The position numbers and the translations under genes were made by a program. Positions 1 through 64,000 of a stretch of 64,000 bases of DNA are shown piece after piece; within the stretch, counting starts at the first letter, position 1; each line of letters starts with the position of its first letter. Source of the stretch: Chamaelirium japonicum (taxonomy: Eukaryota > Streptophyta > Magnoliopsida > Liliales > Melanthiaceae); NCBI GenBank assembly GCA_947650365.1, contig OX393549.1, forward strand, positions 37,076,598-37,140,597. Reading direction: 5' to 3'. Under the pieces are notes generated by a model, which saw nothing but the letters and a program-made list of their open reading frames with translations, did no database searches and was not told the DNA's origin.

Positions 1-1107
1 CGGTCCAAAGCTAGGCCGGATATCAAGTTGAGGCAAAGGTCGGGTATGTGCCTTACATCCTTCAAAGTCAAGGTACATCCCGCATTTGTTTTGATGCATA
101 CATCTTCTACACCGTGGATTGGAGACGCTACTATTCCCTATCTTCACATTGCCAAAGTCTCCCGCCTTGTACGTAGTGAAGAGATTCATTCTCGGTGTGA
201 CGTGGTAGGATGCCGTCGTGTCCACCACCCATTCGATCTCATTATCACAAGCATGTAGACACTCTTCCTCATCAATCAAGATGACAACTCCATCTCCTCC
301 CGTGATGGTGGCGGTAGTACCTTCCATCTTTTCTTGAGCCTTGCCTTCTTTCATCTCTTTGTTGAGTTTGAAGCAATTTCTTTTCATGTGACCCTTCATG
401 CCACAATAGTAGCAAGTAAACTTTCCCTTAGACTTGGATCTTCCTTGAGATTGTCCACGCCCATGAGGTCTTCGGCTTTTGCTTCTTCCCCTTGTCTCAT
501 GGACAAGGGCTTGTGGTTGAGCCTCACCGGTGGCCTTCCTCCTAGTCTCTTCATTTAGGAGGCAACTTGCCACCATACTCATTGTGAGCTTTCCATCCGG
601 AGCGGAGTTGCTCACGGATACAACTAACGTCTCCCAACTATTCGGTAGAGAGCTTAGGAGAAGCAGCGCTTGTAGCTCTTCATCCAACACCATCTTCATT
701 GCCGATAATTGGTTCACAATGCTTTGAACCTCATTTAGGTGTTCCGAAATTGAGCTTCCTTCCCAATACTTCGAGTTGACGAGCTTCCGGATCAATAGCG
801 CCTTGTTTCCCATGGTTTTTCTCTCATACCGTTCTTGAAGCTTGTTCCACATGGTGTAGGCCGATTTCTCTCCCGTAACATGGTGACACACACTAATGTC
901 CAACCACTTACGGATGGTTCCGATGGTCTTCCGATTCATCACCCTCCATTGCTTCTCGGTTAGATCATCCGTCTTCTTCCCATCTCCTTCAATTGGTAGG
1001 TAGAGATCCTTGCAATAGAGAATGTCCTCCATCTTGTTCTTCCAAATCGCCCAATTGCTTGCATTAAGGCAAAACATCCGGCCATCATCATTGTTGGTGT
1101 CTTCCAT
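1..1107 (-). pseudogene. Ty1/copia gag-protease region, 5' part, frameshifted
   Basis: The minus frame from the ATG at 1107 is open to the window edge. It encodes a copia gag (UBN2-like; early motif NWAIWKNKMEDI), then a zinc knuckle CYYCGMKGHMKRNC (CX2CX4HX4C, about plus 370-411), then the start of the aspartic protease (WVVDTTASYH, plus 196-225). The protease motif has DTT where copia elements usually have D-S/T-G/A. After about plus 117-121 the family-like reading (downstream TLKDVRHIPDL) continues in another frame, so a small indel breaks the polyprotein. The rest of the element lies left of the window. A defective retrotransposon, not a host gene. Confidence 0.85.
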
Positions 1108-1138
1108 CTCGATCTAAGCAACCCTTGCTTGAACCCAA

Positions 1139-1150
1139 GCTTTGATACCA
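1139..1150 (-). other. Primer binding site of the left-edge copia element
   Basis: On the minus strand this reads TGGTATCAAAGC, one mismatch from the TGGTATCAGAGC complement of plant initiator tRNA-Met. It lies two bases inside the LTR and 32 bp before the gag ATG, as expected for a copia 5' leader. Confidence 0.8.
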
Positions 1151-1152
1151 CT

Positions 1153-1689
1153 TGTCGGGGATGCGGTCGCACCAAACGGTCTAAGCGGAATTTCGTCGAA
1201 TACGTTGCGTGCACCGCACTCGGATCGTAGCCGTGCTTGAGAGATAAATCAAACAACACCACACAACAACAAAAAAACAATCACAAGAGGGACACAATGA
1301 TTTATGTAATTATGTGGTTCACCCAAACGGGCTACATCAACGGGATGAGCTTGTAGCTCGGGGCGGGCTTCTCCAACAATGGCGGCAAGGAACAATGGTG
1401 TACACCCGACTCCTTGAACCTTCGTCCAACAAGATCTACACCCACCTTCTCCTAGGATTCAAAGTTAGAACCCTAGAACCAACTCCTTCCTTCTCCCTCT
1501 TCTTCCTCTCTATTTCTCTCTACTTGGACAAATAGAAGACAATAGGAAAGAAAATAGAAAAAATGGGAAAGATGGAATAGCTGAACCTATCCCCAAAAAC
1601 CATCAAAAGTCATTATATGACTTTTCTCTTGGGCCAAAAGAAAGCCCCCAATTGGGCTGAGCCCACATGGGGATGGACCCAACCCAACA
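1153..1689 (-). repeat. 5' LTR of the left-edge copia element (537 bp)
   Basis: Read on the minus strand the segment starts TGTTGGG and ends CCCCGACA, with TG...CA termini, directly outside the PBS. The next five plus bases, GATTG (1690-1694), are the candidate target-site duplication; the partner copy is outside the window. The LTR lies in intron 1 of MYG1, antisense to that gene. Confidence 0.8.
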
Positions 1690-1850
1690 GATTGTTCCTA
1701 CATTTTCTACAACTGACCATGAACCATTTTATTACATAATTGTCTAGCTTGTCTAATTTGTTTCATGCTCTTTTCGACAGTACAATACCAATTTTCATAT
1801 TAGCAATTTGCCCATCATTACACAATCTCACAGCCCAAATGACTTTTCAG

Positions 1851-1997
1851 TTACTGGAGACATTGGATGCCGTGCTTGATGTCGGGGGCATGTATGATCC
1901 TAGCCATGACCGTTATGATCATCACCAGAAAGGCTTTAACCAGGTTTTCGGGCATGGGTTCAACACCAAGCTAAGTAGCGCTGGACTTGTCTATAAG
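1851..1997 (+). CDS. MYG1: MYG1 exon 2 (DHH motif exon)
   Basis: The exon is preceded by a pyrimidine-rich acceptor ending TTTTCAG and followed by GTAGCA. It encodes 49 residues in phase 0, including LDAVLDVGGMYDP and RYDHHQKGF. The D-H-H of YDHHQ (codons 1917-1925) is the signature metal-binding DHH motif of this phosphoesterase superfamily. The family sequence continues directly in the exon at 2896. An open frame upstream from 1740 is intronic. The preceding exon, expected to encode the conserved THNG-FHCDE stretch, is not in the window; copia DNA occupies 1-1689. Confidence 0.93.
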
Positions 1998-2895
1998 GTA
2001 GCATAATATTTCTATCTACAATAGGGTAACCATATTTAGATGACTCGGTTTAATTATAAGCAGTTTATGTAACTAGCATTAATAAATAATACAAAGGACA
2101 AGCTTTTTTTATTTTTGCAATAAAATGTAATGTGGACTTATCTTTGATTTAGATGAAAGTAAGTGGGATATATCCTTGGTGACATGCAGATTTGCTATGA
2201 TGACAGGCCTCACATCTTTCCATATAGCACTATTTTCTATAAACAATAACCAGTTTATAGTACTATGAATTTAATTATACAAAAGCTGAAAGATACCAGA
2301 ATTTCTTAGTAAGGTGATTGTTGCTGTAAGTTGCTGAGATACAAGTACTAGAATTAAATCGAAACTATTCATACATATAACATCAGAGTTTGAAGATTCG
2401 CACAAACTCATCTCTTGAAACTGAAAAGAGGTGTTTTTTATTTGGACTGATTTGGCCATTTTAATTCCAACTGAAACTTTGGGCCAGCCAAATAATGGTC
2501 ATTTCACATCTCTGTCATTAGACATTTGTGGTCAACTCTTTAAAATTGCAAGCTTTTGCACTTACCATGTGACAATTTGAGTTCTTTAAATGGCCAATAC
2601 AAGAAGAAGATATTGAGTGTGATCTAAAATTAACCGACAAACAGGCATACTCAGATGTAGATGCTGTCAAGAAATTGTTCCTGATCTAATTTTCTTTTAA
2701 CGATATTAACTAGCCGACTGTAATCTTCTGAAATTGAAGGTGGTTGTTTGATCAAAAGCCAATTCTGGAATATAGGTCTTCTTGATTATCGAATATAATC
2801 ATGGAACTAGTGATTGGATGTGTTAAATACTTTGTTATGCAGTCTGTTCCCTATACCGTACAACTGCTGGCTTATGTGGTATTTTCATAGTGTAG
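1998..2895 (+). other. MYG1 intron 2, no gene seen
   Basis: AT-rich intron of 898 bp with GT-AG ends. No repeat structure or coding signal was recognised on either strand. Confidence 0.7.
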
Positions 2896-2994
2896 CATTA
2901 TGGTATAGAGTTAATTGCAAAGGAGCTTCAGCTTGATGAGGGACACGAAGATGTACGTCGTCTATATCTTGCTGTGTATAGAAGCTTTGTCGAG
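2896..2994 (+). CDS. MYG1: MYG1 exon 3
   Basis: Acceptor TGTAG precedes codon CAT; the donor is GAG|GTAGCA. The 33 residues begin HYGIELIAKELQL and end VYRSFVE. This is the family continuation after GLVYK of exon 2, and the next family residues (AIDAVDNG) appear only 32 kb downstream at 35069. Phase 0 at both ends. Confidence 0.9.
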
Positions 2995-3960
2995 GTAGCA
3001 CTTTAACTTACTCCTAAAGTTATGACTGAATTTCTCCAACATATTGTACTTCAAATGGTATTATGCTTTTATTATGCGACTTAAAGCTTGGTCCCTTTTC
3101 TTGCTACTTTTGATTCATATGTTGGTGACTTTGTGTTTATTTCTTTGGTTAACTTAATCAGAATTTAATACTGGAAGTATGAAGGTAATAAAGATTTTAC
3201 AAGCATTTCAGCATGTGTGCAAAGCACACGAACTAACTTTTCGGTAAAGATATTAGTAGTACCACGGGTAGTTCCCATGTGCTGACATAAAGGCCTAACC
3301 TCCTAGAAGCATCAGATATAAGGATCCCCGATAAAGGACAAAACAAGAAAGATGATGCATGGTCATTGTGGGCTGCATAATGGGCTTAGTTGGATCAGAT
3401 TGTAGTTAAACCTTAGCCCGGAAGTCTAGATGAAGTGGCGGAGAGGGGAGTAGTGGTCAAGAAGATCGAGATACTAAGCTGGGATGGATTGATCTTTGGG
3501 AAAGAGAAGTTGTTGCGCCGATCTCTCGTGAAGCCGTAGAAGAATTCATGATGGCGAGGGAGAAACTTGCGAAGAAGAAGAATAAGGTGAAGAGGCTAGT
3601 TGATGGTGGAGGGGAATAGGTTTCCGAGCGACAGTCTCCAAACACTAAGGTTTCAATTCTTCATCAATAGCTCCCTTCTCGGGTTTCATAGGAGTCATTT
3701 ATAAGAGAGAGGAATAGAAGAGACGAAGAGGAGAGGGAAAAGAATGTTAAAGAGAGTCATAGCTAAAAGGGGGAGATCGCACGTCTCCCGAGGCTGTACG
3801 GACGTCGTACGGCCTCCCCCTCGGGTGGCGATTGGCGGATAGGGTTGGATAAACCCCCCCCTCTCTTGATGCGAACTTGGCCCTTTATGGCGACTTACTG
3901 TTGATCCCATCCCTTGGATGGATCATCCAATGGTGTTGTATTCTTTTCATTTATAAACCG
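2995..3960. other. Start of MYG1 intron 3, no gene seen
   Basis: The first 200 bp look like ordinary AT-rich intron. From about 3225 the composition changes (GC-richer, purine-rich), suggesting old transposon DNA, but I find no termini, TSD or coding motif. Confidence 0.5.
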
Positions 3961-4385
3961 TGTTGGGAAAGTAGGGCTAACCCAACTAATAACATGGTAC
4001 GAACAACCTTTGCACCTAGACTTAGTATAAAATAAAAACCTTAATAACTTATAATCCGTAAGTCGGATCGAAATGAAATTAAGCCCAAAATTGTTCAGAA
4101 CTGAAAGAGCAATATAATGATCGAAAAAATTTCACCATCGATCGCATCGAAACTCGTGCATAGCTGAAAGATGAGAAGTCGTGTCGCCATCGATTAAATG
4201 TGCAAAGATGGCTTATATCCCAAAAGATTGAGCCGTATCTAGCCCATAACCGACGCTACAAAAAAGGAAAGGGATAAAGATTGTTTTCTCCCAAAAAAGG
4301 AAGATAAATCTTAACGGTTATGAGGAGAGATATTTAAGGAATTCAAAAATCACACCCATGTCTCTCCCATCCTCCCCCCTTTGCC

Positions 4386-4393
4386 TATAAATA
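4386..4393 (+). promoter_or_regulatory. TATA box of a putative LTR promoter
   Basis: TATAAATA sits 425 bp after a possible LTR start TGTTGGGAAAG (3961) and upstream of the 59-bp repeat array. This is the layout expected if the array is transcribed from an LTR of the outermost element. No matching partner LTR was delimited, so this is an inference. Confidence 0.3.
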
Positions 4394-4766
4394 GAGGGGC
4401 AGGGGGATGGCTTCAAAGGTCGGAAAAATTGAAGACGAAGGATCCGCAAAGAAGGAGGCTCGTTCTCGACGACTCAAGGCTTCACGAGGCACGAGCAAGC
4501 GCATCCCACAGGAATGGCTTAGCCCAAAAAAGTCCTCATCAACGTGAAAACCTTGCACAAGAGATCAAAGCTTCAACTCTGTTCACGAAGAAGAAAGCTC
4601 GAAGAAGAAGACCCGAAGTCGACATTACCCCGTCGTCTTCAACAACCCTTCAACTCTAAAAACACCACAGAAGCCCGAAGAAGAAGATCGAAGCGGCGCC
4701 ACACCCGTCATCTTCAACAAACATCTGCTCAATTGACAAAGAAGAAAGCTTGGAGAAGGATACGCG

Positions 4767-5600
4767 AAGCGGCGATACACCTGTCGTCTTCAACAAAGCC
4801 TTCAAGTTCGATTACGCCAAATACGCTCGGAGAAGAAGCCGATACTACAACCGTCATACCGAGATTGGTACTACACCCGCCATCTTCAACAATAAAGTCA
4901 ATGCTACAACCGTCGTACGGAGATCGGTGCTACAACCACCATCTTCAACAACAAAGCCGACACTACAACCGTCATACGGAGATCGGTGCTACGTCCGCTG
5001 TCTTCAACAACAAAGCCGACGGTACAACCGTCGCACGGAGATCGATGCTATATCCACCATCTTCAACAACAAAGCCAATGTTACAACCGTCGCACGGAGA
5101 TCGGTGGTACGCCCGCCATCTTCAATAACAAAGCCGACGCTACAACCAGCGGATGGAGATCGGTGCTACCAGGGATGGATCTAGGGGGGGCGTGTGGGGG
5201 CGACCCCCCTAGATTCGAAAGAGAACCCTTTATTATAGTAGTATTAGTAAGGATTATTTTAAAATTATATAAGTTCACCCCCCCTAAATTTTTAACAAAA
5301 TTTAAGACCCCGCCCCCCCAAAGATTTTTCTAACATTCACCCCCCCAAGGTTCGATTCTTGGATCCGTCCCTGGGTGCTACACTACTCGTCTTTAATAAC
5401 AAAGCCCATGCTACACCGTCACACGGAGATCGATGCTACACCCACCGTCTTCAATAACAAAGCCGACGCTACAACCGTCGCATGGAGATCGGTGCTACAC
5501 CCGCCATCGTCAAAAGAAGCCTTCAACTCCGATTACGCCAAATAAGCTTGAAGAAGAACAAAACCGGCACTATAACCGCTGCATGGAGATCGATTGATGC
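4767..5600 (+). repeat. 59-bp tandem repeat array 1
   Basis: Successive copies of a unit containing AAAGCCGACGCTACAACCG, then GGAGATCGGTGCTAC, then CTTCAACAA recur with a 59-bp period. Array 1 is interrupted at 5170-5373 by an hAT MITE. Its left entry (TCGATTACGCCAAATACGCTC) and right exit (CCTTCAACTCCGATTACGCC) have counterparts in array 2. Three overlapping plus-strand open frames through the array are a by-product of the repeat and are not annotated as genes. Confidence 0.85.
5170..5373. mobile_element. hAT-type MITE in array 1 (204 bp)
   Basis: The termini are inverted: it begins CAGGGATGGATC and the opposite end reads CAGGGACGGATCC on the minus strand. Identical 8-bp target duplications GGTGCTAC lie at 5162-5169 and 5374-5381; that 8-mer is part of the 59-bp unit. 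8-bp TSDs and CAGGG termini point to a non-autonomous hAT element. The interior is AT-rich flanked by poly-C/poly-G tracts and has no coding capacity. Confidence 0.88.
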
Positions 5601-5970
5601 AGCACGATCAGCATCATCAGATCATCGCCGCATCTTCGGTTCATCGTCGGAGACATTTATTTACCGTCGTTTTATTTTTATGGTTGGAGGGACATTAGTC
5701 GTATGGGACTTCTTAGTCGTTTACTTCAGTTTTTGGCCATTTTCTATGTTTTTGGCCTTATTTCAGCACTTAGTTTTATTTATGTTCTTGCCCAGTTCAT
5801 GGGGGATGTCCATGATCTCATCCGAGGGCTTTTCGGATTGAATCCGGGTCTTCTCGGGTGGGTTTCTGCATGATATTAATAAAATTATGGGTGCGTGTGT
5901 TTGCGGGGTACCTACGGACGAGATTAGATCTCGAAACCGGCGGTTAGATGACAAAATAACTCAAATTAGA

Positions 5971-6994
5971 TGACGTGGCACATATGGGCTTCAACTAGGG
6001 CTTAAGTGGGCTTATCTTAAGCCCAATAGGGCTTCTAATGCATTACCGCCCCCCCTCCTTTCTTTTTCCCGTGAAACCGATCGGCCCTCTCTCCTTGCCG
6101 TGCGGAAACCGAGGCCCCCACCCCCTTGTTCCGTTCCCTCTCTTCTCTCTCTCTTTTCTCCCTTGTTTCTCTCTCTTTTCATTGCCTTTCTTAGCCTTTG
6201 AATCCCCACCATCTGCCCTTATTCCCCTTTGATCCTAGCCATCAAAATAGAAACCCTAACTCTACAAAAAGATGAAGAAAGAAGAAGAAATTCAGACTTT
6301 GATCAATTGCTGAAATTTGTGCCTCTTCGTGAGTGCTTCCGGGCGAGACGCGTGTCCCCGATCTTCGCCGCTTCCACTACTTCGCCTCGTGAAGGCCTCG
6401 GTGTTGATTTTCCGAAGGTTCCGACTTCTCTCGACGTCCGGCCTTGCTCCGTGTGCAGGATCATCGGCGCATCCTTGCAATCGACCCACGGCGGGAAACC
6501 CCAGGCAGTAGGCAGTATCTATCCTTTATCCTATTTCCCTACCGCATCCGCATCGTTTTCCCTTTATTTCCATTGCCTCCGCTCCGCATCGCAGCCATAA
6601 CCGGCCTTTTCATCGCTAATTGAAGCCCTAAAAATATGCCTAGTCATCTGATTTGTTATCTTTAGTCTGTCGGTCACCTTTGCAAGCATCCGTAGCCTTT
6701 TTTTTTCTTTTATAAAATCTGATGCAAATATGCCTTTAACTTTCAATATTTACTGCTGCGATTTAATCTATTATTTGCTGAAATCCGTTTTGTGATAACC
6801 TTGCATCTTATTTGTTTAAGTCTTAAATTTGCTATATGTTGATTGCATGGACTTTCTAGTACTACCTGAGATAATTAATGTTGCTGTCCTTTTGAGTCTT
6901 ACGTAGCTATATTGATCATTAAATCATAGTTTTTGACCAAAGAGAAACCCTAAAGGGTTCAAGATTGTAGTGCACCTTATCAGTGCCTGCATCA
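5971..6994 (+). repeat. LTR of a Ty3/gypsy element (left boundary tentative)
   Basis: The right end ...CCTGCATCA precedes AG and the PBS at 6998. The proposed left end TGACGTGGCACATATGGGC resembles the TGATGTGAGCC start of the LTR of the non-autonomous element at 12240-14950, which also ends TGCATCA next to the same PBS. The left TSD cannot be tested because the 3' end of the element is missing. Confidence 0.5.
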
Positions 6995-6997
6995 AGT

Positions 6998-7009
6998 TGG
7001 TATCAGAGC
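6998..7009 (+). other. Primer binding site, initiator tRNA-Met type
   Basis: TGGTATCAGAGC matches exactly the complement of the 3' end of plant initiator tRNA-Met. It lies 155 bp upstream of the gag ATG. Confidence 0.85.
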
Positions 7010-7163
7010 TCGAAAGAACCTGTTCGGGTTTCTTTTGAGTGCTGAATTTCAGCAACTCTCATCGTCTTCTTTGATGAATTTTCATAGGGCATAATCTTGC
7101 GTGCTTGAAATTGCATCTAGTGTTAGGACTGCATCGTGTGAACATCTGCATACCTCATAACCC

Positions 7164-8975
7164 ATGGCTGATCGTACCCATCTGCACCGGGATGCCCGGA
7201 ATCGAGGACGTTTTCCTCGAGGACCACAACCTCGTGGTGCTTGGCAAGAAGCGACCCAAAATACGTTGGATCGACATGCAACCTTGTTGCAAGAGATCAC
7301 CGATAGGCTGGGATTACTATTACAAGATAGAGGCGTCAACCCTAATACCCGACCGGTCGAAGAGGACCTGGAAGGGGCAGAGGCCAATCCACGTGCCGAG
7401 GGTCATAGGGTCGAAGAGCAAGAACGGGACCAGGGCGTAAATCAAAATCCGATTCCAAACCCACCTCGGAACCAGAACCAAGCCCTACCTCAGAATCACA
7501 ACCGATACCAGCCGAACGAGCGAAATCGAGCTGACTATCTTGAGTCGCCCCCTGAGTCTGAAGCTGAGTTGGACGAGTCCGACGTGGACTTTGAACGAGA
7601 GTACGTTCAGTTCGGTCGTCCCCGAAACCCTAGAGAGCAGCATGCGCGTGATCAGCACGGCATGGAGGAACGTCTTGTGCGAGCCCTTGAGAGATCCCAA
7701 GGATACGGAGTCCGAGTTGACATCGATGACTTTAGGGGAAGCCATGATGCTGATGCATTCCTTGACTGGATAGATAGCGTCGAGCACTTCTTTGATTGGA
7801 GAGATCTCCCCGACGATCAAAAAGTCAAACTCGTGGCAATGAAATTGAAAGGAGCCGCTTTAGTTTGGTGGCGAGAGTTGCAAACAAGTCGCCTTAGGAA
7901 AGGGAAGCAAAAGGTCGCAACGTGGGCCAAAATGCGTGACAAGATGCGACTGAAGTACCTCCCTCCTGACTACCGTACCTCTCTGTACCAGAGGTTGCTT
8001 AGCCTGAAACAAGGCAATCGAAGCGTACAGGAGTACACTGAAGAGTTTGACATCCTGACCACTCGGAATGCCATCCCGGAAGACGATGAACAGAAAGCTG
8101 CACGCTACGTCTCGGGGTTGCGTTACCAAATTCAGGATGCGCTAGCAATGCAGACCATCCTCACTGTGACGGAAGCATCTAGGCAAGCTCTCAAGGCTGA
8201 GAAGATTCAACAACGGGCCTTTAGGAGAGAAGTTGCCCCTCGAGTACCCCCAGGTGCCCCTTCAGCAGGAAGAGGAGTACCTCCTACTAGAGTCACCCCA
8301 CCTGTTCCCACTCCGACTACCACTCCATCAAGAACCAGTCAACCCCTTGGTCGGGTTGAACAGTCAAGTCGTGAGCGAGGTGCTACAGGAAGTCGACCAC
8401 CCGGAGCGACTTACAAATGCTTCGAGTGCGGAGAAGTAGGACACCTCATCGCCCAATGCCCAAAAAGGAGACCTCAGACCCATCTGACAGAAAGTGGAGA
8501 GCCAACTGAGGAAACCCTGAATAACATGGCTGAAGAAGGGCATGATGATGATGATCCTAGAGATGCTGAATATCAGGAGGATGACGAGACACATGACGTC
8601 ATCGCTGAAGCTGACGAGGCAACGCATGCACTAGTCATGCACCGTGTTTTATCGACACCCAAAGCTCCTGAACCAGATCGATGGCTTAGAAGGAACATCT
8701 TCCACACCACTTGTACCTCAAAGGGGAGGCATTGCGTCCTCATCATAGACAGTGGTAGTACCGAGAACTTGGTCGTACAGATCATGGTTGACAAATTAGG
8801 GCTCAAGGCAGAGAAGCTGGTCAAGCCATACATCTTGTCTTGGTTTAAGAAAGGATCAGATGTCGCTATTAAAGAGCGATGCCTAGTTGAATACACCATT
8901 GGCAAGATGTATAAGGAAGCTGTTTGGTGTGACGTGGCGCCCTTGGGCATTTGTTTGAAGGGGATAATAGACTAG
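7164..8975 (+). CDS. Ty3/gypsy Gag-protease polyprotein, truncated
   Basis: The open frame of 603 codons begins at an ATG just after the PBS leader. Residues about 190-350 form the retrotransposon gag domain (motifs VWWRELQ, YRTSLYQRLLSLKQG, VQEYTEEFDIL). A zinc knuckle CFECGEVGHLIAQC starts at residue 419. The retropepsin motif LIIDSGSTENLV has its catalytic Asp at residue 529. Gag packages the RNA and the protease matures the polyprotein. The frame ends shortly after WCDVAPLGIC, exactly where gypsy proteases normally continue into the conserved LLGRPW segment. Reverse transcriptase, RNase H and integrase are absent because unrelated DNA joins at about 8955-8975. Confidence 0.85.
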   Translation: MADRTHLHRDARNRGRFPRGPQPRGAWQEATQNTLDRHATLLQEITDRLGLLLQDRGVNPNTRPVEEDLEGAEANPRAEGHRVEEQERDQGVNQNPIPNPPRNQNQALPQNHNRYQPNERNRADYLESPPESEAELDESDVDFEREYVQFGRPRNPREQHARDQHGMEERLVRALERSQGYGVRVDIDDFRGSHDADAFLDWIDSVEHFFDWRDLPDDQKVKLVAMKLKGAALVWWRELQTSRLRKGKQKVATWAKMRDKMRLKYLPPDYRTSLYQRLLSLKQGNRSVQEYTEEFDILTTRNAIPEDDEQKAARYVSGLRYQIQDALAMQTILTVTEASRQALKAEKIQQRAFRREVAPRVPPGAPSAGRGVPPTRVTPPVPTPTTTPSRTSQPLGRVEQSSRERGATGSRPPGATYKCFECGEVGHLIAQCPKRRPQTHLTESGEPTEETLNNMAEEGHDDDDPRDAEYQEDDETHDVIAEADEATHALVMHRVLSTPKAPEPDRWLRRNIFHTTCTSKGRHCVLIIDSGSTENLVVQIMVDKLGLKAEKLVKPYILSWFKKGSDVAIKERCLVEYTIGKMYKEAVWCDVAPLGICLKGIID

Positions 8976-9287
8976 ACACACATACGCCTACACCGAGACG
9001 TATGTGCCGAGCTTTCCCACGAGAGCGTAAGTTGATGCGAGATAGTAAATACAGAGAATTTAAAGAACGAGTGTACCAGGGAGAAGCGGTTCTTTATTTA
9101 GGCAAGCGCGTCGTACTCCTTCGCAATCAACGATCTACTGCTCTTCCAATATTCAGATCTTTTTTAATTTTTAATTTTTTTTTTACCTGAACAGAAAGAA
9201 AAGAAGTACTTAGTATATTGAATGCAAAGAGAAAGCAAAGACTAAAAAGAAAAACGTGGATGCAAAGTTCCTATTCGTCCGTTGCAA
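8976..9287 (-). other. 5' leader of a reverse-oriented LTR element
   Basis: This is non-coding DNA downstream (minus sense) of the tRNA-Asp PBS at 9288-9305. It is U-rich in the minus sense, as leaders of Athila/Tat-type gypsy elements often are. It abuts the truncated gag-protease frame, so one element was cut by, or recombined with, the other. Confidence 0.45.
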
Positions 9288-9305
9288 TCCCCGGCAACGG
9301 CGCCA
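9288..9305 (-). other. Primer binding site, tRNA-Asp type
   Basis: The minus strand reads TGGCGCCGTTGCCGGGGA, the complement of the 3' end of tRNA-Asp and typical of Athila-like Ty3/gypsy elements. Confidence 0.85.
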
Positions 9306-9311
9306 AAAACT

Positions 9312-11827
9312 TGCTACAACTTTAAGTAGTCCTAATTAAGGGTCTAAAAAGTGCAATTTAACCCCAAGTATAGGGTGTGTAGCGAAGTAGTAATCTCGGT
9401 GAGTCCGAGGTCGATTCCACAGGGACTGAAGGACTAATGGGAACTAATATGATGACAGTGCGTGAACGTGAGTGCAAATCAGGGTTTTCCACTGAGAGTG
9501 GAGCACGAGGGAATGAAACTACGTTACTAAATTAAATAGAACTAAATATTGCAATTAATTAAAGGAGGTTACGATGGAGATGATGCTAAGGCATCCGGGT
9601 TCAACCTAGTAGTATCTTATGCATTCATCATGATCAATAATTCGTACGAGGATAGCATCAAAATAGGTTCTAGCATGCATGCTACAGAGGTTATTAAGCA
9701 TTGCATATGCCCGGAGTCGATATGTAATCAAAACAACTTATACACATGTGCTGATTTCTAGAGATATATGCATCCATCATAGATACTTATATAGATTGAA
9801 AATTATGTGATGAGAGACTCGTGAAGTTCGTGTCATCATGCCACAGGGATTCGCAAGCATTACGTATGCCCGAAGTCAATACGGAATCAAACAAATTTGC
9901 AAGCAAGATGCCATACATCTTAGAATAGTGTCATCCAACATAAGAGTCAACCATAGGAAACTTAAAACTTCATTACTGATCAAAAGAGAAGCATAATAAC
10001 CACTAGGCATCCCCCATAGCCTTAGCTAGGGGTTTAGGCGTGCATGTTCATAGAATTCAATATAAAAGCATAAGTGCAAGCAAACTCCATTAATGGCAAT
10101 ACGAAGGATGATGAGCGTAGACGACGGCTTCCGGCGAGGATGACGACGTGCGACGATGGTGCTTGGCGTCGATGACGATGTGCTTCGAGATGGGCTTCCA
10201 CGGCAAGGACGATGGTGTGCGGCGTGACTTCGGGATGATGAAGACGGGTTTCAAGCTTGGCGAATGGAAGATGATGGATCCGAGGTGGAAGACGATGATA
10301 TGACGTAGGTTTGGTCGAATGAAGTTCGGGCTTAGATGGTGGAAGATGTTCCGGGCGGTTGGCAATGAGGATCGTTGGATGATGTTCGGGTTTAGATGGT
10401 GGTCCAAAAGTCCGGGTGGTGGTTATCGTTTGATGAAAGTCGTGCTCTCTGGTGTGTCCCCCCCCTTTTGGTTCGTCCCTCTCTTCTTTTTATAGGATAT
10501 AGAGGATAGATAGAGAGAGCTCAGCCGGGGTTACGTGCATGGGTTCGTAAAGAGGGAGAGTGAAAGAAGATCGGGCGGTTAGGTCGCATGGACGGCTGTG
10601 ATTGATGAGTTGGAGACGGGCTGCGGATTAGGCAAGGAGAGAGAGAGAGATGATCGGGTAGAGAGAGGGTTTCGGGATGAGAGAAGTTCGCGGGTTCGGA
10701 AGAGAGTTGAGTCCTGGTTTGTAGGAGAGAGAGACGATCGCAAGAGAGATCTAGAGAGAGAAAAGAGGAGATGAGGTCGGGTACAACCTAGCCGGACACG
10801 AGAGAAGAGAGAGATTCAGTTAGAGAGAGATAAGGAAAGAGAGAGAGAGAGTAGGGTTTTAGAGAGAGAAAAACCAGGGAGCTGGGCATTCGGTAATGGA
10901 ATGGACGGCTGTGATCTCGGGGCAGCTGGGTATCGGATGAGAGAGAGTCGCCACCTTTTTAGGAGGAGAGAGAGTTGTGCGGACTAGAGAGAGAAAGGGA
11001 GAGCTGGGCGTTTGGGTCGGTTTAGAGAGAGAAACTGAGACGGGAGAAGAGAGGCTGGGCTTGGTCGGGTGCATGCACGGGACGGTTGTGATAAAGTCAC
11101 ATGCATGCAGCTGGAGTTGGTTGGCCACATGCATGGATTTGCATATGTTGAGGGGTTCGGATGTAATGAATGGTTGTGATTTCGTTTTGAAGAGAAAGGG
11201 AATAGGATAGATAATAGGAGATATGGAAAGGGACAGCTGTGATAGCTTGCAAGGGACACTTGTGATCAAGTTTTCCAAGAAGGGGTGCATGCATGGGTCG
11301 AATACTTGGATGTGCATAGGTGTTTTGGCTTTGCATGAATAGCAAGACCATCGGATGGTTGTTATGAGTTTGTGAAGGTGGAGATCGTGTAGAATAGGAA
11401 ACGATGGAGAGTGCGATCAATAGAGGAGTTGCACATGCATGGGTGTATGGGTTGGTGCACGGATGGCTGCGATGGGTGAAGGGTGTAATGGATGGTTAAG
11501 ATTGGGTAATAAAGAGATGAGAGAGAAAGGGTAAAAGAAAAGGAAACGATATGCTTCGGTAACCATTCGAGCCATCCAAACTCGTCAACTCTTCCATGTC
11601 AGGCCCTTTGCATATGCGTAGTTCTTTAGTGGTCCGAAGCTAGCGATGTGTTGCCGGTGATGTTATCTCGACCAATTTTGCACAACCATCATTCTCTGCA
11701 TCATTCTTCATAAGGGCCTCCAAACGAGCTGTGCATGCTGCATTGAATCGCCGTGAGAATATCCACCGTACTGTCATGATGTCCTTTATCCGACTATGTC
11801 AAGTACCGGGTCAATTCCCTGAAAATC
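9312..11827 (-). repeat. LTR of Athila-like gypsy element (outer boundary uncertain)
   Basis: The inner end TGCTACAAC lies just outside the tRNA-Asp PBS. The stretch CGAGGTCGATTCCACAGGGA (about 9407-9426) is typical of the R-U5 part of these LTRs. A GA-rich region (10500-11060) and runs of CATGCA follow. The outer terminus is tentatively placed at ...AATCACACA, but it may extend to about 12100. No partner LTR, pol gene or TSD is present, so this is a truncated element. Confidence 0.5.
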
Positions 11828-12234
11828 ACACATGAAATGACGCGTGTAAGGTTACGGTGCAACTATCGATAAAAATATTAATTTGGACTATCAGGCTCCG
11901 TATTTTTCATGCATGTATTGTATGAATGCAAACTAATATACCGTTATGTCTGTATTAAAATCTACTATGCAGTGGTGCAAAGAAAATAATACGCTTTACG
12001 AGTATATGAAAAGTTTTACATAGGAAAGCGACGATAATGCAGTAAGAAATAAATGATAAAATGCATTATTTGGAGACTTAACAGCCATCCGAGCAGCCGC
12101 AAAGAAGGTCCCAAGGCGGATCACATCCCCGTTTCAGGGTAGGACGAAGCGACTAAGAAAAAGCACCAACCCTGTTGACCGGTAGACAGCTCACCAAATG
12201 ATGCTACCTCCCTCCAGTCCCAGTACCTCCCAGG
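11828..12234. other. Unassigned DNA left of the GATGC insertion
   Basis: No gene recognised. A minus-strand open frame ending at 12121 continues across the insertion point of the 12240-14950 element. The DNA resumes at 14956, so it belongs to the same interrupted segment as 14956-15870. Confidence 0.4.
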
Positions 12235-12239
12235 GATGC

Positions 12240-12723
12240 TGATGCAAGCGCATGTCGTCCAAGAGCGGTTGATGAAGACGATGCTATCTTTTTTTTTGTA
12301 TTTTCTTTGTAACGGGATAACTAGTGATACAGAATCACCGAGAGGAAGTGGCGGAGGGGGTAAGAACCGTGACAAAGAAGAAAAGATTAGAAGCTTAGAT
12401 GAGAGGGGGCTTGAAATCCATCAGGATACAAGGTGGGGACTCAAATCCATGAGCCAACGAAGGCATCCGCCATCAATTTTCATTCATAATAATCTGTCCC
12501 TCAATGGTTACAATAGGGGCCTTTAAATAGGCTAAAGAAAAGATAAAAATGGCAACAAATTTAAAAGCCAATAAGTATCCTAACAACTTGCCTAAATTAA
12601 AGATCTTAAATAAAAAAGATATTAAAATATATCATAAGAGATATCCTGCCTTATCCATCCATGGAAGGCTAGGAGGGGCCTTCGGGTGGGCCAACGGGCT
12701 TGGGCCCAAGTCGGATGACATCA
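12240..12723 (-). repeat. 3' LTR of the GATGC non-autonomous element
   Basis: 484 bp, starting TGATGCAAGCGC and ending GATGACATCA in plus notation. It differs from the right LTR by scattered substitutions and small indels, for example in the AAAAAAGATATTAAAA tract. Confidence 0.9.
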
Positions 12724-13189
12724 TTTGCTTCCGCTGCGAAGAACTCGCCCTCGAGTTCATACGGTAAAGCGTAATCATCCTCAAAGTTTTTGCTGATGTG
12801 GTATCTGTCGTCAGGAGCTGATGGTGGAGGCCCAACAAATGATGTCTCACTACACCGAAGTCACCACCGGGGTCCCATGAGAAGGTATCACTGCTGTCGA
12901 TCGGGAAACACACATCAAAGCGATGCTGGGGTAGACGACCGAGTCGGATAGTAATATCAGACCGCTGCAGTAGCTCGAACATCGGCTTGCCTGAACGGAG
13001 GTAGAACTGAACAAACACTGTAGGCACCAATAGTCGGTCTAGCCCAAGAAAATCAATCTGCTGAGGCTCGGCTAGGGAGACCACATCAAAAGAATCCGCA
13101 GTAGGTGGTAGCATGACAGGTGTCGGAAGATCCTTTGTAAGAGGGGGCTCGTCTGCTGGTTGTGGTACTGGAGTTGATGGATCTACCAA

Positions 13190-13545
13190 AGATACAACTG
13201 GAGGAAGCTCTGTCGGTGGTGGAGGCTCTGCTGGAAGTGCTGGAGGTGGAACTCATCTGTGGAGGCCACTAGAGGTGAGGCCATTTGCTGTAACTCCCAT
13301 TCAATCTCACAAGCTATCTCATAGGCTTCGTCCAGATCCCTCCAAGATCTAGATGAAAACTTGCCCTTTATGTCGGAGCGGAGTCCTCTAACGTACAGTA
13401 CCACTGCCAATAAATCTTTCTCTGAAAAACCATAGCGGATCATGCGTCGATAGAATGCTGAAGTTTACTCATAAACGGAGTTGTTCCCTTGGTGACACCG
13501 AACCAACCCTTGCATCTTGGCATCCATGTCACAATGGTGGAAGTG
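13190..13545 (-). pseudogene. Gag remnant inside the non-autonomous LTR element
   Basis: The minus frame contains MQGLVRCHQGNNSVYE, a stop, SAFYRRMIRYGF, then LYVRGLRSDIKGKF and WRDLDEAYEIACEIEWELQ. This is the tail of a gypsy retrotransposon gag domain. An in-frame stop after SVYE breaks it. A following 185-codon frame (13189-12632) with SFDVVSLAEP and FSWDPGGDFGVV is not recognised and runs into the LTR. A Gag decay product carried by a parasitic element. Confidence 0.6.
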
Positions 13546-14464
13546 TGGTCCAGGGGTAAATCTGGAAATCTGTAATTACTGGTTCACTGAAATTTTTTAT
13601 GGATGGTATAGATGCGTTGAGCTCGAAAAGGACTTCGATTTGGTACCAAAAACGTCCAAATCGGATGAAAAATGAGAAAGATATGGGCTTTTGAAGTTGT
13701 AGGGTCTTAACGGGTCTGTTTTTGTAAACGGGTTGGATCCGAATTCAAGTCGGGTTCAGCACTTAAGTGCACAATAGCAACTAGAAAGGTTGGGGATTTG
13801 AGGACTGTTGGATGGGGATCTAAGGGTTGTGGTGGAGTGAATTGGGAAAAAGGAAAGGGGCTAAAGGGTAAAAACAATTACGGCTTTTGTTTGGCCTCTT
13901 GTTTGCAAATAGGGAAGAGGAAAGGGGCGGCAGCAGTGGCAGCAAGTAGCACAGCAGTGGCTGCACAGCAGGTATGTTTCTTTCTTTCCTTTTTTTTTTT
14001 TTTTCTTCTTTCTTTCCTTCTTCTTTTCTTTCCTTTTCTTCCCTTTTCTTCTTTCCTTCTATTCTTTTCTTTCCTTTTCTTCCCTTTTCTTCTTTCCTTT
14101 TTCTGCTGCGATCACAGATCAGATGGTTTTTTTTTTTTGATGGCTGCGGGGTGCGCGGGAGCACGGAACAGAGGGGCGGTTTAGCGGGTGGAGCGAGAGG
14201 AAGGAGCGGCCTGCGGTGGACAGGCGGGCGACAAAGGAGAGGGTTCCCGGTTGAAGGAGGTATGCTCTCTCTCCTCTTTTTTTTTTCAACAGATCTGATC
14301 TCTCTTTTTTTTTTGTTGGGGTTGTAGGGCGACGTACCCGAAGAAGATGACACCGAATCGGTGGGGATGGTGACGATGGAACGGCGACGATGGACGACGA
14401 CGATCGAAGCGAAGATCGTTCGTGGTACGGAAACACCACGAAGCCCGGAGCTCTGATACCAACT

Positions 14465-14950
14465 TGATGCAAGCGCACGTCGTCCAAGAGCGGTTGATGA
14501 AGACGATGCTATCTTTTTTTTTTGTATTTTCTTTGTAACGGGATAACTAGTGATACGGAATCACCGAGAGGAAGTGGCGGAGGGGGTAAGAACCGTGACA
14601 AAGAAGAAAAGATTAGAAGCTTAGATGAGAGGGGGCTTGAAATCCATCAGGATACAAGGTGGGGACTCAAATCCATGAGCCAACGAAGACATCCGCCATC
14701 AATTTTCATTCATAATAATCTGTCCCTCAATGGTTACAATAGGGGCCTTTAAATAGGCTAAAGAAAAGATAAAAATGGCAACAAATTTAAAAGCTAATAA
14801 GTATCCTAACAACTTGTCTAAATTAAAGATCTTAAATAAAAAAAGATATTAAAAGATATCATAAGAGATATCCTGCCTTATCCATCCATGGAAGGCTAGG
14901 ATGGGCCTTTGGGTGGGCCAACGGGCTTGGGCCCAAGTCGGCTCACATCA
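14465..14950 (-). repeat. 5' LTR of the GATGC non-autonomous element
   Basis: 486 bp, bounded by TGATGC and ACATCA. It is adjacent to the PBS on its inner side and the GATGC duplication on its outer side. Nearly identical to 12240-12723. Confidence 0.9.
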
Positions 14951-14955
14951 GATGC

Positions 14956-15870
14956 TGTGCCTATGCCATCGAGCACCACTCCTTCCCTAGGGATTCAATT
15001 GGTCGCGGAACAGAACCAGGTGTCGGCTTTCTCGATGAAGCAAATCTCCACATCAGATGACTAGAAGGGGGAGTGTAATTGTACTTGCCCTAGAACCAAA
15101 AATCCACCCAAGCTGAGTGGCACACTCGATCTGACTACTCACGTGCCGCTATGATAACATACGCCTTAAACAACAAAAGACAAGAGTTAGGAGACTCGTC
15201 AGGATCCGTCAAGACCCCAGAAGCGAGCACCTCCTCCTGATAGTAACTCCGAACCTCCGGGCATCTAGAAATAATGTGCACGCCACGAAGGGTGATTCTG
15301 ATCTCGCCTGCTCCAGTCAAGAAGGTGTTGGTGTCTTGACACAACAGCTCACAAAGGGTCTGGTACATACTGTCCAGTCGACTGTACTCCTGATAGGCCG
15401 GTGCCACAAACCTTGCCAGGCACTCCATCCCCGACTCAGCCTCTGAGGAGCTTGACAACTCCCGCATCCAATCCCGGAAGCCGCCAAGATACATGACGTC
15501 CTCGTGCGGTCGAATCTCTGCACCCTATCACGTACGATGGGAGTAAGAACTGACTCCTCATCGGTATGGTGGAATGGTAACTCCAGACTCGGCTGAACAA
15601 TCTGCCGTGAGGATCCCTCATCGGTGAGGATGCGCTCGCCCAACTTCGACACACAGCAAGAACCGTCTGCAACACCATCCTTCTGGATCCGCACGTGGGT
15701 CAAAATTCGGAGCGTGGAGTCGAGCATCCTGCCTCGAGGTATGGGACAAAAGATTTTTGCAAAGGGAAAACGAAAAAACATACTTCGTGGGAGACCGCAT
15801 CGACGACCCATCCAGACGACGAAAAGCTCTCGTAATAGCGGACCCTGAAGAAAGAAGGAAAAACATAGGT
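14956..15870 (-). pseudogene. Unknown, possibly plant-mobile-domain-like fragment
   Basis: A minus frame ending at 15135 encodes MYLGGFRDWMRELSSSSEAE, then YQEYSRLDSMYQTLCELL, GEIRITLRGV and YQEEVLASGVLTDPDE. Beyond its stop the frame reads AWVDFWF and KYNYTPP. The pattern faintly resembles transposon-borne plant mobile domain (PMD) proteins, but I cannot confirm this. Upstream (15870-15500) the coding-like sequence shifts between frames, so it is decayed. The segment was split by the GATGC element; its continuation is left of 12235. Confidence 0.3.
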
Positions 15871-15896
15871 CACGCATGAGCACAAGCAAGTTCAAG

Positions 15897-16715
15897 GAGC
15901 AAAGAGGCGCTACACCTGTCGTTTTCAACAAAACCTTCAACTCCGATTACGCCAAATACGCTCGGAGAAGAAACCGATGCTACAACCGTTGCATGGAGAT
16001 CGGTGTTACACCTATCATTTTCAACAACAAAGCCGACGCTACAACCGTCGCACAGAGATCGGTGTTACACCCGTCATCTTCAACAACAAAGCCGACGCTA
16101 CAACCGTCGCACGGAGATCGGTGTTACACCTGTCATCTTCAACAACAAAGTCGATGCTACAATCATCACACGGAGATCGGTGCTACGCCCAACGTCTTCA
16201 ACAACAAAGCTGACGCTACAACCGTCGCACAGAGATTGGTGCTACACCGGCCATCTTCAACAATAAAGCCGACGCTACAACCGTCGCACGGAGATCGGTG
16301 CTACTCCCGTCGTCTTCAACAACAAAGCCGATGCTACAACCGTCGCATGAAGATTGATGTTACACCCGTCATCTTCAATAACAAAGCCGATGCTACAACC
16401 GTCGCACGGAGATCGGTGCTACACCCGCCGTCTTCAACAACAAAGCCGACGCTACAACTATCACATGGAGATCGATGCTCCACCCACCGTCATCAAAGAA
16501 AGCCTTCAACTCCGATTACGCCAGATAAGCCCGAAGAACAAAGCCGACACTACAACCATCACATGGAGATCGGTGCTACGCCCGCCGTCTTCAACAACAA
16601 AGTCGACGCTACAACTGTCGCACAGAGATTGGTGCTACACCATCCATCTTCAACAACAAAGCTGACGCTACAACCGTCTCATGGAGATCGGTGCTATGCC
16701 CGCCGTCTTCAACAA
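15897..16715 (+). repeat. 59-bp tandem repeat array 2, left part
   Basis: About thirteen 59-bp units, for example successive AAAGCCGACGCTACAACCG occurrences one base earlier in each 60-base row. Within the array (about 16500-16535) lies a degenerate unit with CCTTCAACTCCGATTACGCC, as in array 1. The array is cut at 16715 by copia A and resumes at 25399. All three plus-strand frames are largely open; I treat the resulting long open frames as artefacts. Confidence 0.88.
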
Positions 16716-16852
16716 TGTTAGGAGATGACGGCTAGGGTTTGAAGAGAATGGGAATGATCTTCATTGAGGGACTAAGCCCAATATATATGTACAATATAAA
16801 ACCTGACCCGACTGTACATAGAACCCGACCCATCTACACATTAACATTAACA
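16716..16852 (-). repeat. 3' LTR of copia A
   Basis: 137 bp, TGTTAGGAGATGACGGC to ACATTAACA. Extremely short LTR, same family as those of copia B and C. Confidence 0.9.
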
Positions 16853-16861
16853 CTCCTTCTC

Positions 16862-19019
16862 AAACTCACGGTGAATCATGAACCGAGAGTTTGCTGATAA
16901 AATTCCGGAAGCGAGTAATAGTCAGGGGCTTCTTGAGGAAGTCAGGAGTCTGCTTCATCGAGTGAATGAATGGTAAGGAGATGGTGTGGGCGAGAAACTC
17001 CTGATGAACATAATGACAATCAACCTCAATATGTTTGGTGTGCTCATGGAAGACCGGGTTGCTAGCAATCTGAATAGCACTCCGGTTGTCACAAAAAAGA
17101 GGAGTAGGCTCGGAAATCACAACGTCTAAGTCTAGAAGGAGGCGGCATAGCCAGACAATCTTTGCGGTGGTGGAAGCTATAGCCCTGCATTCGGCTTCGG
17201 TGCTGGAGCGAGCAACATATTCCTGTTTCTTACTACGCTAAGAAATGAGAGTTACCAAGCCGGGAGTAGAACGACAAGTAGCAATATCTCCAGCCCAATC
17301 TGCATCGGAGTAAGCACGCAAGATCAGCGGAGAGGTGGAAGGGAAAAGCAGCGAACGGATAATGGTGCCCCGTAGATATGGATGATCCGAAGAACCGCTG
17401 CATAGTGAACAGATCGAGGAGCCTGAACGAACTAGCTAATAATGCTAACAACATGGGCAATGTCTGGTCTAGTCATGGTGAGATAAATGAGCATCCCAAC
17501 CAACCTCTGGTACCTGGAGACATCCTAGAGGGGCTCACCATCTGTAGAGAGGAGTTTCAAGTTGAGCTTTATGGGTGTGTCAGCAGTGCGAGAATTAGTG
17601 AGGGTAGCATCGGCAAAGATATCAGAGATATACTTCTGCTGGGAGATCAATAATCCACGAGTTGACCGGGCAATCTCAAGGCCAAGAAAGTAGCGAAGAG
17701 GGCCCAAATCCTTCATCTTTAACTGACTCTGGAGGTGGCACTGAAGGAACACTATGGTGACACTGTCGTCCCCGGTGATGATCATATCATCTACATACAG
17801 AAGAAAAACAACAATACCTTGACTGGAGGAGCAGGTAAACTGTAAACTCAACTGCCAGAACTTCACTGTGGAATCGCTCAAACCAGGCACGAGGGGCCTG
17901 CTTAAGCCTATAGATGGCCCGGCACAAACGACAAACGTGGCCGGAAGGAGTAGAGACACCCGATAGAGGAGCCATGTACACGTCCTTTGAGAGATCACCG
18001 TGGAGAAAGACATTAGTGACGTTCATATGATGGAGAGGTCACCCCCGAGTAGCTGTTATAGCTAAAAGGGTGCGAACGGTGGTCATCTGAGCAACTGGAG
18101 CAAACGTCTCCTCGTACTCAATCCCATACTCCTGGGAGAAGCCACGAGCAACAAAGCGAGCCTTGTACCACTCAATGGAACCATCAGATCGAGTCTTGAC
18201 CTTGAAGATCCATTTGCAGCTGACATACACCACGCCTGAGGTACAACGAACCAAGGCCCGTGTTTAAGTCCGCTGAAATGTCTCAAGCTCCGCTGTCATG
18301 ACCTGTCGCTACTTTGGATGCAAAATTGCCTCACGGTACTATTGGGGCTCCCGGTGGGTGTGGAGAGCAATGAGATAGACCTAGTAAGACGGAGAATAGG
18401 AAGCAACAACGGAGTGTCCAGAGGTGTCAGGAGAGGCAGAGGTAAAAGCAGAGTAGTCAAACCTGTCAGGAGAGTAATCATATCTGTTAGGAGGGTGATG
18501 TTCGCGCGTAGGGTATCGTCGAAGAGGATCAGGATCCGCGACCAGAGAGGAGGGAACATCTATAGGTAGAGGAGTACCAGTGGAGACGGTCTTGGTGGGA
18601 GGAACTGTGGAGCGACGAACATAAATACGTGTGACAGGTGTGGGGGTGTGTGTGTGGAAGTGGCGGGGGGATATGGAGGGGGCGGGGAAGGTAGAGGTGG
18701 CAGTGGAGGTGAAGAAGGTGATGGAGATAGGGAAGAAGGGGAAGGTGGGTAAGAAGGGGGAGACGGTGAGAGTAACGGAATGGACAGGAGTGGTGGTGGT
18801 TAAGATTGAGATAGAAGAGGTGGGAAAAGACTTTGCGAGTCAGTGGAGAAAGAACGAGACATCTTCAACAAAGGAAACATGGCGGGGTACACAAATTCGG
18901 CGAGCTAAGGGATCATAATACCGATACCCTTTGTGCTCCCGATTGAGACCCAAGTGAACACATTTGACAGACCTAGCAGAAAGTTTGTTGTATTCATGGA
19001 GAGGTAGAAGTACAAAACA
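16862..19019 (-). pseudogene. Copia A RT-RNase H remnant
   Basis: Recognisable minus-strand pieces follow the copia B order. RNase H end FCDNRSAIQIASNPVFHEHT is at 17120-16866, RT with LLYVDDMIITGDD near 17785, AIYRLKQAPRAWFERF near 17900, and KWIFKVKTRSDGSIEW near 18200. Frameshifts and stops separate them. The reverse transcriptase cannot be made as one protein. The sequence breaks at 19019/19028 where the hAT element entered. Confidence 0.85.
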
Positions 19020-19208
19020 CGTACACCCATAGTTACCAAAACGCCCGTTTTTTTGAAAAAAACGCGTATAGAACGCGTACTAATCCATGTTCGTAGCAAA
19101 CGCGAAAAAAACGCGTTTTTTTCAAAAAAACGTGGCTACGCGTTTTATACGCGTTTAAAACGTCTAATACGTGAAAACGGGTTTAATACGGGTTTAATAC
19201 GGCAAATT

Positions 19209-19459
19209 GGTTCGGGTCAGGGTTCGGGTTCAGGCACGAGTCAGGGTTCGGGTCAAGGTTCGGGGTCAGGGTTCGGGTCAGGGTTCGGGTTCAGGAAAAT
19301 GGGTTCGGGTCAGGGTTCGGGGTCAGGTTTCGGGTCAGGGTTCGGGGTCAGGGTTCAGGAGCGAGTCAGGGTTCGGGTCAGGGTTCGGGGTCAGGGTTCG
19401 GGTCAGGGTTCGGAGTCAGGGTTCGGGGTCAGGGTTCGGGTTCGGGTTCGGTTCGGTGG
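19209..19459 (+). repeat. G-rich minisatellite in the hAT 5' region
   Basis: Irregular repeats of GGGTTCGGGTCAG and GGGTTCGGGGTCAG, 12-14 bp each. The regularly spaced G-runs on the plus strand could fold as G-quadruplexes. It lies between the terminus and the transposase start. Confidence 0.85.
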
Positions 19460-19859
19460 AAACCATGGAATAAAAGACCCCCGAGGCCCCGATCCCTCTT
19501 TTATTCCAAACCCTCACCGGCCTGCGATCCCCAAACCCTCAGACCCCCGATCCCCGATGGCGATGGCGACTGAGATCGGCGATGGCGACGGTGACGGCGA
19601 CGGCGACTGAGCTCCGCGACGGCGACTGCGACTGCGACTGAGATCGGCGATCGGCGACGGCGACGGCGACTGCGATCCCCTGCGACTGCGATCCCCTGCG
19701 CTAGGTTTGCATTTTTCTATCCTTTCGTCCCATGATTCCAGGTTTGATTTCACTGCAGTCAAAAAAAAAAAAGGTTTCAATTTATACAGAAGTTACACAA
19801 ATCAGAAATACAGAAGTTACACATATGTAATAGATATGTATTGTAACGTTTGTATTGTA

Positions 19860-20045
19860 TTTTTTACTGCAGTCTTTCCCTCATCTTCTAATTCTCTCAA
19901 TTTGATTATGTTTTCTTTTACTGCAGTCTTTAGACTCTTTACTGCAGTCTTTCCCTCATCTTCTAATTCTCTCAATTTGTATTGTATTGTATTTACATAT
20001 TTCACTGCAGTCTTTCCCTCATCTTCTAATTCTGTCAATTTGTTT
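19860..20045 (+). repeat. Three direct copies of a 40-bp motif in the hAT leader
   Basis: TACTGCAGTCTTTCCCTCAT followed by CTTCTAATTCT(C/G)TCAATTTG occurs three times, about 65-75 bp apart. It lies immediately upstream of the transposase ATG, so it is probably in its 5' UTR or promoter. Confidence 0.75.
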
Positions 20046-20148
20046 ATGTTTCTTTTACTTTTCATCTGTAATTGATTTGTATTGTAACGTTTGTATTGTA
20101 TTTTTTTATTTGTCTTCTTCCAGTTTTGATTCTCTTCGTTGAATAACT

Positions 20149-22252
20149 ATGCCGAGAATAAAAGATAAATTTTGGGACTTTGTTGAGCCTGAGAATAGCA
20201 AACTTCGTTGCAAGTGTTGCAATGAATTATTTACGGCATCAATAACAAGAATGAAATATCATTTGGCGAAGGTTGAAGGGTGTGAGGTGTGGCCATGCAC
20301 AGCAGTTAATGATGAAATTTGTCAGTTGGCTAAGGAGGCGGTCACGGGGATCGAGTCAAGGAACAAGAGGCCTCGAATGTCCGAATTAGATAAGTCATCT
20401 ACCGGAAGCTCAAGCTCTTTCATTTCTCAATCACATGGAAGTATAGGAACGGGAGGTTCAATTTCAACCTTCTTTGGAAGAGGGAGTGAAGGTGAAGGTC
20501 AACCGAAGATTGCCTCCTTCATAAAGAAGAAAGAGAAGGAGATTGCCGATCTAAAGCTTATGGCAATGATTGTGGCAAATAATCTTTCCTTCAACTTGTT
20601 GAGGTCAAATGAGTTCAAGGATGCGATGATGGCGATCACAAATCATGGGCCGGGGTACGTAACTCCAAGCTACGAGACCGGAAGAACGAAGCTTTTGGCT
20701 ACTTTGAAAGGGCAGACAGAGGAATACGTGAAGACTATCCGAGAGTCGTGGGCGGTGACCGGTTGTACCGTAATGTCCGACTCGTGGACAGATGCGAGGA
20801 AAAGGCCCCACGTCAATTTGCTTGCATGTTCACCGAAGGGTACAATATTTTTGAAGTCCGAATGCACCGTAGGAAAGAAGAAAGATGCAACCTATATTGC
20901 TAATTTCATCACAAGTGGGATAGAAGAAATAGGTGCAAGCAATGTTGTACAATTCATTTCGGACAATGTGTCAAACTATGTTGCGGCGGGGTATATTATT
21001 CAAGAACGATTTCTGCATATCTTCAAAACCTCTTGTGCTGCACACTGTCTTGATTTGATTTTGGAGCATATCGACGAACTTCATGATGTCAGTCCAATCT
21101 TGGCTAGTGCAAGGAATATGGTCAAATTTATGTACAAGTTTCAACATGTGCTAGATCTAATGAGATCCCACACACATAAGAGAGAATTGAAAAGGCCCGG
21201 CGCAACTAGGTTTGCAACACAATTCTTGTGTTTGCACTCCGTTATCAAAGAAGAACAAGCCCTACGGAACATGGTGGCTTCAAATGAATGGAGGTCTTTA
21301 CCTCAAAGCAAGAGTGATGATGGGATGGAAATTACATCGGTGATTCAAGGCAACCACTTTTGGGAAATGGGAAGAAAGATTATAAATGCGATTGAGCCTC
21401 TTGTGCGTGTTTTGAGAATGGTAGACGGTGAAGGGTCTACAATGTGCTATTTGTATGAAGGTATGAATCGAGCAAAAGGAGTCAAGAAAGCTTTCAATGA
21501 TGACGCTTCCAAGTTTATGCCATATTGGGATATCATTGATAAACGATGGAATGAGACCTTAGATAATCCTCTTCATGCTTTTTCTGGGTACCTAAATCCA
21601 TATCTCTTTCATCATAAGCTTGTGAAGATGGATCTTGAAGTGAAGAATGCAATTGATAAAGTGAAGGCAAAGTTGGTTCCCGTGGAAGAAAGAAAAGACT
21701 TCACCAATGATTTAAGGCGTTATCATTCCCGAGATCCTAAAATCTTTGTGGAGTCTGCCATTGAGTTGCTTGATAATGCGGCTCCAAGTGAGTAATTGTT
21801 TAAAAGTTTATAGTATTTAGATTATCATTTATGAACATCGTAGGCTCCTAGGTAAACTATATTTTGTATTTTCAGGAGTATGGTGGGATATGTTTGGGAT
21901 TGAGATCCCTACTTTGCAAAAGGTGGCAATCAAGTTGTGCAGCCAACCTTGCAGTGCTTCTGGATGCGAAAGGAATTGGAGCGCTTTTGATGCGGCGCAC
22001 ACAAAGAAACGGAATAGACTAGAGCCGAGAAAGTTGCATGACTTGGTCTATGTCAGGATGAACATGCACTTCATGAAGACAAGTGCATTGAAAAAATCCA
22101 AAGATGCGGATCCTATCGTTCTTGATAATATCTCGGCGTTTCCGGAAGATCTTGGCAATGATGACGATGAGTGGTCACTTTCTTCGGATAGTGAAGATGA
22201 TCCAAACACAGACTTGGATGTTGAAGATGAACTTGCTTTAGACATGGATTAA
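20149..22252 (+). CDS. hAT transposase (BED zinc finger, DUF659, hAT-C), two exons
   Basis: Exon 1 is 20149-21787 and exon 2 is 21876-22252. The 88-bp intron has a GTGAGT donor and TTTTCAG acceptor; joined length is 671 residues. N-terminal BED finger: C21, C24, H38, C45. DUF659 core with DSWTD (D211) and ISDNVSNYVAAG (D272), the probable first two acidic residues of the RNase H-like catalytic fold. The hAT dimerisation region in exon 2 contains SGCERNWSAFD (E578) and HTKKRNRL. An acidic tail follows. It binds the element ends and catalyses excision and insertion in the nucleus. No stop or frameshift is seen if the intron is removed. Unspliced, the frame ends just after the donor site. Confidence 0.88.
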
Positions 22253-22660
22253 ATGTCTCTTTTTTATTTGAAATATTTTGATGTCTTTTTTTGATGGCTC
22301 ATTATGATATATCATGTATGGATTCTATGGAACACTTTTATGTCACTTTAGAGTTTAGACTTTATGATGTATTGGAATGGGTCGGTTAATTCGTATGTGT
22401 TATGTAGCTTACTATCGAAAACAATGAAAAGCTGAATATTATGATCTATTTGTTCTTTCTTAGAAAACTCATATGCTATATGTTTTGATTATTTAATGTT
22501 AGACAATGACATATACACTTGGTATAATTTTTAAGTTTTTTTTTATTTTTTCCCGATGTTTTCCCGTTTTTTTCCCGTTTTTCCCGTTTTCATCGTATTT
22601 TTCCGTTTTTTCCCTTGCCGTTTTTTTCCCGTTTTCCGACTTGGTAACTATGCGTACACC

Positions 22661-24770
22661 CAAACGTGCGAAGAGAATAGTCTGGTGGACGGGAGTAGAG
22701 ATGCTCGTACGGAGTGGCACCAGAAAGAGCAGAGGACGGAATGATATTAATGAGGTGAACTGTCATAACTGCTTCAGCCCAGTAGGAGTGAGGAATAGAG
22801 GCAGAGAGAAGCAAAGCTCGTGTTGTCTCGAGTACATGATGATGCTTGTGTTTAGCAATTCCGTTCTGCTCATAGGTGTGGGAACAAGACTGTTGGTGAA
22901 GAGTGCCGTGAGATTGAAGAATCTCACACATCTCTGAGAAGATACTCCTTGGCACAATCAGACCGAAAGATCTTGATGTGCCGATCAAATTGAGTATGAA
23001 TCATAATGGTGCATATCTTATAAATGTGGGGAATCTCAGACCGGTGACGCATAAGATAAACCCAAGCACACCGAGAGTAGTCATCAATAGAACAGACATA
23101 ATACAAAAAACCAGAAATAGAGGCAACAGTTGCAGGACCCCAAATATTAGAATGCACTAAATCAAAGAGGGCGACAGATCGGGAAGCACTAGCAGAAAAT
23201 GAAAAAGCTAGATACTTTGCCAATCGACAACCCGTACACACAGAGAGGGGAGAGAAGGACAAACGACCCAAAGCGTCCGAATAGAAAACGCTTTTGAGTC
23301 GATTACTAGGTAAATGACCTAACCTTTTTGTGCCACAAGTCGACATCAGAGGTAATAGACATGGCAGACACAATAGGAATAGGTGAACATGGAGATGGTC
23401 CAGCTGGTACAGTCCTCCTACTCTACGGCTCAGCCCAATCCTCTGACCCGTCCGCGAATCCTGCACAACACAAGCAGAAGATGTAAATGTGATAGTCAGT
23501 CCAGAGTCACAAAGAGATCTGATAAAAATCAGATTAATGTGAAGAAGAGGTGCATAATGGACAAGGGGTAATGCTAGGCGACTAATAGGATCGGAGGTAG
23601 GAGTAATGAATCCACACTGTGGAATAGGGACGAGAGTTCCATCCGCAGTGCGGACCTCCAGGTGGGCGGGCGTAGGAGAACAATCGGTGAGCATAGTAGA
23701 GTCACAGGTGAGATGACAGGAGACACTCGAATCGAAAATCCATGGGGCTGTAGTACCAGAGGTGGCAAACAAGCCATGAGTAGGCGAGGATCCAGTGGTG
23801 GAGAGGTAACGAAGAAGTAGCTCCTTGAGTTGTTGAAGACGATTTGGCTCAAGTGGAGACGGTGTAGTGATAGCGACAGGATAAGCCGGAGTCGCTGTAG
23901 CAGCAGTTGCAGTACCACCGAACTGATGGTAGGAGGACGGACCATGGCCACGGCTCTGCCCACCTTGACCGCCACGTCGGTCGTCACGAGAACCAGTAGC
24001 CCAGTGTGATTCCTGCTCGTCCGGTCCCCAGCAGGCGTTGCCAGGAGGACGTGTGGGACATTCATGCTTCATATGCCCGGACTCTTTACAGTAATGACAG
24101 AAGATAGGCCCGCCAAGAAAGCTGACGGCCAGGGCACTGTTTGGTCCAGGAGTAGGTGGAGGATGAGAACCCTGAGTCTGAAGACGAGTCTCCTCATCAA
24201 CTAAGGCTAGCAAGGCATCCTCTAGCCAAGGGAGAGGCTCACGATGAAGGAGCTGAGCAGCAATGAGAGCGAACTCCGGCCTAAGCGCGGCCAGGAACTG
24301 GTAGAGGTGGCTCTCGTCAAGGTAGTGCTGAAAATCCCTAGAGCACGGGCAAGCACACCGCTTGGGGATCAGAGAGTCCAACTCATGCCAGTAGGCACTC
24401 ATCAGGGTGAAGAAGTCCTGAATCGTACGCTCCTCCTGACGAGCGGACTGGGAGTCAAAGATAAACTGATGCCGGCATGCACCACCGCGTGGAAGGAACT
24501 GGTCCCGGAGATACTCTCACATCGTGCGCGCCGTGGGAAGGCGACCGATGAGTGCAAGGAGTGGACGAGCGGCAGAGTCCAGGAGATAGAAAGAGGAGGC
24601 AGTCGGAGGTGGGTCATCACCGGTGATATGACCCTAGAGATCACGACTGGACAGCCGGCCTCGTCGATATGCGACCAATCAGGCCAGTCGCTGGCCGAGG
24701 TCAACTGAAACAGAACCGTTTTCAGCGGCGGATAGATCGCAACGACGGAGGGCACAATAGCAGACCCCAT
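22661..24770 (-). pseudogene. Copia A gag-protease-integrase remnant
   Basis: The ATG at 24770 starts the family gag (FQLTSASDWPDWS) but the frame is lost within about 35 codons. A 492-codon frame (24402-22924) holds the middle: MSAYWHELDSLI, zinc knuckle CHYCKESGHMKHEC, a protease-like PWIFDSSVSCHLT, and integrase start HLPSNRLKSVF ... CTGCRLAKY. The protease has DSSVS where B and C have DSGAS, so it is probably inactive. A later piece (22988-22590) carries THEQNGIAKHKHHHVLETTRA with further lesions. Confidence 0.85.
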
Positions 24771-24784
24771 GGAGGAGTAGGATC

Positions 24785-25180
24785 AAAAGGACGGAAGGCA
24801 CGGGGAGATTGCCTCGACGGGGTAGGGTCGGGGTGGGAACAAGGTGGGGCCGATATGGGGTCGAGTGGGGTCGGGGATCGGAGCGGACGGAGAGGCCAGG
24901 TGGGGTTGGGGGATGGGGAATCGAAGAAGGGGGGCTAGGCGGGGTCGGGGATGAGAGGAAGGGGGGAGCCGAGTAGGATCGGGAATCGGAGGAGGGGGGG
25001 ACTGAGTGGGGCCGGGAATGAGAGGAGGGGGGGAGCCGGGTGGTGGTCGGGGATCGGGGGGGGGGGAAGCCGGGTGGGGTCGGTGATCGGAGGAGAGGAG
25101 AGGCCGGGTGGGATCGGGAATTGGAGGAGGGGGGCCAAATGGTGTCGGGGATCGGAGGAGGGTGGAGAGGGGGGAAGCTG
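24785..25180 (+). repeat. G-rich leader repeats of copia A
   Basis: GGGGATCGGAGGAG-type units (GGGGTCGGGGATCGGAGGAG and variants) lie between the gag start and the 5' LTR. Analogous G-rich leaders occur in copies B and C with a different unit, so leader repeats are a family trait. The G-rich strand is the antisense of the transcript. Confidence 0.75.
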
Positions 25181-25283
25181 AATCCAGAGTAGAGACCGGA
25201 GTAGAGGATGTATCGGTGCCGGTGTTGTAGGATCAACCGTCGTCGTCGTCGTAGCGGGAAGAAACCCTAGACCTCTAATACAA

Positions 25284-25398
25284 TGTTAGGAGATGACGAC
25301 TAGGGTTTAGAGAGAATGGGAATGATCTACATTGAGGGACTAAGCCTAATATATATGTACAACATAGAACCCGACCCATTTATACATTAACATTATCA
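25284..25398 (-). repeat. 5' LTR of copia A
   Basis: 115 bp, TGTTAGG to ATTATCA. It lacks about 20 bp present in the left LTR (the GACTGTACATAGAACCC region) and differs at several other positions, consistent with an old insertion. Confidence 0.88.
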
Positions 25399-25620
25399 AA
25401 CAATAAAGCCGACGCTACAACCATCGCATGGAAATTGGTACTACACCCGCTGTCTTCAATAACAAAGCCGACGCTATAACCATTGTACAAAGATCGGTGG
25501 TACATCTGATGTCTTCAACAACAAAGCCGACGCTACAACCGTCGCACGGGGATCGGTGCTACACCCACCGTCATCAAAAGAAGCCTTCAACTCTGATTAC
25601 GCCAAATAAGCCCTGAAAAG
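25399..25620 (+). repeat. 59-bp tandem repeat array 2, right part
   Basis: The array continues after copia A with AACAATAAAGCCGACGCTACAAC and about three more units. It ends with the same CCTTCAACTCTGATTACGCC exit sequence as array 1. Confidence 0.88.
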
Positions 25621-25778
25621 AAGAATAAAGCCGACGCCACAGCCGTCGCCGCCAAATCAAAGCCAAAGAAATAAGAAAACTCGGAGACGTCACCATCGTC
25701 TTTCGAGGTGAAGATCAAGCCAAAGTCAAAAGCTAAAGCCAAGCAAAGCAAGAGCTATGCCCGCGCTAAAGCCACGCA

Positions 25779-26254
25779 CGTGCTAAAGCCAAGCAACTAC
25801 GAAGGATCACGAGCAAAGCAACACACTTTCTAACCGATACGACGCGAAGTCCGGAAGAATGAAAGCACCGCAAGCGTCTACCCCTTCTACATTCAAGTGC
25901 TAACGCAAAATCTACGCCAACGTCGATGCCAGAGTTACACTAAAGTAACGCCGGAGCCAGACGCAAGTAGTTAAAGCCAAAGCTAAAGTTAAGCTAAAAC
26001 CAGACGCCAGAAGCCAAAGCCAAAACCAGAGTAAAGCCAAAGTTACGCCCGTGCTAAAGCCAAGCAACTACGAAGGATCACGAGCAAAGCAACACACTTT
26101 CTAGCCGATACGATGCGAAGTTCGGAAGAACGAAAGCACTGCAAGCTTCTACCCCTTCTACATTCAAGCGCTAATGCCAAAGCTATACCGACGCCAGAGC
26201 TACGCTAAAGTAAAGCCAGAGCCAGACCCAGAAGCCATAGCTGAAGGCTAAAGC
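25779..26254 (+). repeat. 271-bp direct duplication, AAGCCAAAG-rich
   Basis: CGTGCTAAAGCCAAGCAACT begins at 25779 and again at 26050. Both copies run on through AACACACTTTCTA and ACCCCTTCTACATTCAAG with scattered differences. Surrounding DNA is rich in GCTAAAGCC. No coding assignment. Probably part of the same LTR/internal repeat region as array 2. Confidence 0.75.
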
Positions 26255-26995
26255 CAGAGGCGGAGCCAACTATGGCCCAGTGGGGGCACCTGCCCCCACT
26301 GGGATTTGAAATGTTAAAGGTCAATTACCCTTTGCCCCCCTAAAGTTTAGCTCAAAAAACATTTAACCCCCTTGTAGTTAATTTTTTTCCAAATTGCTTC
26401 CCAAAGTTTGAAATATTAGCACATTACCCCTTTTGTCAACTACTTAGTTTCCTCAATTGGTAGCACTCATTTGGTACCACTAAAAAAAAACCCCTCATTT
26501 GGTAATGTTTATCTCATCAAAAACTGAATTAAAGGGTGAAAAATGTATTTTTTTAACTACAGAGGGGTAGGGGGCAAAGTGTAATTTATCCAAATTTTAT
26601 ACCCCTTAGAGGCATGTGTCAGTTTAGCCCTATGTAACCCCCACCCCACTAAAATCTAAAACCAAGAATGACCGCCAAATACAATTAGTGAATCTGAAAA
26701 AAAAAGAAAAAAATTCATCTCCAGTAACCAACCTCGACGACGACCTTGAAGTGCTTGCTGCTCATAAGTCGCAGCCTCGTAGGGGTTACATCGACATACC
26801 ACACGGTCTGCTACTTTGCTAGGCTGACTCCTGAGCATCGATTCCCCCTGCTTGACTGCATCCAGTGTCCCTTAAAACAATAGCTTGTTAAGTTCTACCC
26901 ACGATTGCACAATTTGCACTATCATGAAAAGAGATAACTTTTAGGGTTTTAAATTTTCTTGCCCCCACTAGAGTGAAATCCTAGCTCCGCCACTG
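26255..26995. mobile_element. Non-autonomous hAT-like element (741 bp)
   Basis: It begins CAGAGGCGGAGCCA and ends with the complement of CAGTGGCGGAGCTAGG. Flanking 8-bp duplications are GCTAAAGC (26247-26254) and GTTAAAGC (26996-27003), 7/8 identical. Interior blocks of TGCCCCCACT near both ends extend the inverted repeats. No transposase frame is visible. Confidence 0.82.
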
Positions 26996-27003
26996 GTTAA
27001 AGC

Positions 27004-29405
27004 AAGATCGACGCCGCGAACTAACGATCAAGGACGCCAAGGGAGACGTGAAAATCGATGACATAATGCCGAAAGTCCCCTAGCCAAGAAAGCGCGAAGC
27101 ACGGAAGGGACAAAAGCAAAGGCCAAAACCATTCAATCTTTCTAGAAACCTGAAACCTTGTAAAGACCTTTGTCCTGGGCAACCCCTCCAGAGCTCTCGC
27201 ACGAAGTAACATGGAGACGCGGATCAAAGGGACCCTTCAGAGGATCTCACCTACAATCTCCTGATCAAACTCTTCGCCGCACCCGGCTCACCACACTCGA
27301 GTCATCGGGAACCGGCTTTGTAATCTCGTGTTGCGCAATAATGACGGCCTGTATCTTTTTTCCGCGCATACACACACAGAGAGATTTTTTTAGTGAAAAA
27401 CGCAAACAGGTAAAAACCTACCCCGTGCAAAATCAGATGCAAAGCAATCTACTGTAAGAAAGAGTTACAACCAGAAACCGAAGAGTTGCCCTTGAAGACC
27501 CGACTCAGAATCGCAGTGGTCCACGTCCCTGTAGAGATGAGCAAACCGCAACTTGTGCCACCATCGTCCTTCCGGCAACCTCCTTCCTTGCTTCTGAAGA
27601 TTCTCTTTACTCGAGTCCACGAGCGTCTCTTCAAGCAATTGCTATGCCTCGGATCGCCGCAACGACTTCGAGAATTCGACCTCGGATTCACCGACTATAG
27701 TCTTCCATCAAGAATATGCAATGATAAGGAAAGGGAACAAGAGAAAGGATTTCGTAAGAATCCGACATAAAACGACGGTTTCACCTATTCAATGGCTTAA
27801 ACACAATGTGGAACAAACCATGGTATAGATGTTCAAATTATTAAAGGAAAGAAGATGAAAATTTAACAAAGAGAACCTTCGGATCCAATAAACTAGGGTT
27901 TGGAGAAGAGGATAGCTATCTCATGGATCAAGAATCCTTCAAAACCTCTCACATACCCAAACCCTAGGGTATAAATGGGTTCTTATATTGTACTAGAGTC
28001 CTAGGGTCGTAAGGACCTGTTTCGCAAAAAATCAGATCGTCAAAAGACAACACCAATATATGCAGACCCTAAACATTCCCATGGTGGTACCCAAGTGGTG
28101 CACACCAGTGCTCTCCCAGGTGTGCACCACCTTCACAGAGAAGAAGGGTGCGCATCAGGGGCTAGTAGCACAGCCTGGAGGCACTATGAAAAAACTTGGA
28201 GCCAGGTGATGCACACCTAGTTGTGCACCCCAGCTAAGAACAGTGTTAGCACTCTCATGTGCATGTGAACATAATAAAGCCATGTTCTCCTGTCCCTAGG
28301 TCCGGAAAATTCCAAATATAATGCTATAAATTCGTATACTTTTAAAATATGAATTTTGACAAAAATATGAATTTAAAACTTATGTGAACCTCGTGCACAA
28401 AAATCAATGCATGAATGTACGTTTTCAAAGCGATGAATGGAAATTTGGAAGTGCACTAGGATGCACAAAAACACGATCCAAACGATCAAAGGCCATTAAT
28501 ACCTGAGTAGGTCATATCCAACTTACATGGATTCAATACTTACCTGATCCAACAATCAGATGCCACGGTGCGCTGTCATGTTGATCATTGAGGCTCTTTG
28601 TGCAGCTCAAACCTACATGAATGCTATACTTACCTAATCCAACATTCGAATGGCTCGGTGCACTGTCATGTTGAACATTGAGGTTTTCGTGTTGAACATT
28701 GAAGCTTTTTGTACTGTGCAAATGTGATCTTCAGGGTTACGTATAAATGAGCAGACAAACACATGCCACCATAGTGTTTTTGGCACAATACTTTAGATAA
28801 CAAAGGAAACCTCACAATGTGGTAATAATCTCCCCATGTGGCTAAAGTTTGGGACAAGACACAGCTCACTGAAAGAAAAAAAAAATTACATTTGCCTCCA
28901 ATGAATCACAAGATTCTTCACGTAGTAACAAAAGAAATCAAAACACAGACTAATTGAAAAACATGTGACCATGAATGAACAATAGCTTAGTTGGCATCTG
29001 GCACATGCACACTTAAACAACAATCATTAAATATCTCTCCTTCCTTACAGATTGTTACTTCAAAAACAATGAATGAACGGAACATAAATGAAATACAGTA
29101 AGGAACTAGTATATATAAATGTGTGTAGTGAGGCAAGAGATTAAAAATACATCAAAGATAAGCAGACTCTTCCTCAAGTAGTCACAAAGTAGTCAACTAA
29201 GATATTAACATATAAAATATGTGGCATTAATGTCTGGTTCTGTTTCTCACACAAATGTTTGCCAACAAAATGTCTACCATGAAGGTGATAACATAGTCAA
29301 GGGGACCACAAAAAAATGATCTTCAGTTCTAGATTTCCCCTAATTCCATATGTTCTAATGGTATGTACATGGTTTTGTCTTTTGCAACATTTTTTTATGC
29401 ACATA
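27004..29405. other. Intron 3 filler, no gene seen
   Basis: Part of older repeats up to about 27470, then AT-rich DNA. No coding motif recognised. It contains a 90-bp direct duplication (28525-28704), annotated separately. Confidence 0.5.
28525..28704 (+). repeat. Two 90-bp direct repeats
   Basis: ACATGGATTCAATACTTACC at 28525 and the related ACATGAATGCTATACTTACC at 28615 start two copies. Each continues with CACGGTGCGCTGTCATGTTG or a variant, exactly 90 bp apart. Confidence 0.7.
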
Positions 29406-29410
29406 GTTTT

Positions 29411-29540
29411 TGTTAGGAGATGACGGCTAGGGTTTGGAGAGGAATAGAATGCATTCCATTGAGGGACTCAAGCCCAATATATGTACATGTATCCGACCCG
29501 ACTGTACAGTAAACCCGACCCATCTGTATGTACATTAACA
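29411..29540 (-). repeat. 3' LTR of copia B
   Basis: 130 bp, TGTTAGGAGATGACGGC to TGTACATTAACA. No room for a long U3; promoter elements must be compact or internal. Confidence 0.95.
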
Positions 29541-29553
29541 CTCCCCCTCAAAC

Positions 29554-32500
29554 TCACGGTGGATCATGAACCGAGAGTTTGCCTAGAAAATGCCGGAAGC
29601 GAGCAATCGTCAGGGACTTCGTCAGAAAATCAGCAGTCTGCTCCGATGAAGAAATGAAAGGCAGGGAGATGGTGTAGTCGATAAACGCCTGGCGAACATA
29701 ATGACAATCAACTTCAATATGTTTTGTTCGCTCATGGAAGACCGGATTGCTAGCAATCTGAATAGCACTCCGGTTGTCACAGAAGAGAGGAGTGGGCCCG
29801 GATATCACCACTCCCAAGTCAAGCAGAAGACGGCGAAGCCAGACAATCTCGGCGGTGGTGGAAGCCATGGCTCTGTATTCGGCTTCGTTGCTGGAGCGAG
29901 CAACAGACTCCTGCTTCTTGCTGCACCACGAAATCAGTGAGTCACCCAGAAACACACAGTATCCTGTAGTAGATCGACGAGTGGCTGCATCTCCTGCCCA
30001 ATCTGCATCGGAGTAGGCACGCAGCACCAACGGAGAGGTGGAGGGAAACAGTAGTGAACGGGTGATGGTGCCCCGGAGGTAGCGGATAATCCGAAGAACC
30101 GCTGCATAGTGTACTGACCGTGGAGCCTGAACAAACTGACTGACAATGCCAACAGCATGGACAATGTCTGGCCGGGTCATGGTGAGATAGACAAGCATCC
30201 CAACCAGCCTCTGGTAGCGGGAGACATCCTGGAGCGGCTCACCATCTGTAGCGAGAAGCTTCAAATTGAGCTCCATGAGTGTATCAGCAGTGCGTGTGTC
30301 AGTAATAGCAGCATCAGCAAGGATGTCGGAGATGTACTTCTGCTGGGAGACCAACAGACCACGAGCTGACCGGGCAATCTCAAGGCCCAAAAAGTAGCGA
30401 AGAGAGCCCATATCTTTCATCTCAAACTGACTCTGGAGGTGCCGCTGGAGAGAGGCGATGGTGGCACTGTCATCCCCAGTGATGATCATATCATCCACAT
30501 AGAGGAGAAGAACTGTAATGCCCTGACTGGAGGAGCGAGTGAACAAGGCATAGTCGAAGTGACGCTCAACAAACCCGGCGGCCAGAACTGCACTGCGAAA
30601 TCGCTCAAACCAGGCACGAGGGGCCTGCTTGAGCCCATAGATGGCTCGGCGCAACCGACACACGTGCCCTGGAGGAACTGAAGTGCCCGGAGGAGGAGCC
30701 ATGTAGACTTCCTCGGAGAGATCACCGTGGAGAAACGCATTGGTGACATCCATCTGATGGAGAGGCCACCCTCGAGCAGCTGCCACAGCTAAGAGGGTGC
30801 GCACAGTAGTCATCCGAGCAACTGGAGCAAACGTCTCCTTGTAGTCAATCCCATACTCCTGGGAGAAGCCACGAGCAACGAGGCGAGCCTTGTGCCGCTC
30901 AATGGATCCGTCAGGTCGAGTCTTGACCTTGAATATCCACTTGCAGCTAACAGGCACCGTCCCGGAGGGACAAGGCACCAACTCCCAGGTCTTGGTCCGC
31001 TGAAAAGCCTCAAACTCAACTGACATGGCCTGCCGCCACTCTGGATGTAACGCTGCCTCACGGTACGATTGGGGCTCCCGATGGGTGTGTATAGTAGTAA
31101 GAAAAGCCTGAAAGGATGGTGAATAGGAGATACTGGCAGAGTAGCCAGAAGAGTCAGGAGAGTCAGAGGGAAAAGCAGAGTAGCCAAACCTGTCAGGAGA
31201 GTAGTCATATCTGTCAGGAGGGTGATGTTCGCGCGCTGGGTAGCGCCGAACAGGAGCAGGATCAACGACCGGGGAGGAGGGAGCAGCAGCATCAGGCGAG
31301 GGGGTACCAGCGGGAACCGTCTCTGGAGGAAGAGCTGCAGATCGACGAACATAGACACGAGTAACAGGTGGTGGTGGAGGTGGCGAGGGAGACGGAGGAG
31401 GTAGTGGCGGTGGTGGTGGTGGAGGTGGCGGGGAAGATGGAGTGGGCGTGGATGGGGCAATAGAAACCGGGGGTAGAACAGGGATATGGAGATGGGAGGA
31501 AGACGAGGAGGATGATGCAGGAGGCAAGGAAAGATCCCGAGACTCAGGTGAAAAATACGGGACATCCTCAACAAAGGAGACGTGACGGGAGACACGGATC
31601 CGACGAGCCAAGGGATTGTAGCAGCGATACCCTTTGTGCTCCCGACTGAGCCCCAAGTGAACACACCTAACAGACCTCGCAGAGAGTTTGGTGCGCTCAT
31701 GGGGAGGAAGAAGAACGAAGCACGTGCAGCCAAACGTGCGAAGAAGAGAGTAGTCAGGTGGGCTGGAGTGAAGGCACTCGTATGGGGTGACACCGGACAG
31801 AGCAGACGACGGAGTGATATTAATGAGGTGGACAGCCGTCATGACAGCTTCAGCCCAGTAGGAGTGAGGAACAGACGCAGAGAGGAGCAAGGCTCGTGCA
31901 GTCTCAAGTACATGACGATGCTTGCGTTCGGCAATGCCGTTCTGCTCATGGGTGTGGGGACAGGACTGCTGGTGAAGAGTGCCGTGAGACAGAAGAATCT
32001 CACGCATCTCAGAGGAGAGATACTCCTTGGCACAATCAGACCGAAAGGTCTTGATGCGCCGACCAAACTGAGTGTGGATCATAGTGGTAAATCTCCTAAA
32101 GATGTGAGGTACTTCAGATCGATGACGCATAAGATAGACCCAGGTGCACCTAGAATAGTCATCGATAAAACACACATAATATATATAACCCGATAGAGAT
32201 GCAACAGGAGCAGGACCCCAAATGTCCGAATGGACTAAATCAAACAAAGCATCAGACTGGGAAGTACTAGCAGAAAATGGAAGAGCTAGATGCTTTGCCA
32301 GTCTACAACCCGTACAAACAGAGAGGGGGGAGAAAGACGCTCGACCCAAAGCGCCCGAATGGAATACGCTTTTGAGTCGATCACTCGAGATATGACCTAA
32401 CCTTCTGTGCCACAGGTCGGCATCAGAGGTGACAGACATGACAGACGTAATGGAAGACACATGTAGATGGTCCAACTGGTAAAGCCCTCCTGCCCTACGG

Positions 32501-33948
32501 CCCAGCCTAATCCTCTGATCCGTCCGTGAATCTTGCACAACACAAACAGAAGGGGTGAAAGTGACAGTCAGGCCAGAGTCGCAAAGAGAACTGATAGAGA
32601 TCAGATTAATATTAAGGCGGGGGGCATGATGGACATGGGGTAGGGTCAGGCGACCAGAAGGGTCAGAGGTGGTAGTGATGGAGCCACATTGCGGAATAGG
32701 GACGAGAGTTCCATCCGCAGTGCGAACCTCCTGGTGGGTGGTAGTGGGAGAACAATCCGTGAGGACAATAGAGTCAAAGGTAAGGTGACAGGAGGCACCC
32801 GAATCGAAGATCCATGGAGTAGTAGTACCAGAGGTGGCAGACAAGCCGTGCGCAGTCGCGGAGCCGGTGGAGGCTAGGTGGCGAAGAAGGAGCTCCTCGA
32901 GGCGCTGAAGACGGTCCGGCTCAGGCGGAGAAGGCGCTGTAGTAGCAGTGGGGAGCGTCGAGGCCTCTACAGTTGCCGCTGTACCACCAAAGTGGCGGAA
33001 GGAAGACAAACCACGTCCACGGCTCCGTCCACCTCGACCGCCGCGTCGATCGTCGCGGGAAGTCGAAGCCCAGCGTGGAGCTCTCTCATCCGGACCCCAG
33101 TGGGGGTTGCGTGGAGGACGTGTAGGGCATTCACGCTTCATGTGGCCGGGCTCCTTGCAGTAGTGACAGAAGACAGCCTCATCGGAGAACCCGGCTGCCA
33201 GGACAGTGTCGGAGCTAGGAGCAAGTGGAGGAGGACGAGCGCCCTGAGTCTGAAGGCGGGTCTCTTCGTCGACCAAGGCGAGTAGAGCATCCTCTAGCCG
33301 AGGGAATGGCTCACAGTGCAGGAGCTGGGCAGCTATGAGAGCAAAGTCCGGTCGAAGCGCTGCCAGGAACTGGTGCAGGTGGCCCTCGTCGAGGTAGCGC
33401 TGGAAATCCCGGGAGCGGAGGCAGGCACACCGCTCCGGGATCAGTGAGTCCAGCTCATGCCAGTAGGCACTCATCTGACTGAAGAAGTCCTGAATGGTGC
33501 GCTCCCCCTGACGGGCAGACTGCGAGTCACAGATGAGCTGATGCCGGCGTGCGCCTCCGCGCGGGAGAAAACGGTCCCGGAGATACTCCCACATCGCGCG
33601 CGCTGTCGGAAGGCGGCCGATGGGAGCAAGGAGCGGACGAGCAACATAGTCCAGGAGGTACGCCCGGATGGCCTGATCGTGGCGGCGCCACGTAAGAGCA
33701 GCAACGGTGGTGGCCGTGGTAGCAGTCGCAGCAGAAGACGCTGCACTGCTGGTGACAGAGGAGGAACCGGAGTAGTCAGTGGGAGGAGGATCCTCGCCGG
33801 TGATGTGACCTCACAGATCACGACTGGAGAGCGCGGCCTCGACGGTGAGGGACCAGTCAGGCCAGTCGCTGGCCGATGACAACTGAAAGGTGACCGCTTT
33901 CAGCGGTGGAGAGATCGCAACGATGGACGGTACGGCTGGAGAAGCCAT
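29554..33948 (-). pseudogene. Copia B Gag-Pol polyprotein with one premature stop
   Basis: The frame from ATG 33948 to the stop at 29554 spans 1465 codons, interrupted once by TGA at 33811-33813 (codon 46, where copia C has TGG). From codon 119 onward 1346 residues are open. Order: gag; zinc knuckle CHYCKEPGHMKREC (about residue 261); protease PWIFDSGASCH (catalytic Asp about 382); integrase with LWHRRLGHIS...CTGCRLAKH (HHCC) and the HSDIWGP and FIDDYSR acidic sites; a long proline-rich linker; reverse transcriptase with KWIFKVKTRPDGS and YVDD (30490-30501); RNase H with YSDADWAGD and NEAEYRAM. Gene order PR-IN-RT-RH defines Ty1/copia. Without read-through or an alternative start, Gag is not made from this copy. 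Confidence 0.93.
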
Positions 33949-33954
33949 GGAGGA

Positions 33955-34490
33955 GGCTCAATAGAGGGAGGGGGAACCGGGAAGGGGTGGGAGGGCCGGT
34001 CGGGTGAAAGAGGGAGGGTCGGGGTGGAGGAAGGGGGCTGTAGGGGGTGTCGGGGGCTGTAGGGCTGAAGTAGGGCGTGGAGGAAGGTGGTTGGGGGCGG
34101 TAGGTGGGCGGAGGAGGGGGGTCGGGGGGTCGGGAGGGTGTCGGGGGGGGCTGTAGGGGGGTCGGAAGGCTGTAGGGGGGCCGGGAGGGTGTCGGGGGGG
34201 CGGTAGGAGGGCTGCAGGGGAGCAGTCGGGGGCTGTAGGGGGGCGGGAGGGTGTCGGTGGGGCTGTAGGGGGGTCGGGAGGCTGTAGGGGGGCCGGGAGG
34301 GTGTCGGGGGGGCGGTAGGAGGGCTGCAGGGGAGCAGTCGGGCGGTGGGAAGGGGGGGCCGGTGGAGGAGGGAGACCGGACGGGGTGGGTAGGCGGAAGG
34401 GGGGGTTTCGGGTGGCTGTCGGGCGGCGGGAAGGGGGGGCCGGTGGAGGAGAGGGGCCGGACGGGGTGAGCCGGTGGAGGAGGGAGGCCG
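33955..34490 (-). repeat. C-rich leader minisatellite of copia B
   Basis: The plus strand shows repeated GGGGCTGTAGGGGGGTCGGG and GGGAGGGTGTCGGGGG units. They fall between PBS and gag ATG, so the transcript is C-rich and the opposite strand G-quadruplex-prone. A 260-codon proline-rich frame (34682-33900) crosses it, starting inside the LTR. Confidence 0.8.
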
Positions 34491-34537
34491 GACGGGGAGT
34501 TGCAGCCGGAGGAGGAGGTCCGTCGTCGTCGGGAGAA

Positions 34538-34556
34538 CCCTAGAACTCTGATACCA
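34538..34556 (-). other. Primer binding site of copia B
   Basis: The minus strand reads TGGTATCAGAGTTCTAGGG; its first eleven bases match the initiator tRNA-Met complement. It directly abuts the LTR. Confidence 0.9.
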
Positions 34557-34687
34557 TGTTAGGAGATGACGGCTAGGGTTTGGAGAGGAATAGAATGCAT
34601 TTCCATTGAGGGACTCAAGCCCAATATATGTACATGTATCCGACCCGACTGTACAGTAAACCCGACCCATCTGTATGTACATTAACA
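34557..34687 (-). repeat. 5' LTR of copia B
   Basis: 131 bp; same as the left LTR apart from one extra T in the CATTTCC run. Confidence 0.95.
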
Positions 34688-34692
34688 GTTTT

Positions 34693-35068
34693 AATTGATT
34701 GGTAGGTATGCTTAATTACTTTTACACAACCCTTATGGATGTAAAGTCCGATAGCTTTATTGCTATTAAGTTTCATCTATCACTACTTCACCTGCCGAAT
34801 ATCTTCTATAACCAAATGTTAATGATCTCTTTGAATTGATGCTGACAAATTAAGACTTGGCAAGGAAAATAACATGAAAATTCTTCTTTATGGAATCTAA
34901 ACTTTTCCTCATTCTTTGTAGTAGACCAATTATTTTGTTTGATATGTTGGAGATGGCCCAGAATTGTTTCTATTTATTCTGTCATTTTGTCAGGTATAGG
35001 TTCTTATTTCTCTGTCTTGACCCCTACTAGGCTAGGGTGGTTGATAGTTCATGTTTACTTTGTAACAG
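34693..35068 (+). other. End of MYG1 intron 3, no gene seen
   Basis: Ordinary AT-rich intron leading to the exon 4 acceptor; it includes pyrimidine-rich tracts. Nothing else recognised. Confidence 0.7.
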
Positions 35069-35260
35069 GCAATTGATGCCGTTGACAATGGAGTCAATCA
35101 GTACGACACTGATCAGCCTCCAAAATATGTCAATAATACAAATTTGTCTTCAAGAGTTGGGCGCTTAAATCTGGACTGGATGGATCCTGATCAAACATCT
35201 GAAAATGAGAATGCAGCCTTTCAGAAGGCAATGTTGCTTGCTGGTGGTGAATTTCTGGAG
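35069..35260 (+). CDS. MYG1: MYG1 exon 4
   Basis: Acceptor GTAACAG, donor GAG|GTTAAT. The exon has 64 codons in phase 0. It starts AIDAVDNGVNQYDTDQPPKY and contains SSRVGRLNLDWMDPDQ and FQKAMLLAGGEFLE, all characteristic of the central MYG1 domain. It lies 376 bp beyond the end of copia B, so the insertion left the acceptor and branch region intact. Confidence 0.93.
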
Positions 35261-35426
35261 GTTAATATTTTCAGTTGGCCCTAATATTGGGAATTAATTT
35301 ATTTCTTTTGTTGTACCACAATGTTCCCAATAAAAGTTACCAATATATCCTCATCAATTGTTTCTTGGAGGATAAAAAAAGCTTTTCAAGTTATTGTACA
35401 TGATTTCAATCTTCACATTTTTCCAG

Positions 35427-35546
35427 AGCGTTCGGTTTCATGTCAGATCATGGTTACCAGCACGATCCATTATTATTGAGTGTCTAGCATCAAGAGGAAA
35501 TATTCATCCCAGTGGGGAAATCATGGTTTTGAATGGATTTTGTCCT
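35427..35546 (+). CDS. MYG1: MYG1 exon 5
   Basis: Acceptor TTTTTCCAG, donor CCT|GTAAGT (consensus). It has 40 codons in phase 0, with SVRFHVRSWLPARSI and HPSGEIMVLNGFCP. The short 166-bp intron 4 separates it from exon 4. Confidence 0.93.
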
Positions 35547-37139
35547 GTAAGTATGTCAAATTAATTATTCAACTGTTGAATCATAATTTTGCTTAGTAGC
35601 TACTCTTGATTTAAGCTTAAAACCTATGCCTTCTTATATCTGATCTGATTTTCTAAGTGCTACGTGCCAATTTCTTGAAGTTTGGAATGCCATACATTCT
35701 TATTTCTGATTTCAGCCTGTCTTATGTTTTTATATTTTGTTATATTTCCAAAAAAATTAAGTTTCTTGTATTACTCGTAGTGATTTGTGCAGTATTTCGC
35801 ATAGAAATATCTTTTGTATTACCTAACACCAACCTGATTAACCATATTCTGGTAACCTGCATATCCAAAAGGAAAAAGGTATTTGTAATTGGTTTATTAA
35901 ATGGAGATAAATATGTAACTCTCGATTTATAGAAGCACTTGTCCTCTTGGAGACTGCCTTGATGGATGAAGATCAGTTCATGCAGGAGTTGGCTTCTCTG
36001 GATCCCTTTGAAATTATCAGTGCACCTAGATATATACTGAATTGGTGGCACACTACATAATGATAGAGTTCTTGTTCTTCAAACTTTTTGAACAAAATGG
36101 AAGAAAGGGCACTCATGAGTTGCATGTTAAAGGATCGTTTGAGATTCTTTTTTGATAATGAGAGTTGTCTTGGGCAATGATATTCCATGATGACTGGTCA
36201 AGTTTCTACATACGGATGTACATATGGCATTATGGCAAAAACATCTACAATATATCTGCACCCGCCAGTGATGCGGTGACCTGCTGCTATAAGTTTTGTA
36301 ACTGATCATCGTAATAAGGAGCAATTCATTCTTAACTGTTTACCATTAATTCTACTAGTTGATGGGCTCATGAGTTACACATGCGCAAAACTTAATGGTT
36401 CAGAATCTGCAAGTGATATTGTCTACTGTTAACAAATTGTTATGGCTCAGTGGTTTTTTTCTGAAGAAACATTGTGATGAGACAGTTGATGCAGCAAATG
36501 TGATATATATCAAGGGTTCCATATCACCTCTACATCCTATTGTATATATTTCATAGCTACCAACTGAAGCTCATAAAGGCTTCTGCTTTGTTCATCTGAT
36601 TGAGCTACCTATAATAAAAAGTCTGATAGGGAACACAAGTGCAGAATTTGACATCAGCTAGATGCTAATGTTTCATCATCATCGTCGACATCCAAGTCTA
36701 CATACCATTAGAGATGGAGTTTACTATTAGGAAGGTAGACAAAAAATTTCTGACCAACGTCAACCCTCTAAGATTGTTACTGAAAATCTGGTTGAGACTC
36801 CTGTAATAAAAAGTCTTATATTGAACGCTACAAGTACAAAATTGACATGTGAAAGATTATAATGTTTTGTCATCATCATCATCATCACCACAAAAAATTT
36901 CTGTATGGTTGTCACCTGACATCAACCATCCAAGATTGGTGTTTAAAACCTGCCTAGGATAACATGACATGAGAGGGGAATGCCAGGAAACCTAGAAATG
37001 GCATTGTTACACATCGTAAGCTCACACAACCAAGGAGCAATTAAAAGTAATAAATAATAAATAATAAAGTAAAAGACTAAAACAAAATAAAATGTACACA
37101 CCATCATCTCATGTCCTATACCAACATGGCAACATGAAA
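35547..37139. other. Start of MYG1 intron 5, no gene seen
   Basis: AT-rich intronic DNA. Several short phrases recur (for example ATGTTTCATCATCATCGTCG and ATGTTTTGTCATCATCATC), suggesting decayed repeats. No coding motif. Confidence 0.5.
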
Positions 37140-37600
37140 GCTTGTCTTCTATTTTTACAAAAAAACACATTCCTCTATTTGGGATCAGCTTTATAGTATT
37201 CTTTGCCAATCATTCATGTTACGTGCAATCTCTGTTGTCTAAGCAAGTTTTTCATATTTTTTCTGATAACTTCCTTCAATGCATTTTAGGTCTTCCCATC
37301 TTTCTTGATCCCTCTGCAATAATTCTAGATCGTCTCCTTACCAACTTTGGCTTTTTCCTTCATTGCACATCTGTTTTCCATTAATTTGTCCTCAATTGGT
37401 GCAACTCCTACTCTGACTCTAATATATTCATTTCCTATCCTATTCCTCTTAGTTTTACCACACACTCACCTCATTTTTCTCATCTTTTCTATGCTCATCC
37501 TTTATGCTTGCGCTCTCTTTGTGGTCGAACATTCTGTGCCATACAATATTGGTCCGTAATTTACTTTTGAAGTTTTAACATGATGCATCTATCAATAACA
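37140..37600 (-). pseudogene. RTE-type LINE 3' end remnant
   Basis: Minus-strand pieces read ILYGTECST, then MRKMR and a CGKTKRN-like stretch, then RIGNEYIRVRVGVAPIE. This corresponds to the conserved C-terminal tail of plant RTE-clade ORF2 proteins (GxKxRNExIRxxVGVAPI pattern). Stops and frameshifts interrupt it. Recognition is from memory of the family, so moderate confidence. Confidence 0.6.
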
Positions 37601-40411
37601 CCTCTGAAACTCTTCTCCACATCATCCAACTAGCCCTAGTAATGTTGATTATTGCCTTATCAATCTCCTATTCTTTTGAATAATAGATCCCATCTATCTA
37701 AAACAAGCACATTATTGTAATACTTGGCCATTAGTTGTAAATATGGCATCAGTATCAATACTATTTCTATTAAAATTATCAAAGATACTTGTATATAGTC
37801 CTTGTATAGACTAGTGTTGGATCATACTCATATACTTGTATATGGAGTCACACCACTGTTGTATACATATATTGGGTTATTGCCCCTCATGGAATATATT
37901 TCATTATATTCCAACCCCTAAAATTAAAACGAAGCTTCTCTTGTGCATCACGTAGGATTCCTTGAGATATCTCCATCAAGAAGCCTTTCTCTGATTACCC
38001 TCGATCCAGATTTGGTGTCATTTCTGATCTCACAATTGTCCCCGATCTCAATCCGTCCTCAAGGTCTCATTACCGGCACTAGATCCCTTGAGCATCCAAT
38101 CTGACGACTCCTCCAGCTTCAGTTTCCTTCGAGTATCGATCCATCAATCTTATATCGCATCAACATTTGACAAGCCGGAGCATCCTCTTCAGGTAAGAGA
38201 TCCATTGTTGAGCATCCTATTCAGCGAGAGCATTTTGCATCCTCTTCAATAGGAGCCAGAGCATCCTCTTCAGTGGGAACATCCCATTCATTGACTCATC
38301 TTTAGCCACTGCCCTGATCTACATTTATTGCTGCTACTGCTTATCAGCCCCGATCTTTGAGCGTCGTGCTTCTCCAGCTGCCTCAATCTATGATATGAGC
38401 ATCCCAACGGCTGCATGTCCACCAAGCAAGGTTTTAAATGTCGATTTCCAAGTTGGTTTCGATTAGTCAAAAAAAGAAAATTTGTCGGATTTCAATTAAA
38501 TGTCGATGGAAATTTTGTATTTTTTAAGGAAAGATTTCGGTGGAAATTCATCGAATTTTTGTCAAATTTCGATCAATTCCAATTCAAATGTCAGTAAAAT
38601 ATTATGTATTATGAAAAAAAATCAAAATTGAGGAATAATGTAATTTCTCACTGATAAAGATGAGTTTTGTTTTACTAAAAAAGACAAAATTTTCAGTGAA
38701 ATTATCTGGAAAAGATAGAATGTTGGATTTTGGTCAAATGTTGGTCATATTAGCCGACATTTCGTAATGTTGGACGGAAGTTTGGTACTATTAAAATTTT
38801 GGTCAATTTCTATGTCGAACCCTTAAAAAAAATACATATTTCGATGATTTCATAGGAAATGTCGACAGTTGATTCCATGCACCAAGCTGAGCATCCCCAA
38901 ATGTCGATCTCTGAGTTGAGCATCTCCATTGCGATCGCTCCATCGTTGTTTTTTGATGAACCTGGTATCATGCTACAGATCTGATCATAGATAAGCTCTT
39001 TTGGTGCTTGTTTTGTGCTGTGTACAAACTTCACAACAACTGTTCGACATGTCCTGTGAGAGGCCAGTGATCGTTTGTTGTGATCAATTGTTTGATTAGT
39101 CGCACTTTTTGACTCTTTGTGCCTCTTGATGCTCATCGTCGTGTGCATTGTGAATCGCATCATTGTGCATCACATCGCCTAGCACTCTGTATGCTCACGC
39201 ACACTTCTTGCATATCGCACAGTCCGTAAGCTTGAATCTTCTCCAGCATGGTTTGACAATCTTAGCCTTCTGGCACCCTGTATGCCTGAGACTTTTTGTT
39301 GGCAATCATATCGAACTCTCCAGTGCGGGAAACTAGATTGTTTGGTTTGTCACTATTCGTGCACTCCTGTTCGGTCATAACATGTGGAGGCACATTGGTG
39401 GTACAAATCTAGATCCTTCAGAGTCTCATTCCAGCTTTATTGTCACCGTGTTTGGAGCATCATCCACAGTTGATACGAGTCATACGACTCAATGACATCG
39501 GATTGATCAGAGGATTTGTTCCTATCTGATATGTCAGTTGACCCTATTTTGTGTCCTTATATCGCTAGCTTTCTGAGACCTCGCAATATATGGCAGTACC
39601 TTCTCACTCTCATCGCATAGTCCAAGGGAGCTCATGAGTACTAGTTGCTCAGTGACTGTCACAATGTAAAACAGGGTAAACGCTCCATTAAGGAGTTTTA
39701 ATCACTGCGCTTTTGTCACTTGTGCAAGCTTTAGGCTATGGACCCAACGCTTCACCAGTTCACTTGTGCAAGCTTGGGGCCTGAGTTCGATCATTTTTGA
39801 GGAAATTTTAACCCCCCCCCCCCACATACAGCCACCCACCCTAAACCCAAACCCAAATTCATATATGATATTCGGACGGAATGGGGGTATGCATATATAC
39901 CAAATACCATACAGTAATGGGGGTGTAAGTCAACCCCCCTCCTCCCTAGATTCCAAGGAAAAAAAGACAAAAACCCAAAAAGGAAGGAACTCTTAGCATA
40001 AATTTATTTGTTTATGCTCATTTCTTCAGGCCCAGCACAATACTCCAAAAATGATATATGGAAAAAGGACAGTCAAGTCCTTTGATGGAAATTAAATATT
40101 TGATATGATAAAAGGGAATTATTATTTGCACCTATAGAAACTTTAAGTATGCCCAACTTAAAATTGAAAATATACATAGCATGTCCTTTTGGCCCCTATT
40201 TTCTTTTGGGTTCATTCTCTATGTGCCCCAACAGTGCACTTTCCCATTTTGAAAAAATTCTACGTACCCTTAACAGTGCAGTCCGCTTACACTATCGGTG
40301 CTCGTGCATCCTGCTGCCATCACTTGTTCCTGCTCATATCAACATCATTATCTCCTTCCTCCATCCTCCTCCTACCTCTTCCTCATTCCTCCTACCTTCA
40401 AAATCCTTTAT
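37601..40411. other. Intron 5 filler, no gene seen
   Basis: No coding motif recognised. A possible copia-like LTR start TGTTGGATCATACTC lies at about 37824. At 38430-38830 there is a stretch of TTTCGAT/AAATTTC repeats resembling the terminal region of the element beginning at about 62071. A poly-C run is at 39812-39823. Confidence 0.4.
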
Positions 40412-41480
40412 TTACAGAAGCTCTAATAGAAAATCCCAACTGATCTTATCAAAAGCCTTATTGAAATCCAATTTTAGCTTTAAGCCTTCGCCGCCGGTCT
40501 CTTTTAAATAAAAAATCATCTCTTGCGCAGCTGCGACACTATCAAGAATTAAGCGACCTCTGATGAAGGCAGATTGAGAGGAAGAAACAAACAATCCCAA
40601 GCAAAAGCTTAGCCTATTGGCTAAGGCATTAGAAACAATTTTGTAAAGGCAGTTCACCAAGTTTATAGGTCGATAATCAGAAAGACGAACGTTTAGGCAA
40701 AAGAATAGTCCATGAGTAATTAAAGTTATGCAAACACACTCTACCGTGGAAGAAGTCATAAGGAAGCCTGCAAAGGTCTTGCTTGATGACATCCCAAAAG
40801 ATCTGGAAGAAAGCCTTCGGGAAGCCATCCGGTCCTAGCGCTCTATTTGCCTTGGAATAAAAGATTGCTCACCTGAACTCTTCCTCCGAAAAATCTGCAT
40901 CCAGGTCTATTACCGGCTGAATCTTCAGGAAGTCTAGACCGGCCCAATCGATCTCAAAAGGAGGTGGCAGGCACCTCGCAAAATTTCCTTTGAAGAAAGC
41001 AGTGGTCTCCTCCAGGATCTCTGCTGGAAGAAACAACTCGATCTTCAAGCCATAGAGATGCCACAAAATTTTTTTTCCTCCTACCATTAGCGACCTTATG
41101 GAAGTAAGTCGTGTTCAAGACTTCAAGTCACCAAGCTTCACCCACTGTAACTGGACCTTTGTCTCCACATCACCTCTTCTCTCCCTAGGATTCCTTTCAG
41201 CTCATCATTTTGATTGCCCAATGAGGTGTCTCAGCATCAGAAAGCTGTGAGACTCCGCCCTAACTTCCAAGGCCTGGATAGTTGAAAGGCTGAGAGAAAC
41301 TTTTTTCTTATTCACATTTCCAAATATCTGAGAACTCCAGGATTGCATCTTCTTTTTCAGAAATCTTAGTTTGCTTGTGAAGTTTAAAGCTGAATTATTG
41401 AGCTCTCCTGACTCTACCCACCAACCCGCTACTAGGCAATGGAAGTCTTCATGCAAAGTCCACATCAATTCAAGACAATG
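40412..41480 (-). pseudogene. LINE ORF2 fragment: linker and start of reverse transcriptase
   Basis: The minus strand carries SSQIFGNVNKKKVSL (endonuclease-RT linker, about 41340), FFKGNFARCLPPPFE, and then RT motifs RLSDYRPINLVNCLYKIVSN, SQSAFIRGRLILDS and LKLDFNKAFDKISWDFL. These are non-LTR retrotransposon RT domains up to motif A. The catalytic FADD-type motif and the whole 3' half are missing, and frameshifts separate the pieces. Confidence 0.82.
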
Positions 41481-42560
41481 TTTTTATGGAGTTGTAGTTG
41501 GACAATGTGTTAAAGAGCATAAAAGCCTCTCCAACCGTTCTAATTACTTCATACCTTTTCTTTGAAGGTATCATCCTAGCTGGCCAAGTCGACCATAAGT
41601 GAGCTGATCAAGACTGCTACACTACCAACACCCAGAGATCAAAATGCCTTTTCTTATGTGATACTAGTTGATCCAATTCACCCTGTTTTAAGTCTGTCTG
41701 ATGCATGAAAAATCTAAACCGATCAACATAATGTAACATGATTTAGGTGGAATAACCAGATAAATCAGCTACAATGAGTCAGTGGTAGGTAGTTTTCTGA
41801 TTCGTTTAACAAATGTTGGATTTCAAACTAGATCAGGAAATCTATACACAAATTAAGTATGGGTTCTGTCAATATTCCTTTTTTTGCCCAAAAAGCCCAA
41901 CATTTAGGAAAATTATATTGGTAACATGTTTGAATCAATTTTTATGAGTTTGTTTCAATTGATGTGTGTACTCCTACACTGATAAATGAAGAATGGAGTG
42001 CGATGCTTGTTTCCACTAATAATGCCATTTCTGCAGCTTCATTGTGCCAAGAGTGTCATTACAAATGGTGTCCCTCAATGTGTTTAACGCTTACTCATTT
42101 TCCTGTCAAGGTCAGGTAGATCAGAATACAATGCCGCGAACATTAAGCAAGAGTTTGGTAAAGATGATTGTAAATTCCTATGCACATTAGAGTACCCAAC
42201 TAGGGATAATATGGGCCTATGCCTTGTGTCCGTAAAGATCAAGGATATAAATGAACTCCTCATTCTGCTCAAGGAACCTCAATAAGGTTCCTTTTTTGTT
42301 AAGGCCTTTTTCCGGGAGACAACTCTGAAATCCTTAGTTGTTGTGTCAAATCGATTCTGACACATTAAGATTTAAGAGTATGACTTGCGTATCCTTGCGC
42401 ATATTCTTTTCAGTTCTGTGATAGCCTATTCATTTCCATTGTAGGGTCGTTCTTCAATCATCATCATCTTTGTTAATTTTCTTAGTTAGTATCCGAAGTC
42501 AATGATATACACGAGAGACGTTAGCTTATGGAACCTTTGAGTTCCTCTCTAATACACATT
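41481..42560. other. Intron 5 filler, no gene seen
   Basis: No coding or repeat structure recognised; AT-rich. Confidence 0.5.
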
Positions 42561-42716
42561 TTTTAATGCTGCCATTATTTTAAAACTCGCCAAATGGACT
42601 CAAACCTTAGTTGAATCGACTCGACTCTGCTGGGGACTCACCCATCTACTCAGCCCGGTAACAAGTTGGTCCAAATCTTGGTCGACTCAATCCAAAACTC
42701 GCCTAATTTATATTTT

Positions 42717-43087
42717 TGACCCAGCAAATTTTGACCCAGCAAATAACCCAGCACCCTTTGATGCATCTAGAGGTTTTAGAATGGGCTGATTTTTTGTACA
42801 CATGTTGTCTATGGTGTATTGATCATCCTCACAAAAAATCAGCTCATTCTAAAACCTCTAGGTGGATCAAATGCGCTCTTCAAGTCAACGGTTAAAATTG
42901 ACAGTCAAAAACCGTTGATTTGAAGAACGCATTTGATGCACCTAGAGGTTTTAGAATGGGCTGATTTTTTGTGAGGATGATCAACATATCATAGACAACA
43001 TGTCTACAAAAAATCAGCCCATTCTAAAACCTCTAGGTGCATCAAAGGGCGTTGGGTTATTGTTGTGTCAAAATTTGCTAGGTCAGC
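42717..43087. repeat. Foldback (palindromic) element 1, about 177-bp arms
   Basis: Arms 42717-42893 and 42910-43087 are near-perfect inverted copies separated by 16 bp. Each arm is itself partly palindromic: AGGTTTTAGAATGGGCTGAT and its complement recur four times in all. It could form a very long hairpin RNA or cruciform. It has no coding capacity and probably is a MITE-class foldback. Confidence 0.85.
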
Positions 43088-43097
43088 CGATCCTGAC

Positions 43098-43216
<119 letters not shown>

Positions 43217-43548
43217 AATGTTGCAGTGAGTTGTGAGCTGCGGTTTTAGAAAGTGAGCTGCGGGTATTTTCAATGCCCTAGAAGTTTTGGAATTTGATGA
43301 AATTTGGTGAGGGTGTTGTCTAGGGTTAGATGATCATCCTCACCAATTTAACGGTGACTGCGGACAGCAGATTTTGCTTCGACCATTTGACCCCTCTAGA
43401 AGTTTTGGAATTTGATGAAAATTGGTGTGGATGATCATCTTACCCTAGACAACACTCTCACCAAATTTCATCAAATTCCAAAACTGCTAGGGGGGTCAAA
43501 ATACGCGCAGCTCATTTTCTCCTACCGCAGCTCACAGCTCAACGTAAC
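43217..43548. repeat. Foldback element 2, about 120-bp arms
   Basis: Arm 43217-43344 pairs with 43434-43548: GAGCTGCGG...AGTTTTGGAATTTGATGAAA and its inverted complement. The middle holds an extra partial copy of the same sequence. Element 2 has (AT)n on its left and (CT)n(AT)n on its right. Confidence 0.85.
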
Positions 43549-43552
43549 AGCC

Positions 43553-43622
<70 letters not shown>
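43553..43622. repeat. (CT)n(AT)n compound microsatellite
   Basis: CT repeats 43553-43576 run into AT repeats 43577-43622, directly right of foldback element 2. Confidence 0.97.
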
Positions 43623-43625
<3 letters not shown>

Positions 43626-43739
43626 TTACATATTATATACACCAAGTTTTAGGTCACTACTCAGTAGAGTTTTGACCTAGTGTACTCAACTCGGCAAGTT
43701 TTCAAGTCGAGCTGAATTTTTGGTTTTAAACACTAGTTG

Positions 43740-44674
43740 CTAGTTGCTACTTTGTCAATATCCATTTTTCTAATTGCTAATAAAAAGTCTGCAAATGCAT
43801 GTGGTGTTGTGAGTTGTGACAATGACCTTTAGGTGACAACAAAAAGGGATCAAGATTTATATCGAGAACCCATTGAATGGTACAAAGGCTGGTTGAGGAA
43901 TGTATAATCCTATAGACATCAGGAAAGAAAAACAGCCTGGTATTCCTCTCTAGTGCGATCATGCTTGCATATCTAGTGCTACGGAGATCCTCATGATTCA
44001 AGGTATATAGTTGATGCTTTAGAACAGCATAAAACAAGCCTTATAGCACAACTCTGCAAGAAGCGTCCATTGTAGGATTAAATGAGCAAAACTTTTTATG
44101 ATAAAATGACCATCAAATGTCAAACTCTCGTGCAATGTGCCTATAATCCCGCTATATGTAATTTGACAAGGGGTTAATGAGAGAAGGGGTGTAATCATGA
44201 CGATGACGTTGACACATACTAGCGGTGTTTAAAGTTGAAGTAAAATTAAGATCCTGTGGTTACACAACTTTTGGTGTAATTATTCTCTTTACCCAACATC
44301 ACAATATCAGTAAAAATTTTAACTACTTAATATCATGCCTCATGATCCTTCTTCGCAATAAATTTAAGCCTTCTCAATCTTTGTCTCCACCTTTTTTCAT
44401 GTAATTTGAAGTCCAACTCTCCTCCTTTCCCGTTATATTTGAACCAGTGATCTCAGTGGTCTATTCTCTGGTTTTCTTTGCATGTGCTAGTACTATTCCA
44501 AGTTCCAACTAAGTTTCATAACCTTATTCTCCACTGGTACAACCTTTAGGCTTTAGTTTTCTCATTTCAGACTGTATCCTTTCTAGTTTATCACAATCTC
44601 GCCTTCTCATATTCAACCTTCACTCGTGTACTTTCTGACATTCTGATCCACAACATATCTGTGCTGGCAATAAT
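43740..44674. other. Intron 5 filler, no gene seen
   Basis: AT-rich; nothing recognised between the foldback cluster and copia C. Confidence 0.5.
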
Positions 44675-44679
44675 CTTAT

Positions 44680-44805
44680 TGTTAGGAGATGCTAGGGTTT
44701 GGAGAGGAATAGAATGCATTCTATTGAGGGACTCAAGCCCAATATATGTACATGTATCCGACCCGACTGTACAGTAAACCCGACCCATCTGTATGTACAT
44801 TAACA
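44680..44805 (-). repeat. 3' LTR of copia C
   Basis: 126 bp with TG...CA ends; it has GAGATGCTAGGG where other copies read GAGATGACGGCTAGGG. Confidence 0.94.
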
Positions 44806-44818
44806 CTCCCCCTCAAAC

Positions 44819-47800
44819 TCACGGTGGATCATGAACCGAGAGTTTGCCTAGAAAATGCCGGAAGCGAGCAATCGTCAGGGACTTCGTCAGAAAATCAGCA
44901 GTCTGCTCCGATGAAGAAATGAAAGGCAGGGAGATGGTGTGGTCGATAAACGCCTGGCGAACATAATAACAATCAACTTCAATATGTTTTGTTCGCTCAT
45001 GGAAGACCGGATTGCTAGCAATCTGAATAGCACTCCGGTTGTCACAGAAGAGAGGAGTGGGCCCGGATATCACCACTCCCAAGTCAAGCAGAAGACGGCG
45101 AAGCCAGACAATCTCGGCGGTGGTGGAAGCCATGGCTCTGTATTCGGCTTCGGTGCTGGAGCGAGCAACAGACTCCTGCTTCTTGCTGCGCCACGAAATC
45201 AGTGAGTCACCTAGAAACACACAGTATCCTGTAGTAGATCGACGAGTGGCTGCATCTCCTGCCCAATCTGCATCGGAGTAGGCACGCAGCACCAACGGAG
45301 AGGTGGAGGGAAACAGTAGTGAACGGGTGATGGTGCCTCGGAGGTAGCGGATAATCCGAAGAACCGCTGCATAGTGTACTGACCGTGGAGCCTGAACAAA
45401 CTGATTGACAATGCCAACAGCATGGGCAATGTCTGGCCGGGTCATGGTGAGATAGACAAGCATCCCAACCAGCCTCTGGTAGCGGGAGACATCCTGGAGC
45501 GGCTCACCATCTGTAGCGAGAAGCTTCAAATTGAGCTCCATGGGTGTATCAGCAGTGCGTGTGTCAGTAATAGCAGCATCAGCAAGGATGTCGGAGATGT
45601 ACTTCTGTTGGGAGACTAACAGACCACGAGCTGACCGGGCAATCTCAAGCCCAAAAAGTAGCGAAGAGAGCCCAGATCTTTCATCTCAAACTGACTCTGG
45701 AGGTGCCGCTGAAGAGAGGCGATGGTGGCACTGTCATCCCCAGTGATGATCATATCATCCACATAGAGGAGAAGAACTGCAATGCCCTGACTGGAGGAGC
45801 GAGTGAACAAGGCATAGTTGGAGTGACGCTCAACAAACCCGGCGGCCAGAACTGCACTGCGAAATCGCTCAAACCAGGCACGCGGGGCCTGCTTGAGCCC
45901 ATAGATGGCTCGGTGCAACCGACACACGTGCCCTGGAGGAACTGAAGTGCCCGGAGGAGGAGCCATGTAGACTTACTCGGAGAGATCACCGTGGAGAAAC
46001 GCATTGGTGACATCCATCTGATGGAGAGGCCACCCTCGAGCAGCTGCCACAGCTAAGAGGGTGCGCACAGTAGTCATCTGAGAGACTGGAGCAAACGTCT
46101 CCTCTTAGTCAATCCCATACTCCTGGGAGAAGCCACGAGCAACGAGACGAGCCTTGTGCCGCTCAATTGATCCGTCAGGTCGAGTCTTGACCTTGAATAT
46201 CCACTTGCAGCTAACAGGCACCACCCCGGAGGGACAAGGCACCAACTCCCAGGTCCTGGTCCGCTGAAAAGCCTCAAGCTCAACTGACATGGCATGCCGC
46301 CACTCTGGATGTAACGCTGCCTCACGGTACGATTGGGGCTCCCGATGGGTGTGTATAGCAGTAAGAAAAGCCTGAAAGGATGGTGAATAGGAGACACTGG
46401 CAGAGTAGCCAGAAGAGTCAAGAGAGTCAGAGGGAAAAACAGAGTAGCCAAACCTGTCAGGAGAGTAGTCATATCTGGCAGGAGGGTGATGTTCGCGCGC
46501 TGGGTAGCGCCGAACAGGAGCAGGATCCACGACCGGGGAGGGAGGGAGCAGCAGCATCAGGCGAGAGGGTACCAGCGGGAACCGTCTCTGGAGGAGGAGC
46601 TGCAGACCGATGAACATAGACACGAGTAACAGGTGGTGGTGGAGGTGGCGAGGGAGACGGAGGGGGTGGTGGTGGTGGTGGTGGTGGTAGAGGTGGCGGG
46701 GAAGATGGAGTGGGCGTGGATGGGGCAATAGAAACCGGGGGTAGAACATGGATGTGGAGATGGGAGGAAGACGAGGAGGATGACGCAGGAGGCAAGGAAA
46801 GATCCTGAGACTCAGGTGAAAAATACGGGACATCCTCAACAAAGGAGACGTGACGGGAGACACGGATCCGACGAGCCAAGGGATCGTAGCAGCGATACCC
46901 TTGGTGCTCCCGATTGAGCCCCAAGTGAACACACCTAACAGACCTCGCAGAGAGTTTGGTGCGCTCATGGGGAGGAAGAAGAACGAAGCACGTGCAGCCA
47001 AACGTGCGAAGAAGAGAGTAGTCAGGTGGGCTGGAGTGAAGGCGCTCGTATGGGGTGACCGGACAGAGCAGACGACGGAGTGATATTGATGAGGTGGACA
47101 GCCGTCATGACAGCTTCAGCCCAGTAGGAGTGAGGAACAGACGCAGAGAGGAACAAGGCTCGTGCAGTCTCAAGTACATGACGATGCTTGCGTTCGGCAA
47201 CGCCGTTCTGCTCATGGGTGTGGGGATAGGACTGCTGGTGAAGAGTGCCGTGAGACTGAAGAATCTCACGCATCTCAGAGGAGAGATACTCCTTGGCACA
47301 ATCAGACCGAAAGGTCTTGATGCGCCGACCAAACTGAGTGTGGATCATAGTGGTAAATTTTCTAAAGATGTGAGGTACTTCAGATCGATGACGCATAAGA
47401 TAGACCCAGGTGCACCTAGAATAGTCATCGATAAAACACACATAATACATATAACCCGATGGAGATGCAACAGGAGCAGGACCCCAAATGTCCGAATGGA
47501 CTAAATCAAATAAAGCATCAGACTGGGAAGTACTAGCAGAAAATGGAAGAGCTAGATGCTTTACCAGTCTACAACCCGTACAAACAGAGAGGGAGGAGAA
47601 AGACGCTCGACCCAAAGCGCCCGAACGGAATACGCTTTTGAGTCGATCACTCGAGATATGACCTAACCTTCTATGCCACAGGTCGGCATCAGAGGTGACA
47701 GACATGACAGACGCAACGGAAGACACATGTAGATGGTCCAACTGGTAAAGCCCTCCTGCCCTACGGCCCATCCCAATCCTCTTACCCGTCCGCGAATCCT

Positions 47801-49213
47801 GCACAACACAAACAGAAGGGGTGAAAGTGACAGTCAGGCCAGAGTCGCAAAGAGAACTGATAGAGATCAGATTAATATTAAGGCGGGGGGCATGATGGAC
47901 ATGGGGTAGGGTCAAGTGACCAGAAGGGTCAGAGGTGGTAGTGATGGAGCCACATTACGGAATAGGGACGAGAGTCCCATCCGCAGTGCGAACCTCCTGG
48001 TGGGTGGTAGTGGGAGAACAGTCCGTGAGGATAGTAGAGTCAAATGTAAGGTGACAGGAGGCACCCGAATCGAAGATCCATGGAGCAGTAGTACCAGAGG
48101 TGGCAGACAAGCCGTGCGCAGTCGCGGAGCCGGTGGAGGCTAGGTGGCGAAGAAGGAGCTCCTCGAGGCGCTGAAGACGGTCCGGCTCAGGCGGAGAAGG
48201 CGCTGTAGTAGCAGTGGGGAGCGTCGAGGCCTCTACAGTTGCCGCTGTACCACCAAAGTGGCGGAAGGAAGACGAACCACGTCCACGGCTCCGTCCACCT
48301 CGACCGCCGCGTCGATCGTCGCGGGAAGTCGAAGCCCAGCGTGGAGCTCTCTCATCCGGACCCCAGTGGGGGTTGCGTGGAGGACGTGTAGGGCATTCAC
48401 GCTTCATGTGGCCGGGCTCCTTGCAGTAGTGACAGAAGACAGCCTCATCGGAGAACCCGGCTGCCAGGACAGTGTCGGAGCTAGGAGCAAGTGGAGGAGG
48501 ACGAGCGCCCTGAGTCTGAAGGCGGGTCTCCTCGTCGACCAAGGCAGTAGAGCATCCTCTAGCCGAGGGAGTGGCTCACGGTGCAGGAGCTGGGCAGCTA
48601 TGAGAGCAAAGTCCGGTCGAAGCGCTGCCAGGAACTGGTGCAGGTGGCCCTCGTCAAGGTAGCGCTGGAAATCCCGGGAGCGGGGGCAGGCATACCGCTC
48701 CGGGATCAGTGAGTCTAGCTCATGCTAGTAGGCACTCATCTGACTGAAGAAGTCCTGAATGGTGCGCTCCCCCTAACGGGTAGACTGCGAGTCACGGATG
48801 AGCTGATGCCGGCGTGCGCCTCCGCGCGGGAGAAAACGGTCCCGGAGATACTCCCACATCGCGCGCGCTGTCGGAAGGCGGCCGATGGGAGCAAGGAGCG
48901 GACGAGCAACAGAGTCCAGAAGGTACGCCCAAATGGCCTGATCGTGGCGGCGCCACGTAAGAGCAGCAACGGTGGTGGCCGTGGTAGCAGTCGCAGCAGA
49001 AGACGCTGCACTGCTGGTGACAGAGGAGGAACCGGAGTAGTTAGTGGGAGGAGGATCCTCGCCGGTGATATGACCCCACAGATCACGACTGGAGAGCGTG
49101 GCCTCGACGGTGAGGGACCAGTCAGGCCAGTCGCTGGCCGATGTCAACTGAAAGGCGACCGCCTTCAGCGGTGGAGAGATCGCAACGACGGACGGTACGG
49201 CTGGAGAAGCCAT
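44819..49213 (-). pseudogene. Copia C Gag-Pol, multiply broken
   Basis: ATG at 49213; the final stop is before 44819. Stops compared with copia B: TAG 48773-48775, TAG 48725-48727 (Trp in B), TAA 47955-47957, TAA 46105-46107, TAA 45973-45975. Indels: 1-bp loss near 48545, 2-bp loss near 47060, 1-bp gain near 46540, 1-bp loss near 45649. Domains are otherwise in order: zinc knuckle CHYCKEPGHMKREC, protease PWIFDSGASCH, integrase HHCC and FIDDYSR, RT YVDD, RNase H with TEAEYRAM. The codon that is TGA in copy B is TGG here (RDLWGHI). No functional protein is expected. Confidence 0.93.
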
Positions 49214-49680
49214 GGAGGAGGCTCAATAGAGGGAGGGGGAGCCGGGAAGGGGTGGGAGGGTCGGTCGGAGGAAAGAGGGAGGGTCGGGGTGGAGGAAGGG
49301 GGCTGTAGGGGGTGTCGGGGGCTGTAGGGCTGAAGTAGGGCGTGGAGGAAGGTGGTTGGGGGCGGTAGGTGGGCGGAGGAGGGGGGTCGGGGGGTCGGGA
49401 GGGTGTCGGGGGGGGGGTGGGGGGCTGTAGGGGGGTCGGAAGGTTGTAGGGGGGGTCGGGAGGGTGTCGGGGGGGCTGTAGGGGGGTCGAAGCGCTGCAG
49501 GGGAGCAGTCGGGGGCTGTAGGGGGGCGGGAGGGTGTCGGTGGGGCTGTAGGGGGGTCGGGAGGCTGTAGGGGGGCCGGGAGGGTGTCGGGCGGCGGGAA
49601 GGGGGGGCCGGTGGAGGAGAGGGGCCGGATGGGGTGAGCCGGTGGAGGAGGGAGGCCGGACGGGGAGGTGCAGCCGAAGG
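49214..49680 (-). repeat. C-rich leader minisatellite of copia C
   Basis: GGGGCTGTAGGGGGGTCGGG-type units, as in copy B but with a different number and arrangement, so the leader array expands and contracts between copies. Confidence 0.8.
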
Positions 49681-49705
49681 AGGAGGTCCGTCGTCGTCGG
49701 GAGAA

Positions 49706-49724
49706 CCCTAGAGCTCTGATACCA
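49706..49724 (-). other. Primer binding site of copia C
   Basis: The minus strand reads TGGTATCAGAGCTCTAGGG, a better initiator tRNA-Met match than copy B; it abuts the LTR directly. Confidence 0.9.
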
Positions 49725-49854
49725 TGTTAGGAGATGACGGCTAGGGTTTGGAGAGGAATAGAATGCATTCCATTGAGGGACTCAAGCCCAATATATGTAC
49801 ATGTATCCGACCCGACTGTACAGTAAACCCGACCCATCTGTATGTACATTAACA
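49725..49854 (-). repeat. 5' LTR of copia C
   Basis: 130 bp; identical in appearance to the left LTR of copia B. Confidence 0.95.
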
Positions 49855-49859
49855 CTTAT

Positions 49860-50724
49860 TAAATTGTCGTTAAAGAGACTTAGGTTGAGACTATCACGTA
49901 GCACTGCAGTACCAACCACTTCCACCAGCATGCCCTAATGTTTTTGGATGTTTCTTGATTTGTTTGTCCATCACTTTATATACATATAGGTCCATTGTTA
50001 TGAAAAGTCGCACCAAATTACTTTATCCATCAATAGGCCATGTGCCTCATGTAAGGCTTTCCCCCCATAGTTCCATTCAGTATATTTTATTTTGTTATAA
50101 TAACTTCTATAACTGCATCCTGTAAAATGTTCCTCAATAATTCTAGCTTGATGCTGTTCTTGTTTAGGAATGGCAACAGGACAGGTTTTCTGGGTTACCC
50201 GACCCTTTAGGTTGGGTTCAGGATTGGCTCTAATGGGTTTGGAAATTTTCAACAACAAAAAAAAAAACGCTCAGATCTGAGTCGGAGTCGGGTTTAGCCC
50301 ATCGCCTCCACCTGATTATACACACAACCATAACTTTGTAACCCATACTCATCCCTAACCCACATACTTATCACAAGCTCACTTTACAATTTGCTTTATC
50401 GAAGACTCACTTTACACTTCACTTTCATTATTTATATTTTTCAGGAGAAATAGTAGCTATTGATGTTTTTTTTTTTGGTTAAAATGCATATCTCAAATCC
50501 GCCCTGCCCCACTTCGATGTGTTCCACCAAGCACAATCGAGTTGGGGCGGGGCAAGTTCGGGTTTTTGATAATACAAGTGGGACGATTTTGGGATTTACA
50601 CATCAAACCAAAGGCAGGGACGGATTTGGGGTGGGGTATTCCTTAATTTATGAACCCTTTGATGGCCATACACCATGGTAGTTCTAGCCATAACCACATA
50701 TGCATCATGATACTTCCTGTGGAT

Positions 50725-50798
<74 letters not shown>

Positions 50799-51311
50799 CC
50801 AGCACATTTAAAACCTCTACAAAGAGATCGTGGCTCTCTGAGATCTCTGATCCAACTCCATAGCTATAGGACATTCTTCACTCAAGTCAGAAGTCATTTG
50901 TACACTTGTTTCTTTGTACCCATGTATTCATGTAACTATCTCTATATAATGTTGTGAGAAATCCTTTTCCCTTTCAAAGAACACCAAATAAGTTCCTTCT
51001 ACCCTATTGTGCACATTCTCCAAGGTTATAACGATGTATGTATGTTCTTTTCTTCCTAAACATTTCAACAAAGTACTTTCTAGTTTCTACCATTCTCTCC
51101 CATAATTTCAGGGTTAGCTTGTAAGTTTGATTTGGGGATACTGTGTGCAATGGCTGGCTCTCTGTAATATCTCCCACAAAATATTTCATCTTAGCTTAAG
51201 ATTGGCTTGAGGACTTATATATTGTTGCATCACTGGAGCATGCAACAAGTTGATTTCACATAGCGGATCAATTGTCGGAGGATATGATTCAACTCATGGT
51301 ACTGAAGGGCA
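49860..51311. other. Intron 5 filler, no gene seen
   Basis: AT-rich; contains the microsatellite at 50728-50796 and a GGGTTT/ACCCGA-containing stretch (50180-50300) like a decayed MITE. No coding motif. Confidence 0.5.
50728..50796. repeat. (AT)n microsatellite, 69 bp
   Basis: Uninterrupted AT dinucleotides in MYG1 intron 5. Confidence 0.98.
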
Positions 51312-51319
51312 ATTTAAAT

Positions 51320-51504
51320 CAGTGTTCAAAACCTCGAAACTCGGACTCGACTCAAAATTCAGCTGAGTCAAGTAAACTCGGTCTGACTCAGCCGAGTTTT
51401 ATCCCAACTCATTCCTACTCGACCCAATAACTCGACTCGAAATCTTGCTGAGTCGAGTCAACTCGGTCCGACTCGGCCGAGTTTTACCGAGTTTTAAAAC
51501 AGTG
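51320..51504. mobile_element. hAT-type MITE (185 bp) in MYG1 intron 5
   Basis: It starts CAGTGTTCAAAACCTCG and ends CGAGTTTTAAAACAGTG, with identical 8-bp duplications ATTTAAAT (51312-51319, 51505-51512). The interior is full of ACTCGACTCG and GCTGAGTCGAG. A related but disrupted ACTCGACT-rich sequence surrounds the foldback cluster at 42590-43735. Confidence 0.9.
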
Positions 51505-51752
51505 ATTTAAATAAATAAAGAAATTAATTCACAAAGATGTAGCAGTAATAGCAGTAGTAGTAAAATGTAGATGAGCAGTTAATTCTAATAATAAGATAGT
51601 TTTTGAATATTGCCTTGGGATTTTACTGAAGGCAAAACTTACTTTCTTCCCCTTGGCTATGATATCGATGATTCATGAATCACTATTTATCGGCTTTATC
51701 GTTGTGATGAGTTTACAAATTACAACAGTCTAATATAACTATGTTGTCACAG

Positions 51753-51824
51753 TGGAAGCTTCATTTGTTTGAGCTTGAAGAGGAGTTGAAGATTGATCCT
51801 CCTATTAAGTATGTTGTTTATCAG
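51753..51824 (+). CDS. MYG1: MYG1 exon 6
   Basis: Acceptor TTGTCACAG, donor CAG|GTATGG. The 24 codons begin WKLHLFELEEELKI and end KYVVYQ, continuing directly from GFCP of exon 5 in the family order. The exon is separated from exon 5 by a 16.2-kb intron containing copia C. Confidence 0.9.
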
Positions 51825-52180
51825 GTATGGCCATGAATGTGCTTCATTAAGACCGAACAGTTTACTATAGAAGATTTAAGGAAAATGTACTATTTACCCC
51901 GAGGCACTTACCGATTCATTCACACATAATGACGTGTCACGATCATAGCCATCCGTTTCACCTAGCTCTGACCAGTGAATCACACTCAACTTGGAGCGAC
52001 AGCCAAAGGGACGCTTGGATGCCATGTCATTCTGTGTAAACGAATCGGTAAAAGATATCGGTATGAATAGCATTTCTCAAGATTTAATTAGCACTTCAAT
52101 TTCTGAAGTAATGATTGTACGTATATAGGGGTTAGTTTGTAAAAAACCCTTCCTAATTATTTATGGTCTTGTAATCCTAG

Positions 52181-52417
52181 GATGTTAGGAGCAGAAGGTG
52201 GCGAGTTCAAGCGGTGGCAATATCCCCAGATAACTTCGAAAGCCGAAGGCCTCTTCCTCTGCCTTGGAGAGGCTTGAGTGATGATGAACTCTCGAAGGAA
52301 TCTGGTATCCCTGGTTGCATATTCGTTCACATGAGTGGATTCATTGGCGGAAATCAAACCTATGTTGGAGCCCTAGCCATGGCACGAGCTGCTCTCGAAT
52401 ACCACGCGGATAGCTGA
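52181..52417 (+). CDS. MYG1: MYG1 last exon with stop codon
   Basis: Acceptor AATCCTAG. It has 78 codons plus TGA. It contains WRVQAVAISPDNFESRRPLP, then a C-terminal segment with IPGCIFVHMSGFIGGNQTY and MARAALEYHADS at the end. The VHMSGFIGGN stretch is the conserved C-terminal motif of MYG1 proteins. No AATAAA is obvious downstream; the 3' UTR probably ends within about 100 bp. Confidence 0.93.
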   Translation, partial: DVRSRRWRVQAVAISPDNFESRRPLPLPWRGLSDDELSKESGIPGCIFVHMSGFIGGNQTYVGALAMARAALEYHADS

Positions 52418-53279
52418 ATGAAAAGGTTTTGATCTTGATTGCAGGCGAATCTAGATCAAAAATGATTTGTTGTTGCATTATTGTCATTTGTAATACCGAT
52501 TCGGTTTTTTTTTGGGGGAAAATGGATGTTAGGTCCCATACAACATATCCGGTTAATGAACAGAAACACTCATAAAATTCCTTTAACCTGAGGTCCCAAA
52601 TTTATTTTTTAAACCCGAAATTGCCCCCTCCCCCCTTCGCCCCTCTTGAGCACTCGCTGACAGTAGTAGCAACGCGGCGAGCAGTGGGCGATGAGAGCAT
52701 CAACGACGAACAGCAGCGGCGCAAGTTAGTTATTGCTACTGTCGCCATCGCCGAGGCGTGGTGAGCAGTTGCACAAGTTGCAACTGCTATAGCCGCCACC
52801 TCGACGACGGTGGAGAGCGGGTTTGCTTTGATTCAGATTAGGATTAGATCTAGGACTCTAGGGTTCATCCCCATGGCTTGTAGATCTTGAGTTTTAGAAT
52901 TTGGATTAGGTTTAGGGTTCACCTCATGGCCTATAGATCTTAGGTTTTAGGATTAGGTTTAGGTTTTAGGCTTCAGTTTAGTTTAAAAAGGAGTTGCTTG
53001 CAAATAATAATTTGAAGCACATTAAGGGGTATTTTCGTCCTATATCCTTTGGCTTGAACGAAATACTTGTTTTGGATCTATCACTAAGCCCCCCCCCCCC
53101 CCCCCTTCCTTTTTTTTTTTGCAGAAAGCAATCAGTCATTTTTAACAGTTTCATTTTATGATAGATTTCGACAATCTTTTCCTCTAAGTCCAGATACATG
53201 TTTAACATTTTAAATTGTAACGACTCAATTAATTAATAAAAGATTAAAATGGTAACAATAACTTACCAAATTTACTAAA
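52418..53279. other. MYG1 3' flank, no gene seen
   Basis: Probable MYG1 3' UTR (first about 100 bp), then GC-richer DNA with CGCCATCG-type short motifs and AGATCTTGAGTTTTAG repeats. A C-run (53089-53105) and T-run follow. Confidence 0.5.
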
Positions 53280-53339
53280 TTACCATTGCCTATAAAACTT
53301 CCCCTGATCCTTACGAGACGTTCAATTTTGAAGCAGATA

Positions 53340-54020
53340 GTGGGATCATTATAACTACTACAATGATTTCACTGTAGCAGCTACAATGAAATCATTGTAC
53401 CAATTATAGTGATTTCATCATGGTTGCTAAAAAGAGATTTGCTACAGGAAAATCACTATAGCAATGATACTCAATTCCAAACTGTGAAATCACTGTTGTG
53501 TTGAATATCATTTTATATAATTCAGTGATTTCACTGTAGTACTACAATGATTTCACTATAGCTGCTACATTTATTTAAAATGATACTCAATTATATGAAA
53601 GTGATGTTCAATTCCTTACAATGAAATCACTGTAGCACTGAGTATTATTTTAAATGATGCTCACCTATACAAAGAGGTACTCACAATCCCTATAGTGGTT
53701 TTAAATGGAACTCAAATATACAAAATAATACTTAATTAAATTAAGTATTATTTACATATAATTAAATATCATTGCGACAATGATTTTATTATAGGGATAT
53801 ATATCTTTTAGTAGCCATGATGAAAATCACTATAGCATCTATAGTGGTTCAAATGTTACTCAAATATACAAAATAACTCAATTAAATTGAGTATTATCTG
53901 CATATAATTGAGTATCACTGTTACAATAATTTTACTGTAGGGATGTCTTTTTAGCAATCACGGTGAAAATCACCATAGCAGCTACAGTGATTTCACTGTA
54001 GCTGCTACAGTGAAATCATT
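53340..54020. repeat. Cluster of short inverted repeats (TTTCACTGTAGCAGCTACA)
   Basis: CACTGTAGCAGCTACA(A/G)TG palindromes and TGATTTCACTGTAG / CTACAGTGAAATCA motifs recur at least eight times in both orientations. They are interspersed with AATTAAATTGAGTATTAT blocks. It could fold into a cruciform-rich segment; origin unknown. Confidence 0.7.
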
Positions 54021-54534
54021 GTAGCACTCCGTGACACTATTCCCGTAAAAAAAAAGTTTGTTCCTATGTTATATATTGTTAATTAATATAAGAGGATCCT
54101 ATGAATATTTTTGGTATTTTAAAAGAAACACATCCAAAACGGTTAGCAAATGATCTACCGTACGAAAACCGTGAGAGATCGAGAATCATCCTTACAAACT
54201 ACTTTGATTTTGTGGGCCTAGGCTTACATGAAATTATTAGTTCTATTCATGACCCTCCGGTCCGAAAATCAGAAATAGAAGCACAAATGTTTAAATTATC
54301 CTTATTGAAATAACCAGAGAGGTTAATTGCAAGCTGAATTCCATGCAATATCAAGGGCATGCTACAAGCTCTAAGCTGTTGTCCATGGTGGGCATGCTGA
54401 ATGTTACAGCAATACTCCCGTCAATTATAGCTCGATCGACTATAAGCTCTGCAGCTTGCATCACAGCTGGGCCGATCGATGTACAGTGGGAGCTTACCAA
54501 CTACGTTACCACGTAACGATGTTGATGGCTTGCA

Positions 54535-54538
<4 letters not shown>

Positions 54539-54609
<71 letters not shown>
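54539..54609. repeat. (GA)n microsatellite, 71 bp
   Basis: Uninterrupted GA dinucleotides following ACTAT. Confidence 0.98.
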
Positions 54610-54615
<6 letters not shown>

Positions 54616-54633
54616 GGAGGTTAAGGTTTGGAT

Positions 54634-54794
54634 TATTTTGACTTATCCTTTCATTTTGATAAAGTGTTTTGTGTTATCTTCTAAATTATTCAATGTTAGG
54701 ATTAACCTTTTATTTTTTTATGGAACTGTCTACCGGACGTTATAATGGGGGGTAACCCAAAACGCATTATCAAACTAGGGGGTAAGTCAAAATA
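54634..54794. mobile_element. MITE-like inverted-repeat element (161 bp), copy 1
   Basis: It begins TATTTTGACTTATCC and ends GGGTAAGTCAAAATA, imperfect terminal inverted repeats of about 45 bp. A related copy in opposite orientation lies at 56245-56432. No clear TSD. Confidence 0.65.
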
Positions 54795-54973
54795 GGCCCA
54801 CCAAAAGTACATTTTTTAACATCAAAATAAAAAATAGCCCAAAAAAATTCCTGTCTTGAGCAACCCAATCGGCGTTTGATTGGTGATAACAATTCTTGAT
54901 GGATAAAAGAGAACCCAATAATAAAAGGATGTTATTTATAGTGAGAACCAATAGAGATTGGAGGAGCGAGAGA

Positions 54974-55123
54974 TCAGAGATATAAAAGGGGCGGGGAAGG
55001 ATCTCTGGAGGCGCTCAGTTGGATTCGAGTATAGATGAGCCTCATGCAGACGAAGACTATGAACATGGTGCTCACCGCGAAGCCGATCATCGTCATCACT
55101 AAATTGATTCCCGACGAGATCAT
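54974..55123 (-). pseudogene. Possible RING-H2 (ATL-type) N-terminal fragment
   Basis: A 49-codon minus frame starts MISSGINLVMTMIGFAVSTM and continues with FIVFVCMRLIYTRIQLSASR before running into a stop. The hydrophobic stretch followed by basic residues resembles the N-terminal membrane anchor of small plant ATL-type RING-H2 ubiquitin ligases. The RING domain itself (C/H spacing) is not found on either side. It may be a captured first exon or gene remnant lying between two inverted MITE copies. Identification from memory of the family; uncertain. Confidence 0.4.
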
Positions 55124-55445
55124 GGCTCCATCTCTGAATCCAATTTCTTAAAAGGGATGGTGCACTACAATAGAAAAGAACTATTCTGGCGGCTAATTTT
55201 GGCCATTAAAGTGTTTATACGGGAGCTTAGCCGTCGGAATTAATGGCCGCATTAAGACCCGTCGCAAATGGATTAGCCGCCGGAAATGGCCGGTCCACTT
55301 TAAACGGCTGTTTGGCTGCCGGAATTACTCTACTTTAAACGGCCTTCAAACCCCTATGCAACTCATCATGATTCCGTTATTTCTCCTATACTCGTGATCT
55401 CAAGCTGGGATGGAAACCCTAGATCGTAGTCGCGGTGGTGGTGGC

Positions 55446-56137
55446 TAGGGGTGTTCATGGTTCGGTTGGTTCGGTTTTTTGATAAATTTGGAACCGAACC
55501 GAAGTTGATCGGTTCTCTAGAAAATAGAACCGAACCAAACCATTCCTTGGTAAAAACCGAACCAAACCAAATCGGAAAAATTCAGTTTGGTTCGGTTCGG
55601 TTCGGTTCTGCGGGTCTTTCAAATCGTTTGTCATTACACCATGAGGCGTGAATGGTTGAGCCGCTGAGTTGGGTCAGATTTCATTTTTAAGCCTTTAACT
55701 TTGGGTGCTGCTATTTGCCCCTATAGAATTACTCGTAACACCCTTAATTTTTCACGGAGATATTTCATAAGTTGGGATTTGGGGGTGATAGTAATTATGT
55801 GGGTAACACCCTTCACTTTTTAGTTTCATCACACCGTTGAACACTTGAAAGTTTTGAATGCACCGAATGGTGGTAATTGGAGTCACCACCATGTAATGTA
55901 CAATATTAGTGAGACTGTACACTGTATAGTAATAACTACTGAGGTTATAGTACCAATGGTTCGGGTTGGGTTGGTTCGGGTTAAAAAACTCACAACCCAG
56001 AACCGAACCGACCATAGCGGGTTTTTTTTTTTGGAACCGAACCAAACCGAACGGTCAAAAGTACCCGATCCAAACCGAACCAAATAGACCGGTTCGGTTC
56101 GGTTTGGCGGGTCAACCCGAACCGATGAACACCCCTA
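55446..56137. mobile_element. hAT-type MITE (692 bp)
   Basis: Terminal inverted repeats TAGGGGTGTTCATGGTTCGG and (other end, complement) TAGGGGTGTTCATCGGTTCGG are flanked by identical 8-bp duplications GTGGTGGC (55438-55445, 56138-56145). Subterminal arrays of GGTTCGGTT/AACCGAACC lie at both ends. No transposase. Confidence 0.92.
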
Positions 56138-56244
56138 GTGGTGGCAAAAAGGGTCATTCTGGGAAGAATAGAGGATTCTGAGAGTCACTGAGAAGCTTTC
56201 ACTCCCTCTCTGCCATTGAATTTAATTAACAAAAAAAACATGGT

Positions 56245-56432
56245 TATTAGACTTACCCCCTATTGTGATAATGCGTTTATGATTACCCTCTCAAATTGTT
56301 CAATATTAGGTTACCTCCTAATCTTGACGTCCTGCAGATGGTTTCACAAAAAATGTGAAGATAATCCTAACATTGAATAATTTGGAAGATAACACAAAAC
56401 ACATTATCAAAATGGAAAGGTAAGTCAAAATA
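56245..56432. mobile_element. MITE-like inverted-repeat element (188 bp), copy 2
   Basis: Inverted relative to copy 1: it ends GATAACACAAAACACATTATCAAAATGG...TAAGTCAAAATA, which is the complement of the start of copy 1. It shares AATTATTCAATGTTAGGATTA in complement. Confidence 0.65.
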
Positions 56433-56537
56433 ACCCTTACGATTTTTCATCTTTGAGAGAGAAACCATATGGATGTTATATGCTTACATACCGTGTGGGC
56501 AAAATATTGGCCACACACTGGATGAACCCCGAGTTGG

Positions 56538-56710
56538 GGAAAATTTTCAGCACAACCGTTGTACCATACAACCATAATCACTAGAGCCTATTAGAACGCT
56601 CTAAGTGTTAGGGGCCACTACCCCTATGTGCTGGGGCCTGCTAACCCATGTCTCTTGAATCGCAATGGGTCTCGCGATTGTATTGTACAACGGTTGTGCT
56701 GAAAATTTTT
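56538..56710. mobile_element. MITE with 30-bp terminal inverted repeats (173 bp)
   Basis: GGAAAATTTTCAGCACAACC and GTTGTAC at the left are matched by the complement at the right end (GTACAACGGTTGTGCTGAAAA). Possible 9-bp duplications CCGAGTTGG / CCGATGTGG (7/9) would suit a Mutator-like element, but the match is imperfect. Confidence 0.75.
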
Positions 56711-57017
56711 CCGATGTGGAGGTCAAGTATTGCTCGAGCTTCAATACACAATTGCAAACGAAGAATACTTGGCGGCTACCCCGTGTGCTACCCGACCCTG
56801 GGCAGGTGGCGTCCATTCATTGGTGAAGGAGAGTACGGCCGACAATATTAAAAGAATAAAAAAATTTAATAAGGGTTTTACTGCATCGGGTACCAAATCA
56901 CCCTATTTATCAGATTTTTTGATATTTTTATATTATGGGCTCCCCTCTCTTTCACCAATCCTCCACGCTGCCTTCCTGTGTGCTGGGTCTAGCCACCAAG
57001 TATTAAAAATTATGAAC

Positions 57018-57440
57018 CAGTGTTATCAGACCCGGACCGGACTGGCCGGTCCGATCGCTGAACCGGAATCTCATCCGGGTCGATACAGTGTTATGAACCA
57101 GATCTGCATCCTACTCGGTCAAAACCGCTAAAACCGGGCGGTCTTGAGTGACCCGCTCACCCGGCCTGGGTTGAAAACCGGAATTAATCTTTCAGTCTAA
57201 GATCTCGTCGTGAGATAATCTCTCACGATTCTCCAATTCCCCTCACCTTGCGAATTGCGGACTGCGGAGTCTGCGGCCCATCAGATCGATCGCAAAGATC
57301 ACGGGGCGGATGCATACAGATCTCCAGAAGACCCGATAGTTATATCACCGGTTCAACCGGTTGACCCGACGGTTAAACCAGAGACTCATGACCCGGGGCC
57401 CCAAATTGGGTCAACGTCTGGTTCGGGTCTGATAACATTG
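57018..57440. mobile_element. hAT-type MITE (423 bp)
   Basis: It starts CAGTGTTATCAGACCCG and ends CGGGTCTGATAACATTG, with identical 8-bp duplications TTATGAAC (57010-57017, 57441-57448). The interior is GC-rich with ACCGGTTCAACCGGTTGACC. No coding frame. Confidence 0.93.
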
Positions 57441-57448
57441 TTATGAAC

Positions 57449-58420
57449 GGTCCTATTGGGCGGGGCCCACATGTCCGATTCAGTTGTTTTCGGGTGGAAG
57501 AGTTCGGATCTCCTCCTGTCCGTGGGCCTAGTCGGTGGGCTCATGCACATCACAGCCGCACGATGGCAGGCGACTCGAAAGTGAATCGTACTCCAGCCGA
57601 TTGCATGCGGTCGGGATGCAAGCTGGGCCCACCGACCGGAGGAGATCCCAAGTCGCTGTTAATGGCTTGGTAGTGATGTATGGTCCTATCACTGGCTGCC
57701 ACCTAGCCGACGCAGCCGAGTATCTGTCCGGGTGCAAGACACAAATCCTGCAGCGTGTTGGCCACACGGTGTATGGGCCTACGCATTGCTCACATGGCAA
57801 TGAACTGGAAGTGATGCGCAGAGCATTTGCCCTCGACACAATGGAAAGGGTCGGCTCAATGAAAACAAACGATAGCAAGGTGTGGCCCCTCAATCCTCTG
57901 CCTGGTTTTTTTGTTGGGATTTTTGCATGCACCTCCCTGACAAATATTGGTATTGTGAATATATAATCTCTACTTTTAAGTTTTTAAAAACCTCTCGGCA
58001 TACATTTGCTTCTGCAAATAAACCATATAGCTAATTTTTGACCATTTTATCCTTGGATTACTCGGTTGCTGTGCACGTTATCGTCGCTACTGGGCAGGTC
58101 TCCGGTCTCCTTTCTCCTCCCCCGGATGACAATGACGTACACGAGCACCGGTGGCAGCCAAGGGTAAAATGGTTATAAAGTTGTGCATGAGTATTTTAAA
58201 AAGAACCGAGATATGTGAGGAGGTTATTTATAAAAATTAAAAAGTGAGGGGTGTATGTTTTAATATAAATATTTGTCGAGGGATTATATGCAAAAATCTC
58301 TTTTTTTGTCTGATGCTATCGTGAGCTATGGCTGTCAGATCCCGCGAGCTGGCTCGTCGGCATTCTCCACGATCACGACGGGATTAATGGAAGTTTGGAT
58401 CACCGAGGCTTCGGTCAGCC
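57449..58420. other. No gene recognised
   Basis: Mixed-composition DNA. A 143-codon plus frame (57535-57966) has no recognisable motif. Nothing else supported. Confidence 0.4.
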
Positions 58421-58428
58421 TATAAAAC
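58421..58428 (+). promoter_or_regulatory. Candidate TATA box
   Basis: TATAAAAC lies about 110 bp before an ATG (58530) in a sharply GC-rich island (58490-58660). The ATG frame stops after eight codons. A frame shifted by two bases would read a small Ala/Leu-rich hydrophobic stretch (VLALAAAAASGGAM). Possibly a decayed or unrecognised gene start. Confidence 0.3.
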
Positions 58429-58835
58429 AAAACCAACCAATCACCGCCTTTTCCCCGGCCGAGTGTCCAACAACATACGGGCTCCCTGTTTATCCTCCAA
58501 AGCCTCCCCTCGCGGCCTCAGGGGTCGCGATGGCGCGGCCGCCCCTCTGGTTCTAGCGCTCGCAGCCGCTGCGGCGAGCGGCGGCGCGATGGTGACGTCC
58601 GGCGGGCCGGGGTGCAACTGCGAAGTCCTCTCTCTATGTCGGCCAGCCCGCGCTCGACCCCAGGTTCCATGAGAGCGGCTGAGTGGTGCTGTGTGTGTGT
58701 ATCCCTTTGGAATAAGCGTCTTGTTCCGGTGATAAACCTGCAGAGGTTGGAATAAAATGAGATGGCTGCGAGTTGTAGGACGTGATTTCCTGCATGACAC
58801 ACTCTACCGCCCTGTTGTACGTCTCCATTTATACC

Positions 58836-58839
<4 letters not shown>

Positions 58840-58926
<87 letters not shown>

Positions 58927-58936
58927 TGTGTGTGTG
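58840..58936. repeat. (CT)n(TG)n compound microsatellite
   Basis: CT repeats switch to TG repeats at about 58889, with one CTG interruption near the end. Confidence 0.97.
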
Positions 58937-59199
58937 CGTAATTGATGAAGGAAACCAAAGGATACACATAAATAAGAGTCATCCTTTTCTTCTTACAGAT
59001 GCACTTGACTGTCTGGAAAAACAAGAGCACACACTATTCATATATCATGTTATTGATATCCTATGTAACTTGCTTCTCTCATGGCAAGTAGCTAGGCAGA
59101 CACGCAATCAACTACCATAGGATAGAAGGAAATGTTTTTTATTTTATTTTTTAAATCCAGCTCCCTCTTGGCACATTAAATTTAATGGGTAATGATTAA

Positions 59200-60865
59200 T
59201 GATCGAAAATCTTAGCATGCAAAATTGACGGTGCCCGAAAAATCAGCACCAGCTTGTCTCCCAGATACATAAGTCCGCACACGATCAGCTCGCTCGCGGA
59301 GAACGATCTAAGAAGTGCCAAGCCTTCGAGACCAACATATTTTGACATGAACAGGAAGAAGAACTTGGAGCGATGACAATGAAGGAGATCGGCCATCGCT
59401 CAAAAGTTCGCCGTTATCTCGCCCTGGAGCTCGCCTTGGTCGCACGCGATCAACTTGCCCGCGAAAGAGGTCGTTATCTGCTTGGAGATCAAAAAACGTA
59501 CACTTCAGAAGATTCAATATCCCCGTCCCGCCTGAGTGTTCGTCCGCAGCTTGAAGGAGATTATTGTCTCTAATAAAGCTTGAAAGGATATATACGATCC
59601 ACCATCAGCTTGCCCGTAGAGAGCGCGTTTTGTCCATAGGAAACTTAGGAAGAGTATCTACGTCGCCGCCAGTAGCCCACATGTAAAAGAGGACGCTCTC
59701 GCATAAAGGTCAAGAGGCAGAATGATGGCTCCGTTTCTCTAAATCGAACCACGTCGCCCGCGGTCAGCTCGCACGCAGAACACTTTAGTCATCCCTTCTA
59801 GCTCGTTTGAGAGCTCGTCTAGTCCGCACGCGATCAGCTCGCCCGCGAGAAGGCCGTCTTTTGTCTATAGGAAACTAAAAAGGATATTCATGTCGCACGT
59901 AGCCAGCTCGCCCGCGATGGATATCGCCCATTGATTATAGGAAATTTAGAAGCATATCTACAAACCATCGTTAGCTCGCCTTGACCGCACGCGATCAGAT
60001 CGCTTGCGAAAAAGGTCACTCCTGGCAAAGTTCAAAGAACGCTTTAAAAGATTCAGCGCTCACAACTCATCCGGGAGCTTACCTTGACTGCACGCGATCG
60101 GCTCGCCCGCGGAAGAGGTCGCTCCTGGCAAAGTTCAAATAACACTTTAGAAGATTCAGTATCTGCGGCTCGCTCGAGAGCTCGCCCTGATCGCACGTGA
60201 TAGCCTCGCTCGCAGAGGAATCTCGTCTCTTGTTCTACTGTTTGAGGTAAGATCAACCATGAGCTCACTACGACCAGCTCGCCCAGGAGCTCGCCCGATT
60301 CACTCGCGACCAGTTCGCCCTAGAACTCGCCCAATCACATGACAGCAAAGGAGGTCGCTTGCTCACGGGTGTCGCCTACAGTAAGGCGGTAACGAGTCGA
60401 CATATGTCACCACCCCCGTGGAACTACGTGGGCGATTGTGTGCCACATTTGCTGATCATGGTCGGTCTAGAGCGCCCCCGACTGGAGCCTTCCAGAATGC
60501 CTACCTGGCATAGACAAGACTGGAGCATCCCCCCGTGTGACCCCTGGCCACCTCCTGTCAGGCTAAACAACAAGGTCCATTAAGGGCCCTTGTGGGCTGA
60601 CACAGAAGGCGTAGAAGGTACGGAAAAGAGTGGCCACGTGTCAGACTCTGGCGGTCTGCAAAAGGTTTATAAAGGTACGATCCCCGGCCCCAAAGTACAT
60701 GTTCGAAATTCTAAAACCCAGATGTTTTCCGATTACTAAGCCCTCACTTTCGAACCTTCACTGACTTGAGCATCGAAGGGTCTGCGCTCCTCACGGAGCT
60801 AGCTGATCTCACGTTTTCCTTGCCTTGCAGGTCAAGCGGCTTCACTAGCAAAATTTTTTCCGACA
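59200..60865 (+). repeat. LTR of a Tat-like gypsy element (left boundary uncertain)
   Basis: The right end ...CCGACA precedes a degenerate PBS (60869-60884). The segment carries many copies of AGCTCGCCCGCG, CGCACGCGATCAGCTCG and GAAGATTCAG-containing units, 100-130 bp apart, and a TATAAAGG at about 60668. The outer end was not pinned and no partner LTR is present. Confidence 0.5.
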
Positions 60866-60868
60866 TTA

Positions 60869-60884
60869 GGTGTTGTCTGTGGGA
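60869..60884 (+). other. Degenerate primer binding region
   Basis: GGTGTTGTCTGTGGGA is a decayed form of the GGCGCCGTCTGTGGGA motif found just after the 5' LTR in Tat/Ogre-type gypsy elements. Confidence 0.6.
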
Positions 60885-60907
60885 TCTTTCGACTAGTTCC
60901 TGTGAGA

Positions 60908-62065
60908 ATGCCCACGACCACATGGTCAAAAGTCATGCTTTGGCAGGAGGCCCTAATGGCTCCTTTCACGCGAAGACAGAGATGAGCAAAGGCTCACGCT
61001 ATATCTGCACGGAGTGGGATGCCGGCTCAAGCTACCCAACCCTCTGCCCCACTCAGTGACTAGCTCCTCATGGCGATGTTGGCTACTCAGCGGGCTATGA
61101 TGGATGAACTAATGCGGCTGCGCCAGGTTTTCGCAGCAAGCGAAAGAGCTGATCTTTCCCCCGGGCTCGAACAACGGAAGGAGGATCGACGAGTCGATCT
61201 CGACAACCAGGACCGTCGATAGTGGCCGCTCCCCCTACGCGACCTCCCCCGATCTCGGCATCGCATCAATCTACGCTGTTGCCCATGCAGCAGGCATCCC
61301 AGCAGGAGCCCCCTTGGGAGATATAGCCGCGAACAATACAAGGGAGACATAGCCGCGAACAATACAAGGGAGACGGGTCGCAGGCGACTTCAACGACTTA
61401 TCACCCAACATTCCAGCAATGAGTAGGCTCCGCCTTCGGCCCTTCCTTGCCGACGAAGCCGAAGCGCAGGGTCTGATGAGCCAGAGGCTAGGTCTTGAGG
61501 ACGAGATCGTAACCCACACCATCAACACGAACGGGAACCTCCGGTGGAAGTATTACCCCGTGCGTAGACCCGTGAGGTGACAGTCTCGTACAGACCTTCC
61601 CCTGTGCCAAGGCGACTACCGGCGAAGCAACGGAGAGATCGCCAGAATGAGGCCCCAGAGCGACGCCACGACGCGAGTGCGATCTGCCCTCGAGGTAGGG
61701 TGCATGACCACCTATGACCTGCGCAGTCGCTTTTCAAAAATTGCCCCAGACGCTGGCAACTCCCTAACATGCCCGTAGACCTCTTGGAAGATCTCGCTGC
61801 GCGTGGTGGGAGCTCGTCCCTCATAAGAGAGCTTCACCAAGGAGAATTCTCTCAGCATTAGACCCCTCCTAAGTTTGTACTATTCGATGGGTTGCAAGAC
61901 CCAGTAGACAATCTCTTAGCCTACCGGAAGTTGTTATTCTTTCGAGACCATGACCATGTGTTATGCCGGGCTTTCTCTAGTAGCTTGTTAGGGTCGGCTT
62001 TAAACTGGTTTCATAAGTTGCCATCAGACTCAATTTCTGATTTCCCTACTTTGTCCGGACTGTTG
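60908..62065 (+). pseudogene. Tat-like gypsy gag, decayed and truncated
   Basis: It starts at ATG 60908 (MPTTTWSKVMLWQEA) and is broken by stops soon after. Further recognisable parts are MLATQRAMMDELMRLRQVF (from 61077) and, near 61860-62060, PPKFVLFDGLQDPVDNLLAY, FRDHDHVLCRAFSSSLLGSA and LNWFHKLPSDSISDF. The latter match the gag domain of Tat-type elements. A 26-bp tandem duplication (61324-61374) adds to the damage. The gene ends abruptly at about 62065, where a different repeat begins. Confidence 0.72.
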
Positions 62066-62070
62066 TTGGA

Positions 62071-64000
62071 ACCAAGGTTCGAAATCTTCATTTCGGTGGA
62101 AATTTCGACCTTCTGGATATAGAAATATTTTGATAGTGTGGAAATATTGCAATTTTACAGAAATGGTGGAAATATTGATATTTCGATGGAATTTTTAAAT
62201 AAGACTCTGGATAGTCATAAATCAAGCATAGATACACACTTTGGAACACTCAAATAATATTTCTACCCTGTCTAGGGGGGTAGAGCTTCACATATCATGT
62301 ATTCTATGCAGGCGCTACTGATTTTAATGCACACTGTACAGATACATCTCACTTGGAGGTTTCAAGATATGATATCCAAAGTACAAATAACGCAAAATGA
62401 TATTTGATAATGTTGTTTAACTTATATGAACAATTATAACTAAGCTGGAATATTATGTATACATTATTTTCATCACGAAGAAGTATAAATAATCATTCAT
62501 CATCACTTGTCCATGTAATGACATCATCATCAACATTTTCTTCTTCACTCATAGTCCATGTAGGTACATCATCATCAGCCCTTGCCGGACCAACTCCACT
62601 ACCGCTTGCACTGACATCATGAGCAAACTGTGTCAGCATCCATCCTCTCTCAGCTCCTATTATGAGTGTCTCGAATCTAAGAGCACCTGTCGATACTGAG
62701 TCTTCTCCTATTTTGTCTCAATATCTAGCGGGTACTCGATATCATCATCTGAACGATTCCTTGTTGATAGAGTATTGGTATGTCAGGAGTCTCGGGACTT
62801 CTTGATCCGTCCCTTCTTGGGTTGCCTAGGGCTTCGAACCTGAACTCCTTTGTATTCTTCGTGCGCTTCGCAATAAATTGCTCATGGATACTCTGACTTT
62901 AAACGGAGCCTTCAAATACTCTGCTACATCGGGGAAGCAGCCAGCGAGGTGTTGGTTCAGCCGTATAACACCTTCATTTCTGATCTGTTTGCCATAATAT
63001 GCACACTTTGACTTCTGTTTCATTGTGTCTAAGGAAAAGCCGTACTGCCAACCTATATCTTTTGACCCATAATCTCTATGCAGAGGAGGTTGAGAGGCTA
63101 TTTGTAAATGATAATAATTAATAAGTAATATTAAACTATAAAAGAAGTCTAAATTGATGAACGACTAGCCAGCTCATAAGAATAGTTGATTAAAAATACA
63201 GACTATATACGCAAAACCCAAAAGTATATAAGAAATTCAGAATACATCAAAAATCTAATAAAATATCAAATCTATTGCCAAAATGATCGACAGCCCGGCT
63301 CACAATCATTTCTTGGATTTCGTCTCCGGTAAATGGATACAAGATAATCTGTATAATAGTGATGCTATGTCATATACCGCTGATGACACTCTATAAACTC
63401 TTACGTATTGCTCATACTCTAGTCCTGACACACCAACCAAATGTTCAATCACCGGATATTGTGTATACAAAGCGATGGTGACCCCTCCATTTGTATGGGG
63501 ATATACAACTGCACTTTCAGTTATCGAATGATCATATCCATATGGATACAGTTGATATCCTTGAGGCTGAGGCTGAGAGCAATAAGAACTATCGCTCTGG
63601 TCAGGATATCCATATGGAGAGTAGAAAATCCCACCAGTGTCCAGTTGGCTATAAGGTTGACATATGGGTCACTAGTCTGCCCCTGACCATAATTGTACAT
63701 GTATCCATCGTATCCGCTATTGTACGTGCTTATCTCATCAAACTGAGATGATAATGAGTCAATCTCTTGGCTCCAATGAGTAGATGTGAAGCTATCTCTA
63801 GCAGTCTATCTCGGAGCACCTCGTCTATACTCGTAATGTCTCGCCCTCTTCTGTCATGGATCAGCATGATCACGATCCTGAGTAGCATATTCGAACTGAT
63901 TTTCTCCAGTAAATGGGTTCAATGGTCTCTATGATCCCAAAGCCCCACCTCCACCACTGCCCCCACCGCTACCACTACCGCCAAAAACATCATCACTACC
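62071..64000 (-). mobile_element. hAT-like element fragment at right edge
   Basis: The left end CAAGGTTCGAAATCTTCATT and following TTTCGGTGGAAATTTCGACC resemble a terminal repeat region. Inside, minus-strand pieces of a BED-type hAT transposase are found: an acidic tail TWTMSEEENVDDDVITW (about 62600-62500), a BED finger (62826-63023), and a separate C-terminal-like region (63270-64000) with GGSGSGGGSGGGG, LNPFTGENQFEYATQDRDH, HWSQEIDSLSSQFDEIST, then PYGY-rich sequence. Stops and frameshifts are present. The element continues beyond the window. Confidence 0.55.
62826..63023 (-). pseudogene. BED zinc-finger fragment of an hAT transposase
   Basis: 65 codons from ATG 63023: KSKCAYYGKQIRNEGVIRLN followed by QHLAGCFPDVAEYLKAP. 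The C..G/C...H spacing fits the plant hAT BED pattern (CxYCxK...RLxxHLAG), but the second cysteine is replaced (CAYYG), so zinc binding is probably lost. The frame ends shortly after; the transposase core is not in phase downstream. Confidence 0.65.

What the first reader, a model, noticed from the sequence alone, without database searches (positions are those of the whole stretch)
1851..52417. MYG1 gene expanded to more than 50 kb by two giant introns
Seen: six phase-0 exons totalling 867 bp are spread over 50.6 kb, with introns of 32,074 bp and 16,206 bp made mostly of LTR elements, a DNA transposon, MITEs and LINE pieces. Established: MYG1 is a conserved single-domain DHH phosphoesterase. 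Inference: the gene stays functional and must splice across these introns. All introns fall between codons, so skipping the 72-bp or 99-bp exon would keep the frame.
Basis: partly seen in the sequence, partly recalled or inferred. Interest (0 to 1): 0.75.

Follow-up and report, generated by a model that had tools for sequence, protein, structure and literature searches.

The report
Plant MYG1 gene with transposon-filled introns
A conserved plant gene of the MYG1 family is spread over more than 52,000 bases because jumping genes piled up inside its introns, a real but already familiar pattern in plant genomes.

Summary
Six exons (867 bp) at exactly the stated places join, with GT-AG introns between codons, into an unbroken MYG1 protein (PF03690, E 3.8e-111), 83-85% identical to palm and banana MYG1. 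Corrections: (1) the gene does not begin at 1851; some 83-91 N-terminal residues lie beyond the window's left edge, so six exons and 50.6 kb are lower bounds, and the intron before 1851 holds another copia element. (2) 'Mostly mobile elements' was shown for the 32-kb intron (64% identified), not for the 16-kb one (40%). (3) All five exons with an intron on both sides keep the frame if skipped, not only two. New: each giant intron holds a young copia element of one family, same direction, different target-site duplications, so separate insertions, on either side of exons 3-4. The protein looks constrained, but with unusually many changes at conserved sites for its family. Transcription, splicing and a second MYG1 copy were not tested: there are no RNA data, and the genome search did not complete in nine tries. 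Long LTR-filled introns are a known kind.

The parts
1..1689 (-). Ty1/copia element U, cut by the window edge: gag ORF in 1-1113 and LTR about 1153-1689; lies in the intron upstream of the first visible exon
   Evidence: Pfam Retrotran_gag_2 E 9.5e-36, Pol_BBD, zinc knuckle; LTR limits TG...CA read by eye
1851..1997 (+). MYG1 first exon visible in the window (49 codons, holds RYDHHQ); not the gene's first exon
2896..2994 (+). MYG1 exon 2 of those visible (33 codons)
2995..35068 (+). Giant intron, 32,074 bp, GT-AG, between codons
   Evidence: 63.5% identified as mobile or repeat sequence
7161..8975 (+). Ty3-type gag ORF (604 codons stop to stop)
   Evidence: Retrotrans_gag E 2.9e-19, Ty3_capsid E 8.9e-11; extent
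12240..14950 (.). LTR element D, 2,711 bp, target-site duplication GATGC, no coding domain found in the two ORFs scanned
   Evidence: LTRs equal at 474 of 484 aligned bases, 5 gap columns; duplication; Pfam
16716..25398 (-). Copia element A, target-site duplication AACAA, split by a hAT transposon, lying inside a 59-bp repeat tract
19028..22652 (+). hAT transposon inside element A, 12-bp terminal inverted repeats, 8-bp duplication CGTACACC (register chosen to fit the inverted repeats; one search shows three possible registers)
   Evidence: DUF659 E 6.7e-45, Dimer_Tnp_hAT E 7e-12, ends
29411..34687 (-). Copia element B, 5,277 bp, duplication GTTTT, one open ORF of 1,346 codons
   Evidence: RVT_2 E 9.3e-70; LTRs equal at 130 of 130 aligned bases, 3 gap columns; duplication
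35069..35260 (+). MYG1 exon 3 of those visible (64 codons)
35427..35546 (+). MYG1 exon 4 of those visible (40 codons)
35547..51752 (+). Giant intron, 16,206 bp, GT-AG, between codons
   Evidence: 40.0% identified as mobile or repeat sequence
40412..40834 (-). Reverse-transcriptase fragment, probably of a LINE (the Pfam family alone does not prove that)
   Evidence: RVT_1 E 4e-13
42717..43639 (.). Two fold-back (self-complementary) repeats with AT runs between and beside them
   Evidence: self-comparison, 89.5% and 77.5%; sequence
44680..49854 (-). Copia element C, same family and direction as B, duplication CTTAT, reading frame in several pieces
   Evidence: 96.6% equal to B over 5,006 columns; duplication; LTRs equal at 125 of 126 aligned bases, 6 gap columns; ORFs
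51753..51824 (+). MYG1 exon 5 of those visible (24 codons)
52181..52417 (+). MYG1 last coding exon (78 codons and stop)

Best explanation
This is the 3' part of an ordinary nuclear MYG1 (UPF0160) gene of a monocot, whose introns were enlarged by layered transposon insertions: a block with a Ty3-type gag and 59-bp repeats, later entered by copia A (itself entered by a hAT) and LTR element D; a very recent copia B in the same intron; and copia C in another. Introns grew because insertion inside an intron leaves the splice sites intact, so selection against it is weak. The pre-mRNA is most likely spliced normally across 32 and 16 kb, probably with the intronic elements methylated and masked by the plant IBM2/ASI1 pathway. 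Shown: the exon-intron anatomy, protein identity, the elements and their duplications. Inferred: order of the oldest events, transcription, splicing, methylation, enzyme activity, and that this is the working copy.
For: Open 288-codon product with GT-AG junctions between codons; PF03690; 83-85% identity to palms and bananas; a tree of 52 relatives plus this row puts it among monocots, weakly beside banana and gingers (87/70); 46 differences from the consensus of 120 homologues, against 36-54 in 25 monocot rows; terminal-branch changes avoid conserved columns, 7 of 28 against 13.8 expected, P 0.008; duplications at the ends of A, B, C, D and the hAT.
Against: No RNA evidence, and the N-terminal exon was not seen. 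End branch 0.15, twice the median of 0.076. Its share of changes at conserved columns (0.25) is the highest of the 22 longest of 53 terminal branches (Canna second row 0.23, Ananas second row 0.20). Only 7 of 120 homologues reach 7 departures from conserved residues, and only 3 of 120 reach its 9 private residues (two of the 9 in thinly filled end columns). Some private changes are not conservative (183 R>G, 212 E>V, 243 R>S, 272 E>V). So some relaxation is possible. All four copia elements found lie antisense, which might look like selection, but four cases prove nothing and rice showed no orientation bias (PMC7145194, passages).
Confidence: 0.82

Rival explanations
1. A recently silenced or spare duplicate: the insertions have shut the gene down or found it already dispensable, and another MYG1 copy does the work.
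For: Raised change at conserved sites and private residues; two MYG1 proteins are listed for Dendrobium nobile, Phalaenopsis equestris and Canna indica; copia B is very young.
Against: No stop or broken splice site in 867 bp; terminal-branch changes still avoid conserved columns; the exon after the giant introns does not stand out: exon 6 has 13 differences from consensus, against 8-19 in 25 monocot rows.
Confidence: 0.13
2. Assembly artefact: unrelated transposon sequence was joined between the exons.
For: Repeat-rich sequence can be misassembled; no read support was available here.
Against: Five elements (A, B, C, D and the hAT) have matching duplications on both sides; the window has no N; exon order and strand follow the protein exactly.
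Confidence: 0.04
3. Shortened isoforms ending inside the giant introns, or separately transcribed pieces, are a main product. (Not exclusive of the best explanation, so the odds add to more than 1.)
For: In the Arabidopsis ibm2 mutant, transcripts of genes with heterochromatic introns end early (PMC7145194, passages). In Chloranthus expression fell for introns above 40 kb (PMC8626473, passages).
Against: Both giant introns cut through the PF03690 domain; no relative among 120 lacks a stretch of 5 or more residues (biased set); no inverted match between the two giant introns that might favour exon circles.
Confidence: 0.06

Closest known systems
LTR-filled long introns of Chloranthus, magnoliids and gymnosperms
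   Same: Introns expanded largely by LTR elements with the coding part unchanged; in Chloranthus spicatus 876 of 2,184 orthologues exceed 20 kb, against 2 in rice (PMC8626473, passages); introns above 20 kb are numerous in gymnosperms (PMC9364684, passages)
   Different: This plant is a monocot by protein tree; one gene only, no genome-wide measure
Genes with heterochromatic introns in rice, regulated by OsIBM2
   Same: Transposon-bearing introns inside genes; over 10% of rice genes (PMC7145194, abstract and passages)
   Different: Methylation, histone marks and IBM2 dependence not testable here; introns here far exceed the rice average of 372 bp among orthologues given in PMC8626473 (passages)
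Oil palm DEFICIENS and the Karma transposon (mantled)
   Same: Monocot gene whose splicing depends on methylation of a transposon (PMC7472560, passages); that Karma is a LINE in an intron is recalled
   Different: That case has a reported splicing effect; here none is shown
MYG1/UPF0160 exonuclease family
   Same: Model positions 40-318 of 318, RYDHHQ present
   Different: The N-terminal motif and leader seen in relatives lie outside the window

Membership tests
MYG1 exonuclease (PF03690) | Match to the Pfam model above its cut-off | tested here: met
   372.1 bits against cut-off 22.1, model positions 40-318 of 318
MYG1 exonuclease (PF03690) | DHH motif (defining role recalled) | tested here: met
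   RYDHHQKGF in exon 1851-1997
MYG1 exonuclease (PF03690) | N-terminal motif HNGSFHCDEALG of relatives (metal-binding role recalled) | tested here: inconclusive
   Not in the window; expected upstream of position 1
MYG1 exonuclease (PF03690) | 3'-5' RNA exonuclease activity | not testable with these tools
   Reported for Myg1 (review PMC9181182, passages)
Gene with transposon-expanded introns | Transposons with target-site duplications inside introns bounded by intact splice sites | tested here: met
Gene with transposon-expanded introns | Same introns short in relatives | not tested
   No plant genomic DNA of relatives was examined
IBM2/ASI1-regulated heterochromatic-intron gene | Heterochromatic marks in the intron; 3' transcript lost in ibm2 | not testable with these tools
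   No methylation or expression data

The most novel reading that the evidence does not exclude
Exons 3-4 sit between two nearly identical, same-direction copia copies 15.27 kb apart (96.6% over 5,006 columns), one of them with LTRs equal at all 130 aligned bases and an open polyprotein frame. The locus may be structurally unstable within the species: recombination between the copies would remove both exons without shifting the frame (104 codons), and copia B may be absent from some individuals, giving a natural test of how a 5-kb step in intron length alters splicing of a conserved gene.
Probability: 0.2. Interest if true: 0.45.

Novelty: new member of a known kind. Interest (0 to 1): 0.22.

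Why it matters
It is a clean, well-delimited example of intron growth by nested transposons in a conserved small gene (relatives of about 370 residues; here over more than 52 kb), useful as a test locus for how plants splice across recent large insertions. It does not change what is known about MYG1 or about intron evolution.

Tried and rejected
Looked for the missing N-terminal exon in the window. In the full-length tblastn tables of four relatives no N-terminal match is better than E 0.98. A second search with the first 85 residues gave E 0.09 at best in what was shown; that output was cut, so the P0002 table and part of P0009's were not seen.

Rejected B and C being one duplicated block: their target-site duplications differ (GTTTT, CTTAT).

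Looked for host genes nested in the introns or downstream: 30 ORFs were scanned against Pfam (10 each) out of 84 frames of 110 or more codons. Apart from transposon domains (DUF659 counted as one because the hAT dimerisation domain follows it) only two matches below their cut-offs turned up, at 58518-59030 (FAM27 and DUF3915). Unscanned frames and multi-exon genes could have been missed. No Rfam family at gathering score and no tRNA.

Tried to name the species through MYG1 and the copia ORF: no near-identical entry among the best 120 of either list (best MYG1 identity 85%; best copia match 81% over 38% of the query). The plant remains an unnamed monocot.

Papers: six searches were answered, several with capped listings; by title none of the listed papers is about plant MYG1 gene structure, which is not proof that none exists. 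The original papers on Karma and on human Myg1 are not held. Of the papers cited, I saw abstract and passages or passages only.

Full report
Observation. Joined, they give 867 bp, 288 codons and a stop; all five introns begin GT, end AG and fall between codons. The product matches PF03690 at E 3.8e-111, from model position 40 to the end. It matches solved chains named MYG1 exonuclease (8 distinct sequences, best E 3.2e-83; the call does not name the organism, human by recall). It is 83-85% identical to the palm and banana proteins at the top of the list. tblastn with four full-length relatives recovers the six exons in order; the 24-residue exon alone is weak (E 0.012-0.26), all other matches have E 0.7 or worse.

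What was missed. The first visible exon follows an acceptor site and starts at residue 84-92 of the four relatives. The N-terminal part, with their HNGSFHCDEALG motif, must therefore lie upstream of base 1. The intron before 1851 is at least 1,850 bp and holds a copia element (gag in 1-1113, LTR about 1153-1689). The gene is thus longer than 52.4 kb with at least seven exons, unless its 5' part is lost.

Contents of the giant introns. First (2995-35068): a Ty3-type gag ORF on the sense strand; tracts of a 59-bp repeat; LTR element D, duplication GATGC; copia A, duplication AACAA, split by a 3.6-kb hAT with 12-bp inverted ends and an 8-bp duplication; copia B, duplication GTTTT. Second (35547-51752): a reverse-transcriptase fragment, probably LINE; two fold-back repeats; copia C, duplication CTTAT. 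Identified bases: 20,381 of 32,074 and 6,480 of 16,206, from a list of intervals that I chose; they are minima. A stretch at about 26,258-26,995 looks by eye like a small element with complementary ends, but no 7- or 8-bp target duplication was found there.

Age and relation of insertions. LTR pairs, bases equal of bases aligned: B 130 of 130 (3 gap columns), C 125 of 126 (6), D 474 of 484 (5), A 107 of 115 (64). B keeps one open ORF of 1,346 codons; C's frame is in pieces. B and C are 96.6% alike over 5,006 columns, inserted separately, and lie in the same direction on either side of exons 3-4. No inverted match between the two giant introns was found at E 1e-3. All four copia elements found are antisense to the gene; the Ty3-type gag and the hAT are sense.

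Is the gene alive? For: intact frame and splice sites; total divergence within the monocot range (46 differences from consensus; 36-54 in 25 monocot rows); 7 of 28 terminal-branch changes in conserved columns, 13.8 expected without constraint, P 0.008 (a cruder count over all 46 differences gives 7 against 24.3, P 1.4e-7, but many of those differences are older than this branch). Against: the share of 0.25 is the highest among the 22 longest of 53 terminal branches; 7 departures from 150 conserved columns (8 of 151, where one column is filled by only 3 rows) are reached by only 7 of 120 homologues, whose median is 2, and 9 private residues by only 3 of 120; the end branch is twice the median. 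Part of this is expected for a row without close relatives in the set. The test treats columns as independent and uses parsimony on one tree with weak deep support; the homologues are the best 120 of 3,321, which makes the set look more conserved than the family is. A recent loss of function cannot be excluded.

Mechanism. Most likely the transposons entered existing introns and were tolerated because the splice sites survived; the transcript is spliced normally, with the elements kept silent. Long introns rich in LTR elements are well described: in Chloranthus 876 of 2,184 orthologues exceed 20 kb, and expression fell only above intron lengths of 40 kb (PMC8626473, passages); gymnosperms have numerous introns above 20 kb (PMC9364684, passages); over 10% of rice genes carry intronic heterochromatin, and OsIBM2 takes part in their transcription (PMC7145194, abstract and passages). 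IBM2/ASI1 control at this locus is a reasonable guess, untested.

Verdict. A true, correctly placed observation of a known kind. Its main value is as a test locus with a very recent insertion and a pair of direct copia copies around two in-frame exons.

Noticed in passing
29411-34687 and 44680-49854: Two copies of one copia family in the same direction flank MYG1 exons 3-4; recombination between them would delete 104 codons in frame.
   Followed up: partly
4764-5592, 15899-16715, 25399-25647: Tracts of a degenerate 59-bp tandem repeat, one of them split by copia A; their parent element was not defined.
   Followed up: partly
12240-14950: LTR element of 2.7 kb with a 5-bp duplication and LTRs about 98% alike; no recognised coding domain in the two ORFs scanned.
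   Followed up: partly
42717-43639: Two fold-back repeats separated and followed by long AT runs.
   Followed up: no
9240-9450: A sequence resembling the primer-binding region of an Athila-type element, antisense to the gag ORF nearby (motif recalled, not tested).
   Followed up: no
52418-64000: No Pfam match above cut-off downstream of MYG1 in 7 of the 9 frames of 110 or more codons listed there.
   Followed up: partly
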